Below, in pieces: positions 1 through 64,000 of a DNA stretch of 64,000 nucleotides; positions within the stretch are counted from its first letter, which is position 1, and each line of letters starts with the position of its first letter. Source of the stretch: Asparagopsis taxiformis (lineage: Eukaryota; Rhodophyta; Florideophyceae; Bonnemaisoniales; Bonnemaisoniaceae); the NCBI GenBank assembly GCA_030407315.1, contig JALQPE010000534.1:30422-94421 (forward strand), in the 5' to 3' direction. The position numbers and the translations under genes are program-made. The notes under the pieces are model-generated. The model ran no database searches. It was not told the DNA's origin and saw only the letters and a list, made by a program, of their open reading frames with translations.

Positions 1-1175
1 CTATTCAAAAATTGGCCGCCCAACTTTCAGTAATGTCCTGTTCTTCGAGACATCACACCGCTGCTAGCTCTCACCAAGACTCCTAGATCATATTGGATTG
101 TAGTGCATTTGCAAAGTAATAGCGAGTAAAGGAATACATTCACAGGTGAAACGGAGTAATTTCGGTGAAATGATTTTGTAATCAAGCCAGAACAGTGCAT
201 CCAGCGTACCAGACAAAAAGATGAGCGAAAGTACGGATAGACGCTACAATGTTAAGTAATGTAATGTGGTGTGATACGATATGAGTAATCTAATTCCAAA
301 CATATCTACATATGTTTAGGCAGAAATTGTAGTAAACATTTCAACCTTCCCTCTACAACACATTCGTACGGGGTAAGATGCACAAATGCAGATAACATGT
401 AAATGAACAAACCTACCGTCTCCATGTCACATTTTCCACCACCCGCATTCGCATCAATTTTCTCTCGCACTACAACCAACAAACAAACAGTTTACGCAAT
501 ATCAGCCCTACTACCGTCGACTTACTCACCCACTCAATCACCTACCCAAACAACACTCCACTATCATTAATCATTCCGTGTAGTTCAATTCTGTTCCTCT
601 GACTACGAAATGTGGAAGCTAGTCGACTCAACATGTGTTCAAAGTTGCGTAAAATTGTTGAGGTGCACATGCAACGAAATGCAATCGGAAACTATTTCCC
701 TATCCAGATATTCTATATGAATCACTTACTAATTTAGTTGATGATGATGGAAACCATGTTTTCTATGCCGAAAAACAAATAGCTGCCTCCCTTGTGCTGA
801 GACGCATCACGTGCTGAACGTTACCGAAGAAGAAGATTTCCTATTGTATACGTTACGAAGAAGGCTCTTCTGAAGAGCACAATAGCCTACCAGACCGCAT
901 CTACAGACCACTTCTTTCAACCAATCCCTAATAAAGCAACGAAAGAGTATTTCAGTCGCAAACTGCTTATTAATTCAAGTTACCAAGAGTGTCTATGTAC
1001 CATTTTTTTATGTCCAGTAGACCTATACTAATAAAAGCGTGTGCACCAAAACTGAACGATGTGAACATTCCAACAACCTCCACCACCTGGTTCCAGCATT
1101 GACACTGCTTCAGAGAGGGCTTAAAGGACCCGCTGTGTCTAGAGCCATTCCTAAAAATAAAAATCTTTTTCACGA
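1..1175. other. Intergenic, no gene seen
   Basis: AT-rich sequence with only short frames showing no recognisable motif on either strand. No LTR ends or repeats were noticed. It flanks the tRNA gene. Confidence 0.5.
1153..1163 (-). terminator. RNA polymerase III terminator of tRNA-Val
   Basis: Two runs of five T on the minus strand begin 12 bases past the tRNA 3' end. This is the usual pol III stop signal. Confidence 0.8.
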
Positions 1176-1249
1176 TACTCTTGTGGAGGGTCGAACTCCA
1201 GACCTCTAGCATGTGAGGCTAGCGCTCTAACCAACTGAGCTACAAGAGC
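1176..1249 (-). tRNA. tRNA-Val (anticodon CAC)
   Basis: On the minus strand a full cloverleaf can be read. The 7-bp acceptor stem is GCTCTTG pairing with CAAGAGT, with a G-T pair at the end. The D arm is GCTC-AGTTGGTTA-GAGC. The anticodon stem CTAGC/GCTAG encloses the 7-base loop CTCACAT, so the anticodon is CAC (valine, GUG codons). The variable loop is 5 bases and the T arm is TGGAG-TTCGACC-CTCCA. There is no intron and no encoded CCA, as expected for a eukaryotic nuclear tRNA. The discriminator base is A. Confidence 0.95.
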
Positions 1250-1737
1250 TCTCTACGCTGGACATATACAATTTTTCCCAAATTCTAAATAAAATTTTTT
1301 CGGCTAAGAGTTCGGGCCGTTCTATCCATAGGAAATCAGGTAGTGGAACTATTTGTTTATTTGGAGAGGCCCAATGTTCCTCTTTGGAGGACCAGTGTCT
1401 ATCCAAGTGGCTTCATATGAGGCCACTTGCACCCCCATAGATCAAAATTGAAATGATAAATCAATAGTGGGTGCATTCAGAAATTCACCACTTGACTACA
1501 CTACTTTTGAGCCAATGATTGTACAAGGAAAGTAGTTGGATGTCTACCACTTTGAACGCGGAGTAGTTGTCTACTCCGCTCCTTACACCCAGCGCTCGTT
1601 ATAAAATGAAGTCATACATTGGAAAACAGACTGTCCTTCGCGGTATGAGGGCCATAGTCTGAACAAAAAGGGACTGTCGGACTATGAATCGAACATTTCT
1701 ACCTTGTTGAGGATGGGTTTATGAATCATTATAGCTT
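1250..1737. other. Spacer, no gene seen
   Basis: No recognisable gene or repeat between the tRNA and the Copia insertion. The last five bases (1738-1742, GATGA) are the target duplication of that element. Confidence 0.5.
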
Positions 1738-1742
1738 GATGA

Positions 1743-1844
1743 TGTTAAGATGATCGTGTGATGATCGGTTTATTGTCTCATGACGGTCGGCGGTTGAGGT
1801 TTAAATCTGATTCACTAGCTGTAAATACTGTAAGTTATTCGTCA
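1743..1844 (-). repeat. 3' LTR of the 1.7-6.3 kb Copia element
   Basis: 102 bp, beginning TGTTAAGATG and ending TTATTCGTCA on the plus strand. It differs from the partner at 6216-6317 by one base. The motif GTTATTCGTCA recurs just inside the element near 1881. Confidence 0.93.
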
Positions 1845-1888
1845 GGAGCCTGATATTGGACACGGCGTGTAAAGGGAGAAGTTATTCG

Positions 1889-4800
1889 TCAGTCGCCGCA
1901 CGGCGTGGGCGATGTGAGGCGAAGGAGGCCTATCTTGTTGATGAATTGTGCCGGTTTAAGGGCTTTCGTAAGCATGTCTGACGGGTTGGAGCTAGAGGGA
2001 ATGTGGGTCGGAGCTATTAGTTTGTTGGTAAACTGCTCACGAAGCCAATGGTACTTGATGTCGATATGGCGGGACTTAGGTGTTGGAAAAGTAGCTTTCG
2101 TGGTGGTGATAGCTGCAGCGTTGTCTATGTAAATGGTGACCGGAGATATAGTGGGATGTACAGTTTCAGTGAGGAAGTTGGATATGGTGAGGGCTAGTTG
2201 GGAAGTATGGAAACTGGCGACGTACTCGGCATGGTGTGTGGAGGGGGCAACGTGGTCTTGTCGCTTAGATTGCCATGAAATGTGAGAATTTTTGTAAAGG
2301 ATTAGGGATCCAGTAGTGGATCGACGTGTTGTGGGACATGCAGCGTGGTCTTCATCTGAATAGGCTGTGAGTGGGGATGAGTATCCACGTTTGTATAGGA
2401 TACAAGTGTGTCGCGTGCTTTTGAGGTATCGGAGAACTATTAGTGCGGCTTTCCAGTGGTGAGTAGTTGGTGAATTGGAGAAGCGCCCTAGGAAACCGAC
2501 AATGAATGAAATGTCGGGGCGAGTACAGTCTGTGACATAGCGAAGGGAGCCAATGAGTGATTTGTAGTCAAATTTTGTTGTGTCGAGCGGGGAATCTGTG
2601 TTGTTTCCTGCCGATATGAGTTCAGAGGCAATGGGTGAGTTGAATGTTTTGGAGTCAGTGAGTCGAAAACGTTCAAGGAGGGAGCCAATGTATGCTGGTT
2701 GGGATATGAGTATGCCTTCTTTGGAGTGTGTCACTTTCCAACCAAGTATGTGTTCGACGGTGCCAAGGTCTTTAAGGGTGTATTTGTGTTGGATAGCGGA
2801 TTTGACTTCCTGAACTAGTTGTTCGGAGTTGGTTACGACTAAGAAGTCGTCCACGGTGATCACTAGGAGTACAAATGATTGGTCATCGGATGGATCACGG
2901 TGTATAAAAGAGCATGAGTCACTGGAGAGGCGGGTAAAGCAGATATTCTGTACGTGAGAGGCAAGGCCGTCGGCGAATATTTTACAGGCCTGTTTGCTGC
3001 CATAAATGTTGCCTTTCAGTTTGGCAAAATGGTCAGGATACTTTTTGGAGCCGTCAAAACGGGAAGACTGTTGGAGATAGACTTCTATGTTGGGTGGCAG
3101 GCGTTCATGTAGAAAGGCAGACTCAAGGTCCCAATGGTATATCTTGTAGTCGTGTGTGGCAGCCAGAGACAGTGCAGTGGGGATAGAGTCACGGTTGGCA
3201 ACGGGACTTGTGACATCTTTAGGGTCATAATGAGTGCCGGCAATTTGCTGGTCGCCGCGAATTGTGCAGCGTGCTTTTCGAAGGGTTGGACGACCATTAC
3301 TGTCTTGTTTGACTTTGAGTATGGTTGTGACAGGAAGCAATTTGGTGTTTGGGGGTAGTTTCGATCTGGGGATGTATTCAAGTATGTCACGGCGCTCGAG
3401 GCTGTCTAGTTCATTGTTCCAGGCTAGTTCCCAAAGTGAAGAGTCCAGTGCGCTACGTGCTTGTTGGACTGTTTTGGGAAATGTGAAAGGTGGGTTCGAA
3501 TCAATGGTGTTTGTGATTACATATGATGTGTTGACGGGGTCTGTCGCAGGGTTATAGATGGTGAAGTCTTTTGCTCGGCATATACCGGTCTTGTTGGTGT
3601 GGGGATCAAAGAAGTGGTAATGAGTATAGCTTTATCGGCCGATGTAATGGACGAGTCGAGCTCTGGGATCAAGTTTCTTGTGTGGTGTTCTGTTGTGGAC
3701 AAAACCTGGGATGCCGAAGGGAAGGAGCGTATCGATTTGTGGTGTGCAGTTGCGATATAGAGCAGAATGTAATTGGCCGGTGGCACTGTGTGGTGAATGG
3801 TTATGTGTGTCGGTCGCCGCATATATGGCATATTCCCAGAGTGAGAGGGGTAAGCGAGAGGTGAGAAGATTAGTTCGGGCAGTGTCGAGGAGCGAGCGAT
3901 TGATGCGTTCCGCCAATGAATTTTCTTGTGGTGTATGTGGCACAGTAGGATGTGTATTAATGAGTTCAGCGTTGTAAAACTGTAGCATATCGCGGCTGTA
4001 ATATTCAACAGCGTTGTCGGAAGTTAAGTCTGTGATGCGGTGGGGACTATGGTGGTGTGTGTTTGTAATGTGGGATTTCAGGGCTGCAGCGGCAAGAGAT
4101 TTGGTGGGTGCGCAATGGACGGTAAGGTACCGACTGCCTTCGTCCAAAAATGTGATGAAGAATCTGTTGTTTTGGAGTGAGGTGTTAGGAAGAGGACCGC
4201 ATATATCTGTGTGGAGATGGCTGCCAATGGCGTCAGTGCGTGTGCGGCGGTGAAATGGTGCGGCAGAACGTTTGCCAATTGCGCAGCCGGAGCAGGTAAA
4301 TTTGGTTGGAGGGGGGCGTAGTAGGGTTTTTGGTAAATTGTCGACTAGGCGGTGTCTGGCCATGTAATGAAGCTTTTTGGGGTGCACATGATTCATTTTT
4401 AAATGCCATTCGTGATAATCACGGATGGTGGAAGGAAAGTCAATGTGCATTTTGTGTGGCCGGCGAGGGAACGATGGGGTTTTTGATGTTGTCGCCTTTT
4501 TGCGTTTGATGACTTCTATACGGTGAAGAGGTGCTGACCTTTTCTTTACGCGGTGTCGAGTAGATGCATTGCGGTTCTTTGAAGTTTTTGACGTGGTTTT
4601 CGTCATTGTTTTGGGTTTCTGGGGAAATACACGCGCAATGAGGGAGTGTGAATTGGTAGGAATTTGTGGGGAGGGAGTGACCAATTTATATAATTGGTTA
4701 GTAGACTTGGGGATGGTGACGAGAATCTCGTCGTCCGCGGGGGGTTCAGATTTTCGTTTTATGTAGGCCTGATCTTCCTGGAATAGGACGTCATGTGACT

Positions 4801-5176
4801 TGGTTATTTCACTGACGGAGAGTAAGTTGGAACGTATAGCAGGAGAGACTACGGCCGTATGTGGTGGAAGTGTGAGAGAGTCGGAGATCGGAATGGAGAG
4901 TTCGTCGCGGTGGGTAATTGGTAAGGAGGAACCGTCGGCGATGTGGGTGATTGAGTTGTTGGGAGTCATTCCTGGTGGAGGAAGAGCAAGATGGGAGGGG
5001 TTAGCTCCGGAATCCAGATAGTAGTATGTCTCTTGAGGATAACTTACGGATTCGAGATCGTCCGAATGGTTGAACAGGGGATTGACATTGGAAGTGATGT
5101 CTTCATCCTCTGTAAGGGATATTTTAGCATGTGCAGGGGTCTGAGAGCGTGTGTTGTTGGAAGGCTTGTGGCGCAT
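1889..5176 (-). pseudogene. Copia pol: protease, integrase, RT, RNase H (one stop)
   Basis: A single reading frame from about 5176 down to 1889, broken only by an in-frame TAA at 3632-3634 just after the motif VHYIGR. Protease: YLDSGANPSH with the D-S-G-A active site. Integrase: H and C zinc ligands near C-S-G-C, then HTDICGP (first Asp), DNAVEYY (second Asp) and ENSLAER (Glu). Reverse transcriptase: TVDDFLVV carries the catalytic Asp pair. RNase H: AYSDEDHA and AEYVA. The order PR-IN-RT-RH is diagnostic of Copia. It lies downstream of the frameshifted gag and ends 45 bp from the 3' LTR. Confidence 0.88.
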
Positions 5177-6061
5177 GTAGAATTGTCATAGACGAGAGTG
5201 GCAGTATTGTGCGTGGGCGTACCATGTACAGTGCACCATTGTCCTTTGTAAGCTTGTGGGGAAGGGAAATAGTTTTTGGCGTTGAATCGAGAGGCACGAT
5301 GATGGAATTTGGCTTTTTGTTGGCGCCTGTTAAAGCGTGGGAATGATGTTGATGGATTGGGGACAGGAGTGCTGAGTCTGCTAGCTTGGGAAAGATCGTC
5401 ACATTTAATCACCATGCTTATGACGCGATCCATGGAGAGTGTGTTTTGTGGGTTCAGAGAATTATGGGTGTGGATGGTCTGAAGGAAAGCTGTCCAGTCC
5501 GGGTGCTGTTCTAAGCCCTCTAGTATAAATTGCAGGGTGGTATGTTCGGATTCGATCTGAGGGTAGTTTGCATGCAGCATGAGTGTGCGGGTCGCTTTAT
5601 GTTTAGCGATGTATTCGAAAACCGTCATACTGGTGGTCCATGTGATAGATTGTGCTTTCCTGCGGAGATTATCTGGTGTATGTTCGGGATTTGGTGCATT
5701 TATACGGGTGTGGAGCTTGTGATAGAGGATGTGTAGTGGTCCAGTGAGCTCGGTGTCCGTGAAAGAGTTGAGTATGTCGGGAGATAGCGTAGTGACGACG
5801 AGAAGTTGTACCTGGTTGTGTTTGGCCTTGGTGTGTTGCGAGGTCTTCTGGGGATAGTTCATCCGGGATAGGAATGGTGAGATAGCCATGAACGTCTTGA
5901 GCGCGAGCAAAATGCTCTACGCTGATACGCCAAGGTATAAAGTTGTCATGTGTGAGTAAGGGGATTTCAAGTTGGTGCTGCACGGCTGGGGCGGGATTCA
6001 TTGGAAATGTAAGATGATGGGAGAATGTGTGTTCTGAAGTGTCGGTGGGAGGATACGTCAC
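5100..6061 (-). pseudogene. Copia gag (two frameshifts)
   Basis: Gag region starting at the ATG at 6061. The frame shifts near 5830 and shifts back near 5170 into the pol frame, so gag-pol was originally one polyprotein. The C-terminal part ends in a Copia-style zinc knuckle, W-C-T-V-H-G then H and C. It packages element RNA in virus-like particles. The two compensating shifts are either damage or sequence error. Confidence 0.75.
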
Positions 6062-6201
6062 CGATCTGAGGTGTGTTGGCGGGAGGATGCGTCGCCGGAT
6101 CTAGGGTGTGTAGGCGGGAGAATGCGTCGCCGTTTGTTAGGAACCGAAATGGGTAAACGGAGAGGGGGGGAGGGTGATTGGAGAGGAAAATCGTTAAGCG
6201 T

Positions 6202-6215
6202 CTGGGCTCATAACC
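6202..6215 (-). promoter_or_regulatory. Primer binding site, half-tRNA initiator-Met type
   Basis: Directly inside the 5' LTR the minus strand reads GGTTATGAGCCCAG. This is complementary to a Met-tRNA anticodon arm (GGG, loop CTCATAA, CC), not to a tRNA 3' end. Drosophila copia and some algal Copia elements are known to use an internally cleaved initiator tRNA this way. Confidence 0.8.
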
Positions 6216-6317
6216 TGTTAAGATGATCGTGTGATGATCTGTTTATTGTCTCATGACGGTCGGCGGTTGAGGTTTAAATCTGATTCACTAGCTGTAAATA
6301 CTGTAAGTTATTCGTCA
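6216..6317 (-). repeat. 5' LTR of the 1.7-6.3 kb Copia element
   Basis: 102 bp, the 5' LTR when read on the minus strand. GATGA follows directly at 6318-6322 and matches the duplication at the far end. Confidence 0.93.
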
Positions 6318-6322
6318 GATGA

Positions 6323-6561
6323 TTCAGTTGTATCACATTGCGTGATCGTGATTTGCGCAATATGGCAATTCTTTGATTGTTTTTTGTTAATGTTTTGTTG
6401 TCTATCATATTGAGTGATTGTGGCCGGTGTGGCCGGTGCGATATGAAATCACTATTGACTTGTTTACAGATGTTTTACACGTGGTGTTTACAGTAGCTCT
6501 GCTCTTGTGCTATTGCCACAGAGATGTTACCCTCTCAGCCGTAGCTGAAAAATGATTTGTA
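6323..6561. other. Spacer between Copia elements
   Basis: AT-rich, no gene seen. Probably the degraded 5' end of the next element. Confidence 0.4.
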
Positions 6562-8627
6562 TTGCAGAATTCTTCAGGGAACCCACACCATGGCAATACT
6601 GAATTGCATAAGAGTAAGAAACTGTTAGCGTTACTGTTTAATAAAGACATCGAAGTGAGAACTACTTTTGATCAAGTTTCTCGGAAAGACAACGAACGCC
6701 TACCACTTTCTGTTGTTATGGGCCCAGATACTGGGAAATCAGCGCTTCCTTCGCATCCGCGTTTCACATGGGATATGCGAAATGTATCATGGACCGACGG
6801 CAAAGGGAACTAAGAGGACTATGCCTCCTCTGTAAAGTTATGGAGCTCATTCCATGACATGGTACCAGATACAAATACAAACAAGATACCAGCTGAACTA
6901 AAAGGGCTCATGCTACAGAGCCAATTGTTTGGACGTGCAAAGGAGTTATGCAAGGCAATCCCGGACAATGTTGTACAGTCACCTGATGGTGCAACTGCTA
7001 TTGGGCAGAAAGTTTTCAAGAGTGATCCACTTGCTGTAGTAAGTGAAGTATTTCAAGACTTCATTGCACTACTGAATACTAAACGTGGAGAAAGTGAGTC
7101 GTTCATGAATTCTGAGTCACGTTTTGAAGCACAAGTTGCAAAATTTAATGCACACTCCAAAGATATTGAGCTACACTCTTCATTGACTGCATTCATGCTG
7201 CTAAATAATGCTGACGTTGACAGTGGTCAACTAATTTATGTACTTGCAGCATCATCTCTGCGTGATACAAAATTTGATGCAAATGTGACAACATCAACGT
7301 TTCTCAAAGCTGTGTCTTACAGCTCAATATCATCTGTTTTGAGGTAATGAGACAGACCAAAGACCTCTGAAAATGTCTCACTATCTACCATACCACTACA
7401 GGCCAACAGTGCGATACGTATGCAACGTGGCCAACAAAGAAAACTGTCCCCACAGGAACTAGCTGACTTGAAGTCGCGAAGCACTGGCAGAAAATGCCAC
7501 CAAGTTGGACATTGGGCTGTTGACCACAATCGAGATGGATCTCTAGAACAAGGAGTAATTTCCATAGCTCCGAATGATACTACGAAAAGTTGTGCTTCAA
7601 AGACATTACATAAGAAAAAGTCTCTCACATTTAACATGGTGCAGATACAAGGAGGTAATTTAAATGTAACCATGTCAACATGGCCACTGCTTGATGATGG
7701 TGCGCCCTACAGTGTAATTGGAATTGATGAGTTCAAACTGCTACAGCCTCTACTCCTCCCAACATGGAATGGTTCTTTTGATCCTTTGCCTGACTCTATT
7801 GCAGACCGCCCATTCTGGCAATATGGTACTGGAGAGCATTCCAGTGATAGTAGGCCCATAATTGGATCGATCATCTTACAGACACAATCAGATAATGGCC
7901 ATATCGTATAGATACGCCACCTCATCATTCAAGGATCATCACAATGGATTGTTGGACGCAATGTAACTCGGCATTGCGACATCATACATATTGCAAAAAA
8001 CATGTTGCAGCTTCCAAAAGATATGACAGGGAACAGTCATGGCACAATTGAACTTCTGGATATTGATATGCACAGTTACATACCCTACAAGGCGTTTCTC
8101 TAATTTTAAGATGACCTCACTGTTCCACAAGCATCACAAATGTTTTGTGCAACAACAACGATACACAATGGGGACACTAACCGCCCTTGGAATAATCTAA
8201 GGAAAATTGTTGACAAAGTGCATCTACATGTTTGCGGTCACTCTACATACTCTGATAATAAGATAATTTTACAACGCAATGGTCTTTGGAGTGATGAAGT
8301 GCAGAAATACTTGTCAAGAGTTCTGGAAACATGCACTAGTTGCTCTGCAACCTCAGAGCCGAAGAAAATGAGGAAAGTTTCGCTGAGTGCGATGAGCCAC
8401 CAATTCAACGATGTAATATGTATTGACCACTTCCATTAGGCGACATGCGGGTTTCTCACATTATGGACTCAGCTACGAGATACTCCATTGGAGCTGTTGT
8501 TCCAGACACTTCTATGAAACATGCTATAGCAACACTGGATGCACAATGGATATCAACATTCTGGATACCGTGTGCAATTGTTTATGATCCAGCATTTGAC
8601 ACTGCTGAATTCCGTGAATTTTTGTGG
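6562..8627 (+). pseudogene. Old Copia-like gag-protease-integrase remnant
   Basis: Most of the segment reads in one frame interrupted by several stops (near 6811, 7345, 7909 and 8100), with a shift near 8440. Early residues resemble a Copia gag. A decayed knuckle (KCHQVGHW) follows, then a retropepsin-like LLDDGAPYSVIG. Next comes an integrase zinc finger (H...H then CTSC) and the core start CIDHFH, with a second Asp in IVYDPAF. The frame stops at about 8627, where GC-rich Gypsy sequence begins, so the integrase C-terminus and RT are missing. No LTRs were found. This is an old copy of a different Copia family from the 1.7 kb element. Confidence 0.7.
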
Positions 8628-9145
8628 CCGGGTAGCACGGCATAGCGCGTAACGTCGGCGAAGCGCGTCCACTGAAAGCGTCGCGGATAGAACTGACGAC
8701 GACTTAATTCCGCCCACGTCAGCATCGAGCGCGGCATGAATCGTAATGCAACCGGGTCGTCGTAACGCGCGCGCGGAGTCTTGTCGGGAGCGTCTTGCGC
8801 GGCAGACGGAAGTGAAACGGACGCAGGCGCGGGAACCGAACGGAGAGGTACACCGCTCTCAGAACGCGCGGCAGACGTAGAAGTTGGAGTCGCGGTGGCA
8901 TCCACAGTAGCGATGGCGTCAGGAGACGTGCCGAAGCCGCCTTCGCCACGACCGTTCGCAGGCAAGGGTACGGTTGAAGAAGATGCATGAGCCATGGACA
9001 TGTAGTAGGGACTCTCCGGGCTTGAGAGAGAAGGAAACGAGATGCGCGCGACGCGAGGAGACGCGTTAGTCGGCGTCACAGATTCGTCGCGAGGAGCAAC
9101 GCCAGCGCGAAGCCAACTAGGCAGAGCGTTATTGTCCTGCGACAT
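8628..9145 (-). CDS. Antisense frame next to a Gypsy LTR (truncated)
   Basis: ATG at 9145, about 210 bp from the LTR edge and opposite to the LTR polarity. The protein begins with an LPSWLRA motif and has a Ser/Ala/Pro-rich middle. It then carries SVSLPSAAQ, FMPRSM and YAVLPGHKN, where the Gypsy sequence stops; the frame runs another 46 bases into the flanking Copia remnant. A second copy at 41,098 shares all these blocks in the same antisense position, which argues for real coding. No domain is recognised. It could be gag-like if the LTR polarity assigned here is wrong. Confidence 0.5.
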
Positions 9146-9340
9146 CCTATAACGAGAGAGCGGGTGTCGTTAGCGAAGCGAACGCACGCGGGAATGGAAG
9201 AGGAGAATCGACGAGAGAAGAAGGTTGGAAGGGAAGAACAGAAGAGAGTAGGAAGCAGAAGAAGAATGGAGAGGAGTAGGAAGGACAAAGAGATGAAGAT
9301 GCACACGGAAAGATAACGCGCGAGGACGCGCTGTGGAGTT

Positions 9341-9356
9341 AGTCGGGGGGGGGGAG
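9341..9356 (+). promoter_or_regulatory. Polypurine tract
   Basis: An AGTC followed by a long G run and AG lies immediately before the LTR start TGTGGTGC. The second copy (minus strand, just above 40,924) also has a G-rich tract before the same LTR start. Confidence 0.6.
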
Positions 9357-10165
9357 TGTGGTGCAATTTAAGTTGGTCGATGGAATCGATGCGAGCTCGC
9401 GCGTTTACGTAAGTCCGCAAGCATCCGTTTGAGTTAGTTAGTAAGCGAGTGCACGCGTAGTGTCTTGATTACGTGCCACGGAGCGTCGATGCGAGCGCGT
9501 GCGCGCGAACGTTGCCACGAAACCGCGAGCTGCGCAACGTGTAGCGATTTCCGCGAATTTCCCTTTATTTCCCCTTTTTGGGTTTTTTATGACGAAAGTC
9601 TTTTTCCCAAATAGTTCCCTTTTTGCGTGCGAGCGTGCGGCCGCCGCCGGCCGGCCACACAAGGACAGTCTGTCCCAAGTAAGTTAGCTATTAGTGGTCG
9701 CATTGCTTCGCACTCTACCAATAAACGGTCAGCACCTTCGCAGCTACGAGTTAAGCGTTGAGAGCGTCGCGAGGACCGATTGCGTTACGACGTTGCGTGG
9801 GGGGTTGCTTACGATCGCCGACGTTCGCGTGCGCGCTGCGCATAAACCGATCGTCGAACTGCGTCGCACCGCGATAGCGCGCGTTGCATCGCACGCCACT
9901 AGGCCAGGGACTTACGACCCCTGTGTGAATGGCGTTGTGCTCGAGTTTACTCGGTGATCTCACCCTGAGATCACGGCTTGCGCCGGCCCGCGAATCCCGT
10001 GTTGCGATCGACCCCTGCGCGTTCCGCCGTCGTACCATCCGATCGCCACCGCGACCGAGCGACGTGCGAACCGCAAGTTCAACCAGAGCGATCCGGTTCA
10101 CCTCGCCCTGACACGGTTGCAATTCTAGAATTCCCTTAGCGATCACCATCCCGGCTGGTCCTACA
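9357..10165 (+). repeat. Gypsy LTR, family A
   Basis: About 809 bp, starting TGTGGTGCAATTT and ending GGTCCTACA. Polarity is set by the polypurine tract before it and the primer site after it. A reverse-oriented relative lies at 40,136-40,924, sharing the CTTTTTGGG/TTTTTTATGACGAAAG stretch and both ends. Having both a polypurine tract and a primer site on one LTR suggests two element bodies joined by recombination. Confidence 0.7.
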
Positions 10166-10167
10166 AC

Positions 10168-10180
10168 TGGTATCTCGACC
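10168..10180 (+). promoter_or_regulatory. Gypsy primer binding site, family A
   Basis: TGGTATCTCGACC lies two bases past the LTR end. The near-identical TGGTCTCTCGACC follows the other LTR at 11,900. TGG plus conserved bases just after an LTR is the usual complement of a tRNA 3' end. The tRNA was not identified. Confidence 0.65.
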
Positions 10181-10742
10181 TAGAATTGCGCGAACCGACA
10201 TGCGAACTCAGCGAAGAACAGAAACTCCGCTTGGGGAAACACAGAACGCCAAACTTATCGCTTACTCTAATTTTACCTTTCTCCGTTCGTCGTGCGCGAC
10301 AGCGAGGGCGATTGACGCGTGCGCGCGTATCGCTATCCCGGAAGCAGTGTTATAGCCTCGCTGGTTTTGTATAACTACCCTATCTCTACTACGACAGTTC
10401 GCCGCGCGGAACGACGCGATCGACGACGCAGCGCGTGCGCGCGCTAGTTCGCAACCCTAACGCGGGTTCGGCGGTGCCGAAAATATTGGGTTCGCGGACG
10501 ATCGAGACCAGTCTTCGCGCGTTCCGAGCGAGGAAGAAGCCCTCCTGCGAGCGAACTCGTCCCTCTCACCCTTACTACGGGCGCCCGATACGCAGACAAT
10601 TTTCGGGAAGCTCTTCCCTTTTTACTTGCCAATTTTTCGACGCGCCGACGCTCGATTTTGACGCGCGCCGAATTCCCCTTTCTCCTTTCCCATCATCCCT
10701 TTTTCCCTTTTCCCTAGGCGACGATCGAACGCAACCGCGCCG

Positions 10743-11240
10743 ATGGACCCATCCGCGCCCGGACGATCGAACGCGCCAACCGAACCGCCGCCAGTCGCGT
10801 CGCAAACGCACGCAGTCGACGCACTGGTCGCTTCACATATCCCTGACCCTACCGCTTCCCCGTGGCCGCCGTTACCGACGCAAGCGCTCGCGAGCATCGA
10901 CGACGACGCGCAAACCTCAGACAACAGCGCCGCAATGAAGCGCGAGGCCGAGTTCCGCGTTTCTGACGCGCACGCTACGCCGTCCGCAACGCTTCCGAGC
11001 TTAGTTCGACAAGTACTGGACGGCCCGACGTTCCAATGCATACTCCAGGCAGAATTACGAGCTGCGGTGGACCGCGCCATCAAGGGCCAATCACGTGGAC
11101 TAACGGCTCAGATGAGGGCGCAGGTCCACAACCTAATCGTCACTACGATGGACTCCCGCGAGGAGCAAAATACCGACCGCGCGAACGTCGTTACGCGCGA
11201 AAACCGAACGCGAACCGCAGCGCGCGCGACTCCGATGTAG
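10743..11240 (+). CDS. Gag-like N-terminal frame (Gypsy, partial)
   Basis: A 165-residue frame beginning MDPSAPGR, about 560 bp downstream of the primer site, where a gag start would lie. It is Pro/Ala-rich and then Arg-rich, without a zinc knuckle. Its stop overlaps the proposed start of the next LTR (11,236), so it is probably a gag cut short by another insertion. It is not clearly similar to the gag at 12,000. Function is inferred from position only. Confidence 0.35.
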   Translation: MDPSAPGRSNAPTEPPPVASQTHAVDALVASHIPDPTASPWPPLPTQALASIDDDAQTSDNSAAMKREAEFRVSDAHATPSATLPSLVRQVLDGPTFQCILQAELRAAVDRAIKGQSRGLTAQMRAQVHNLIVTTMDSREEQNTDRANVVTRENRTRTAARATPM

Positions 11241-11900
11241 TATACGTGGCAATTCCGAAATTGCAAATATTTACGTTTTCCGCGGAATTCGAATTTCGGC
11301 GGACACGACCGGCGACAGCAATGCACGGACATTGCTGGCGCATGCGCGCGCGCAACCGGCACACGTGTGCAACGAACGTACTGGCAACGGACAACGGACC
11401 AACGGGTCCCTACGTGTGACCCACAAGGTCCTTTCCCATTCGGGGACGTTACGAGCAGTGTTTACACTGTAAAGCGATGCCATCGTGGCTATATAGGTAT
11501 TGGCATCGTGCCGGGAGGGAAAGGGGACAATTCATCGAACGAGCAACGGCTCTAGTCTACGACTGACTTCTACGTTTTACGTTTACGTTTTGCCTAGCGA
11601 GGCTTCGTCTCCGTCGAGCTGCGTACTCCCTACCCATCGCCGCACGTAAGGCTGATTGCGTGTAGTGCCTACGGGCTTGGTTGAGAGCGCCTCCGGTGAC
11701 GTGCCACCTCGTTTACCGAACGTAATCCTCGCGTGGATTGTTGCGTCGTCACGCTCGTGTCTACTCGCTAACCACTCTACCTTCTACCGTTCTAACAATA
11801 CAGTCAAACACCAGCGGGTGGACTGCTCGTTTCGTTTCGTAAGGACAGGGTGTCCACTAGCTCGTACCAGCTACTTCGTCTAACGAACTATCGTTCCACA
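11236..11900 (+). repeat. Gypsy LTR-like segment, family B (start tentative)
   Basis: The right end is supported by TTCCACA followed after one base by a primer site. The left end is proposed at TGTAGTATACG because it gives TGT...ACA ends. A TATA-like GCTATATAGG lies near 11,489. No partner LTR was found downstream of pol. Confidence 0.45.
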
Positions 11901-11901
11901 C

Positions 11902-11914
11902 TGGTCTCTCGACC
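11902..11914 (+). promoter_or_regulatory. Gypsy primer binding site, family B
   Basis: TGGTCTCTCGACC, one base past the LTR end and about 85 bp before the gag ATG at 12,000. It matches the family A site at all but one base. Confidence 0.65.
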
Positions 11915-11999
11915 TAGAAGTTGCTACGAGCATAACGACAACCAACGAGGTTGAGCTCTTTTACGTTAACGAAAAGCTACGTGCTACAGACGACGGTCT

Positions 12000-14404
12000 A
12001 TGAATTACGCTGTGTCGAATTCCAGCGCGTCGCCCAGGCAACCGTTGCCAACGTCAGCGGACGCCGAAGCCGACGTGGCCTTGTCAGCAGAAGCGGTCTT
12101 CGCGACTGATCGATCTATCCCGCCGGATATCGAGGCGATCGGCCAGCTACCACGTACGGTAAGCCCGTTTGAGTCCGTGAGTATGGACCCCGCAACGCGC
12201 GGTCAGCTCAACGAAGGGAACGTGACTCCCACGGCACTACGCGTAGTGTACGAAGACCTTCGAGGTCACATCGAAAGGGCGAGCGACGCGGCCGTCGACG
12301 AAGCCGTAAGGCAGAGACTCGGAGTCTCGGAGCGCGAAGCTCTTGTGTTACGTGAACGCTCAGCGACCCTCGAACGGGAAAACGAAGATTTACGAAACCG
12401 CCTCTCCGCCGTGGAGGGAAGACTCGACTCGTTTGTCGTAGTATTCAACGAAATCGTCGCCGGACGTTCCGCTCCGCCGAGCGGAAGCGATCCGAATTAC
12501 GAAGAAGGCTCGCGCGCCTATAACTCGCAATCCTCCCCGGCCGTTCCGGGAGGATACCCACCAACACCCGGTCCGACGACCCCGACAACGTACGGAAGGG
12601 GGCGACAGTGCAACGAGCCATCGCCAGCCCCAACGAGACGCCACGAAGGCAATTACGTTTTAACGACACGCCAGACCACGCGCGGTCGGCGGACGCAGCA
12701 CGAGCTGCACAATTCGATACGAGAGCTCCCTCGCCACGTGAGACGTACATTCCGTGGCTGGGTACGTTCGGCACGACGGACACGCGAGTTCACGAAAACG
12801 AACGTGCCGACGCGGTACGCTTACCAGGGAACGCCCTCGGACCCGTTTGCCACGCGTTGGCAGAGCACACGACAATGCTCGACGCATTTGCGAACGTGGT
12901 GTCGTACCGCATGTACCGACTTAACGATGTACGTGAACATCTCTACGTGAACGAGAGTCAAAGCGTACATAAGCTCAAACGTGAGCTGGAGGGACTTTTC
13001 CCTACGTTAAAGCCGTTCTCCGGCCGGAATCCGATTACGTTGCTCGGATTCCTCGCCCAAATACGTGACGGGTTCAGCACACTCGGAGTGTGCGAGGGAG
13101 TGGAAGTACGTGCGCTGCACTTCTTCCTCGAAGGGGACGCCCGACGGTTCTACGATTCCCAGTGTACGACTGGCGTGATCACGACTGATCCGACGAAGAG
13201 GTTCTCGTGGCCTCACGTGATCAACGCGTTGATCAAACGATACCTGCAAGACGACGTGCTGCAGGAGGCCTACGAAAAGGTCACGATGATCACGCAGAGT
13301 CCTAACGAGGACGAGAATCAGTACGCTGATAGACTCGACACTGCCACGCGGGCGTGCAACTACGTGTTTACGGATCGACTCCTCGTTCACCACTACGTAC
13401 GTGGTTTGCTGCCCTCGACGCGGGCAGCCGTGACGGAACGACTCCGGTCACTCCCCGAACGAGAGAGGAACGACCTCACCGTTGTGAGACGATTGGCGAC
13501 GGCGGAAGGAACGACCTTCCGTGCACGTACGGCAGCTGTCGCGTCAGCCGCGAAACCGAAAGTGCGGTTTCCGGTGAAGCCTACGTTGGCTATTTCCGAC
13601 CACGAGTCGAGGAAGTTCGCGGACTACGATGATTCCGCGTACTTACGTAATGAACGGGCTAGCGAGCCCAGTTACCACGATGGTAACCCGAACATCCCCG
13701 CGAGGGACGATGACGACGTATCGCTCGCTGCGGCTCACGTTGCCGAGAATTTGGAGGCGATCCTCTTCACGAACGGGCCGCCGCCCAACGATACGAAAAA
13801 GGCGAACGAAAAGCCGGACGAGCTCGAAGCTCGATTGAACCGTCCATGCGAGGACGTGCCGAAGCTCACGAGCGAGCAGACGCAATTGGCGCACTCCGTA
13901 ATCCCGAATGATTACTGGACGCTGTCGTGTTGGTCATGCCGCGAAGATGGCCACTCGACGTTTACGTGTCCGCGTCTGACGCCAGATCAACGGATCTTTT
14001 TCGCGTACAAGTACTACCTCTTCCACTTGAAGAGCAACCCACGTCAGGCTGAGTACTTCCGCCAACGAATGGCCAAACGGAACCAGGAACGACCTGGTGA
14101 GCGAGGGAACGTGAACCCGCGGAGGTATGGCACGCCGCCTACGATACTCCGAAACCCCAATCGTGACGGGGGAAGGCCATTCGACAGGCGCCGCGGCGAC
14201 TTTCGTAATGACCGACGTGACCCCCGCCCGTGGGCGAACGAACGAAATGGCCAGCGTAATGGCCGCAGCGGAGTCTACGTGACGACCTCCGCTGACGAAA
14301 CACCCCTCGAGGTGGAAACGAGCCACGATGACGAACGAGCTTCGTGGGCTCACGACGACGACATGTCGAACGGCCTCGCGCCGGAAAACGACCAGGCGAT
14401 GTAG
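12000..14404 (+). CDS. Gypsy Gag (one frame change)
   Basis: ATG at 12,000. The first 200 residues contain a coiled coil rich in Glu/Arg (about residues 85-155). The frame then changes near 12,600 and runs to 14,404. The second part carries a capsid-like Retrotrans_gag region (LFPTLKPFSGRNP..., FFLEGDARRFYD) and a CCHC knuckle, CWSCREDGHSTFTCP. An Arg-rich tail follows. Gag forms the particle and binds element RNA. The frame change near 12,600 is either a mutation or marks two separate proteins. The gag end overlaps pol by about 60 bp in a different frame, consistent with pol expression by frameshifting. Confidence 0.8.
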
Positions 14405-17400
14405 GTCACGAGCCACCCACATCGCCTGAACCCTTACGTAAAAGGTGGACGACCGACGTCGATGATTGGTCCTCCGCAGGCTCACCGATGAACGAGAGTT
14501 ACGTAAAGCTCACGGCCGCGAAGGCCAACTCGAGTCACACGACACCCGACGTGGGGGAAGAAACGAAGTCCGACGGGACAGACGAACCTCACACGAAGAG
14601 GAAGTCTCGCAGACGAGCGAGACGCGCTACCCGGAAGCACGACGCTTCCGAGCGCGAGAAAGCCAAGCACGCGGCTTATACGAAGCGTGTCGACGCAAAA
14701 GAAGCCATACGGGCTCACGCGGTGAAGCGACGAACCGCTAACGAAGACGTAGACAGTGCGCCGGTCAGGACCGAACCGTTGGTCCTCGACGGGCACACGT
14801 GCCTGCTTGCTTCGAAGCATTATATCGTGTCCGGAACGATAGGACTAGACCTCAACGTGATGAGGGCGATTACCATCGCGATGGATACGTGCAGCGGCTA
14901 CAACTTGATACGAACAAGTTTACTACCCTACGACTGGGTTGACCGCTGTCTACGTGACGAAGAGCTACCGAAGCTCGGAGACGCCAACGGGCGACGTTTA
15001 CCTATCGAGGGCGCCATCCTGCTTCGCGTCAGGTTGGGGAACTTGCTATTCCGCGTAAAATTCTTCGTAGCCAACACGCTGGCTGTCCCCGTCATAATGG
15101 GCACGTCGTTCATGTCGAAGCATGTCGATGCTATACGCTGTCGAGCGCAAACGATCGAGCTCCATCGAGGAGATACGATACCCATTATCGCGGAGGGCGA
15201 TACGAAGACTCCGTACGAGGAGGGGGAAGAGACGAATCCAAACGTGGAACACCCGGAACGCCGCGAGCGTAACGCGGCCTCGAATAGGCCGAGCCGAACG
15301 TTCTCGGTTCGCTTGACGAAGTACACGCGTGTACCGGCGATGTCGCAACGGACCGTCAACGTGACGACGGATGCGACCGGACTCGTGTTCCTCGAACCGA
15401 AAGCGTCGGTGCAATTCCGGCATGGGCTACGCATAGCCAACGGAGTGGTCGACGTAGGACCGAGAGAGACGTTCTCTATCATCGTGTCGAACTTCACGAA
15501 GAAGGACCGCGAATTGCCGAAAGGAGCGACGATTGCGTACGCAGTACGCTCCCCGTTGGGAATCGTCCCACTCAAGCGTGAGGGCGGCGAAGCCCTCGCG
15601 AAGGTTTTGAACCTACCGCTAGTCGACGCGACGACACGAACGAATGCTAACGGGTTGGGCGACGAAACGCCAGACCCGTTGGTCAACGAAAAGGGGAACG
15701 ACCCCGCCACGAATTGGCAGTCGACAATCGATTTGTCGCACCTCGACGACGAGGATTTACGAAAGCGCATCAACGAGATGCTAGCCACACATTCGTCAAT
15801 GTGGACGAACGGACGCCTCGGCGAAATCAATGCTACGGAGCATCGAATCGAACTCGAACCGGGCACGCGGCCCATACGTTCAATGCCCTATCGACAGGGT
15901 CCGGCTCTACGTACGATAGCCGAGGAGCAGATCACGAAGATGCTCAACGAAGGGGTTATCGAACCCGCGTCCAGCGAATGGGCGTCACCAATCGTGTTGG
16001 TGCCGAAGAAGGACGGATCCTTACGTTTCTGTGTCGACTACAGGCGTTTGAACGCGAAAACGATAGCTGATTCGCTTCCTCGTATGGAAGACTGCCTTGA
16101 TTCGTTGGGCGACGCCGCCATCTTCACGACGCTCGACTGTAACGCCGGTTACTGGCAAGTGCCCGTCTCCGCCGAGGACCGTGATAAGACAACGTTTACG
16201 TCTTTCATGGGAACGTATCGCTACGTGCGAATGCCATTCGGGCTACGAAATGCCCCCGCTACGTTTCAGCGGACTTTGGACATCATCCTCTCCGGAGTTC
16301 GTTGGCAATCGTGCCTCGTCTACTTAGACGACGTAATCGTCTTTTCGAAAGACCTCGAGTCTCACCTGGGTCACGTTGACCAGGTGCTTTCCCTGCTACG
16401 CGCAGCGGGAGTAACGTTAAAGCTCACGAAGTGCTCGTTATTTCAACCACGAGTTGACTACCTGGGGCACGTGATTACCCCAGGGAAGCTGCACGTCGCA
16501 GCACGGAACAAGGAAGCCTTTCGTACGGCTACGTTCCCGCGAGACAAGACGCAATGTCGATCGTTTTTGGGCGCGGCCAACGTTTGCCGCCGTTTCGTAA
16601 AGGCGTATGCCGAGATCGCTCGGCCGCTCAACACGATGTTGAAGAAGGACGCTTCCCCCGATTGGACGAACCCAACGGACGCGCAAACGAATGCGTTCGA
16701 AACGTTGAAGACGATACTGGTGTCACCGCCAGTATTGCACCTTCCGAAGGCGGGACGTCCGTTCATGATCGATACCGACGCGTCGGCGTATCAGCTGGGA
16801 GCTACGTTGCTCCAGCAGCAGAACGAAGATAAGCCCAACGAATGGGTGCCGATTGGGTACTGGTCGAAGACCCTTAACGAAACCGAACGTGGTTACTCGG
16901 CGACCGAGCGCGAGTGCTACTCCGTCGTCTGGGCGATAACGTCGCTCCGACCCTACGTAGAGGGTCAGCGGTTCACCGTACGTACGGACCACGAAGCCTT
17001 ACGTTGGCTGATTACGTTGACGGACGCGTCCGGACGACTACTACGATGGAGGCTACGCGTTGCCGAATTCGATTTCGAAGTTACGTATAGGCCTGGGAGC
17101 GTGCACCAGGTACCTGACGCTTTATCACGTGTGATATCTACGTATGACGACGGTCGACCCGTCGACGATGACGTACCATCGTACGGGGACGCGGTCCTCG
17201 TGACGACTCGCAGTCGGCGACAACCCACACGAAATGGGCAAGGACGATCGACGTCCGCACGTAAAAGGGCAACGAATTCCAGGGGTCACGACGACCCGTC
17301 GAACGAGACTTGTGATGAACGAACACCAGCCACGACGGCTGGCCACGATGGACTCGAGTTCAACCGCGACGCGTCGCTCGATGACGTTCTTGACGAGGAA

Positions 17401-20206
17401 CCGGATTTCCTCGACGAGCAGCGCGCTGCTGAAGACGATTCGGCACGCGTGCCACCAGCTGACGTTCAGCTTCCCATTACGAGGGACGAGCTTATCGAAG
17501 CTCAACGCGAGGACGCGTTCTGTCAAACGATACTGACACGACAGTCCGAGACGCAGGACGCTGCATTCTTCGAAGGCCACGATGGCTTACTCCGACGCCG
17601 GAACCCTCACGACGAGGAACGTACACAAATCGTTGTGCCGGCTTCGTTACGGCCGCGGCTGCTGGAGTTAACGCACCACCACGTCCTCGCTGGACATCCT
17701 GGGCAAACGCGTATGTACTATACCCTACGGAGGACGTACTACTGACCCGCGATGGCCGCCGACATCCACGCAACGGTACGAAACTGCGTTGGATGTGCGA
17801 AGAACCGCGTGAAGCTTCGCAAACGGACGAACCCGTTACGTTTATTTCCGGCTACGGAGCCGCTGCGAGACCTATGTATCGACATACTAGGTCCGCTTAC
17901 GAAGACCACGCGTGGTAACCGATTTATCCTCGTTATAACGGACCGCTTTACGAAGCTAACCAGAGTCGTACCTCTACGAAATATCGATTCCGCCAACGTG
18001 GCGAGCGCGTTCGTCAACGCGTGGGTCTTCTCGTATGGACCCCCACGGACGCTCATAAGCGATAACGGAAAGCAGTTCGCTGCTAAGTTTTTCCAGCGCG
18101 TTTGCAACAAAATTGGCGTAACGAACGTCTTTACGTCGACGTACCACCCCCAAACGAACGGGCAGGTGGAGCGCTACAACAGGATGATCCTGGCGATGCT
18201 GCGCAATTACGTGAACGAAAACCAGAACGACTGGGATCGATACGCATCGGCGTTAACGTTTGCGTACAACACGCATGTGCATTCGAGCACGGGCACGACG
18301 CCCTTCGACTTGATTCTCACGAATCCACCGCCACCGTTGGCACTACACACGTCGGTAACGAACCGCGAACTACCCGACGGGGGAGGGCGAGCCACTTACG
18401 TTCGTGAGCTCGCCACAACGATGGATAACGCGTATCGAACGCTGAAGGCCGCGCAGGCACGTTATAAACGAAATTTCGACAAGCGAGTCCGTGTCTCGAA
18501 TCGAAACATCCGCGCGGGAGAATACGTATTCATCGACCCGACGGACGGGACCACGAAGGGCACGAAGCTCGGCAACCACGCGTTGGGACCGTTCCGCGTA
18601 CTACGTAACGACGTACGTACGTTCGTCATCCAACGAGGAGACGTAGTTGAACGTGTCAACTCGGACCGCGTTGCGTACGCGCCAACGCCGGCGAACGCGC
18701 CCCCGCCGGAGCTATACGATGCCACCGAGGCAGACCTCGACAAGAACCGCGACGGTCCGGCGTATGTAGTAGACGACCTACTAAACCATCGCGTAAACGA
18801 TGACGGCACCCTAGACTTCTGTGGGACTCGTCCCGTATTGCGCTGCGAGCGGTCGCGGGAGGGACAATTCCAGGCGTCTGGAATGGGCGCCAGGAAGGGT
18901 CGCTTAAGCGGTACGCTCGAGAGCGTGAGTGGGTGCTCGATAGGGAATCAGCCGCGAAGAGCCGCGTTGGGAATCAATGGCCGCGGTGACGTGGCAAGGC
19001 AATTGTCGCCCAAGGGCGAATGGGCGCGTGCCGCCTTGCATTGGCACCGGGTCACATTGCTTGCGCGGGACCCTTCGGCGAGCGTGCAACGTGTAGCGAT
19101 ATAGGCGCGATTAGTCACACACGTGTGCGAGCGGGAGGATTCTCCCGTTACAGTTGTGCACGTGTATGTTACGGCTAGCCGTTTCTATTAGTTTACACGT
19201 AGCAACGTAGCAGCTTACTCTGTAAGGCCCCTGGGCCGCATAAACACCCCACAAGGTCCATTGGACGCCGGACCGGGACCATTGGTCCTGGTCCGGTCGC
19301 GGCAGTCTCGTTGACCATTTAAGGTCAACGGATTGACCACTAAGCTACAATAAAGGTAGATCGTCTCGGTTCCAAATCTTTCGACCGTGGTCGTTTAACT
19401 TACAACTAAACGGCGGCGGCAGTTCCCTTACCGGATACCCGCTGCTCCGTTTCGATCTCCAATTGGGGATCGCTCGCACATTTTCCCAATTGCCCGCCGC
19501 GAGCCTCCTCCGGCGGGAGTGCACGTGGATTGCCCTAGGGCATTTCGTCTCCACGGTAGTGGAGAACCTTCCCGCTTCTTTTAACGCCGCTAGGCGACCG
19601 GGAGGGGCCTTCCGCCTACCGGGACAAGGCTGCCGACTGGGAGTGCTGTCGGTTGGCACCCCCAGCCGGTCAACCGAAGCCAACGCCCGCAGGCTTTTCA
19701 AACGGTCCCGACCGCTGCCGTCAGTGGTATCACAGTTGCGGAATACGTCGTGTGAAAACCACGCGTGGAGGCGACCACAATCCCCGCGGGGATCCATCGC
19801 GCTAAGTGCCTAGTTAACCCTTGAGTGGGTTGAGGACGGCCACGGCCGATAGATCCCTCCGGCAGGTTAGATCCAGCCGTCCCGGACCCCGCTCTACCAC
19901 CCGCTACCGGGTTGGGAGACAGGTGTCCGGGCTCCGAGGGATCGATCCGCCCGACACAGCCCTCGGGCTACTAGGATCGCACGAGGCGTCAACCTCGTGG
20001 AATCGGCGCTCTCACTCGTGAGTTCTACGCATTATCCCTATCCTCTAATCCTCCTCGGAGGTATAATCCATCTACAAGGGCTAAGGTCCTACAACTTCCT
20101 CGTGAAGTGGGTCGGGTATCGTAACCCTACGTGGGAGCCCCGCCGGAACGTATCTGAAGAGAGCGTCTCTCGATACTTCGCACGCGTGCGACGAGCAACA
20201 ACGTGA
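14344..20206 (+). pseudogene. Gypsy Pol with chromodomain, inactivated
   Basis: From 14,344: protease with MDTCSGYNLIR (Asp at about residue 181) and the flap-side IMGTSF; reverse transcriptase with LPRMEDCLD, the FGLRNAPATFQ block and YLDD (about residues 660-663); RNase H starting at IDTDAS. The integrase follows, with an HHCC finger, D-D-E in CIDILGPL, ISDNGKQF and GQVERYNR. A TGA at 17,743-17,745 replaces the Trp of the usual YYWP motif in the integrase finger. The C-terminal chromodomain is split by a 1,274-bp insertion and resumes as FLVKWVGYRNPTWEP. RT-RH-IN order and the chromodomain place it with chromoviruses. It needs at least two repairs to be functional. Confidence 0.9.
18820..20093. 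mobile_element. 1,274-bp LTR-like insertion in the chromodomain
   Basis: The insert starts TGTGGGACTC and ends GGTCCTACA, so it has TG...CA ends. It is flanked by the 5-bp duplication ACTTC (18,815-18,819 and 20,094-20,098). Removing it restores the chromodomain reading G-T-L-D-F-L-V-K-W. The size and ends fit a solo LTR. Its 3' end matches the family A LTR end (GGTCCTACA), but the body was not aligned. Confidence 0.8.
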
Positions 20207-20822
20207 AAGGCCACGACGGCCCCCGAAAACGCACACGAGCGTCGGGTTAAGCGCACGCGTGCGCGACGTTGCACGACGCAACAAACGAAGGAGACGAGCC
20301 GCACGAACGAGAAGCGAAGGCACAACGAGTGGCCGGGACGTCCACCCTTGCGTTGGGGGGGCGCGATGCGTGCTAGAGCCGTCGCTCTTTTCGTTTTCGA
20401 CACCATACGTTGGTGGAGGCACGAGCGCCAACGAAAGAGTGGACGACGAGTCCACGCGCGGACGATTCACACGATGTGAAGAGCCACGACTGGCTCGACA
20501 GTGTTGACCGTCCCACGGGCAAAGGTGACGACACCACGGGCCACGGACGGACAACACGTCAGATTTTTCGCGCGAAAAATCATGCTTGGGCCAGCGGGCC
20601 ATGGGCGCACGGTACGAAAAATCGGGCCGATTACAGTGCGCTAATCCGGCCAAATCTCGGGACACGCGTGCCCCGAAAATTTCGTAATTTTGGCATGTCA
20701 CGTGAGCCATCGTACGTCCCCGTGGACAGCCGCTGACAACGAGTCGCATCGACCAACGAGTTCAACGCCAACAGCTCGCGAGCTAACGGCAACGTGACGC
20801 CGGAAGGCGGAGAAACGACGTA
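20207..20822 (+). other. GC-rich 3' tail of the Gypsy cluster
   Basis: CpG-rich sequence after the pol stop, with a G run near 20,356 that could be a polypurine tract. No LTR start was recognised after it. The composition drops abruptly at about 20,822. Confidence 0.45.
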
Positions 20823-22986
20823 GGAAGGACAACACTGATTTCGATATGAACAGAACCTACTTTCGGAACCAGAATTGGCAAATTTTGAAATGTTGATTGA
20901 CCCCGATAATTTTGATTGAATTCTAGCCAATGAGGTTAAAATAATGACTGACTGCAACTACATTGAAGATTTCACGAATGTTTCAGCTCTCATTCTTGCT
21001 GAAATACATTTTCTGACTGCCTGTGGCCATCTTTTTGGTCTGTCGTACGGACAGCCTGTTGTTGCCCATTGAGATTCTGCCGTCCAGCACTACTGCACCC
21101 CTATTGGTAGTTTCCAAGAAAATCAAATCATATCTGAGCTTGTGGTATACCTTATTTTTTACAAAAATTATTAATCGTACAGCCATGTTGAATTGGGGCT
21201 GGTAGAGTATTCTTGCCCAAGGAAGGTAATTGGCATCGCCATAATTCTGTCCACGACAAGCCTTCAACGTTACCCGTTCATTCCATTTTGAACTTTTACC
21301 CCTTTCAATATGTTACTATGTTCGTGAGGATTGGCGTGCAGAATTTGATGACAGTAACTCTCGACCAGTCTTCGTCGCATCTGTAGCCTATGATAAAATG
21401 CCTGTTAGTGAGGATGTTGCCTCTCCAGAGGATGAGTTAGTCTAGTTGACAGATAGAAGTGCAGTTGCTCTGGAAACTTCCAAGTATGATTCGAATATAT
21501 CCGTGGTAAGCGAAGAGCTTCACGGAAATTCCCAGTATCTTTGTAGGTCCTGGAAATCCGAAGCATAATACGAGCCCGTTCGGAATGGCATCCGTTTAGC
21601 GTTGCCCACTCAAGCTTCCATGGTAGAATGTCACTAGAGATATCTTCGTTTTCCTTCGCCAGACCACTGACGTCGCTATCATCCGAGAGCTAATATAAAC
21701 TTCTTGCTCTCTCATCAAGTGCTATTGTTCCACCACTGTCTCTTACAAATGCATCAAAGTGTCGCTTGATCGTTGTGTCGTAGCTTTCGAATAGTTCTCT
21801 TACTCGAGAACAACTTGAATGGACAACAGATGCTTGATATCCAATTCCAGGGAACTAAAGTAATGATGCATGAGTAAGACTTGGTGTCTGACAAGCAGAT
21901 TGTGGAACATTGCCAATCTTTTAAGTATCATCTCCTTTGAGCATCATCTCCTCAGTAGTTGGATCAAACACAGCGTGGATTCCATTTATTGCTGGATCAG
22001 AACCTCTTCCGTCAATATAAAACATTCCAGCATCGGCTCTGTTACTTTCCTTTTCCGGAAACCATCATAGGAAACTTACAGATCCATCATCAACAGTTCT
22101 ACTCTCACTAGAATCACCAGGAGGAGAATAGCCCTGTTCCAAGACAAAATCATCCGCCCAATCGTCTGTTTCTGCAGCAGGATCTGCATACACGCCAATG
22201 AAATTACTCGCATAAGGAAGATCTGATGCACTTAATTTGGCGTGCTGGTCCATCTCTTCGTCAAATGCGGTGAGAATAATTGTTTCGCGAGGACAGTGAT
22301 CCCTAACACTGTTTGACGAGGTTGCTTTCTGCGGTGGTGTTCTGCGATCGTGAAGACTAGCTAAAGATCCGATTCGGATAGTGGCAGTTCCTTTCGCTGT
22401 AAACTTGGTTGGTACGATTTCATAGTCATCAGTCAGCCAACTAAACGCCCATGAGCGTGGGAGTGCACTCCCACAATGGGCTTGAATCAATGCACACCCC
22501 TCGACGACGTCTGGGCGGTGTACAGTCATTTCCATGAACTACTGCGCCTTGTGCAGAATCATTCCGACGCCCTTGGTCTGATGCTTTCGACACGCAACTG
22601 CAATGTAGCCAACCTCGTCTCGCAAGTAGCACAGATCCATGAATGATCACTGCAGCCCACCAGTGCAGTTGACACCGCTATTCTGTTCAACTAGCCTCCC
22701 TAGATGGATTCGCCTCCAGTTCCTTCACCGTATGGATCCCTAGCTTGAATCATGAATCCCTTGATAATTTGGTGAAAGATAACTCCATTAAAGTAGCCGT
22801 TGTTCCAAATTTTTCACCCGTCTTCGGCGAGACAAGATGATCCAAAGATACTAAGATATCTCCAGCCGATGTATGTAATGTACCTGGTTTCGGCAGCGCA
22901 ACGCGATCCTTCTTCTCAGACTCTACATCCCCAATTCTAGATCCCCTTCTACCTGAACCACGCACCATAGGTCGTTCATTGAAGAT
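20823..22986 (-). pseudogene. Decayed minus-strand coding sequence, unclassified
   Basis: Several minus-strand frames (20,983-21,267; 22,065-22,535; 22,750-22,968) appear to be pieces of broken coding sequence, with stops and shifts between them. Fragments such as HKLRYDLIFLE, VFDPTTEEMM and AVTLPKPG-like stretches look protein-coding but were not assigned to a family. The part at 22,750-22,986 joins in frame to 27,257 and beyond once the Copia element at 22,992-27,256 is removed, so that insertion split one frame. Either an old retroelement or a decayed host gene. Confidence 0.4.
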
Positions 22987-22991
22987 GTTTC

Positions 22992-23502
22992 TGTGGTAAT
23001 TTGTGCAGCTATACCCAGATGGTTAGCTCACATCTGCTGTAATGTGCCACGTGCAAACACACGTGGACACACAGAGATACACCCGATGACGTAGTACATT
23101 ACGTATGGCAGTTTATGTAACTGTCCAATGTCTGTGGCACAAAGAGAAACGAGATCATATCTCGGTACTTTTATATATGAGAATGTGTTTCTACCAATGA
23201 CGTGGACACAGCTCAGATCTCTGTCTGCAAGACGCAGGCACATTATGGAAGCAACCATCCATGTGCCGCCATGATGGCAGCATATGGAGCATAGAAAGAC
23301 ATTGCTACCGAACCGTGGCACAATAGATAGCCAGGTAGAAATAGTATAAATAGTGCGACTCGGTCGTGCGAGGGGTGGGAGGCAGAGCCGAAGCAGAAGA
23401 GAACCCAGAGAACCCCGGCCTTCGTGGCTATTGGATTGCCAACTCCCGTCATATCTCCTAATTGCATCGACTACTGCTTGCAAAGCTTCCCGAATTTCCA
23501 CA
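22992..23502 (+). repeat. 5' LTR of the 23-27 kb Copia element
   Basis: 511 bp with a TGTGG/CCACA inverted end. TATA-like TATAAATA lies near 23,344. The open frame on its minus strand is present identically in both LTRs and is taken as chance. Confidence 0.93.
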
Positions 23503-23516
23503 GTTATGGGCCCAGC
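23503..23516 (+). promoter_or_regulatory. Primer binding site, half-tRNA initiator-Met type
   Basis: GTTATGGGCCCAG directly follows the 5' LTR. It is complementary to the initiator Met tRNA anticodon arm, as in Drosophila copia. The gag ATG (23,506) lies inside this site. Confidence 0.8.
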
Positions 23517-26500
23517 AAGCAGGAATCTGCAGCTGAAGGGCGGCTCAGAAGCTTTGAAGGCTACCTCAATGGAAGATGCCCCAGGACTTAGGCCAGGACA
23601 GGACAGACAGAAATGGCGCCGATATGTTGCAGCATGGGTCTCATTTATATCAAAAAGGGCCAGCGTCGGCGAGAAAAAGTCTTTGGCATCACAAGCTACA
23701 CTGTCTTACATGCTCTACAATGCACTCCACCACAGCTATCAAAGCGTTCTGGACCATGAGATTGTGAAGGGAAATTTATCACTAGATGCTGACACACACC
23801 GTCAGAAGGCCGTGGTGGAACAAATCATAAACATGATCGGGCGGGAAACTCCACTAGAAACAATCGACTGTGTACTTAACACGTATCACAACGTACAAAC
23901 CTGTGTAAGGTCCGACACAGAGCATCCGTCCAAAACCATCCCGCAAGGTGTCACTCAGTCACATTTGTTCGACATTCAATCAGTCTGTGCAAGTAGATTT
24001 TTTCTTCCCCACAATACGTGGCATACGAAGAACTATACTACACATGAGAGATCGGGGAACCGGATACTCTGAAATGGAAGCCCTTCCATCAAGAGATCTT
24101 GAAGATGCAGCAACCTCTTTGGATCGCACCTGGATATCCAGACATGGAGCACCCGCCACTTTAAGCGGTGACCAGGAGTTTAATCGAGGGCCGTTCCAAC
24201 GTCTGCTCCATCGCCATGATATATCATTCGAAGCTCGTCCAGCTCGCAGACACAATAAGGTCGGAGCAGTAGAACGAAAGAATGGTGTAATGCGAATAAT
24301 TCTGGAGCGTCTATCTAAAGATCACGACGAACTTACAGTATCATCTATAATTGCTCGTGCATGTTTTCTAAGCAATTTATTCAGCGGCTCTAAACTTGCC
24401 AGCTCATTTGAACAAGCACGCGGATACACTCCAGGCTTGTGCGGCCTGCGAGGCTCTATCATCTCTCCTGAACTACTGCGCGCGCACCAAGCACAAGTCG
24501 CTCATCGAGCACTGCAACGCTTGCTGACATCCAAGGCCCCCAAGACTGTCCCTTCCGAGCTCCTACCACGGGGTACCAAAATATATGCATACCTCCAGAA
24601 CAATTGCTGGGAACCTCTAGTCGTAGCGGAAGCTTTACCCCACATCGTGCATGCGAAACGCCATCGCAAGAGTCCAACCATATCATTGGCTTATGAAGAT
24701 GTACGAATTGCTCCTGTCAACCAGCTACATAGGCACATTGCCGGTATTGGCACTGCTGAGACCCATTCGGAGGATGAGGGGGGTGATGATCATGACTCCC
24801 ACAACACACAGCCAGAACCTAATAATCATGCAAGTGATGCTGGCGATGCTCATCCACCTCATGAACAAAGTTCCGATATTAACACCCGGATAGCCTATCC
24901 ACGTGTACAGAAAGAACTACCTACTTTCCTAGCTTACAGACGCAGTGCTGGACAGCCAAACCTTGACATTGCTGGAAACACCAGTACATGCTCACCAACC
25001 CATGGTGACACTCTGAAATCTAGTGAGCAGCAAGTATTACAATCTATCACCAAGGTAATCGGTCATCAACAAGTCCCAGCATCAAAACTGAGCTTTGCAC
25101 CAAGCTGGATTGTACAAAATGCATTCGAGTCGGAACTCGATAACTGGAAGGATGTATATGAACAAGTTGATGAAGCTTCTGCACCGGCCAATGCCAATAT
25201 AATCCGATCACATACGGTATATAAGGTCAAATCTGATGAGCAATCCACATTGAAACTGAAAGCAAGAATAGTGGCGCACGGAAACGAAGACAAAGAAAAA
25301 GACTTTGTCCGGAAAGATTCATCCGCAGCACAATTTACTGTAATTCGCCTACTACTATCTGCCGCTGCATACCATGGATTTCGACTCGGAAAGATTGACG
25401 TTAAGAAGGCATATTTACAGAGCGGCCCAATACGCCGACAAGTGTACGTTCGACCACCGAAAGAGTATTATTCCTGTCGTAATAGCCCAAAACGCAAAGT
25501 ACTTTGGAAACTCAGCAAATTACCATCAGCAAATTACCATATGGTATTGTTGAGGCAGGGAGACAGTGGCAACTGACAGCGGAATCGTGGCTGCTAGGTT
25601 CTATGCAATTTCAAAGGATTCCAGGACTGTCTCAGATATTCATCAAACGCAATGATACGAATTGCATAATGTTACTTGTGGTCAAAGTTATAGACGATTT
25701 TCTCGTCTCAGGATGTCTGCAGCACGTCAAAGATTTTGTAGCCAGTGCTACAGCGCAATTCGAAATCGGTACTGTTGTTATTGACGAAACAATCAAGTTT
25801 AATGGCACGGAGATCTCGCAAACGAGTGATGGCACGATTTTATTGTCAATGCAACAATACATGTCCAGAGTACAGCCTATACTCCTCAGTCGCACAAGAT
25901 CTAAACAGAGAGAGCATTTTGCAACGAACGAAGAGCTTCAAAAATATCTTCACCTTGCAGGAACATTGAACTTCCTAGGAAAAGGGGCACTCCCTCCGGC
26001 TTCGTTTGTTACGAGCAAAATGTTGCAAAAGTCTGGAAAGCTTACAGTGGCTGCAATAATTGACGCAAATGCAATGGTCAAGGAGATTTACAGACTGAGC
26101 CCCACTCTTCAGTTCAGGTGTCCAAATGAGTCAGAAGAGAATGACCCATTCCTATGTACTTTCTCCGATGCAGCGTACAACATCTCCTCCAGCCACACCT
26201 ATGGACAGACTGGAATATTCAGCGGTTTAGCACTACCACAATCCAATGGTACACTGTTCCATCCATTGGATTGGTTCTCCAACAAACAGAGAAGAGTATC
26301 ATATTCTTCGTTTGGAGCAGAAATACTTGCATGTGCCGATGCGGATGACCGCACATACCCACTTCGACAGGGCTTGCGTATTCTATTGAACAAGTCTAAC
26401 CTCCAATCGCACTTAAACGTTGATTCTCGCGGGCTCTTCGATACTCTCTCCACGCTACATGAAGGTCGCGATTATCGGCTACGACAAACTGTCCAAAGGA

Positions 26501-26718
26501 TACGTGATAGTTTTGAGTCTAAGGAAATTGATGTATTGCGATGGATCAAGGGTACGAGCAACATTTCCGATGCACTCACCAAGCGCAACATTGTATTGTA
26601 TCAATTGTTGAACGACATTTGCCGGGATGGAGTAATGTACGTGAATCTAGACAATGGATTTGAGTTGTATGCAACTCAATGGTTCCAGTGCAATGAGAAA
26701 GTTGACTCTTCGCGCTAG
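23506..26718 (+). pseudogene. Copia gag-integrase-RT-RNase H with deletion and shifts
   Basis: Gag from 23,506 (KWRRYVAAWVSF...). Near 23,990 it joins directly to an integrase core: QVDFFFP (first Asp), LSGDQEF (second Asp) and GAVERKNGV (Glu). The protease and the integrase finger are therefore deleted. RT begins with the KARIVAHGNE block and has KVIDDFLVSG as the catalytic pair; RNase H includes CTFSDAAYN. A 14-bp tandem duplication at 25,513-25,540 (CAGCAAATTACCAT twice) shifts the RT frame. Without one copy the frame reads K-L-P-Y-G-I-V-E-A. Family features differ from the 1.7 kb Copia. Confidence 0.88.
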
Positions 26719-26745
26719 GACGCTCTACAGAGTCAATGGGGGGTG

Positions 26746-27256
26746 TGTGGTAATTTGTGCAGCTATACCCAGATGGTTAGCTCACATCTGCTGTAATGTG
26801 CCACGTGCAAACACACGTGGACACACAGAGATACACCCGATGACGTAGTACATTACGTATGGCAGTTTATGTAACTGTCCAATGTCTGTGGCACAAAGAG
26901 AAACGAGATCATATCTCGGTACTTTTATATATGAGAATGTGTTTCTACCAATGACGTGGACACAGCTCAGATCTCTGTCTGCAAGACGCAGGCACATTAT
27001 GGAAGCAACCATCCATGTGCCGCCATGATGGCAGCATATGGAGCATAGAAAGACATTGCTACCGAACCGTGGCACAATAGATAGCCAGGTAGAAATAGTA
27101 TAAATAGTGCGACTCGGTCGTGCGAGGGGTGGGAGGCAGAGCCGAAGCAGAAGAGAACCCAGAGAACCCCGGCCTTCGTGGCTATTGGATTGCCAACTCC
27201 CGTCATATCTCCTAATTGCATCGACTACTGCTTGCAAAGCTTCCCGAATTTCCACA
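26746..27256 (+). repeat. 3' LTR of the 23-27 kb Copia element
   Basis: 511 bp. It yields the same translation as the 5' LTR over the whole long antisense frame, so divergence is at or near zero. Confidence 0.93.
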
Positions 27257-27625
27257 GTTTCGATCACGAATTACGGAGTCTTGACTCTCACCACCAAACA
27301 CATAGATTCTCAGGCTGCCAAACGAGGACACAATGAGCAGCGCTGATGGTCCTTCATCTTCATTCCCATTCAATGCTCCCGCAATTCGGAACAATGAAAT
27401 CAGAAGAAATCGTTCAGCTGCTTCGCGAAGTCCCAACAATCGCACGGTGTAGACAATCAATCCATGTAGACGTATTTGCAAGCAATACTGCTGGAAAGAA
27501 AAACTTTTGCTGTTGTTTGCCTCTAGAATCAAAATAGTATGTGCAGCTCTACGGAGCAGGGCAGGCGGCGGATGAGAAGACAGTGAGGATACTCTATTCA
27601 TGGCAGGTAGAAGCTGAGAAGGAGA
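27257..27625 (-). pseudogene. Unidentified frame split by the Copia insertion
   Basis: The minus-strand frame downstream of the importin-alpha fragment runs through 27,257. It continues in frame at 22,991 once the Copia element is removed (VFGGESQDSVIRDRN joined to IFNERPMVRGSG). No domain is assigned. It may be the 3' part of a host gene. Confidence 0.35.
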
Positions 27626-28610
27626 AAGATCTGCAGTGGTTGGATCGGCTCCGAAAATACGCTCCAGTAGTATTAGCGCACGGTTGCGGACATCCGGAGA
27701 AACATGTGTTGTCAGCGACTTAATACGCTCCACGCCATGCACTTCTGTAACAAGTGACTCCATCTTATTGTACCCATTGGGATCGGAGGCGGCAGCAATC
27801 TATCCGCTTATCGAAATATTGCGCTAGCCTTTGAGCGCACAAGCAACGGCAGCAACTGTTCCAGAGCCTTTCTATAAAATGTCTCCTCCTGGAGAAAATG
27901 AGAACATTGTATATATACATGGTATACCACATGGACACCGATATTCTCTGGAAGGTAGGCAATTTAGTTGAGATCGTGATTGATAAACACAATGAAGAGC
28001 ACTCAGGTAGCATCTTCTCGGCGCGCGGCGTCTTGGCTGTCTTGAAGCTTCAGCAGGGGAGGGATATTGTTGGTGTTAAGAACATCTTGCACTTGATGCG
28101 AAGACTGGATAATGTTGGAGACAGTCCTACAGACTTCTTTGCGAATGATACGACTAGCGGACGAAAGTAAAGCGCTTAGACAAGGGAGGGCATTGCTGTC
28201 GGTGACCACTCCATTGTAACGATCACCACTGTCAGCGACATTGCCTAGAACTAGCAAGGCAGGAAAATCGACGGAAATGGCAGCTGAACGCAATTTCCAC
28301 GGTAGATGAAAGGTTTGTTCAAAAAGTGTTGCAGAAGTGAGTAGCGCTGCACCGATTGTGGTTTTTCAAAGTGATGGTGTGGCTGACGGTCTTCCCCACG
28401 CAAAATCATATGTAGTTGTTGATGAGAAATGGTGTTGTGAACAAGAACATGCGCATAAGGGTACAAAGAATGCGAGGAGAGCGGGAGATATTGTTGCCGC
28501 TTATCAAAATATTCCGCAACCCTTTAAATGCAACTGCAGCAACTGTTCCTCAGCCTTTCTGCGGTGGGGCTCTTGACGAAGTGCACGCTGTGACGCAAAG
28601 CTAGGGAATG
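27626..28610 (-). pseudogene. Importin-alpha (karyopherin) ARM-repeat pseudogene
   Basis: Minus-strand pieces match importin-alpha order: LRGEDRQPHHHFEKP (the CRGKPQP block), then LGNVADSGD...NALPCLSALLSS...IRKEVCRTVSNI (an ARM repeat), then MESLVTEVHGVERI...RALILLERIFG, the last repeat near the C-terminus. Functional importin-alpha is about 500 residues and carries nuclear cargo. Here the pieces lie in different frames separated by stops, and the N-terminal importin-beta-binding domain is absent. No intron signals explain the shifts, so it is a decayed, probably partial copy. Confidence 0.75.
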
Positions 28611-29284
28611 TGACTTTTACCATGTTGGTGGTCTTGTCAAAAAATGGAGAGAACAATTGTTCCTGTTGTCCAAAAATTGAAAATGACGCCCAGCCGGGCG
28701 ACAGTAGCCTGAACCACCCTTGCCGGGAAGGCGGAAAGTAGATGCAATTAGTAAACAACGTGCTTGAGGAGATCGCAATCATGTGTTCATCACGAAGATG
28801 GTGTTGCAGAAAGAGGATTTGCGAGACGGAAGGGAGAGGGAACGATTTGATGGCCTTGGTGGGTCATGCATGCACGGCTTACAGAAAATTTGCATCTGGC
28901 AGTTAAATGGCCGGCATGCTTCCGGTAGAAAGCCGCCGGCCGCGCGTACAAATTTGATCACATGTCACAATTCAAAATTGTGACTCGAAATTTTGTACCG
29001 GCCTGTTGTGCTCAAATTTCAAGCACACCCCTCCGTGACATGTTGTACCTCCCGCCAATAAGTGGCAGTGTTTCGGTTGCATACTTTGAGCATAATGTGC
29101 ACAATGTGCACAATGATTGTGTACATGTGTGTACTCGAGACGCCATGGCGTGGATGTCTTGGCGGTGCTCATTGTAATTCACGCTCAACAGTGCGTGCAT
29201 GCCGACGCGGACATCAGCACACGACGGAGCATGTGATACGTCCATGCATGGACTGCATCACACACTCAACGTGCAAATAGGATC
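28611..29284. other. Noncoding spacer
   Basis: No gene seen. It contains GTGCACAAT repeats near 29,095-29,115 and several short palindromic stretches. Confidence 0.4.
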
Positions 29285-29671
29285 TTATAGCAGTCCATGC
29301 CTGGAGCATATGACTGTATAGGGGTATAGGAGTGTGGAGCATGTATGACACGGATGGTTGTACACATAAGTGTGTGGCGTTCGAGAATCAATCAGTGGAG
29401 CAGTGTATGGTCGTCGGCACTTTGCAATACGGTGTGTATGATTGTACAGGGGTATAGGAGCGTGGAGCATGCATAGCATGGATGGATTTACACATATGTT
29501 TGCATGAGTCTGTCGCGTGCATGGATGGCAAAGATGGGTGTACAAAGAAGTGTGCATGAGTCTGTGGCGTGCATGAATGGCACGGATGGGTGTACAAATA
29601 AGTGTGCATGTCTGTGTGGCGGCAGTGAAGCAATCAGTGCAACAGTGCATGCACGTCACAGCACTTTGCAA
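29285..29671. repeat. Imperfect minisatellite
   Basis: Imperfect tandem units built on GTGTGCATGAGTCTGTGGCG, GCATGGATGG and GGGGTATAGGAG words, repeated with variable spacing. Frames inside are repeats of the same His/Cys-rich words and are not taken as genes. Confidence 0.6.
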
Positions 29672-29748
29672 TATGAATTATTATGAATGAGTGAGTGGCA
29701 TTAAAGAGAGTCTGAACGACATACATTTATGTGAACGGTCTTACCAAC

Positions 29749-30797
29749 TTATTTAAACGATGGCAACTGCTCTCGTACTCGATCACAGGTTGCACCATCT
29801 AAATTTCCGTCCACTAGCGAGTCAAACGTTGTAATCACCGAAGTAAGCGCAATTGTGTCAATCCAGGGTGTAGGAGTGCCGAGCACAAAGCACGGATTGT
29901 ACCTACTCCGGTAGGAGTCAGCGTCCGTTTTGGTGTACCAATGAACCATCAATTTTGCGATACGGTTTCCCTTGCGCGTAATTCTATGTGTTCTCGCCAC
30001 CCAGAACGGCTCCTCGTCCGTACACTGATCCCCTTTGACCACCAGAAATAACTTCTTTCCCGATTGTGTAGCACTCAGAAGACTCGGCGGCGCCGTTTCT
30101 TCGTGAATCGAAAGCGTCTCCGAATTTTCGGACTGTTGTACGATGGGCTTTTCAGTAGCTTCGGAGGGTTGAAACTGCTGCTCAGCACGCGACACTTCAT
30201 TTTTGTCCGTAGGAGATTGCGGCTGTGTTTGCGTCGCTAGATGTTTGTCCATATCAGATTTCTGTGCACTGAACGTGTCAATGTGCGAATTTTTCGGCGC
30301 GGATTGATGCGCTTTGTCTGCCGGCAAGCGTACTCGATGGTGAGGAGATGGAGAGCGGAGTCGCAGACAGCGCTCACAACGTTCACACTCTCCCCCCTTT
30401 TTTTCTCGATCGCCAGTTGCGCAGCTTTTTTCAGTGGTTTTTTGTTTGACCACTGCATCTCGCGGGAGAAGCCGAATACCTGCGTTAAGAATTGATAACA
30501 GACGGCACTCCCGCGATATGCATACATCTCCGACACCGGCTCATATAACGATACTAAGTAGCGCTGTCGTCTCGTACGATCATACTCAACGACTCGAAAC
30601 GAGTCCCTTACTAGATCTTCGCTGGCTGCAATTTCGAAGCAGCGCCGGGAACAGCATTGTACCTTGTGCAATTCTCCATCTTCGAAGTTTTTCGCTATGA
30701 TTTTTTCCCTGTTCAGATTTCTCTTCCTGATAGAGGACACCTGTCCTTTAATCGCGAAAGACAGTCGGTCTATTTTAGATCCTGATGATTCGGTCAT
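29749..30797 (-). pseudogene. Internally deleted transposase relative
   Basis: The N-terminal frame (from 30,797) has KVQCCSRRCFE..., YDRTRRQRYLVSLYEP and VCYQFLTQVFGFSREMQ. These match the N-terminus of the transposase at 35.5-37.8 kb (CNKGCF, YNRDDRRRYLHALLEP, VCCEFLEFSFKFSRHMQ). After a frame change near 30,300-30,450 it ends with EPFWVARTHRI...VHWYTKTDADSY, matching that protein's C-terminal reader-like domain. The whole RNase H-fold core is missing. It is either a deletion derivative or a domesticated DNA-binding remnant. Orientation is opposite to the full copy. Confidence 0.75.
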
Positions 30798-32021
30798 TGT
30801 TGATGGAGGTGGTATGGGGCGAAAGTGCCGGGGACTTGCAGCACATGTCCTGCTTTATACCAGAACGGGAACCAGCTTCTAATCAGTTATAAACGTTCAG
30901 GATGTAAATATGTCACAAATAAGCGCTTTCTGTACTTTTCGGAACGAGATGTATTCTTGAATTATGAGCCTTGAATCCATCGATCTCATTGGACGCCCGG
31001 AACTCTCTTGAATTGAAGGATTCCAGCGTGCCAGTCGTAGTTCAACCAGCAATGACTGTGGAAAGACATGTTATCTGTCTGATCTCTAATCCGAATACTC
31101 TTGGTGGGAACGATTCATTATCTGCTCCGGTTATTATTCCACATGTTCGTAGAACAATATTCTGTTCATTGAATGGAGTCATAATGTAAATGTTCTACCA
31201 TTTATATGTATCAAGTTGCATGCTATTGCACCTGAACCTTGTAAACAACATTTTAGTTGTACAAAAATCGAATCAAGCTTCTGTAGTTTGAGAACAGTAC
31301 GATGTACTACTTTTCGGCAGGCCTGCTTTTTGCACCGTTCAAGCAATAATAATGTTCTTTCGGTCTGAGTTTCTATTTCTAATATGCATTGTTTATCGTC
31401 TAAGTTGCAGTGGGTAGGAATGTACTCTAAGGTGTAATGTAGGATATGGAATGTAGTAAGGGATGAAAGAAACCTGGTAGCTGCGCTGTTTACTGAAGAA
31501 TGGCATTGCAATGGGGACATGAGAATGTTTTTTCGGTGTGAAAGATACTCAGACCTGTTCGGTAATATTGGTATCGCAGGGTAAGGTGGCGAAACCTGTT
31601 CAGAAATTCCTGCTATTAGCAGCGAAAAGATGATGTGTACGGCCCATTTGCTGTATAGGAAATAGTCCTGGTGAGATGGGCCATTCCTAGTAAATATGAA
31701 AAAAAATATGCCAAGTGTTGTGAGCAGTATAGCAAATCAGATTGCCAAATCATTCCATCATCTGGATAGACACGGCCCGGCGCAATATAATTTTTAGAAT
31801 ACCCCGCTACTGATATTTCTGATTGGCAATCATTGGGAGAGTGCTTGCGTCTCCTATCCACTTCAATTGTCTCCCTAGTAATGGGAACCACGATACACGG
31901 GCCACCACCGCCGTCGTAATCCGGTTTGAGCCGTGTCGTGCCCTGCATGGCCAAGATGCTTCACCATGCATAGTACACTGTACTTGAGTATGGCGTTCAT
32001 GACAATCATTTCAAGTCCTTC
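30798..32021. other. Spacer before the methyltransferase gene
   Basis: Short minus-strand frames at 31,179-31,520 and 31,616-31,954 show no recognisable motif. No LTR or terminal repeat was noticed. It should hold the promoter of the gene at 32,022. Confidence 0.4.
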
Positions 32022-35000
32022 ATGCGAAAGTGCGAGAAATTGATACAGAGTTTTATAGCTTCTGTTTCCCCTTCATTTCTTACCCGGCACTTCATTATTT
32101 CAGAACTGGATGACGTGACGAGATTCTTCAAGAGGAGTGGGTCCAGACTCAGTTCCAAATCAGGTCCTCCAGAAGAGGAACCGGGTACTTCCACCATGAA
32201 GCACACTAGTACCGCCTTATTTGCAGACGTCATGGAAGGGTCTACGAACACACGTGTTGATCCGCGGGCATGCATCCCACTCACTGCTGTTCGACAAGTG
32301 GTGCGCTCTGGTGTGTTGCGATTGAAGTCGATATTTTCTGGAAACATGAAGTCAGCACAATGTCAAGAACAAGATGAAACAAACGGAATTGATGGATTGA
32401 TTTCGGGTTCCGACAATGCGATCGTAGTCGAGTTGACCGGGTCGTTCCAGCGCCACATTATTGACTTTTTCAAAACGATACGCGGTCCTCAGGGTGATTT
32501 TCTTTCTGACAGTGAGGCGAAAGAGAAGTCCGAATGCCGTTCCGTTTGGTACGTAGTTGTTGACGGTATGCACAGACTGACTGCAATCCAGGAGTTAATG
32601 GATGAGAACCCGGAGAGGTGGGACTCTTTTATGTGGCCTGTCACGATACTGAAAGGAGATCATTCTATCCAAGTTCTGAAACAACTAGGCAGACATCAGA
32701 ACCGAAAGCATGATGCAACATTATATGTCGAAACCACGTTCTATGATATCCTGAGCGGAATGAAAGAAGAAGCCCACCGGATGCAGAGCATGACCTCAAA
32801 GCCACCTACAGCCAAACAAGTTGCTGCCGCATATGATGGTTGCTCCCACCTCAAGGATAACACCGTCAGACAGACTGCTGCGACGGCATTGCGCCTTCCT
32901 GCGCGAGTGATCGAAGAAATTGGAACAATTATGAATTCGGAGCATCCAGACTTGGCAGAACCTCCTTCTAGCAACAGTATGGCAGTGAAAACTCGGAGAA
33001 AGGGTACTAATACCCCAATGACAATCGTTGACTGTCGCGTGTATCGCAAATTTGTGAATATAACATCTTTGAAATCTGCAACCAAGTTCAGGAATGCTTC
33101 GGGTACTGATGCTGAAGAAGTTCAAGTTCATACTCTTTACAGGCTTCGGGGAATCTCCAGATTGAATAAATTCAAACCAGTATCATACAAAGATACCCTC
33201 CAGCAATACGAATACACATGCGCAGCGATGAAAGAAGCGCGTAAGTTCGAGGTTCTTCATGAAGGACAGGTATGGCCAAAGGGCATGGAATCAATCAAGC
33301 TGAATCTACTTCGCTCATCAAAGTTCGATACTGATGTTATGGAGAACATGGGAAATGATTATAATATTCTGGATGCTCTTTTGAAGCAGTACCGGAAAGT
33401 TTGCCCTCAAATTGCTCCCATGAAGGAAAAGAAGTATCGGGAAAGCCATCGAAAAGACCCAGATCCCGATTCTTTCTGTCAGGAAATTGGCAAGACGGCA
33501 GCCGATAACGAAAATGCAGGTACAAGGGACGCGAAAGAAGAGAAACAAAAAGATGTCTCGAAGGAAGATAGTGTTCCTCAACTAGGCTCCGAAATATGTG
33601 ATGAGGATATAGTCTCGGTACCGAAGATGAGCCAGATAACGCAAGAATCTGTACAAGATGAAGTTGACGCTTCTGAAAAGGTTATCACCGGACCGAAAAC
33701 TTCTATTCCAGTCAACCGAATGATAACAGAGAACGATGTCTCTGCTTCACCTAGTATCAACTCAGACCGCCTCAACCTTCATTCTAAACGCGGTTCATCT
33801 GGTACGAATGAGCCAGAAAGAAAAGACTACGTTCTTGAAATGGGAATTACATGCTATCAGATGAAATGGCAGGACTTCGACAAGGAAATATGGACAGATG
33901 AGTACCCTCTTCAGGATTTAGTTCTTACCGACCCTCCGTATGGAACTCCGAATTCTAAATCCCTTCGTAATACCGCATATAACAATTTCATAAGTGATAA
34001 GGAAATCAATGCATTATGCCAGTTTGCAAGGAGAGCCTTGAAGCCAGGTGGCTGGTTTTTCTGTTTTGTATCATTCCGAAACTTTCCAGCATTCCTGCAT
34101 GAGCTGAGAAACGTCGGTTTCGACGGTCCGGAATACCCTTTCGTATTCATGAAAGACACGAACACTGTACAAGCACATCGCGGAGATATGTTCCCACAAA
34201 ACGCGTGCGAGTTTGCAGTTGTTGCCAGGGCTCCCGGACATCGTAAGGACGGTTTCAAGCCAGACCTTCGAAGCCAATATCACCTCGTCCCAACAGAAAC
34301 GAAACGGAAATTCGCTGCAATGTCCAGAATTCCCGTTTCGAAAGACAAACTTCTCACTCCAGGAACAAAATCTCCTGTTCTAGCAGAAGAGAAACATATT
34401 GGAATGTTATCCGAGATAATCAACACGTTTTGTCCTGAGAGGGGTTCAGTTATTGATGTTTACGGAGGAACACTTACTACTGCGATCGCAGCGATGAAGA
34501 CAGCCCGTTCATGTGTGGTTGTGGAAGCTAGTACCAAGATTTTCCGTCTCGCTCATGAAAGACTTCGTTCTATCGCCGATGCTTTGTATCATAATGATCT
34601 GAGATCACGTATCGGATCGAAGAAGAGGAGAACAGGGAATCATGCAGAGGATGGCGTTCTGCTAAGCCAACCGAAAATCTGTTCGCTACAGAAAATGGGA
34701 AAAGATGATAATACAAATGCCGGTAAATCCACTATCGAAGGAATAGAGAGAGTACTGAAAGGAGGAGATTCTGTTGAACTATACATTTTGGATCAGGTCG
34801 TCGGAAAAGCGTCTCTCCTTTGTGCAGGAACTAGTGATGAGAGGTTCCAAACTACAATACACAATGTACCTCTAGCGAACTTTCAAGGTGAGGATCAGAA
34901 ACTTGTATCTTGTTATATGTTCGAACCGAACGACTGTTGTTTGGATTGTCCTTACCCGTACAAATACGGTGGTACTGAACCTCCTCCTGGAACTTTGAAA

Positions 35001-35054
35001 GGGCTGAACGGGATATTCGCATGGGACTTGAACAAGATGAGGCCGTTGTCTTAG
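32022..35054 (+). CDS. ParB-like domain plus DNA amino-methyltransferase
   Basis: 1,010 residues from an ATG. A ParB/sulfiredoxin-like domain covers about residues 85-230, with its signature VVDGMHRLTAI (D181, H184, R185). A helical middle follows (TAKQVAAAYDGC...DNTVRQTAA), then a charged linker of about 150 residues. The methyltransferase has motif IV TDPPYG (D637) first and the SAM-binding motif VIDVYGGTLTTAIAAM (D812) last, which is the beta-class order of N6-adenine/N4-cytosine enzymes. A C-terminal 150 residues with DCCLDCPYPYKYGG is unassigned. ParB-methylase fusions are known in phages and bacterial mobile elements; a eukaryotic intronless version beside a transposase suggests carriage on an element. 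Probably modifies DNA at ParB-chosen sites (inference). Confidence 0.85.
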   Translation: MRKCEKLIQSFIASVSPSFLTRHFIISELDDVTRFFKRSGSRLSSKSGPPEEEPGTSTMKHTSTALFADVMEGSTNTRVDPRACIPLTAVRQVVRSGVLRLKSIFSGNMKSAQCQEQDETNGIDGLISGSDNAIVVELTGSFQRHIIDFFKTIRGPQGDFLSDSEAKEKSECRSVWYVVVDGMHRLTAIQELMDENPERWDSFMWPVTILKGDHSIQVLKQLGRHQNRKHDATLYVETTFYDILSGMKEEAHRMQSMTSKPPTAKQVAAAYDGCSHLKDNTVRQTAATALRLPARVIEEIGTIMNSEHPDLAEPPSSNSMAVKTRRKGTNTPMTIVDCRVYRKFVNITSLKSATKFRNASGTDAEEVQVHTLYRLRGISRLNKFKPVSYKDTLQQYEYTCAAMKEARKFEVLHEGQVWPKGMESIKLNLLRSSKFDTDVMENMGNDYNILDALLKQYRKVCPQIAPMKEKKYRESHRKDPDPDSFCQEIGKTAADNENAGTRDAKEEKQKDVSKEDSVPQLGSEICDEDIVSVPKMSQITQESVQDEVDASEKVITGPKTSIPVNRMITENDVSASPSINSDRLNLHSKRGSSGTNEPERKDYVLEMGITCYQMKWQDFDKEIWTDEYPLQDLVLTDPPYGTPNSKSLRNTAYNNFISDKEINALCQFARRALKPGGWFFCFVSFRNFPAFLHELRNVGFDGPEYPFVFMKDTNTVQAHRGDMFPQNACEFAVVARAPGHRKDGFKPDLRSQYHLVPTETKRKFAAMSRIPVSKDKLLTPGTKSPVLAEEKHIGMLSEIINTFCPERGSVIDVYGGTLTTAIAAMKTARSCVVVEASTKIFRLAHERLRSIADALYHNDLRSRIGSKKRRTGNHAEDGVLLSQPKICSLQKMGKDDNTNAGKSTIEGIERVLKGGDSVELYILDQVVGKASLLCAGTSDERFQTTIHNVPLANFQGEDQKLVSCYMFEPNDCCLDCPYPYKYGGTEPPPGTLKGLNGIFAWDLNKMRPLS

Positions 35055-35451
35055 TCTTATTACATATAGTTTCGCTCGGCAGATTTGAACAAAACCGCTG
35101 CAATAAACCTTTAGCTCTGTTTCGTACCATTTGTAAACCTTCAGAGAGGAAAGATTGTTGTCATTTTTCCCCGTAATCATGGGCGCATGAAGAGGACAAA
35201 TCAACCAATCAGCCGTACTCCATTCACAACAGAGATTGATTTGACATAGGTATTTGGCGCTGTATCCTGGGCCAACTATCACCGTCGAGGAGGCCACTCT
35301 GCATCCATATTAGATGAACGTCTCACCGGTGTCATTCCTACTCACCATGCATCTTGATCAACCGATATACTCGTCTTGCAGCCATCTCTTTTCCACGCTA
35401 CCTGCAAATCTAACTACCGTTCAGAGATAATTAGTTCTGCTCCCACTGCAG
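35055..35451. other. Intergenic spacer
   Basis: 397 bp between two same-strand genes, without a recognisable site. Presumably 3' end of the methyltransferase gene and promoter of the transposase. Confidence 0.4.
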
Positions 35452-37832
35452 ATGGCTCCGCGTTTTCATCTCGCCGAAGCTAGGAATGACGCACTGGAGA
35501 AAGCCGAATCATACATGAAATCTCTTTCTAGGGACTCCGAATCAGAACACGCTCCTTCTGTTGAAACCATATCTATGCCGCGTAGCCACGATGAAGTGAT
35601 GCGTGGAATAGTGGGTACTTCTTCCGACTCTTTCTGATCCTCGGCTTCGATGTACAAACCATTTTCACGACTACAACACAGGAAGAATTATGAAAGTGTG
35701 ACGAGGTCCAGTTCAGTTCGTCGAAAGAGCAGCATGCTAGAGAGGCGGGTGAAATTCAGTTTGTCACTGCCCAAAACAGATATAAGAAGAATACCACGCT
35801 GCAATAAGGGATGCTTCAGAAAAACAGACCATGTTTTCCTTCGGAATGAAGCAAAGCAGAACGAGTTTTGTTGTACAACAGGGACGATCGCCGCAGGTAT
35901 CTGCACGCTCTACTGGAACCAAACAGTAACCGGTTCTACTTCTCTGGGAAGCCTGTGTGTTGCGAATTCCTCGAGTTCAGCTTCAAGTTTTCACGACATA
36001 TGCAGACCTCGGTAAAGAAAGCTTGCCAGAATGGGATTCTTCCATTTATGGCTTCTCCGAAACGAATTTCTGGCTCTCCACATAGAGATGCAGTGATCTG
36101 CTTCCTTGAACGCTTGTCTGCCTCGACTGCTGATATGATGCCAGACAGTGGAGAGAAGCATCTGCCTCTTTTCGAGAAGAAGGCTATGTACGAGATGTTC
36201 TGCGACCAATTTACGTTATTATACTCGAACCGGAACCCACCAACTTTGAGCTACTTCTACAACACCTGGAACACGTTTTGTGCGAATATCAAGGTTCGGG
36301 GTGTCCAGAGGTTCACGAAATGTTCGGAATGTGAGTACATACGTGATAAACTGGAAGCCATCGGGACAGATATTCAACGCACTGCTCCGCTTCTGGAACG
36401 TCGCCAGCGTCATATCGAGATGGTGGCACGGGAACGCAGGGAGTATCAAAAGAAGTGTGAAGAAGCGTCACTATATCTCTCCAGGTTCACGTCTCTGATC
36501 GTAGACGGGGCTGATCAATCAGGATACGGTCTTCCCCATTTCACGGTATGTACAAAAGCGACTGTTGGTCATAGTTTGAAGGTGAGACTCATAGGTGTTC
36601 TCGAACATGGTGTCCGAAAGCATCTTTCGTTGTACACACTTACTGCTGAATTCGAAACTGGGGCAAATCATATCATCGAGGCAATTCACAGGACTCTTAC
36701 CAAAAAGGCTATGGGTTCGAGTCTTCAGGGAACACTGTACTTGCAGGTAGACAATTGCACGAGAGAGAACAAGAACACGTTTCTGTTTTGCTATCTAGAA
36801 TGTCTCGTTGCTTGGGGTGTGTTTGAAGAAGTACACGCTTCTTTCCTACCCATCGGCCACACCCATGCAGACATCGACCAGGCCTTTAGCTGTACCTCTC
36901 GCAGGCTACGTTCCCACAACGCCGTCACTATGGAAGATTTAGTTGAACAACTCAGAGTGTCCTATACTCCGGAACCCTCTGTCTCTCGTATGTTGCACGT
37001 GGCAAACTTCTCCGGTCTCTGCCGGAGTGAGAATTCGGTTGGAAAAGTGCATGCTTTCTCAAAATTCAGATACTTCAGGTTTCACCGATCTCAAGATACA
37101 GGAAAAAGTTATGACTTCTACAGAACTGGATGCGATGTTAAGATATTTTGTGAAGACAACTGGAAGCCTCTCCCAGTTCTCACTCCGGGGCTGAAGGGTT
37201 TCCTGGTTAAGCCTCCTGAACTGAAACGAACACCGAGTAATATCATACGTTCTCCTCCAGATCGACATGAGGTCCTGCTCCATTTTCGTTCGGAAGAGAG
37301 CAGGGTCAATAACAATTCTAAAATGGATCAGCTACATGAACTTCTACGACAGGTTTATGAGGAAAGGGAAGATTCTTTTCATTGGAACCTCACCGAATGT
37401 TTCGAGATGAATGGCATGTATCGAAAAGGGAATCGGAACGTCGTCCCGATAGAGGAGGAACTCATGTCGACTGCAGATTGCATACCACTATCAGACTTGC
37501 CCTACTCCGTGAATCGCTTCGTGGCTGTAAATGGAGAAGACTGTACTACTGAGATGCCGTTCTGGCTAGGACAAATTATGAGTTGTAAGAAAAACAACGA
37601 AGGGGTTATTTGTCAGCTGTGTGTTCGGTGGTACGAGGTCTACGATGGAAGAGACGCATGGTCAGGTAAGTATAGGCCTGCCATGCTTCGCAAGGGGAGA
37701 ACAACAGTGGCTTGGAAGGGACATATTTCGGTTGACACCGTCATTGCAGAGTTCCCTTCACTAACAAACAAGATGATAAGAGCTGGGGTAGAGAAAGAGA
37801 TCAGGTCAGGCCTGGCGTCTATTCCGAAGTAA
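35452..37832 (+). CDS. DUF7869-type transposase (RNase H fold), damaged N-terminus
   Basis: The N-terminal frame starts at the ATG at 35,452, hits a TGA at 35,635-35,637, continues in the same frame to about 35,865, then shifts at a GTTTTG run into the long frame ending at 37,832. The core has a zinc motif KCSEC, IVDGADQSGYG (first Asp), LQVDNCTRENKN (second Asp) and PIGHTHADIDQAFS (third acidic position). This is the pattern of DUF7869 proteins, which are found in mobile elements of many eukaryotes. The last 100 residues (PFWLGQI...VRWYEV...WKGH) resemble a BAH/chromo-type reader. The deleted relative at 29.7-30.8 kb confirms the N- and C-terminal domains. The TGA and the shift suggest a pseudogene, unless there is an intron or recoding. 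Confidence 0.75.
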
Positions 37833-37860
37833 AAACGCCTCGTCTTCGACCACACGAGTA

Positions 37861-37925
37861 GTTCAATCAACTTTGTTATCCTATTCAATCAATATGAAAA
37901 AACATCTCTCATGTTCAATCAACTT
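37861..37925. repeat. TTCAATCAA direct repeats
   Basis: Three copies of TTCAATCAA within 60 bp just after the transposase stop and before the GC-rich insertion. Candidate transposase-binding subterminal repeats; weak evidence. Confidence 0.35.
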
Positions 37926-38800
37926 CAGAAAGTTGGATTCTGGTTTGGAAAGTACGTTCTGTTCATAGCGAAATCAGTGTTGGACGCGTCCCCAACGAAG
38001 ATGGCAACGGCCTCATTACGAAACTTCCCGCACGAAGCGGAACGCAGCTACACGTTAGCCGACGAACAAGACCAACGGGTCTCAGCGCATGAAGCGCGCG
38101 AGTAAAGCGTGCGAACGACGAGCCAACGAGGCCGCGACAACGGACGGCGAACCGTATCGCCATCGTGAGGCACGACGCTGAACACGGTAGCCACGTACGG
38201 CAACACGGAACGACACAACGGTGTCCTGCCACGCGGGCATAACGAATGACGCGCGAAAGTGAAAAGCCCGCCGGCTAGTCGAAACGCACGAGCAAACCCG
38301 AAAGGGGTTGACCACGTACGGTCACGAAGACTAAGACGCGCACGTCCGCGTCGCAACCGTAAAGCTAACGAAGCTTCAACCTCGTACGCATTCGAAGGCG
38401 CACGCGCCACCGGCCACGTCGGCCAGGATACGAGCGAGGTACGCGGACGTCGCTAACGATAACGACGTACACTACGGGTCGAACGCACGAAACGAAATAC
38501 GAATACGCGACGGCGTACAAGCTGGTAGCCAACGTAAACGGCACAGCTGAAGGCAACGAGCCGACGAAAGGCTGGCTCACGTAGCAGCCTCAAACGCCCG
38601 CGGGCATGCGAAACGACTTCGTCAATCGCGTCCCCGTCGGGTTCGCAAGTCGAATAAACGAAATTACGCAACGGCGTAGAGGGCGAGCATTACGTATGCC
38701 CAGGTGCACGTCGCACCACATAACGGATGAGCTAACGAAACGCTCCTCGGACGCCGCGGCGAACGACGCCACCACGCGAAGCGGACTAGCGCAACGATTG

Positions 38801-39501
38801 CGCCACCGGCTAACGTGAAGCCGCGGGAACGTGAAGCGCGACGGCGCTAACGGTGTTAACGGCTATACGAAAAGCCAAGCCCGCCGGCAAAGACGTTGCC
38901 AACGGAACCGCGACACACTACGACGCACTGCCGCGTACACGCAACGGCGTGAAACGTCAAGCGAACTCACGCACGAGTCGGCCTGACGTTTAGCGAATTT
39001 TCCGTCCAGCTCATCGGAGCAAAATTAAAATTGGCACCGACGTGCTACGTGCCAAAGAGCTCGAATGCTCAACGGAATTCGACACCCGACGAGGTTATCC
39101 GCACGAGAAACGACAGCGGAAACGAATTCCGAGGTAGTTACAAAATGATAACGCCACTGGCCAACGTGAAGCCGCGGGAACGTGGAGCGCGACGGCGCTA
39201 ATGACGTCAACGGCTATACGAAAAGCCAAGCCCGCCGGCAACCACGTCGTCAGCAAAACCGCAACGTACTGCGACGAATTGCTGCGTACACGCCACGGCG
39301 TAGAACGTCAAACCGACTCACGCGCGAGTCGGTCTGACGTTCGACGAATTTTTCGCCTAGCTCATCGGGGCAAATTAAAATTAGCACCGACGTGCTACGT
39401 GCTAAAGAGCTCGAACGCTCAACGGAAATAGACACCCGACGGGGTTATCCGAACGAGAAACGACGGCGGAAACGATTTTCAAGTTAGTTACTAAATGATA
39501 C
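38801..39501. repeat. 351-bp tandem duplication
   Basis: Two diverged units begin CGCCACYGGCYAACGTGAAG at 38,801 and 39,152. Both contain AGCCAAGCCCGCCGGCAA and GCACCGACGTGCTACGTG. A third partial unit may start near 39,503. Long tandem units are common in 3' untranslated regions of Gypsy elements. Confidence 0.75.
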
Positions 39502-39857
39502 GCACGCCAACGGGCTTTACGATCGAGGTTAACGTACCACTCGCAGTGAAAAGCCGCCGCTACGCGCCGCCGCTTTGCCGAATAGTTGCGTGTGTTACGA
39601 ACCTGCCAACGGGCACGCGCCGCCGCGAACTCGAAGCACGGGCTACGTAAGCCATACGACACCCGACGGGGTAGACGCCACAACAAAAAAATTGTGGGGA
39701 GGGGCTTACGCTAACCCCTCCCCCACTGCAGACGACCTGCCAAACGCGAATTACGAAGCTCAACGGAGCCATGCGATTACGCAAAGAAACAAAACGAGGT
39801 TTACGAAGTAGTACGATGCTAGAGCCGACGTGGCCTACGAACTAACCTAGGAACGAC

Positions 39858-40135
39858 CTAGTAGCGACGAGAACGCTTGCCCGCAGGGTCATACGGACCA
39901 GGGCCTTCGCCGCGGCTATCGTGGCTGCGGCTGCGACTGGGCTGAACGAAGCCCGGCGCGTACGGATCGACGGTCTGCGTGACCACGGGGGCTCGCTCGC
40001 GACGCGACGCGGGATCCCTAGCGTAAGGATCCGCAGTCCCGTGACTGCGCGTATCCGAAGGGCGCGCCGAAGCGGGGTCGCGTGGCAGGTACGCCGCTGC
40101 GTGACCATACCCGACGGGGTCGCCGAAGCTGCCGC
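39858..40135 (-). pseudogene. C-terminal remnant of a Gypsy frame
   Basis: An uninterrupted minus-strand frame with no Met, abutting the LTR edge and ending GKRSRRY-stop at 39,858. It is rich in Arg/Ser/Pro/Asp and Tyr (DPYARDP, DPYAPGF, SRSRSHDSRG), like the basic tail of a Gag. The LTR insertion removed its start. Confidence 0.4.
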
Positions 40136-40924
40136 TGTAGGACCAGCCGGGGTGGCGATCGCTAAGGGAGTTCTAGAATTGCAGCCGTGTCAGGGCGAGG
40201 TGAACCGTAACGCGCTGGTTGAACTTGCGTTCGCGCGTCGCTCGGTCGCGCTGGCGAACGGGTGGTACAACGGCGGAACGCGTAGGGAACGATCGCAACA
40301 CGGGATTCGCGGGCCGGCGCATGCCGTGATCTCAGGGTGAGATCACCGAGTAACCTCGATCACAACGCGATCCACACAGGGGTCGTAAATCCCTGGCCTA
40401 GTGGCGTGCGACGCAACGCGCGCTATCGCGGTGCGACGCGGTTCGACGATCGGTTTATGCGCAGCGCGCACGCGAACGTCGGCGATCGTGAGCAACCCGC
40501 ACACAACGTTTCAACGCAATCGGTCCTCGCGATTCGCTAAACGCTTAGCTCGTAGCTGCGAAGATGCTGGCTGTTTATTGGTAAGGGGCGAAGCGGAACG
40601 ACCATTAATAGCTAACTACTAAGGACAGGTTGTCCTTGCGCGGCCGGCCGGCGGCCGCTCGCTCGCACGCAAAAAGGGAAATATTTGGGAAAAAGACTTT
40701 CGTCATAAAAAACCCAAAAAGGGAAAATAAAGGGAAATTCGCAAAAGGCGCTACACGTGGCGCCAAGCTCGCGATCGCACGCGTTCGCGCAGGCGCGCCG
40801 TGACACGTAATTGTATCGCCACGCGTACGCTCGCTTACTAACTAACTAAACGCGGATGCACGCGGACTCAACGCGACGCATCGCTCCGACCCGCGCGCGC
40901 ACTTGCAACATAAATTGCATCACA
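40136..40924 (-). repeat. Gypsy LTR, family A, second copy
   Basis: 789 bp, reading TGTGATGCAATTT to GGTCCTACA on the minus strand. It is a diverged relative of the LTR at 9357-10165. The G-rich tract CCGGGGGAG just outside its start marks it as a 3' LTR. No primer site follows its other end. Confidence 0.7.
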
Positions 40925-41097
40925 CTCCCCCGGACTAACATCACAGCGCGTCCTCGCGCGTCATCTCTTTCCTCACGTGCTCTTCCGTTTCCTTCGTTCT
41001 ACTCTTTTCGTCTGCAGCCTCTTCTCTTTTGTTCTATCTCCTTCTTCCTTCTCTCTTGCCACCCGCGTTCGCCGTCATCCTTACCGATTCGCACGCT

Positions 41098-41745
41098 ATG
41101 GCGCACGATGGTGATACCCTTCCGAGCTGGCTGCGGGCCAGCATTCCTTCCGGCGAAGACGCTGCGACGCCGCTACGCACTCCGTCTGCTGCTTTGCGCT
41201 TCGCTTCCCCTGCGCCTGCGAGCCCCGAGAGCCCGTTTTATCTTTCCATGGCTCAAGCGTCATCCGCGAGCGCTCCGGTTGCCGCGACGGCGAGTGCGCA
41301 TAATACGGACGGCGCTGACGCATCGCCCGGTATCGACGCGACAGTGGACGTGACGGCTGCTCCCGCATCCGCGTCCGGGAGTCGCACGAACGTCGGCGTG
41401 CCTTTGCGGTCCATTCCTGCTCCTTCCTCTGTTTCTCTTCCTTCTGCTGCGCAACATGTACCCGCCGTCGTCCTGCGTGCGCGCTACGAAGACCCTTCTG
41501 CCTTCCGTTTCCTTCCGCGCGCGATGCCGACTTGGACTGAGCTAGGCCGTGTTCAATACTTCCCGCGGCGTTTTCAATGGGTGCGTATCGCCGACGTCAA
41601 CCGCTACGCGGTGTTGCCCGGCCACAAAAACGCGCAGGCCGTGTGGGACGCGCGGCGTGAAGCGGCCCTGTGCGATCTAGCCGTACCCACTAATCTTCCA
41701 TGCGATGCCTATTTCCTCGAGGACGCAGCGGACGAGCGGCTTGTG
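41098..41745 (+). CDS. Antisense frame beside Gypsy LTR, interrupted
   Basis: ATG at 41,098, about 170 bp from the LTR edge. The protein shares the LPSWLRA start, SPESPFYLSMA, VPLRSIPAPSSVSLPSAAQ and YAVLPGHKN blocks with the frame at 9145. It extends about 35 residues further before the palindrome block cuts it at 41,745 (the open frame ends at 41,778 inside the block). Two diverged copies keeping an open frame on the strand opposite the LTR suggest an expressed antisense protein. Function unknown. Confidence 0.5.
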
Positions 41746-42138
41746 CACTACGGTGTTGGGAATGAAAAAAGACAGTAAATTTACTGTCTGAGACAGTAAA
41801 AATTACTGTCTGGCCAAGACAGTGCGCGGAGACAGTAAAATTTACTGTCTGGAAATTTCAGAATACTGCTGCAGCAATAAACTGGCACGAAATCTGGACA
41901 GTACCAAAAACAGTAAAATTTACTGTCCAGAACAGTAAATTTTACTGTCCGGAAGTGTTACCGCCAGACAGTATGTGCAGACAGTACATTTTACTGTCTG
42001 AGGCAATGCATTGTATTGGATTACTGCACTGTCTGGGGAAATCTGTAGACAGTAGTGTAGATAGCAAATTTATTGTCTGCGGGTAGAACAGTGCATTGGT
42101 TGACAAGACTGTCTGGTGGAGTGGACTTGAGAGGAAAT
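41746..42138 (+). repeat. Palindrome block, copy 1 (probable element left end)
   Basis: Starts CACTACGGTGTTGGG. It contains at least five palindromes with core ACAGTAAA/TTTACTGT, including the perfect 18-mer at 41,771-41,788 and others at 41,792-41,810 and 41,831-41,849, plus many half sites. It is repeated as 59,960-60,352 with about 15 differences by eye. It begins exactly where a Gypsy frame is interrupted, which marks it as an insertion boundary. Candidate transposase- or ParB-binding subterminal repeats. Confidence 0.8.
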
Positions 42139-43441
42139 AAACTGCGTATTGTGATTGTGAAGGTAGATAATCTGGTACTAGGCCTGAGTAGTAAGATGGC
42201 TGAAACTAAAGTTGAAGTGCAGCATTGGAATTTAAGACTGGTTTCCTCATACTGCCTATCGACAAGTACAAATGGAATTGAAAGAGACAAGGAAAAGAAA
42301 GAAGATTATGATTGATGGTACTACGGGACATCCAAGTTTTCGTGAGAGCGATGGAGAAATGTATACTATATTGTTTGAGGAGGCACAAGAAGTGTGCATT
42401 CGAGCTGCACGGGAGAGTATGCGGCGTGAGGGAGTAGTTTAGTCGAACGGCTGGTTTGGAGTATTGAGCTGTACGCGCAGCGGCCATGGGCACGTGCAGA
42501 GCGTGGCTGTCACTTGCGAATAGAATCAAATGTAGTTCTGTAGTGATGGGAGATAACATTATTGTCCCTAGCACCACCGGTTTCAACCAAGAACACCAAT
42601 TGACGCCTTGAGAGGAAAGAACAAAATTTTTACATGGCTGATTATTGTTCAGTTTGAGAGCCTTTTACGATCACAGTTTTGATGCGCCGAGTGGATCAAA
42701 CAGTAGATTGTTGGAGTCTGATCCAGTGCGGTCTTCACGTTGCGTCTGGTGAGGTGTACAAGTGGTGGAGATATGCTGACATTTAAAACATCACCAGCGT
42801 GTGGAACAGCCTATGCGCGAGCAGAATGTGTGTTTAGACACACTACTGAGTTTGAGATCAAAAAATGTAGTAAATTTACTGCCTGAGGCAGTAAAAATCA
42901 CTGCCTGAGCAATGTAGTGCCTGAGGCAGTAAAATTACTATTTTTATTTTTTCAGTTCTAGTGCCGCAGGCAGTAAAATACAAAATTTCCTGGCAGTACG
43001 GTATGTAGCAGAATTCAGTACTGTACGATAGAAAATTCTAGTAATTTTTGCTGGTACCACAGGGCAGTAGTGCAATGCAGTGATTTTTGATGATTTTTGC
43101 AATGGAATGTACTGCCATACAGTACTGCCCTGGCAAATGACCTGGCATTAGAATCAGGCAGTAAAATATACTGGCTCCGGCAGTGAATTGTACTGCCTGC
43201 AAGTACTGCCTTGTTAGTAATTGGTGATTAGTATTTTCTGAGATTCAATGTTGCAATAGTTGTCCAGGATAGGGTTGTACAATGTGTTCGCATGTGAGTT
43301 CAAGTAGAGAAGAGAGGAAACTATTCTGAAGCTACTAGTTGTGAGAAGTGTAGAGGATACTTGGTCACATGGAAATGACCGTTACAAAAAAGGTAGGAGA
43401 AAATCGGTCGTTTTCCGAGGATATGAGTAGAGTAGTTCGCA
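42139..43441. other. Noncoding leader upstream of the coiled-coil gene
   Basis: No gene seen. It contains a second palindrome cluster at 42,864-43,210. Confidence 0.45.
42864..43210. repeat. Second palindrome cluster (GGCAGTAAA type)
   Basis: Repeated GTAAATTTACTGCCTGAGGCAGTAAA-like words: the same CAGTAAA core as the terminal block, but with GGC/GCC flanks instead of GAC/GTC. At least six half sites. Not present upstream of the second unit near 60.4-60.8 kb. Confidence 0.65.
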
Positions 43442-43503
43442 TTATTTGTTACTATTGCTAGCATTCTCGTTGCAGGAAAAGCGTTTGGAGTGACACTCTG
43501 CGA

Positions 43504-44850
43504 TTGGAACGAGAGGCGAAGGCGAAGTTTGACATCTGTGATGGTTTATTACAGCAGAGTCAGGGCAATTCGAAGAAGGGGATGACTGACAAGGACAGGG
43601 ACCGTTTGCGCATCTCGCAGTCAGCAGAACTATCGTTTTCTTACAATTTTCTGTGTGCAGTATTTGGAACTGTTGTACCTTTGCTGGTCGACAAGATTGA
43701 TGCTGGGGCGACAATTTACACCAACCAAGGAATCTACGACCTCCGTGGTTGCAGGTTGCTCTCTGCAATGATGTTTGCGAAGCAGAGCAATGACAAGAGG
43801 GATGTGTTCCAATCCAACACCGGGAAGAACAACATCGAGCTTCGATTCCAAGTGGTGATGTCTCTCCTGCGGAACATTCAGAAGGAAAAGTCGGGTACAG
43901 GCCGTACAGTGGAAGGCTCGAGCTCTGGACGCGATTCGAATGCGTTCAACGTCTGGAAGGAGAACAAGTACATTCCGGACAAAATAATCGAAGAAGTTGT
44001 TTATGGTGCCACTGGCGATGGCCGAAACCAGCCTGCAGGAAGCATTGACGGAGGGGCTAGGAAGCGGAGGAAAACAGATGGAAATGGTGGACAGTTGAGC
44101 AAGCGTGAAATATCTTTGGCTGTTACGAAAGTTGCGCTGACAAAGGTGCTCGGTTTCCTGAACAAGTCTAGAGAGCAGGTGCGCCATCGATTCCTTGTCG
44201 AACTGGGGTTCGCTCTAGTCTTGGAAACGGACGCCTCTATCACTTTCGAGTTTCCAACTCACGATCTCATTCGAGATATGGATGTTATCCCCGATACCCG
44301 TGTGACCAACGGAAATCTAAGGCCTGAGGAACGGAAAGTTGTGGATGACAAGAATTCCGAGATCTTGATACAATTCATCGCTGAGCGGAAAGAGATGGTT
44401 GTCATCATTCAGTACGAAGTCGAGATATCGGGATGTGTGGCCAAAAGGATGATTCGAAGGAGAATCAATATCCTGGAGGTAGCCCTGAACACTGCAATTG
44501 CTTTCCTTCAATGCACGAGTAGAATGGTTTTCCTGCGACGTTCCTGCAATTCACTCAGATTTGTCTATGCAATCGCTTCCGGGATTCTAGGAATTTTCAA
44601 GGTACAATCAGGTCAGACCTTCGAAGAAAGTGTACAAGACGAGCTCAAACAATTAGGAAAGGCGATGTTGCCGAGTGAGCGAATCTGTAAGAGGCATCTC
44701 TGCGAAGATGTACTGACAATTACTAACGAAAAATTCGATGAACAACACTTGGAACAGCGTAGTACCGCGTTTGAGGAGGATAGCGGACATGGAAATGAAG
44801 AAGATGGGAGTGAAAGCTACGTTGAAGTTTTCCTTGATGAGGAAGATTGA
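43504..44850 (+). CDS. Conserved element protein 1, acidic C-terminus
   Basis: The open frame runs from about 43,462 to a TGA at 44,850, with no in-frame ATG before the conserved part. The listed start is a TTG. A good splice-acceptor-like stretch (pyrimidine-rich, ending TTGCAG at 43,475) precedes it, so the first exon probably lies upstream. The homologue at 60,862 supplies an ATG and about 80 extra residues of coiled coil. Conserved blocks are DKDRDRLRISQ, FAKQSNDKRDVF, VLGFLNKSREQVRHRF, ERKEMVVIIQYEVEI and FLRRSCNSLRF. It ends in a run of Asp/Glu. No known domain. It pairs convergently with the gene at 45,458-46,846, as in the second unit. Confidence 0.7.
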   Translation: MEREAKAKFDICDGLLQQSQGNSKKGMTDKDRDRLRISQSAELSFSYNFLCAVFGTVVPLLVDKIDAGATIYTNQGIYDLRGCRLLSAMMFAKQSNDKRDVFQSNTGKNNIELRFQVVMSLLRNIQKEKSGTGRTVEGSSSGRDSNAFNVWKENKYIPDKIIEEVVYGATGDGRNQPAGSIDGGARKRRKTDGNGGQLSKREISLAVTKVALTKVLGFLNKSREQVRHRFLVELGFALVLETDASITFEFPTHDLIRDMDVIPDTRVTNGNLRPEERKVVDDKNSEILIQFIAERKEMVVIIQYEVEISGCVAKRMIRRRINILEVALNTAIAFLQCTSRMVFLRRSCNSLRFVYAIASGILGIFKVQSGQTFEESVQDELKQLGKAMLPSERICKRHLCEDVLTITNEKFDEQHLEQRSTAFEEDSGHGNEEDGSESYVEVFLDEED

Positions 44851-45457
44851 TAATGGAAGCGGATAAGTAAAGTTTCATAACCTTTGAAGTAAAATAATTA
44901 CGACGAGGCAGACTGAGGAGAAATAGAAACCTTTAGATATGAAACTGTCTAGGATATGAGTGGAAAAGGTGCACCCTAGCATGCTACGTACTACATGGTG
45001 TACTGGAAACAATAGCTATCGTTCTTATTTTTCAGCTCACTCTGCGACTAGAAAGCGTCATGTCTACTACGGTTAAGAGTTTTACCCTGTCATTGAGCAC
45101 GCCTCTAGTAGCTTCGGGGCCTGTGCAGTCCCATCCAATGCCGTAGCTCCACCTGGCAGAGTAGTGCGGAAAATAATACCGGGTATTATTTTGAGGAATA
45201 TTTTGCCAAGTGGAGGGCAATCATTCGTACCGACTACAGGCGATCCCTGGACGAAACCTAAGAATAATACCCGGTATTATTTTCAGGGATATTTTGCCAA
45301 GTGGAGGGCAATCATTGTTACAGAATGCAGACAGTCCCTGGACGAAGGAACAGGCCAGAAAGATACGGAGCATGTATCGATGGATACCATCGACTTAATC
45401 GAGGTTGGCTAATTCTGAACAGTCTTGTAGACCCATCTAGAAAAGATAGAAAACGTT
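44851..45457. other. Convergent intergenic spacer with palindromes
   Basis: Space between two gene 3' ends. It carries the palindrome pair at 45,170-45,281 and a duplicated flank of about 95 bp (GCCAAGTGGAGGGCAATCAT twice). Confidence 0.6.
45170..45281. repeat. AAAATAATACC palindrome pair 1
   Basis: A perfect palindrome at 45,170-45,192 (11-bp arm AAAATAATACC, one central G, mirror arm) and a second at 45,263-45,281 (9-bp arms, central C). Outer flanks CCACYTGGC and CCAATG also mirror each other, giving imperfect palindromes near 90 bp. Confidence 0.85.
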
Positions 45458-46846
45458 TTACTCGGAGGCGACATCGTGTACGGTAGGATGAGGTGCATCG
45501 ACAGGGGAACTATTCTGTCCAACAATAACGTCATGTCCAATTGTGTCTAGCTCGCTGCAGATGGTGTGTCCACTGAAAATGCATGCTGGGAGGTTCAAGT
45601 ATGCAGTTCCCAACACAACATTCTTGAGAACGCGCTCGAAAGTTCCATATGGACGAGGGCCTTGAACAGGTTTCCAGGTCAGTGAGAACGAGTTGGCCAG
45701 TTTGAAATTTTTGCTGTCCGGCAGCTCAAAGTTCTCCTGCATTTCTCGACTTGAGAGGAAGCGAGCTTCCAAAGGATACGAATAGCTGCAATTGACATAG
45801 TCGTATTCATCAGATTCTCGAGTAAGAACGACAGTACTACTCATGTTTTCAGATCTCCTGTATAAAGAGGAACCAACAAGAACAGCCTTTGTAGATGGAA
45901 TAAAATCTTCTGAAGCACTGTCTGCTAGAGTTCCCAAAACTCTAATGACAGAAGACCCAGAATCGTGTCGTGTTTTCTTCCACTTGAGGATAGTAGAGTT
46001 CGTGCATGTAGACATGGAAGGAGCTAAAGTATTGCAGAGGTCATAGTATGTTCCAAAGTGGATCGATAGCTCTTTATCTCTCCCAGTTGAAATTCGAACC
46101 GCCTCGACGCTCGGCAGGAAAATTGTGTTTGGGTTGTTCTTCTCTTCGCATAGCCTGGAAAGTTGTAAAAACTGTTCAAGCGAGCAATCTGCTCTTGCCG
46201 TCACATAGTCTTGCACCAAGGAGCTCACTTCCCGGCCTGTTTCAGACTTCGTGATTTTGGAGGACAGGGGTTTGTCCAGTTTTAAGCCAACTCTCTGGAA
46301 CAGGTAGTCGCACACAATGTTTCCGAAGATGGGTCCAGTAGCGCTTGATGAACCGCGACAGTTGAGAATCTGCCTTTCGAGGTAGGATACCTTTTGAAAC
46401 AGCTTGGATATGTCCTCATTGATGTTAGGACCAGGAGGACTCTCATCGCAAACTAAGCGCGGCTCGGACTTGGATCGACTCAACAAGTTTTGTTTGCAGT
46501 CTTTTTTATGGAAACTGTCTTCACCCGCAGACGAGATCGTCTGCTCTAGTGCTAGTTGCTCTCCAAACCTCCAACGTAGCATGTTTCCAGAGTCAATGTC
46601 CAGCAGCGAATTGTTCTTGAATAATTTTGCTGTAGAGACTGACTGGTCGAAACCGTGTTCAGATTGATATTGCAGCGTAACAAACAAGTTTCCAGTCAAA
46701 CGATGTTCTCCGGACGCGTCCGGCTTGGCAGTACTCAAAACTTTGGCGCCCCACCAAACCTTTTTCTGTTTCCTTCCTCTCGTTCGTAAACTCCATTCTA
46801 CTTCAATGACTGATCCTTCGGAGACAAAGTCTGTTGGGTCTTGCAT
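45458..46846 (-). CDS. Conserved element protein 2, Tudor-like N-terminus
   Basis: 462 residues from the ATG at 46,846. Residues about 10-95 (SVIEVEWSLRTRGRKQKK-VWWGAKV ... VTLQYQSEHGF ... LRWRF) look like a Tudor/SGF29-type beta barrel with aromatic-cage residues. This is an inference from the pattern. A short coiled coil (KLFQKVSYLERQIL) and an unassigned C-terminal half follow (SLEQFLQLSRLCEEK, FLPSVEAVRIS, CIFSGHTICSELDTIGHDV). A decayed homologue at 62,513-64,000 keeps the same blocks in the same convergent position. It may read modified chromatin or bind element DNA. Confidence 0.7.
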   Translation of the reverse strand: MQDPTDFVSEGSVIEVEWSLRTRGRKQKKVWWGAKVLSTAKPDASGEHRLTGNLFVTLQYQSEHGFDQSVSTAKLFKNNSLLDIDSGNMLRWRFGEQLALEQTISSAGEDSFHKKDCKQNLLSRSKSEPRLVCDESPPGPNINEDISKLFQKVSYLERQILNCRGSSSATGPIFGNIVCDYLFQRVGLKLDKPLSSKITKSETGREVSSLVQDYVTARADCSLEQFLQLSRLCEEKNNPNTIFLPSVEAVRISTGRDKELSIHFGTYYDLCNTLAPSMSTCTNSTILKWKKTRHDSGSSVIRVLGTLADSASEDFIPSTKAVLVGSSLYRRSENMSSTVVLTRESDEYDYVNCSYSYPLEARFLSSREMQENFELPDSKNFKLANSFSLTWKPVQGPRPYGTFERVLKNVVLGTAYLNLPACIFSGHTICSELDTIGHDVIVGQNSSPVDAPHPTVHDVASE

Positions 46847-47577
46847 AATGGGTATTCCCAGGAAAAGAATGGAAGAGGTATCGACTGAGGAAACAGGAAA
46901 GATGACGAAACTGTACAGCTTGTATCCGTGTGGAATGATAGAGAGAAAATTGGTAGGTTACTATTTTTATACTTGCATAACTCGTAACGGTTATAAATTA
47001 CTAACAACTGTCCCAAGCGACATGGGAGACCAACATCGTGATGATCATCTCTCTTGAACATTCATCACCATATAATAAAGATCTTATTCCGAGCTGCTCG
47101 AAGCCATTACCAGTAGATTGGTTGTATTTTTCGCTGTGGCAATATAACGGAACCTAGACGTGTATGTATAAACAGACGCAGGGATCGAGAATGATGCAGT
47201 GAAATCAATGTGTATATTTATATACTGGTTGTAAGAACGAGTCTACAAGTTCGAACAGAAGATGAAGTCCTCTCAAGAGATTGGTTTTGAAATCTCCGAT
47301 GGCAGATTTCAAACTCAATCTCTCGAGGGGACTTCAAATTCAAAACAAAAATGGAAATGTCCGTTGGCGAAATAATTGTATTGAAAGGCCGCCGAAGAAC
47401 CTAATTATTCCTCATTACGTACCCTACCTAGCCAAAGTATACCTGAAAATATTCAGGTTAACTCTTTAACTGTGCATTTAAGGTTTATCAAGATTGTTGC
47501 CGAAGGTTTTTAACGGCAGGTAGGAGAGAAGATTGTTTTCTGCTGGTGGCTGATTGAGGTGAAGAATCTATTTCTCG
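46847..47577. promoter_or_regulatory. Divergent promoter region
   Basis: 731 bp between two divergent genes. AT-rich stretches occur near 47,071 and 47,205. The only conspicuous structure is the large hairpin at 47,264. This spacer lacks the AAAATAATACC palindromes found in the other large spacers. Confidence 0.5.
47264..47335. repeat. 72-bp hairpin
   Basis: Two 32-base arms with 29 matching positions enclose an 8-base loop (CCGATGGC). The arms start GAAGTCC and end AAATCT. It lies about 315 bp before the reading frame at 47,578. Candidate regulatory hairpin or foldback insertion. Confidence 0.85.
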
Positions 47578-47648
47578 ATGGCCTCTGAGAAGAGAAATCC
47601 AGCGAGCACCTCTGGCGTCCCCTTCATGGTGAGCGGCGCAATGGGCTA

Positions 47649-50600
47649 TTGCACATCGACCCATTCAAGATCAAAAGATATGTCGAGATTCGAGAAATCG
47701 ACTACAGGCACGTCGATGTTATTGCCGAGAGCATTCAGGTTTACGGCTACAATGACAACAACCCAATTACCGGTCGGATCATTGCCGGTGAGGTAGAGGT
47801 GCTGGATGGTGCGCATCGTTCGAAAGCTGTAATCAAGCTCATAGAGAACGGTGAGCTTCCGCGTGATTTCACTGTTCCTATGATTGAAGAAGAAGTCGAC
47901 ATATCTCCGATTACAAGTGCTGCTTTCCTTCTAGATAGTGTGAAAGCATCAAACGCGAACGATATGGCATCCAGGCAGAAGAGGATGACTTTCATTGAGT
48001 ACCTGAATCTTACTTTGGATCTTAGAGATGGGTACTGGGAGCGAAACGCAGGTGAAAAACAAGGAAGCTCAAGCATGGTTACAATTCGCGACGTGAATAT
48101 GCCATCCATTAGGCGATGGCTCGCCGTGGGATCTCAGCGCGAAGATTTGGCAGAAACTGTGCTGAGGCAGCCACAGTACGAGAGTTGCTTGTCAATTCTT
48201 CGTGTGCTTCGCCCCTACAGTCGCATAGAAGAACCCAATCCCAAAATGGTTCGCTGTCTGTGGCAGTTGTTCTGTATTGTATGGGGAAGGCCGGTGGAAG
48301 TTCAGAACAATTTTGCGATGAAGGAGTTTCCCACATCTCTCGAGAAAAGAGCATCAGTCGGCGAGCAGTTGTTTGGGATGTCTACAAGTGGTGAAATTGC
48401 TTCTCCATTGTGTCGCGAAGTCCTCACCTGTGAGTATTTTCGTTCTGGAAGAAGTGCACAGGGTAGAACATTAACAGAAGAAGACAAAGTATTTGGAAGG
48501 CTGATGTTTATGATTTCATTTGTGCACATTGCCCTCACTAGACGCAGAAATGCACCCATTCGCCGGGGTAGGAAGCGTCGTAGAACTGGGAGGGATACAG
48601 AGACTTCTACATTCGCCCCTTTCCAGCGCACAAGAGCAAACGGAGAGTCTGTGGGTGTCGTTTTGGAAAGGGTCATGTCTGCCTGGGATACAACAGCGAT
48701 GATTCTGGGCTTCGAAAGCGCCTACATGATGTGTCGCCCATACATGGTTTTCGACTCTGAGAAATTCCAATTCATCTGTCTTGCTAATCGTACTGACGGG
48801 TGGGCACATCCTGACCACTACTCAGATCTTCTGCTTCCGTCCCCGGTAGTGAAACTCCGCGAGAATGCAGGTTATCCAGGCACTTTGGATATCTCTGTTG
48901 ATGCAAGGTTGAGGTCTTTGACAGAAGCCGTACTAGTGTCTGTGTATGACTGTATGATAGGCATTGATGTATTCGGATCAAGTACGAACCAGATGGAAGG
49001 GCTGCGCACTAAATTTTTCCATCAGCCTGACCGGTTCGGATTGAACGCCTTCATCGAAGCAAGAATAGAACAATCCATCGCATTGGATGGTCACGAAAGA
49101 CTCAAGGTATGGAAGAACTGGAACCGTGAAATGCGTGTGAAGCCAGTTGATGTCTGCGACTTGAAAATTCTCTACGAGACTGAACAGCGCAACGCAGCAT
49201 CCAGATCTCTTTCTCGAGAAAGAGATCGTCTTGAGTCGAATGAATCAATGCAGCACAGCACTCGCCGTTTAGGTACAGGTGGAAGGAAACCTACCAATGA
49301 CTCTGGATCCCAGTATACATCCAGCATGGATGGGAGGGCTTCGTCCGCAATGGACACGGTTATGCAAGATGTTGCGGAGGATACACCGTCAGCGGAGGCA
49401 GTGGGTGAGGAAGAGGGGGTACCGGATCATATTGTGCAATTGAAAAAGGTCATGAAGAGATTTTGCGTGGCTTACAACTGTACAGCCTCGAGGTTAGTGC
49501 ACCAGGTTAACACTGATTCCATTGGCATGCTTTCAGGGAATACTATTGATGGACAAGCACAACTTGTGCTCACCGATCCACCCTTCAACACGCGGAGGGA
49601 GAAAGGCAAGACCAATTCAGACTATGATGACATCAATAGCGCACAAATGTTTCGTACTGGAAAGGACATTTCTCGAATGCTGCGCCCTGGAGGACATGCC
49701 CTGATATTTTCCAGTATCAAACAGTTGGTTGGGTGGGGAGAAGCTCTTCAAAATGCAGAAAGCGGGGAACAATCCATGCGTACAGACGATGTTCCTCTCA
49801 TTCTAAGCCGTCGTCCCTACGTATTCATCCAAAACCCAATGAACAAATCGTGTTCATTACACAACATTCACGAGTTTGTTGTGCACAGTTTCAAACGTGG
49901 GATGGGAGCTGCCGCGTTTGAAATGGTTGATTATTCTTTGCATAACCGTGACCTTTCACGACATCCAGGGTACGTGAACGCAATCGACAACTGCCCAAAG
50001 CTCGGACCTGGTGAGTCATTGAACTTCGAAGACAAAAGGCTACGTGCGGAGCAGAAGCCTCTGTCCATACTTCGAGAGCTTATTTCAAGGTTTTCAAAGC
50101 CAGGAGACATTGTGGTAGATCTATTCTCCGGAACGTATTCTACTGCAATAGCTTGCATGACAATGAGAGATGGTCTGTATCGCAAGTTTATTGGATGTGA
50201 AAAAGACGCCACATGCCATGGATCAGCTCAGCCGTTGTTGCTGGATTGCTTTGTTAGGCAAGGTCGAGATGGAGTTTTTGGGGAGGCAACCAAAAATGAC
50301 ATATCGAGTATTCTCGCTAACAAAGAATGGAATTACTCGATAAGGAGCAATGTAGGAAGTGAAAGACTTCGACATCGAAGTGATGCGCCTGATGGATTCC
50401 CGTCGGTATCTTCACTACCACTGCATATGTTGCGATTTGTCTCCTCTGTTGCGCGGGATCAAAGCATGCTCCGAAGACTTGCCGAAGTCCCAATGAATGA
50501 ATGGGGCGTAGAAGATTTAGGCAAGGTTTTCTCCGTTGACCCTGAGATGATGCTTGCAGTAGATGCCTCCTTTCACAACGTTATTGTTGCTGCATCGACA

Positions 50601-51086
50601 GTTCGAGAGGGAGGATTGGGGGTTTTTGCCGCAGAAGATTTAGAGAGGGGCTCTGTTGTTGGATGGTATAATGGGACAATTTTATACGGGAAGATTGGGG
50701 AGAATGAACCGCAACGCAGTCGCTTGTACGGACCGGACGGGTTCGGTTGTACTGGTGAAAGATTCCAAAACTTCAACATGGAGATGGAGACCAGTGTCAT
50801 CGGAGAAGAAGCACCGGTCGACAAGATATATCTTGTACCAGCGGAATACAATGTCTGCAGCTACCTCAACGACAGTAGGACCATTGACGGAATGGAGAGA
50901 GTTGCAAATGTGCAACGCAGAAAAAATGCAGAGTTCCGAGTTCACAAAGACGTCAATCCTACTTGCGACTTCAAGTATGCAGTAGCAAAACCTGATCTCA
51001 TCCTAGCGCAGGTTGTAGTAGATGTTCGAGCTGGGGAAGAGATATTCGTTGACTATGGATCGCGCTACTGGACTGCAGAGAAGTAG
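47649..51086 (+). CDS. ParB-like domain, DNA methyltransferase and SET fusion
   Basis: About 1,145 residues. The listed start is a TTG because no ATG lies in this frame before the ParB box. An overlapping frame from the ATG at 47,578 probably supplies the N-terminus through a shift near 47,645. ParB-like domain: HIDPFKIKRY... and VLDGAHRSKAV (H56, R57). Beta-class methyltransferase: TDPPFN (D643), then QKPLSILRELISRFSKPGD and VVDLFSGTYSTAIA. SET domain, about residues 975-1140: GGLGVFAAEDLERGSVVGWYNG, SYLNDSR, and the catalytic end EEIFVDYGSRYW. The fusion would let one protein place DNA methylation and methylate a protein, presumably histone. It converges on the dioxygenase gene at 51,777. 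Confidence 0.85.
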   Translation: MHIDPFKIKRYVEIREIDYRHVDVIAESIQVYGYNDNNPITGRIIAGEVEVLDGAHRSKAVIKLIENGELPRDFTVPMIEEEVDISPITSAAFLLDSVKASNANDMASRQKRMTFIEYLNLTLDLRDGYWERNAGEKQGSSSMVTIRDVNMPSIRRWLAVGSQREDLAETVLRQPQYESCLSILRVLRPYSRIEEPNPKMVRCLWQLFCIVWGRPVEVQNNFAMKEFPTSLEKRASVGEQLFGMSTSGEIASPLCREVLTCEYFRSGRSAQGRTLTEEDKVFGRLMFMISFVHIALTRRRNAPIRRGRKRRRTGRDTETSTFAPFQRTRANGESVGVVLERVMSAWDTTAMILGFESAYMMCRPYMVFDSEKFQFICLANRTDGWAHPDHYSDLLLPSPVVKLRENAGYPGTLDISVDARLRSLTEAVLVSVYDCMIGIDVFGSSTNQMEGLRTKFFHQPDRFGLNAFIEARIEQSIALDGHERLKVWKNWNREMRVKPVDVCDLKILYETEQRNAASRSLSRERDRLESNESMQHSTRRLGTGGRKPTNDSGSQYTSSMDGRASSAMDTVMQDVAEDTPSAEAVGEEEGVPDHIVQLKKVMKRFCVAYNCTASRLVHQVNTDSIGMLSGNTIDGQAQLVLTDPPFNTRREKGKTNSDYDDINSAQMFRTGKDISRMLRPGGHALIFSSIKQLVGWGEALQNAESGEQSMRTDDVPLILSRRPYVFIQNPMNKSCSLHNIHEFVVHSFKRGMGAAAFEMVDYSLHNRDLSRHPGYVNAIDNCPKLGPGESLNFEDKRLRAEQKPLSILRELISRFSKPGDIVVDLFSGTYSTAIACMTMRDGLYRKFIGCEKDATCHGSAQPLLLDCFVRQGRDGVFGEATKNDISSILANKEWNYSIRSNVGSERLRHRSDAPDGFPSVSSLPLHMLRFVSSVARDQSMLRRLAEVPMNEWGVEDLGKVFSVDPEMMLAVDASFHNVIVAASTVREGGLGVFAAEDLERGSVVGWYNGTILYGKIGENEPQRSRLYGPDGFGCTGERFQNFNMEMETSVIGEEAPVDKIYLVPAEYNVCSYLNDSRTIDGMERVANVQRRKNAEFRVHKDVNPTCDFKYAVAKPDLILAQVVVDVRAGEEIFVDYGSRYWTAEK

Positions 51087-51776
51087 GACAGTTTAGGCGT
51101 CCAATTACAGATATCAAGAGTACCATCAGCAATAAAAAGTCTTGCATCTGAACTCGTACAACGTTGTAGTACTACAATCTACCTGAGCGATAATAACAGA
51201 CTTTCATTTGCTGAGCGGTGCCAGTCAGCCCACGCCCAATGATAGTGCTGCACCTGGGCTTTGCCATGCCAAAATAATACCGGGTATTATTTTGGGTGTG
51301 GCCAGCCCAAGTGCAGCTCTGCCATTGGCTGTCATGAACGCAGCGGCAGCCAATGGAATTGCTGCACCTGGGCTTTGCCATGCCAAAATAATACCCGGTA
51401 TTATTTTGGGTGTGGCCAGCCCAAGTGCAGCACTATCATTGGCTGCCAGGTTTGCATCTCAACTATAGTTAGTATACTAAGAAGAAAAATTCAAGACCTT
51501 GGTTACTCGAGTGATGTGGAATTGTGGCAGTCTTGCAAAACTGTGCCATGCATGTAGGAAAGGAAAAGAGATCAGTCTGTACGATGTAGGGTGTAGAAGC
51601 TATGCGGGGTGAGAGGTAGAGGAACTCTAATAGTGCAGTAGACTGACCGTGCTAATATTTTCAAAGTCATGAATAGGAGTAGATTTAGTTGTGGTAAAGG
51701 AAGTATACTACCGAAGCTAGCTTAGGATTGGCAGATGCTGCCTGTAGAGGGAGAGGCAAAGCAGTATTCTTGCAGA
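51087..51776. other. Convergent spacer with palindromes
   Basis: 690 bp between two gene 3' ends. The palindrome pair at 51,269-51,409 sits in a unit of about 114 bp repeated twice. Nothing else was seen. Confidence 0.6.
51269..51409. repeat. AAAATAATACC palindrome pair 2
   Basis: Two perfect palindromes with 13-bp arms (CC plus AAAATAATACC) at 51,269-51,295 (central G) and 51,383-51,409 (central C). The mirror symmetry extends imperfectly to TGCACCTGGGC on the left and GCCCAAGTGCA on the right, about 33 bp per arm. Confidence 0.9.
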
Positions 51777-54620
51777 TTATCGCGCACTAGGTGCATCCCA
51801 GTAGTTGACTGTTTCGATAGCATCCGCCAATTCTTCTTCGTCACTTAAAAGGTAGAGATGAGAACGAACCGGAAGACCATATGTTAGGCGATTTTCCGCT
51901 GAACTACTGAATCCTTTGCCTCCATGGTAGAAGTCACCACGACCGATGAAGAGAGAATACGGTGGCACGTAGATGTCCATAACAGGCGTCTTGTACTTCT
52001 CAGCGTCTGCACGCGTCAAACAGACGTGGCTGAAATACGCTCCACGAAGCCAGAACCCATCAGCCGCGCTTGCCATCAGAAAGTACGATCTTCCAGGTGG
52101 GAAATCGGAATCATTGATGACCACCGGTAGGTCTGTGTGCAAGTCTTGATCTGGAGCACCATCAGAGGTCAGCAAAAGACGTAAACCGGTTTTAGGAAAG
52201 GCCACAGGCTCATGGATTCCTAGGCCCAAGTACATTAGCTCGGCACAGATTGCTTTGCCGACCTCGAGAATCATCTTGTTCTTGAATTGATGTTCATCCA
52301 TCTGCTCGAGATCGTCGCAAATCTTCTTCCTTGAGATAGAGAACCTTCCCAAACGAGAGGCCTGTTGCTCTGCTGTTACCTCACCCTTGTTTCGAATCTG
52401 ATGCCAGGGATCATTGGAACTGTCTTCAGCAGAAGAATGAACAGGTTTGAACTTCTGGGCGTAGAACGTGAACAGTTCATGTGCTGCGTTGCCCACAGTC
52501 GAAGAACGGAAGATACCACTGAGTACATGGGCACCCAAGAGATTGAGAGTTGACCTAGCTGTTGCAAAGAACTTCTCTGCACAGCAAGCTGGACCACTGC
52601 ACGCTATACAATTCATATCGGCAGCAGCTGCACTCAAAATCTCCTGTCGGATTGTTTCGTACAGCTTGCTGTCGATATAGTACTTGACCCTAGAGTCTGA
52701 CGGTATGGTGTTCGGGAGAATATCCATAATCCGTTCATCGACTACCCTGTCGGGGAGGGGATTTTCCTGCTCATCGCTGAACAATGGAATCTCCTCGGTT
52801 GAACGTTTAACCGTACGGTTAACTTCCAGTCTTCTGCGCTTCGGAAGGGGCTCTTCGGACTCTTCTTCTACCTCCGACTCTGCCTGACTGTCGCCACCAA
52901 CCCGTAGACTCTCCGTTCTCTGCCGTTTCGACCTGCGAAGTGTCTCGACTGGCTCATTCACCGCAAGCGGTGGTGCATTGAGAGGGAGACGGAGGAGAAC
53001 AGATCCCAATTGCTTCTCAGAACCTGCCACAGTGGCATCAGGGGTTCCTTGAGCCTGCTCAACTGCAGGAACGGAAGTGGCAGGAGGAGGAGGGGTAGTA
53101 GGAGCAGGAGTAGAAGGAGTAGAAGGAGTAGAAGGAGTAGAAGGGGTAGAAGGGGTAGAAGGAGTAGAAGGGGTAGAATGAGCACGAGGAGCAGGAGGGG
53201 TAGAAGGAGCAGGAGGGGTAGAAGGGGCAGGAGGAGTAGGACCAGAACGGGTAGAAGGGGTAGAAGGCTCATCTGATTGGGGCGTAGATGGCTTCGGCGC
53301 ATCTTCAGATGGCTGTTCATTGTGAACAATGACCCTTTGGTCTTCTTCCATTTCCACAACGCCCGTGGAAAAGCGAAGCTGCTCATACATTTCGTCGGAG
53401 ACGAGAGCATGCTTCGTACCGCTGTTGTCGTCGGTATTGAAGTGCAGGAGGGTCTCCGCGATACTGTTCGCAATAACAGTCTCCTTTCCTGACCCAGTGT
53501 TCTTGAGCTCGGAGTAGAAATGCTCGAGCGGAGGCTCCATCATTTTGTGAGCAGCAACCGGCTCGGACATCTTGAACACTTCAATTAAAACACGAACGAA
53601 AGGATTACCAAATCCTCTTGTCGTCCTACTCAACTGACGCAGATCTCGCATGCGTGTCCAGAGAGCTGTTATGAGCAAGATGAACCTTTGCTGATACTCC
53701 GAGCCGCGACGGAAGTCTGCCATGAAAACGAGATCCATGTTGCAGCCATACATGTCTACGGACTGCTTGAAGACATCGTCGTTGATGTCACGGCCTTCTT
53801 TAACGGCCCTTTCCTGTTCCGCAGCGAGAATTTCCTTGGTGAACATGCTCGGTACGGAACTCCAGAACTCAAGCGCTTTGTTGTTCACAGTCCGGAAGCC
53901 TTTCGCAGCAGTCACGTGCTTGTTGATGGCTTGGTAGCCCAGTTTCGATATCGACAACTGGCTGTCCATGATGACCTGAATGCACTTCCGATTCGGTTCA
54001 CCCAGCATGTCCTTGGTCGTGAGCAGTTGGACCACAGAACACACTCGGTCTGCCAAAGAAACAAGGGCAACATCATGTGTGAGTGTGTTTGCTTGAATGG
54101 ACAGCCCGAGTACTTCAAAAGGTGTGAAGTACTCATCGGAAACTTCTTCTGTCCCTGGGCGCCTGATCAAAGCCACATCGATGTTCCTGAATGAAGCAGC
54201 ATACGGATGTTGCCCTTCCGGGTCTTCACGAATGCACTTCTGGAGAGCCGCAACGCGATGGCCACCATCGATGTAGAACGTTTGAAGGGTGGGGGTTGTG
54301 CTGCCTTCACTGGGAAGGAGCATTTTGCAGGCAAGGATTCGGGAGATTGAGGAGGTGAATCCTTCCCTCAGGAACTTCTCCTTCAGCTCAAGCACTCTCC
54401 CTTCCCTAATATGACGAGAGAATAGGGGAGGTCTGTGCAAATCCAAGGGAGACAGCCTGTGGTCAGCTTTGGGACAGTCTGACAACTGAACCTCGGCGGT
54501 GACAGAGTTATCGTGACCAGGGCTGCGAGAAGGGGCGCGAGAGCGAGCGGAGGCCCGACCGCGAGTCGAAGCGCGAGCAGGGGCGGGGGCAGAGGGTTTG
54601 GAGCGAGTGCGAGGAGCCAT
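51777..54620 (-). CDS. ParB-like domain plus 2OG-Fe(II) dioxygenase-like, copy 1
   Basis: 947 residues from the ATG at 54,620. A basic Arg/Ser/Ala/Pro N-terminus is followed by the ParB-like domain, about residues 50-200, with YIDGGHRVAAL (H121, R122). A helical middle (YGCNMDLVFMADFR) and a Ser-Thr-Pro repeat linker come next. The C-terminal domain carries a dioxygenase-type metal triad: LHTD (H828, D830), FYHGG (H899) and the co-substrate Arg in LPVRSHLY (R919). SRVKYYIDSKLYETIRQE just before it is shared with the paralogue at 55,764. A Cys cluster (CIACSGPACC) could bind metal. Predicted to oxidise a modified base or a protein at ParB-selected sites; the substrate is unknown. Confidence 0.8.
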   Translation of the reverse strand: MAPRTRSKPSAPAPARASTRGRASARSRAPSRSPGHDNSVTAEVQLSDCPKADHRLSPLDLHRPPLFSRHIREGRVLELKEKFLREGFTSSISRILACKMLLPSEGSTTPTLQTFYIDGGHRVAALQKCIREDPEGQHPYAASFRNIDVALIRRPGTEEVSDEYFTPFEVLGLSIQANTLTHDVALVSLADRVCSVVQLLTTKDMLGEPNRKCIQVIMDSQLSISKLGYQAINKHVTAAKGFRTVNNKALEFWSSVPSMFTKEILAAEQERAVKEGRDINDDVFKQSVDMYGCNMDLVFMADFRRGSEYQQRFILLITALWTRMRDLRQLSRTTRGFGNPFVRVLIEVFKMSEPVAAHKMMEPPLEHFYSELKNTGSGKETVIANSIAETLLHFNTDDNSGTKHALVSDEMYEQLRFSTGVVEMEEDQRVIVHNEQPSEDAPKPSTPQSDEPSTPSTRSGPTPPAPSTPPAPSTPPAPRAHSTPSTPSTPSTPSTPSTPSTPSTPAPTTPPPPATSVPAVEQAQGTPDATVAGSEKQLGSVLLRLPLNAPPLAVNEPVETLRRSKRQRTESLRVGGDSQAESEVEEESEEPLPKRRRLEVNRTVKRSTEEIPLFSDEQENPLPDRVVDERIMDILPNTIPSDSRVKYYIDSKLYETIRQEILSAAAADMNCIACSGPACCAEKFFATARSTLNLLGAHVLSGIFRSSTVGNAAHELFTFYAQKFKPVHSSAEDSSNDPWHQIRNKGEVTAEQQASRLGRFSISRKKICDDLEQMDEHQFKNKMILEVGKAICAELMYLGLGIHEPVAFPKTGLRLLLTSDGAPDQDLHTDLPVVINDSDFPPGRSYFLMASAADGFWLRGAYFSHVCLTRADAEKYKTPVMDIYVPPYSLFIGRGDFYHGGKGFSSSAENRLTYGLPVRSHLYLLSDEEELADAIETVNYWDAPSAR
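53088..53270 (-). repeat. Coding repeat for a Ser-Thr-Pro linker
   Basis: A GTAGAAGGA/GTAGAAGGG 9-bp unit repeated in tandem, encoding seven consecutive S-T-P triplets and related PPA-S-T-P triplets between the ParB-like and dioxygenase parts. Length is likely variable between copies. Confidence 0.85.
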
Positions 54621-55763
54621 TGAAGGATGAGGGAAAGCAGGAATGGAGAGAAGCTTGATTGAGTGTACGACCCCGATAACGACGATACAGAGACGATTAA
54701 GATAGATTTATTTCGCTACTGCAGTCTGATAAAGGATCAAACGTGAACAATCCGTTTCAACTCTGATTTCAATTTTTTGTTTATTTCTAGACCACTTGAC
54801 TCAGATCAAGAGTAATACTCGAAATTCAGTTAATTTCTGCGGCCAAATACAATCGCTATACGACGAGTTCATACTCAAAGTGGCTAAACAGGTACGAGTT
54901 GGTCATGGTGATTACCCCAAAACCACTCAAGTAATAACTACATAATGCTGAAGTCACATACTTCCCAGCATTTTGCACCAACTCGTGGAGCTGATGCGTA
55001 CATACCAAATGCGTCTGTATTCAACATGAACCACGAATAAGTGGGCTTCGGCCAATGAGTGCACTGCACCTGGCTTGAGAAACTAGAAATAATACCCGGT
55101 ATTATTTTGGCCTCCCAAACGCCAGGTGCACCAACGCCATTGGCCAAGGGTATCCGGCTACCACCGGCCAATGGGGTTGGTGCACTTGGTCTATACCGAC
55201 CCAAAATAACACCCGGTATTATTTTGGCCGCCCAAAAGCCAGGTGCACCAACGCCATTGGCCGGTGGTAGTTTGGACAACCTCGGCCAATGACGCTGGTG
55301 CACTTGGTCTATACCGACCCAAAATAATACCCGGTATTATTTTGGCCTCCCAAAAGCCAGGTGCACCAACGCCATTGGCTGAGGTTATCCGGAGTACCCC
55401 CAGGCAATGGGGTTGGTGCACTTGGTCTACACCCACCCAACTTTATACCCGGCCAGACTCCTGTTCTCAGGAACTGAAAATTTTACCGGGGATAGTGAAC
55501 GATGTAATATAATACCAGGTTTTACTATCTGCTATCGTTTCTTGCATCTACTGAAGAGGTTTAGAATTTGCAGCTCCTGTAGGTAGAGCTTTCTGTGGAG
55601 AATAGCTTTCTGCATGTGGTGTTTGTTACATTTGTGGAATTGATCTGACTATATAAAGAATCCATGCAGTATCTCTTTTATCATGTTCTATTGGAATTGT
55701 GTTTATTACTCTACGGATTCATACCCAACTAAGGCTTCAACACGGCTGGACAGATGCCCTTCA
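54621..55763. other. Spacer between the two dioxygenase genes
   Basis: 1.1 kb upstream of one gene and downstream of the other. It contains three palindromes spaced about 117 bp apart and two degenerate copies (near 55,445 and 55,510). No gene was seen. Confidence 0.6.
55087..55345. repeat. AAAATAATACC palindrome triplet
   Basis: Palindromes at 55,087-55,107, 55,201-55,227 (one arm mismatch, AACACC) and 55,319-55,345, with centres about 117 bp apart. The symmetric flanks include TGCACYTGG and GCCAATGG/CCATTGGC, giving units of about 95 bp with near-mirror symmetry. Confidence 0.9.
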
Positions 55764-58700
55764 TCACTTCAATTTCGAATTGCCCTCCCAATGTCCAACG
55801 ACATATTCTCCTTCTTCACTTTGATGCTGCTCAGTTTTGAGGAATATGTGAGATCGGATCGGGAACTTGTATTGAAGACCCTTATTGCTCTCAAATCCTT
55901 CCTCGTGGTGATAAACATCCCCTCGGCAGACAAGAACAGAATATGGTGGTACTTCACACCTCTTCATTGGAACTCTGTATAACTCTCTGTTGGGATGGGA
56001 TAAACAGACATGACTGTAGGGTGCAAGCACGAGGCCGAATCCATCTGCGCCGCTTGACATCATGAAGTAGGATGGCGGAGAAGGGGGACTGTTAACTTCA
56101 TCGATTCCCACTTCATAGTCTGTATGTCCAGCACGAGGTTTAGTCCGCTCTCCAGTCAGCACTAAAGTAGTTCCAGTGCTGGGGAAGGCCATCGGGTCCT
56201 TCCCACTAGTCCTCAATTCCAAACCTTCCGCACAAATACCTAGACCGAGCTCAACAATCATCTTCTTCCGATAGAGATTATTATTGTTATCCTCGAGGTC
56301 ATCACATAAGCTCTTCCGCTTTGTTATAAAGATTCCTCTGCCCTTCTCACCTTCTTCATCAGAGTTTTTCCCATCCATCATAGCCATGCACCACGGTGTC
56401 CAGTCCGGATCTCTGCGGGTGTCACCGGATTCAGAGTTCTTCTTGGCATCCTCGAGACGTTCCTCAAACAACGCAGAAAAATGAAGGAGCAGTTCGTGGA
56501 TCGCATCTGCAGTAGTAGAAGACTTGAATATTCCGTCCAGAATTGTAAACCCAACCAAGTCTATTTCATTTCGTTTCTCTCGGAAATAAGCCCTCGAGAG
56601 AAACTCAGCGGAAACATTTTGTGCCGAATAGGCACTCGCTGCTGCTTCAGCGACCTCGGCTCGAAGCGTATCGACCAGTTTCCCATTCACATAGTATTTC
56701 ATTCGACTGTCGGGATGAATGATAACAGGCAGTTTCGCTTCTATACCTTCCTCCACATCTTTGTCAGGGACATCATTTTGTTGCCTGTCCGAATACTGAC
56801 CTCCTTGAACCGCGTGGACTGCAGCGTCTTTGCCGGATTGCAAATTTGCGTCTTCACGCATCTTTTGCTTCTTCTTCTGCCGCGGCCTGCTGGTATCCTC
56901 TCCCACCAGGTCAATAACCTCTTGAGGGGTGACATCCACCAATTTCCGTTTGGATCGTAGAATCATTGGCGGCGTCTCCGTATTCCTCGGCTTTGCCTTT
57001 AAGGGCACGAAACCACTGCTGTGCTTGGCTTTCATCAACTTCCTAGGCGTAGAACTGGTAACAGGTGTTTCCGTGTCCTCCAGCTCAGGTAAAACAGGTA
57101 GGCCGACATCCGCTGTAGATAACATAGCGTCTCCAGTGCCATCACCCTGATTTCGTACACCTTTCATCGGGTCCTCCGTTGTCCTTCCAGAAGAATGTTC
57201 GGGACATTCTTCGCGGACATCTTTCGTTCCAGACCCATCGCTCTTCCTAGATTCAGGACCTCCTTCACCATCTCGACCAGTTCTTGGATGACCAACTGAC
57301 ATATTCGCCGGCGACTTTCCACCCTGCTCTGGTCTGAGCGTGGCACTTCCGGCTGCCACTGGGCTAGGTGATTGTTGCAGGTCATTTTCATCACCGTGGT
57401 CATTTCTTCCTCGATTTGCACCAGTTGGTTCAAGCTCTTGAGTTCCTACGTTCTTCTGCAACACATCCCCAACTTCACAATCTCCAGGTTTCGAAGAATT
57501 GTTCTCGGTTGGCGCAGTAGGCACTGCGCGGTCCGTTGTAACCTGCTTTGCGCTTTCGGAATCTGCCGCTTTCCCTGTCGCCTCTTCACCAACCTGTGTT
57601 GCAGCACCGACCTCAGCGTTAACACGATCCGATATTTCCAGACTGCCCTGTGTCTGCTGTTGGGTAAGTACATTTGGACTCTGTACCACGTCCGAGCGAT
57701 CAATGGCAGCATTTGAAGTATCACCATACGATGCGGATTGTTGTCGTGGTTGAGGTGCAGTATTCCCTTCCAAGGATTTTCGCCTAGTCCGCCTTTCCTG
57801 CACACCTATTTCAGGCGCGACGGAATGGTCGAGAGAGTCATCCGATAGAATTGGGCCGTTGAAAACCACATAACGGATTTCTTTCATCATAGACCGCGTC
57901 AATGCTGCACGTATACCTCTCCCAGTTGGTGCGTCGGAAGGATAGAAATCTTTGAGGACAGTCAAAATGCGATATCGTATGGTTTTTCGTGTTCGTCCAC
58001 CTGGCTCCGGTACTTCATGTAACTTCCTGAAACATGGATGAGGTGAGGAATGCCAGGAGTTTTCTTTCCGTACAGCTTTCTCAAGTATGTCATATATTTC
58101 ACACATGCTGTAGCACCACTTTTGCGCGCATGTCTTTAGACTTATACCACCATCTCCTTTCCTACGTTTCCACATCGTCCACATTGCAGTGAGCTCTAGA
58201 ATGACAAGTTTGGTGTCCACCGAAGCTTTTCGAAACGCAGAAGCGAATAGGACGTCCACAGTGCATCCCTGCATATTCTTCGAGTCTGGCGGACTAGTTT
58301 CAGTTGCAAATCGACTTGGGATAGCTGACCAATGTTCGAACGCCGGGTTATTTACGTCTCCGAAGCCCTGCGCAATCGAAACGTACTTCATCATGATTCC
58401 TTCCTGACAACCTGGAATGACCTTGTTCTCGACTACAACTTTTGTGCACACATTTACCTTCGCCTTCATCAAGCCCTTCATCATCATGAACTTCATGACC
58501 GTACAGACGTGGTCAGCAATAGAAACTTCTATCACGTCATGAGTCTTTTCGTTCAGCTTCTGCGATATTCGCATCACTTCAAGAGGATGAAACATTTCAC
58601 GAGTTCCAGGTGGTCGGATGAAGTCAACGCTAATGCTCCTCAGTCTCCATCGATCAGCAACTGTCGGTTTGTTTTCCACAATCGACTGCAAAGCGCTGAT

Positions 58701-59288
58701 ACGATGACCTCCATCAATGCACTGCAGTTTCTTCCGTCCGTCTGACCCCATTGTTTCACAGATGGTCATTCGGGTGCCAGTTTCCAGAAACCCCTCGGTA
58801 GATATTTTGCTGACCAGATCGCGCACTCTGGCCTCCTGCACAAGACGAGAAGTTGATTCCGGTTTGGCAACATCTAGCGGATTGATCATTTTAGGTTCAG
58901 TCCTGCATTCGACAATGTTGATGTCAATCCCCATCACAGACTCTTCTGATGCTTCCATGCCAGCAGGACTCCCCTCGCCTTCACGGACGTTAGACCTCTC
59001 CCTGTTTTTCGATTTCACCGTCCCAGGAGTAGATGGAAAGCGTAGAGTGTTTTTCCCAGATGGTGATATATCGCCAAGGGTTTTTGCTGCCTCTATCATG
59101 GCAGCGTCTGCTCCCTGAATGGGTGTCTGGCTATCTGCCGTCTCCCTTCCCGCTGCAGACGGAGCCCCTCCATCAGCAGAACCTCCGGAGGGTGTTTTAT
59201 CACCGCCTACCGTCGTTGCAAGTCTCTCTGCAACGCTTTCGACGGTATCCTTTGGTTCCGCAGCGCGCTCAGTGTCGCTTCCGGCCAT
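55764..59288 (-). CDS. ParB-like domain plus 2OG-Fe(II) dioxygenase-like, copy 2
   Basis: 1,174 residues from the ATG at 59,288. A disordered N-terminus of about 120 residues precedes the ParB-like domain with CIDGGHRISAL (R196). A helical middle and a long acidic/polar linker follow (about residues 480-850), containing ILRSKRKLV and RPRQKKKQK basic patches. The C-terminal dioxygenase-like domain has AGHTD (H1055, D1057), VYHHEEGF (H1127) and FPIRSHIF (R1145). KYYVNGKLVDTLRAE and GFTILDGIFKSSTTADAIHELL align with copy 1. The two paralogues keep all metal and co-substrate residues, although the rest has diverged, which suggests both are or were active enzymes. Confidence 0.8.
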   Translation of the reverse strand: MAGSDTERAAEPKDTVESVAERLATTVGGDKTPSGGSADGGAPSAAGRETADSQTPIQGADAAMIEAAKTLGDISPSGKNTLRFPSTPGTVKSKNRERSNVREGEGSPAGMEASEESVMGIDINIVECRTEPKMINPLDVAKPESTSRLVQEARVRDLVSKISTEGFLETGTRMTICETMGSDGRKKLQCIDGGHRISALQSIVENKPTVADRWRLRSISVDFIRPPGTREMFHPLEVMRISQKLNEKTHDVIEVSIADHVCTVMKFMMMKGLMKAKVNVCTKVVVENKVIPGCQEGIMMKYVSIAQGFGDVNNPAFEHWSAIPSRFATETSPPDSKNMQGCTVDVLFASAFRKASVDTKLVILELTAMWTMWKRRKGDGGISLKTCAQKWCYSMCEIYDILEKAVRKENSWHSSPHPCFRKLHEVPEPGGRTRKTIRYRILTVLKDFYPSDAPTGRGIRAALTRSMMKEIRYVVFNGPILSDDSLDHSVAPEIGVQERRTRRKSLEGNTAPQPRQQSASYGDTSNAAIDRSDVVQSPNVLTQQQTQGSLEISDRVNAEVGAATQVGEEATGKAADSESAKQVTTDRAVPTAPTENNSSKPGDCEVGDVLQKNVGTQELEPTGANRGRNDHGDENDLQQSPSPVAAGSATLRPEQGGKSPANMSVGHPRTGRDGEGGPESRKSDGSGTKDVREECPEHSSGRTTEDPMKGVRNQGDGTGDAMLSTADVGLPVLPELEDTETPVTSSTPRKLMKAKHSSGFVPLKAKPRNTETPPMILRSKRKLVDVTPQEVIDLVGEDTSRPRQKKKQKMREDANLQSGKDAAVHAVQGGQYSDRQQNDVPDKDVEEGIEAKLPVIIHPDSRMKYYVNGKLVDTLRAEVAEAAASAYSAQNVSAEFLSRAYFREKRNEIDLVGFTILDGIFKSSTTADAIHELLLHFSALFEERLEDAKKNSESGDTRRDPDWTPWCMAMMDGKNSDEEGEKGRGIFITKRKSLCDDLEDNNNNLYRKKMIVELGLGICAEGLELRTSGKDPMAFPSTGTTLVLTGERTKPRAGHTDYEVGIDEVNSPPSPPSYFMMSSGADGFGLVLAPYSHVCLSHPNRELYRVPMKRCEVPPYSVLVCRGDVYHHEEGFESNKGLQYKFPIRSHIFLKTEQHQSEEGEYVVGHWEGNSKLK

Positions 59289-59959
59289 AGCAAAGATTTG
59301 GACGCGTAGAGAAGCCGTTCAGGATAACAAAGATACCTTTTCTCTCCGACTACACGATCAAGAGATATTCCTCTTTCAAGGTGGTATTTGGCGGGAAACG
59401 ATCTCCCTACACGTCTAAACGTGAAATATCAGTTATTGATTCACCTTCCACGCGCTCCAATTGTATTCGGCCATCTGTCATTCCTCGATGAAGGACTTCC
59501 CACACACAATTCCTTCGTTCCCAAAACCATCCCATTGCCATGAATCATAGTACTCCACTTGTCACTGGAGCCAGAAAACTATACCGGGTATTATTTTCCA
59601 CTTCATTGGCCAGGTGCCGGCTCCCCATTGGCCAGCAGACAGCCATCAGTCACAATACTCCACTTGTCACTGGAGCCAGAAAACTATACCGGGTATTATT
59701 TTCCACTTCATTGGCCAGGTGCGGGCTCTCCATTGGATTATGCGAACTCAACTTTGTGGAACTAGGAGTCCTGCAACTCGCGGCTCCATCTCTAGTACCA
59801 ATGGCGTCATACGTACGTAAGTGCGTACGCTCTTCGCAAAACACACTTTATTTGTGCGCATGGAACAAAATCCCACTCTATTCTTCAAACGACATGTACA
59901 AATTTTGTATAGCATTTGTTGGAAGACTTGATCAGGACTGCTGCTAAATGAATTACGAA
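59289..59959. other. Spacer up to the second terminal block
   Basis: Upstream region of the dioxygenase gene. It contains the palindrome pair at 59,575-59,702 within a direct repeat of about 105 bp. No gene was seen. Confidence 0.55.
59575..59702. repeat. AAAATAATACC palindrome pair 4
   Basis: Two copies at 59,575-59,597 and 59,680-59,702, each AAAACTATACC, central G, then the mirror of AAAATAATACC (one arm mismatch in both). They are carried in a tandem unit of 105 bp that includes CATTGGCCAGGTGC. Confidence 0.85.
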
Positions 59960-60352
59960 CACTACGGTGTTGAGAATGAAAACAGACAGTAAATTTACTG
60001 TCTGAGACAGTAAAAATTACTGTCTGGCCAAGACAGTGCGCGGAGACAGTAAAATTTACTGTCTGGAAATTTCAGAATACTGCTGCAGCAGTAAACTGGC
60101 ACGAAATCTGGACAGTACCAAAAACAGTAAAATTTACTGTCCAGAACAGTAAATTTTACTGTCCGGAAGTGTTGCCGCCAGACAGTATGTGCAGACAGTA
60201 CATTTTACTGTCTGAGACAATACATTGTACTGTATTACTGCACTGTCTGGGGAAATCTGTAGACAGTAGTGTAGATAGCAAATTGTATTGTCTGCGGGTA
60301 GTACCGTGCATTGTTTGACAACACTGTCTGGTGGAGTGGACTTAGAGGAAAT
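59960..60352 (+). repeat. Palindrome block, copy 2 (start of the second unit)
   Basis: Starts CACTACGGTGTTGAG and matches 41,746-42,138 over its whole length with about 15 differences. Same orientation relative to the following conserved gene pair. It marks the start of a second, decayed unit. Confidence 0.8.
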
Positions 60353-60861
60353 ATGGAGCATAGTGTTGGTGTGAAGGTAAATATTGGAATGGTGTGTGGT
60401 ATACGACTATATTAATTGTGATGGTGCTTTACAGATAGTTGGGTGCGGGGAAGCTAGATGCTGAATAGGACGTTGGAGAAAGGAAGATTGGGAGAACAGA
60501 ACATATCTGGTTTGTCTCACCGTAAGGAGAGAATGTACATAGTAGCTATAATATGTTGAGTTTAGCATTTCAAATTATACCTATCTATCTTTGCATTGAA
60601 AGTGTCTAGTAGGAGACGTCAGTCTGGTAGCGAGGTGTGGTATGCACAGGACGTGGGTGGTGGCAAAGGAAAGAATACGCACCATCCACCACTAAATTAT
60701 GAAAAATAACCGTTACGGAGCACTGGGAAGCATTATTATTATGTAGAGTAGACCAGGATGGATGCATCCACTGAAATGATATTTGCTACAACACTGCTGT
60801 ACTAAGCGTGACATCCTTCAAAGCAATTCTCCTTTTAGCAAACTCCAATTGCAAGGTCAAG
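60353..60861. other. Leader of the second unit
   Basis: No gene seen. Only weak similarity to the first unit's leader after the block (GTGTGAAGGTAAATA). The GGCAGTAAA cluster is absent. Confidence 0.4.
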
Positions 60862-62205
60862 ATGAATCCCGAAACCTCCGTAAGCATCGCCGCATTTTCC
60901 GAAATAACGCGTGAGGGCTTTTCGAACATCACTGCAGAGTTGAAAGCCCTGAGTGATAAAATGGATGCCGTCGAGAAGAGCACCATTCAATTACGCGAGA
61001 CTCTCGGAAATGTCGCCAAGACTGTCTCCATGCTAAACACCGATATGCAGGAGGTCAAGAGCATCGTCGATGGGCTTCTGAGCCAGGGACAAGGACATCC
61101 GAAGAAGATCGCCTCCGAGAAGGACAGGGAACGTCTCCGCATTGCGCAGGATGCGGAGAAATCGTTCACGTTCGAAATGGTGTGTGCTGTGCTGTGTGCT
61201 GTTGTTCCAACGTACACGAAGGCAATGGTGGATAAGAGGGATAGGCATTTCAACGGATGCCAGCTAATCAATACGCTGATGTTCGCCAGGCAGAGCAATG
61301 AGCGAAAGGATGTGTTCAATAGGACGCTTGCCGGCCGGAACCACATTGAATTGCGCTGCCAAGTTGTGACCTCTTTAATCAAGAATACGTGTCAAAACAA
61401 TTCTTTCAGAGAGGGAGGAGACCGTTCCAGCTCCAATGGAACGTCGGAAGGTATCGAACGGTGGAGGGCGCGGGGGTATGTGACTACCGGGACCATTGAG
61501 GAGACAATTCGCGGAACGGACTCTGCTCGCATGGATGGAATGCATGGGACGTCCGAGGGAAGTGATGGGGCCGCTCGAAAGCAGAAGCGAAGAAGGTTGG
61601 AGACAATGGGCCGTTGCACAGAAAGGAGGTAGGCATCACTGTGACGAAATCGGCACTCACAGCAGTGACCGGGTTTATGAACAAGTCCAGAGATCATGTG
61701 CGAAACCGGTTCATCCGAGATCTTGGATTCGTTCTATACAGTGGGTTTCAAGGTTCAGTCCGAATGGAGCATCATTGCACGACGGTGGGCTGGACATTGA
61801 GTCAGTTCCAAGTCTGTACTCGGCGCAGAGGAAAATGAATGCAGCGGAGCGTGCAGCAATGGATGACAAGAATATGAAGATTCTTCGCGACTTCATTGCA
61901 GTGCGAAAAGAAATGCTATTCAAAGTCGAGTACGAAGTTCAAATAATTGGAGAACCGGACAAGAGGTTTTTGACTAGGAGGATCAATTTAGTAGAGGTTG
62001 CACTGAACTTTGCAGTCGCCTACACGCAATGTTCTGATAAGAACATGTTCCTGCGACGTTCAGAATACTCCTTGCAATTCATCTACATACTTGCATACGG
62101 GTTCCGAACGATTTGAAATTTCAAAGTGGAACAGAGGTGGAAGGAGCGCAAATCCGGGAAATCAATGAAGCAGTGAAACTGCTTCTTCCCGGGAGCGGGT
62201 GAGTA
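60862..62205 (+). pseudogene. Conserved element protein 1, decayed second copy
   Basis: Starts at an ATG (MNPETSVSIAAF) with an N-terminal coiled coil, about residues 20-85. The frame breaks near 61,625 and 61,745 and after 62,113. The pieces in three frames follow the homologue at 43,504-44,850 in order: EKDRERLRIAQ, FARQSNERKDVF, TGFMNKSRDHVRNRF, VRKEMLFKVEYEV, MFLRRSEYSLQF and QSGTEVEGA. About half the residues agree by eye. It shows the natural N-terminus that is missing in copy 1. Confidence 0.8.
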
Positions 62206-62512
62206 GTCGGTTCATGAATGAGGAGGTTTTGACTATATCGCGTGATAGATATGAAGAACTGAACGTAGACGATGGGGGGGAATCAGTGCTGGAGGAGAGC
62301 TTCAGGTCTATGGAAGAGGAGGAGGAGATGCAGAATAGTGAAGGTATTCGTCGATGATGAAATCGAGAATGAAGGGGAGTAGTATCGGATGAAACCAGTT
62401 TCGGTGTAGTAGACGAAGAATGAAGAAATAAAATTTCTGTTGAGGTGAATTTTGTAATAGATGGAAGTAGTAGATAGGGGCGAGACATCAGGAAACCAGT
62501 CAGACGATAGTG

Positions 62513-64000
62513 TCAAGCGAAGGAACAGCGCAGAGACAGGTAGTGGAATAGTCGAAAGTAGGAAGGGCGAGGGTATCCGTCTTTACTAGAAATTGATGGC
62601 CACAGGAGCTCTAGAATGGAATACCCAGGAACCAGGATAACTACGGATAGGTGTGCTTTATCATTTTGCTCCGGACTGCAGGTGGCAGGTGGAGGAGAGG
62701 GTGGGTGGGTAGTGTCTGAATCCGCATTGAAGCCAAGACGAGAGATAGCCTCATAGCCAATGTCTTCAAGCTCCTGGCATATAGTAGTACCACTGAAAAT
62801 ACAGCAGGTAATCGTAGATGTAGTGTACCAAACGTCTCTGCGGTTGATAGAGGCTGGAAAGTGCTGTAACAAGCTCGGCGCTGAATACGTCTCCACAGTA
62901 ACGAAAACGTTGCTCCATAAGTAACAGTAGCCTTATCACGTAGGTGGAAAGAGTCCACGATGCTAGACTGTGATAGTTGGCTAAGACATAGGGGATGTAA
63001 AAATGTATTGTTGACATGGTCAAACTCGTAGGAGTCTCTGCAAAGAACTGTCATACGTTGGTCTGGGCTGGACAGGACGTAAGCAGATGAGCCGACGAGA
63101 AATGCGGAAGAAGGAGCATCATGAGAGCAGTCAACGTCGACTAGATTTCCTAAAATCGGACAATCGATGAGCTGCCTCCATCGCGTTCCGCCCTGCTCTT
63201 CACCAATATTTTCTGGAACCCGTGTTGCGAGGTACCTATGGAGTCACATAGTGCCTGAAAGGTGGGGAAAATGATGGAAAGATCCGACTCATTTCCAGAG
63301 GGAAAGGTGATGTCCTCAAAGGACGGCAGGAAGAGAACATCACGATTCTGTTTCGCCTTGCATTGAATGGCAATAGTGCGGAATTGAGCAAGGGAGCAGT
63401 CAGCCTGTACTCTGATTTCTTCTTGCGATGTTTGTCGCATTCCCCTGGAGTAGTGCTCGGATTTTGTCATCCGGAGGGAGTGGGGCTTGTCCGTGTACAC
63501 ACCAAGCTTCTGAAACAGAATGCTACATACAGTCAGAGCAGAGGAGGTCATGGAGCTGTTGGAATCGAATGGAGGGGGAAGAGGATGTTTGGCAGCTGAC
63601 TCCAGCTTTTCCAATCTTGCCAGCATTTCTGCTATGGTTTCTTCACTTTGATCCGCAGTGCAATCTTGAAGGATGCCGCGGGGCGGTGGCGAGTGTGGTC
63701 ATGCCGTAGTCCGGGTCTCTCTCTGCTGGGGGCAGCAGGTGAGTCCATACTGCGAAGCTCACCACTTCGCCACGGGAAGAACCCTTCCGAATCCTTGTCG
63801 ACGAGCTCGTTACGATCTGAAATCTTGACTTGAGAAAGGGTAGAGTCGAAACCAATTCAGCTTTGTATTCGAGCAATGCATGGAGGAATGGGTCTGTTTC
63901 GGTCTTGACCTGAGTAATTTCCCTTGACGATGCAGACCACCCACAATTTTTCGTTTCCTCCCCAACGGCCGAAGTTCCCATTGAACTTCTATAACGTCGT
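62513..64000 (-). pseudogene. Conserved element protein 2, decayed second copy (partial)
   Basis: Minus-strand pieces in several frames match the protein at 45,458-46,846: DVIEVQWELRPLGRKRK at the window edge, LARLEKLESA (coiled coil), CSLAQFRTIAIQCKAK, FLPSFEDITF, then DSYEFDHVNN and CIFSGTTICQELEDIGYE. Stops and shifts separate them. The start lies beyond the window. It keeps the convergent arrangement with the preceding pseudogene. Confidence 0.75.

Follow-up and report, generated by a model that had tools for sequence, protein, structure and literature searches.

The window, a 64,000-nt stretch of the genome of the red alga Asparagopsis taxiformis (contig JALQPE010000534.1, positions 30,422 to 94,421, forward strand), contains four long open reading frames (ORFs), confirmed in the ORF list and by their translations at 32022 to 35054 (+), 47649 to 51086 (+), 51777 to 54620 (−), and 55764 to 59288 (−). 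As the initial annotation stated, each translation contains a D-G-x-H-R box, in which x, read by eye, is M, A, G, and G in ORF order. The same annotation placed all four in one mobile-element region as one gene set, which does not hold. The boundaries and copies of the elements exclude a single element with all four genes: the 32022 gene lies in one DNA transposon (element C) and the other three in a different one (element A). The features of the locus are as follows:

20831 to 37981, +: element C, a separate DNA transposon with inverted ends (72 columns, 85% identical)
32022 to 35054, +: element C gene for a DGxHR-box domain and a beta-class amino-DNA-methyltransferase (MTase; DPPY...DVYGGT), from the ORF and Pfam
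35868 to 37832, +: element C DUF7869 protein, candidate transposase (PF25273, E = 1.6e-49)
41746 to 42840, +: second element-B-like left end, cut by element A; 94% identical to 59960 to 60383 over 425 bp
42841 to 59959, +: element A, a CACTA-type giant DNA transposon, left part; block common to two other contigs
42841 to 42859, +: left terminus of element A, CACTACTGAGTTTGAGATC; right terminus outside the window
42860 to 43230, no strand: element A subterminal short repeats of the GTAAATTTACTGCCTGAGGCAGTAAA type, read directly
43504 to 44850, +: element A gene 1, no assigned function; 5′ part missing in the window copy
45172 to 45281, no strand: element A palindrome array, 2 cores
45458 to 46846, −: element A gene 2, 462 amino acids (aa), no assigned function, from the ORF list
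47649 to 51086, +: element A gene for a predicted ParB-like domain, beta-class amino-DNA-MTase (DPPF...DLFSGT), and SET domain (MTase-SET gene), from Pfam and PHROG
51233 to 51448, no strand: element A palindrome array, 2 cores in the window and 4 in contig C2142
51777 to 54620, −: element A gene for a putative ParB-like domain, low-complexity linker, and 2OG-Fe(II)-oxygenase-like domain (HTD...H...R), from the ORF and motifs
55046 to 55450, no strand: element A palindrome array, 3 cores and a decayed fourth unit
55764 to 59288, −: element A gene for a second putative ParB-like and 2OG-like protein, paralogue of the 51777 protein
59537 to 59736, no strand: element A palindrome array, 2 cores with 2 mismatches each
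59960 to 64000, +: element B, of a related family; its left end, CACTACGGTGTTGAG..., abuts the edge where element A is cut

The main stretches of the element A block are 96.8 to 99.9% identical to two other contigs, and the left flanks are unrelated. The one complete copy read, on C2142, is 24,001 bp long; in the window, the right side is interrupted by element B at 59960. The right terminus is an inverted match of the left terminus at 16 of 19 positions (5′-CAC...GTG-3′ ends). A 2-bp target-site duplication was present in all 11 copies with both ends read (one 24-kb form, on C2142, and ten forms of 11.9 to 15.1 kb), a result with a chance probability of about 7e-8. A long target duplication flanking the element was rejected, the flanking repeats being family B left ends. 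The criteria applied for CMCT transposons were CAC...GTG inverted ends, a duplication of 2 to 5 bp, and C(2)C and H(3-4)H motifs in the transposase; in the candidate transposase of element A, CHSC occurs once (residue 620) and H(4)H lies at 651. With all three in place, element A is an EnSpm/CACTA-type (CMCT) DNA transposon. No profile assigned the catalytic D, D, and E of the candidate transposase, and Pfam, which contains a Plavaka model, gave no family match for it at E up to 10, Plavaka included. As far as the available part of the source describes them (PMC12730594), giant EnSpm/CACTA and Plavaka elements share with element A the CAC...GTG ends, 2-bp duplications, and CxxC followed by H(4)H. 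Element A differs from them in that its candidate transposase lacks a Pfam match and in its three modifying-enzyme cargo genes.

Element A genes 1 and 2 have relatives on element B, degraded in the window. On contig C212, the stretch 8 to 18 kb downstream of a B left end holds relatives of the oxygenase-like and transposase genes. The B copies with gene relatives are themselves broken, and the end of element B has repeats similar to the subterminal repeats of element A. C212 also carries a 15.1-kb derivative of element A (one copy read), in which gene 1 is a 507-aa open frame, genes 2 and 3 survive as remnants only, and the oxygenase-like and transposase genes had no match. A RING/SNF2-like piece was noticed by eye in this derivative.

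Element C has a candidate 4-bp duplication, GGAC, at 20827 to 20830 and 37982 to 37985 (window copy only), its right edge being defined against one other copy, on C2648. A script placed the DUF7869 gene at most 1.6 kb downstream of the MTase gene in 33 of 45 scored copies (34 of 45 when the C10 copy is represented by its second piece). Scored copies of the genes were near-identical in the own-genome comparison; for the MTase-SET gene, 40 of 40 were 99 to 100% identical and open, 25 of them with full score. DNA transposons of two high-copy kinds contain DGxHR-box fusion genes in this red alga. The claim that ParB-type boxes and modifying domains occur together on eukaryotic mobile elements, in many copies, is thereby upheld, and unlinked single-copy host genes are ruled out, since the genes are multicopy and on transposons.

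Both MTases match Pfam N6_N4_Mtase (PF01555; E = 1.3e-11 for the 32022 to 35054 gene and 1.1e-13 for the 47649 to 51086 gene), and motif IV (DPPY or DPPF) precedes the SAM motif (DVYGGT or DLFSGT), which is the beta-class order. The amino-MTase domains also match phrog_67 (E = 2e-23) and resemble DpnA, CcrM, and MboIIA chains (E = 7e-4 to 7e-3). The SET domain of the 47649 to 51086 gene (PF00856) was detected at E = 2.1e-5 (25.3 bits against a cutoff of 22.4) and at E = 5e-7 when this piece was scanned alone. SET genes are transposon cargo in oomycete HarbingerS and MuDR elements too; in the available account of these (PMC12730594), the gene differs from ours, in which one protein joins SET with a ParB-like domain and a DNA MTase. 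The kinship of the MTase domains with bacterial and phage enzymes would suit self-protection, in which marks set by the MTases on element DNA would let a nuclease or the transposase tell marked from unmarked DNA, as in bacterial modification, and the oxygenases would act otherwise, e.g., on proteins. We consider this very improbable: no nuclease domain was found by Pfam in the element A ORFs scanned (two of six genes are without assignment), and a phage tblastn search at 1e-5 with the ParB and MTase part of the MTase-SET protein gave no match. Scans of viral contigs and prokaryote genomes with two to six short patterns each likewise revealed no relatives.

The 51777 and 55764 proteins are 37% identical across the C-terminal domain. 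They had no match below E = 0.01 in Pfam and PHROG, no TET/JBP profile match in Pfam, and none in a profile search of PDB at E up to 10. A protein search identified a metagenome protein, P0003, related to both halves of the oxygenase-like proteins. Another protein search returned one record, identical to the query. A further one, in which scoring was limited to the 8000 candidates with the most words in common, was swamped by low-complexity words; its single match (E = 4.5e-4) was set aside. The motifs H-T-D, S-H, P-P-Y-S, R-G-D, H, and R are retained in three proteins 28 to 38% identical, and H828, D830, H899, and R919 are invariant in the pair and P0003. The HxD...H...R set is the motif of 2OG-Fe(II) dioxygenases, and the C termini of both proteins read as such an oxygenase by motif only. 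The modifying C termini of the initial annotation are thus confirmed by Pfam for the two MTases and SET, and the oxygenase part stands at the level of motifs.

The ParB-type reading of the N termini also held in part. The MTase-SET N terminus matches a ParB-like PHROG, phrog_1033 (E = 3.1e-6; four further PHROGs matched weakly, E = 0.02 to 0.1), and is predicted from this profile to have a ParB/Srx fold, through PHROG and not Pfam ParB_N. In a whole-genome search, ParB_N (PF02195) matched none of the four genes; the one protein it did match, on the small, unlinked contig C1526, showed no match to the window N termini in hhalign and was discarded. The N terminus of the element C MTase gave subthreshold matches to DndB and GmrSD_N (E = 0.03 to 0.04). 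It aligned with the oxygenase-like N termini in hhalign (probability of 87.7, 29 columns) and with that of P0003 in BLASTP (E = 4e-5), whereas the MTase-SET and oxygenase-like N termini were weakly linked (hhalign probability of 11.1). Judged by these alignments, an N-terminal domain is common to an MTase protein, that of element C, and the oxygenase-like proteins.

The enzymes might be passenger cargo, captured by chance, unused, and intact merely because the copies are young. The near-identity of scored copies, the RING/SNF2-like piece in the derivative, and a stop codon in 10 of 45 scored copies of the element C MTase gene fit this possibility, which we nonetheless regard as decidedly improbable. 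Between copies of the 51777 gene, pN/pS is low (0.23 and 0.35), and variants common to two or more copies have synonymous-to-nonsynonymous counts of 26:8 and 7:3, a purifying pattern, with the copies being best protein matches, a choice biased to low N. Like genes are found on two elements, on metagenome contigs, and on other algal transposons, and family B has relatives, in broken copies, of element A genes 1 and 2 and of the oxygenase-like and transposase genes.

The initial annotation overlooked the palindrome arrays, which offer the best hint of a way in which the proteins might locate the element that encodes them. The 19-bp palindrome AATAATACCSGGTATTATT has 2333 exact sites genome-wide (0 for the reversed control). 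The window has 9 sites, compared to 0 in 100 shuffles, and all 9 (up to three mismatches) are within 45172 to 59700. The core is common to arrays with differing flanks, and the C212 derivative retains 10 exact cores despite the loss of enzymes. The palindrome was not found in element C in the window (up to three mismatches) despite its ParB-like MTase, and none was seen in the 4.0 kb of element B in the window or in the C212 stretch with the oxygenase-like relative.

It is possible, if somewhat unlikely, that the arrays are unrelated to the ParB-like proteins and serve as transposase or chromatin-boundary sites, hairpin-RNA sources, or terminators. All four adjoin a 3′ gene end (at least one each), and the sole divergent 5′-5′ region has no array. 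RNA folding of single units, in which four of five tested fold very well (z of −5.8 to −9.5), points in the same direction, as do changes on both sides in 5 of 24 predicted consensus pairs (in at least 1 of 11 units) and the nested CCAATG and TGCACCTGG half-sites, which we take to resemble ordinary eukaryotic promoter boxes. However, the remaining unit of the five shows no folding (z of +0.5) yet keeps 17 of 19 core bases, and the covariation term over the 11 units (+0.3) lends RNA pairing no support. Since spacers vary and sequence blocks are constant across the 11 units, protein sites are favored over RNA. On this comparison, the idea that the arrays serve mainly as hairpin RNA was rejected; it survives within the alternative just described.

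Alternatively, the oxygenases might act in TET-like anti-silencing, stripping host-laid 5mC, as fungal transposon-borne TET/JBP enzymes may do, under the guidance of arrays as VANC is guided by motif clusters; VANC is, to our knowledge, not an enzyme fusion of element A's kind. Precedents are the TET/JBP genes on 11 lineages of fungal DNA transposons, including Plavaka and EnSpm (PMC12730594, available part), and the VANC proteins, which counter silencing sequence-specifically for VANDAL elements according to the portions at hand (PMC5735166 and PMC10398659). The arrays are in noncoding DNA of the element, as this explanation expects. Base composition is partly in line with it: element A has a CpG observed/expected ratio of 0.83 (mildly low) and a TpG ratio of 1.12, and its CpG sites are more variable than other C/G sites. 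In contrast, transitions at CpG are no more frequent than transversions (0.060 and 0.064 per site), in a ratio like that of other sites, and neighboring gypsy-like DNA is not depleted (CpG of 1.58 to 1.62). The TET/JBP-like 5mC oxidation proposed initially is thus without clear support, and, with no TET/JBP match in Pfam, we think this explanation quite unlikely. Because there is no clear CpG decay, an N-methyl substrate fits better than 5mC. Compared to the fungal elements as described in that source (PMC12730594), a 2OG-type oxygenase gene, here putative, is likewise cargo, but the ParB-like fusion, the missing TET/JBP profile match, and the unclear 5mC footprint are differences.

The best model, to which we assign a probability of about 0.4, is a self-targeted write/erase system on N-methylated DNA. 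In this model, the ParB-like N termini would serve as a common targeting module, steering the effector domains to DNA of the element itself, and in element A they would dock at the palindrome arrays. There, the MTase would write m6A or m4C, the SET part would add a histone mark, and the oxygenases would remove or oxidize N-methyl marks. This would set all copies to a reversible on or off state and keep element genes expressed, and derivatives that lost enzyme genes and retained arrays would be served in trans. A similar arrangement is that of Arabidopsis VANDAL/VANC, as far as the source at hand goes (PMC5735166): candidate element proteins on noncoding motif arrays, in trans on derivatives, here a likeness of genes and arrays alone. 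The model accommodates the uniform 2-bp duplications, near-identical open copies, purifying pattern, palindrome counts, cores kept in the C212 derivative and amid different flanks, shared N-terminal domain, and lack of clear CpG decay. Against it stand the ParB_N misses, the weak MTase-SET N-terminal link, no palindrome in the stretches of elements C and B covered, arrays at 3′ gene ends, and the selection bias in pN/pS. Many ParB/Srx-type domains, moreover, bind nucleotides in a regulatory role and leave DNA contact to other parts. The complete version, a reversible N-methyl-DNA circuit with a ParB-MTase-SET writer, two ParB-oxygenase erasers, and cis arrays through which all copies, enzyme-less derivatives included, are targeted, is unlikely in our estimate.

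The initial annotation knew of no described eukaryotic element with this combination, which appears to hold for part of it. Algal DNA transposons with ParB-like and DNA-MTase accessory proteins, e.g., Sola1-1_Ec32, have been reported, with the suggestion that ParB-MTases bind and modify their own transposon; the available part of that paper credits a red algal case to Petroll et al. 2025 (PMC12477816). Those proteins resemble ours in the ParB-like and m4C/m6A-type MTase domains, a length of about 1100 aa, and a location on giant DNA transposons, but differ, in the same account, from the system here, with SET on one MTase, two oxygenase-like partners, and palindrome arrays in cis. The ParB-oxygenase pair, the SET fusion, and the arrays look new: we found no earlier report in the sources at hand, and a Bostrychia study may already report them.

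If the model is true, red algal selfish elements have built a private epigenetic code on amino-methylated DNA, not 5mC, with writer, eraser, and address all within 24 kb. Since the predicted target, the 2333 exact sites, is known, native-DNA sequencing could test this directly. Even with the mechanism wrong, a similar ParB-like head on a DNA MTase and on oxygenase-like partners, spanning two different transposons and one metagenome protein, extends the story of algal ParB-MTases.

All four open reading frames proposed for this region by the initial annotation were recovered in an ORF scan at the places claimed. Profile searches found Pfam amino-methyltransferase domains in both genes predicted to encode methyltransferases, one of which (47649–51086) also carries the predicted SET domain. 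The proposal that the four genes belong to one element had to be abandoned: gene 1 lies in element C and the other three genes lie in element A.

20831–37981: element C, with gene 1 and a DUF7869 gene
23.3–26.7 kb: Ty1/copia-like insertion inside element C (translations read by eye)
32022–35054, plus strand: gene 1
from 42841: element A, a CACTA-type transposon
47649–51086, plus strand: methyltransferase-SET gene
51777–54620, minus strand: oxygenase-like gene
55764–59288, minus strand: oxygenase-like gene
from 59960: element B, of a related family

The genome is a red alga's, as seen from 13 phycobilisome-domain matches, of which 11 are on contig C469. It contains phycoerythrin, phycocyanin, and allophycocyanin-like pairs (names assigned by eye); the top PDB match of the phycoerythrin beta chain is an entry named fluorescent protein, and two class I chains of R-phycoerythrin rank next. 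A 14.7-kb contig (C1526, locus L001) carries a bacterial-type ParB gene (PF02195, E = 8.8e-8) and is possibly a bacterial contaminant or plasmid.

The block from 42841 to 59959 is common to the window and contigs C2142 and C285, with unrelated left flanks. Element A extends further right on C2142 and C285 than in the window, where element B begins exactly at 59960 and its tail leaves the contig. The C2142 copy is 24,001 bp long, and its right end repeats the left end in inverted orientation. Both CxxC and H(4)H, a signature common to the CMCT clade (PMC12730594), occur in a 1206–amino acid frame of the extra right part. Since no Pfam model matched this frame, we term it a candidate transposase only. 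Palindromic subterminal repeats of the ACAGTAAATTTACTGT type are located at 42860–43230 (element A end) and 59985–60340 (element B end); they resemble the subterminal repeats of CACTA elements, which are bound by transposase.

Among the matches listed, a count by eye gave at least some two dozen contigs that carry both element A ends in one orientation. Target duplication was assessed in the flanks of 10 of these, with spans of 11.9 to 15.1 kb preferred, and in C2142, the sole 24-kb form among the 11 copies. The 2-bp flanks were identical in all 11 (TT, AT, TT, AA, AT, AA, TT, AA, TG, TA, and TA), the C605 right flank being just 3 bases long. By coordinates, eight end pairs among those listed span 15,098 to 15,101 bp and constitute a derivative form, whose gene content is known from the one copy read, on C212. 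The stretches that this copy has in common with full element A (94 to 95%) measure ~2.6 kb (left) and ~2.2 kb (right); it has an open element A gene 1, remnants of element A genes 2 and 3, and 10 palindrome cores. A frame at derivative coordinates 10794–11534 (L047/L048) contains, by eye, a RING-like and SNF2-helicase-like piece that looks as if it were a captured host gene fragment.

Genome-wide, the element A left 19-mer has 564 sites at ≤3 mismatches (control, 53), a count that takes in right ends because these are 3 mismatches away; 319 sites match the right 19-mer at ≤1 mismatch (control, 0), and the family B left end has 793 (control, 0). The 48 copies of the 51777 gene scored from 11,730 first-look candidates were 95 to 100% identical over matched stretches, with one stop each in two. 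All 40 methyltransferase-SET copies scored, of 3,783 candidates, were 99 to 100% identical and stop-free, 25 of them at full score.

Homology between element C and contig C2648 ends at 37981, and this edge recurs inverted at 20831 (72 columns, 85%). GGAC is present on both flanks, as seen in this one copy, and the ends are unlike those of element A. The scored copies of gene 1 (45 of 3,339 candidates) were 96 to 100% identical, and 10 contained a stop. In 33 of the 45, a script placed a DUF7869 gene on the same strand ≤1.6 kb downstream; it took 57 of 69 DUF7869 matches (the other 12 were on contigs without a listed gene 1 copy) and, where a copy was split (two cases), its first piece only; counting C10 would raise 33 to 34. 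At 29749–30453 (minus strand), inside element C, a frame ends in a stretch that, by eye, resembles the DUF7869 protein's C-terminal tail. Translations also revealed Ty1/copia-like and Ty3/gypsy-like coding regions at 1889–5910 and 12000–19104.

In both methyltransferases, the catalytic motif precedes the SAM motif, which is the beta-class order; their methyltransferase parts are 24% identical (BLASTP). The 51777 and 55764 proteins are paralogues, with 37% identity in the C-terminal domain and 32% in the ParB-like region. With residues 604 to 947 of the 51777 protein, its C-terminal part, as the query, one relative was recovered: P0003, a 1012–amino acid protein from JGI metagenome contigs. Its layout is the same: a DGWHR N terminus, a long low-complexity middle, and an end bearing the motifs H-T-D / S-H / P-P-Y-S-L-F-I-G-R-G-D-x-x-H / R. 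The H-T-D…H…R set matches the pattern of residues with which 2OG oxygenases bind iron and 2-oxoglutarate. Profile search matched neither protein of the pair to a Pfam family; by motif reading only, the C-terminal domains would be of the suggested 2OG-oxygenase type. Within the 51777 gene, a 9-bp minisatellite at 53055–53294 encodes a Ser-Thr-Pro–rich linker. Open frames span 946 to 1027 amino acids across the 48 scored copies, so the linker apparently differs in length from copy to copy.

The D-G-x-H-R box is visible in all four proteins, and the ParB-type identity ascribed to their N termini was borne out in part. The methyltransferase-SET N terminus has a ParB-like match in PHROGs (E = 3.1e-6) and four more weak ones, but the element C protein N terminus gave sub-threshold matches alone, to DndB and GmrSD_N, and the Pfam ParB_N model matched none of the four genes in profile searches, including genome-wide ones. 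The oxygenase-like N termini matched that of element C (profile probability of 87.7; pairwise E = 3.4e-6, 29 columns), with a much lower probability (11.1) against that of methyltransferase-SET. The P0003 N terminus matched the element C one at residues 23 to 212 (E = 4e-5). These matches, that of P0003 included, indicate that similar heads are fused to two kinds of enzyme domain, a methyltransferase (one protein) and an oxygenase-like domain (the others). The methyltransferase-SET head is likely the same domain, which is less well shown than for the others.

Between the element A genes, the 19-bp palindrome core AATAATACCSGGTATTATT has nine sites in the window at ≤3 mismatches, all from 45172 to 59700 (0 in 100 shuffles), and 2333 exact sites genome-wide. 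Neither element C nor the stretches of element B that were read showed any. Sampled loci and the window together yielded 240 sites at ≤4 mismatches, 196 of them exact, with loci L002, L003, and L005 left out as overlaps. Since many sampled loci are near-identical copies, our argument rests on classes rather than counts: flanks differ between classes while the core is the same or nearly so, and in the largest class conservation is 98.0% in the core versus 84.9% in the flanks. Units contain nested dyads, CCAATG, TGCACCTGG, and then the core, with variable spacers. RNA folding was strong in four of five units and absent in one; both sides changed in 5 of 24 predicted pairs, and the covariation term (+0.3) gave no support for RNA structure. 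Elsewhere, C19:27340–30179 contains 25 exact palindromes in a run at ~117-bp spacing, resembling a small satellite.

For the 51777 protein, pN/pS was 0.23 (N-terminal part) and 0.35 (C-terminal part) across 30 loci, picked as best protein matches, which biases the ratio downward. Element A has a mild CpG deficit (observed/expected, 0.83; TpG, 1.12), and its CpG sites are more variable than other C/G sites. Since transitions at CpG sites are no more frequent than transversions (0.060 versus 0.064 per site), the copies bear no clear sign of 5mC decay. CpG observed/expected is 1.58 in gypsy-like window DNA.

A ParB-methyltransferase as a transposon accessory is of a kind already published (PMC12477816). 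No report of ParB-oxygenase fusions or of these palindrome arrays was found in the literature searched, which was available in part; a red algal transposon paper may hold them. The data show multicopy enzyme-bearing transposons with their ends, and palindrome arrays in element A that persist in one derivative; the ParB-like heads would target these arrays, the enzymes may act chemically at N-methyl bases, and the benefit would reach derivatives in trans.
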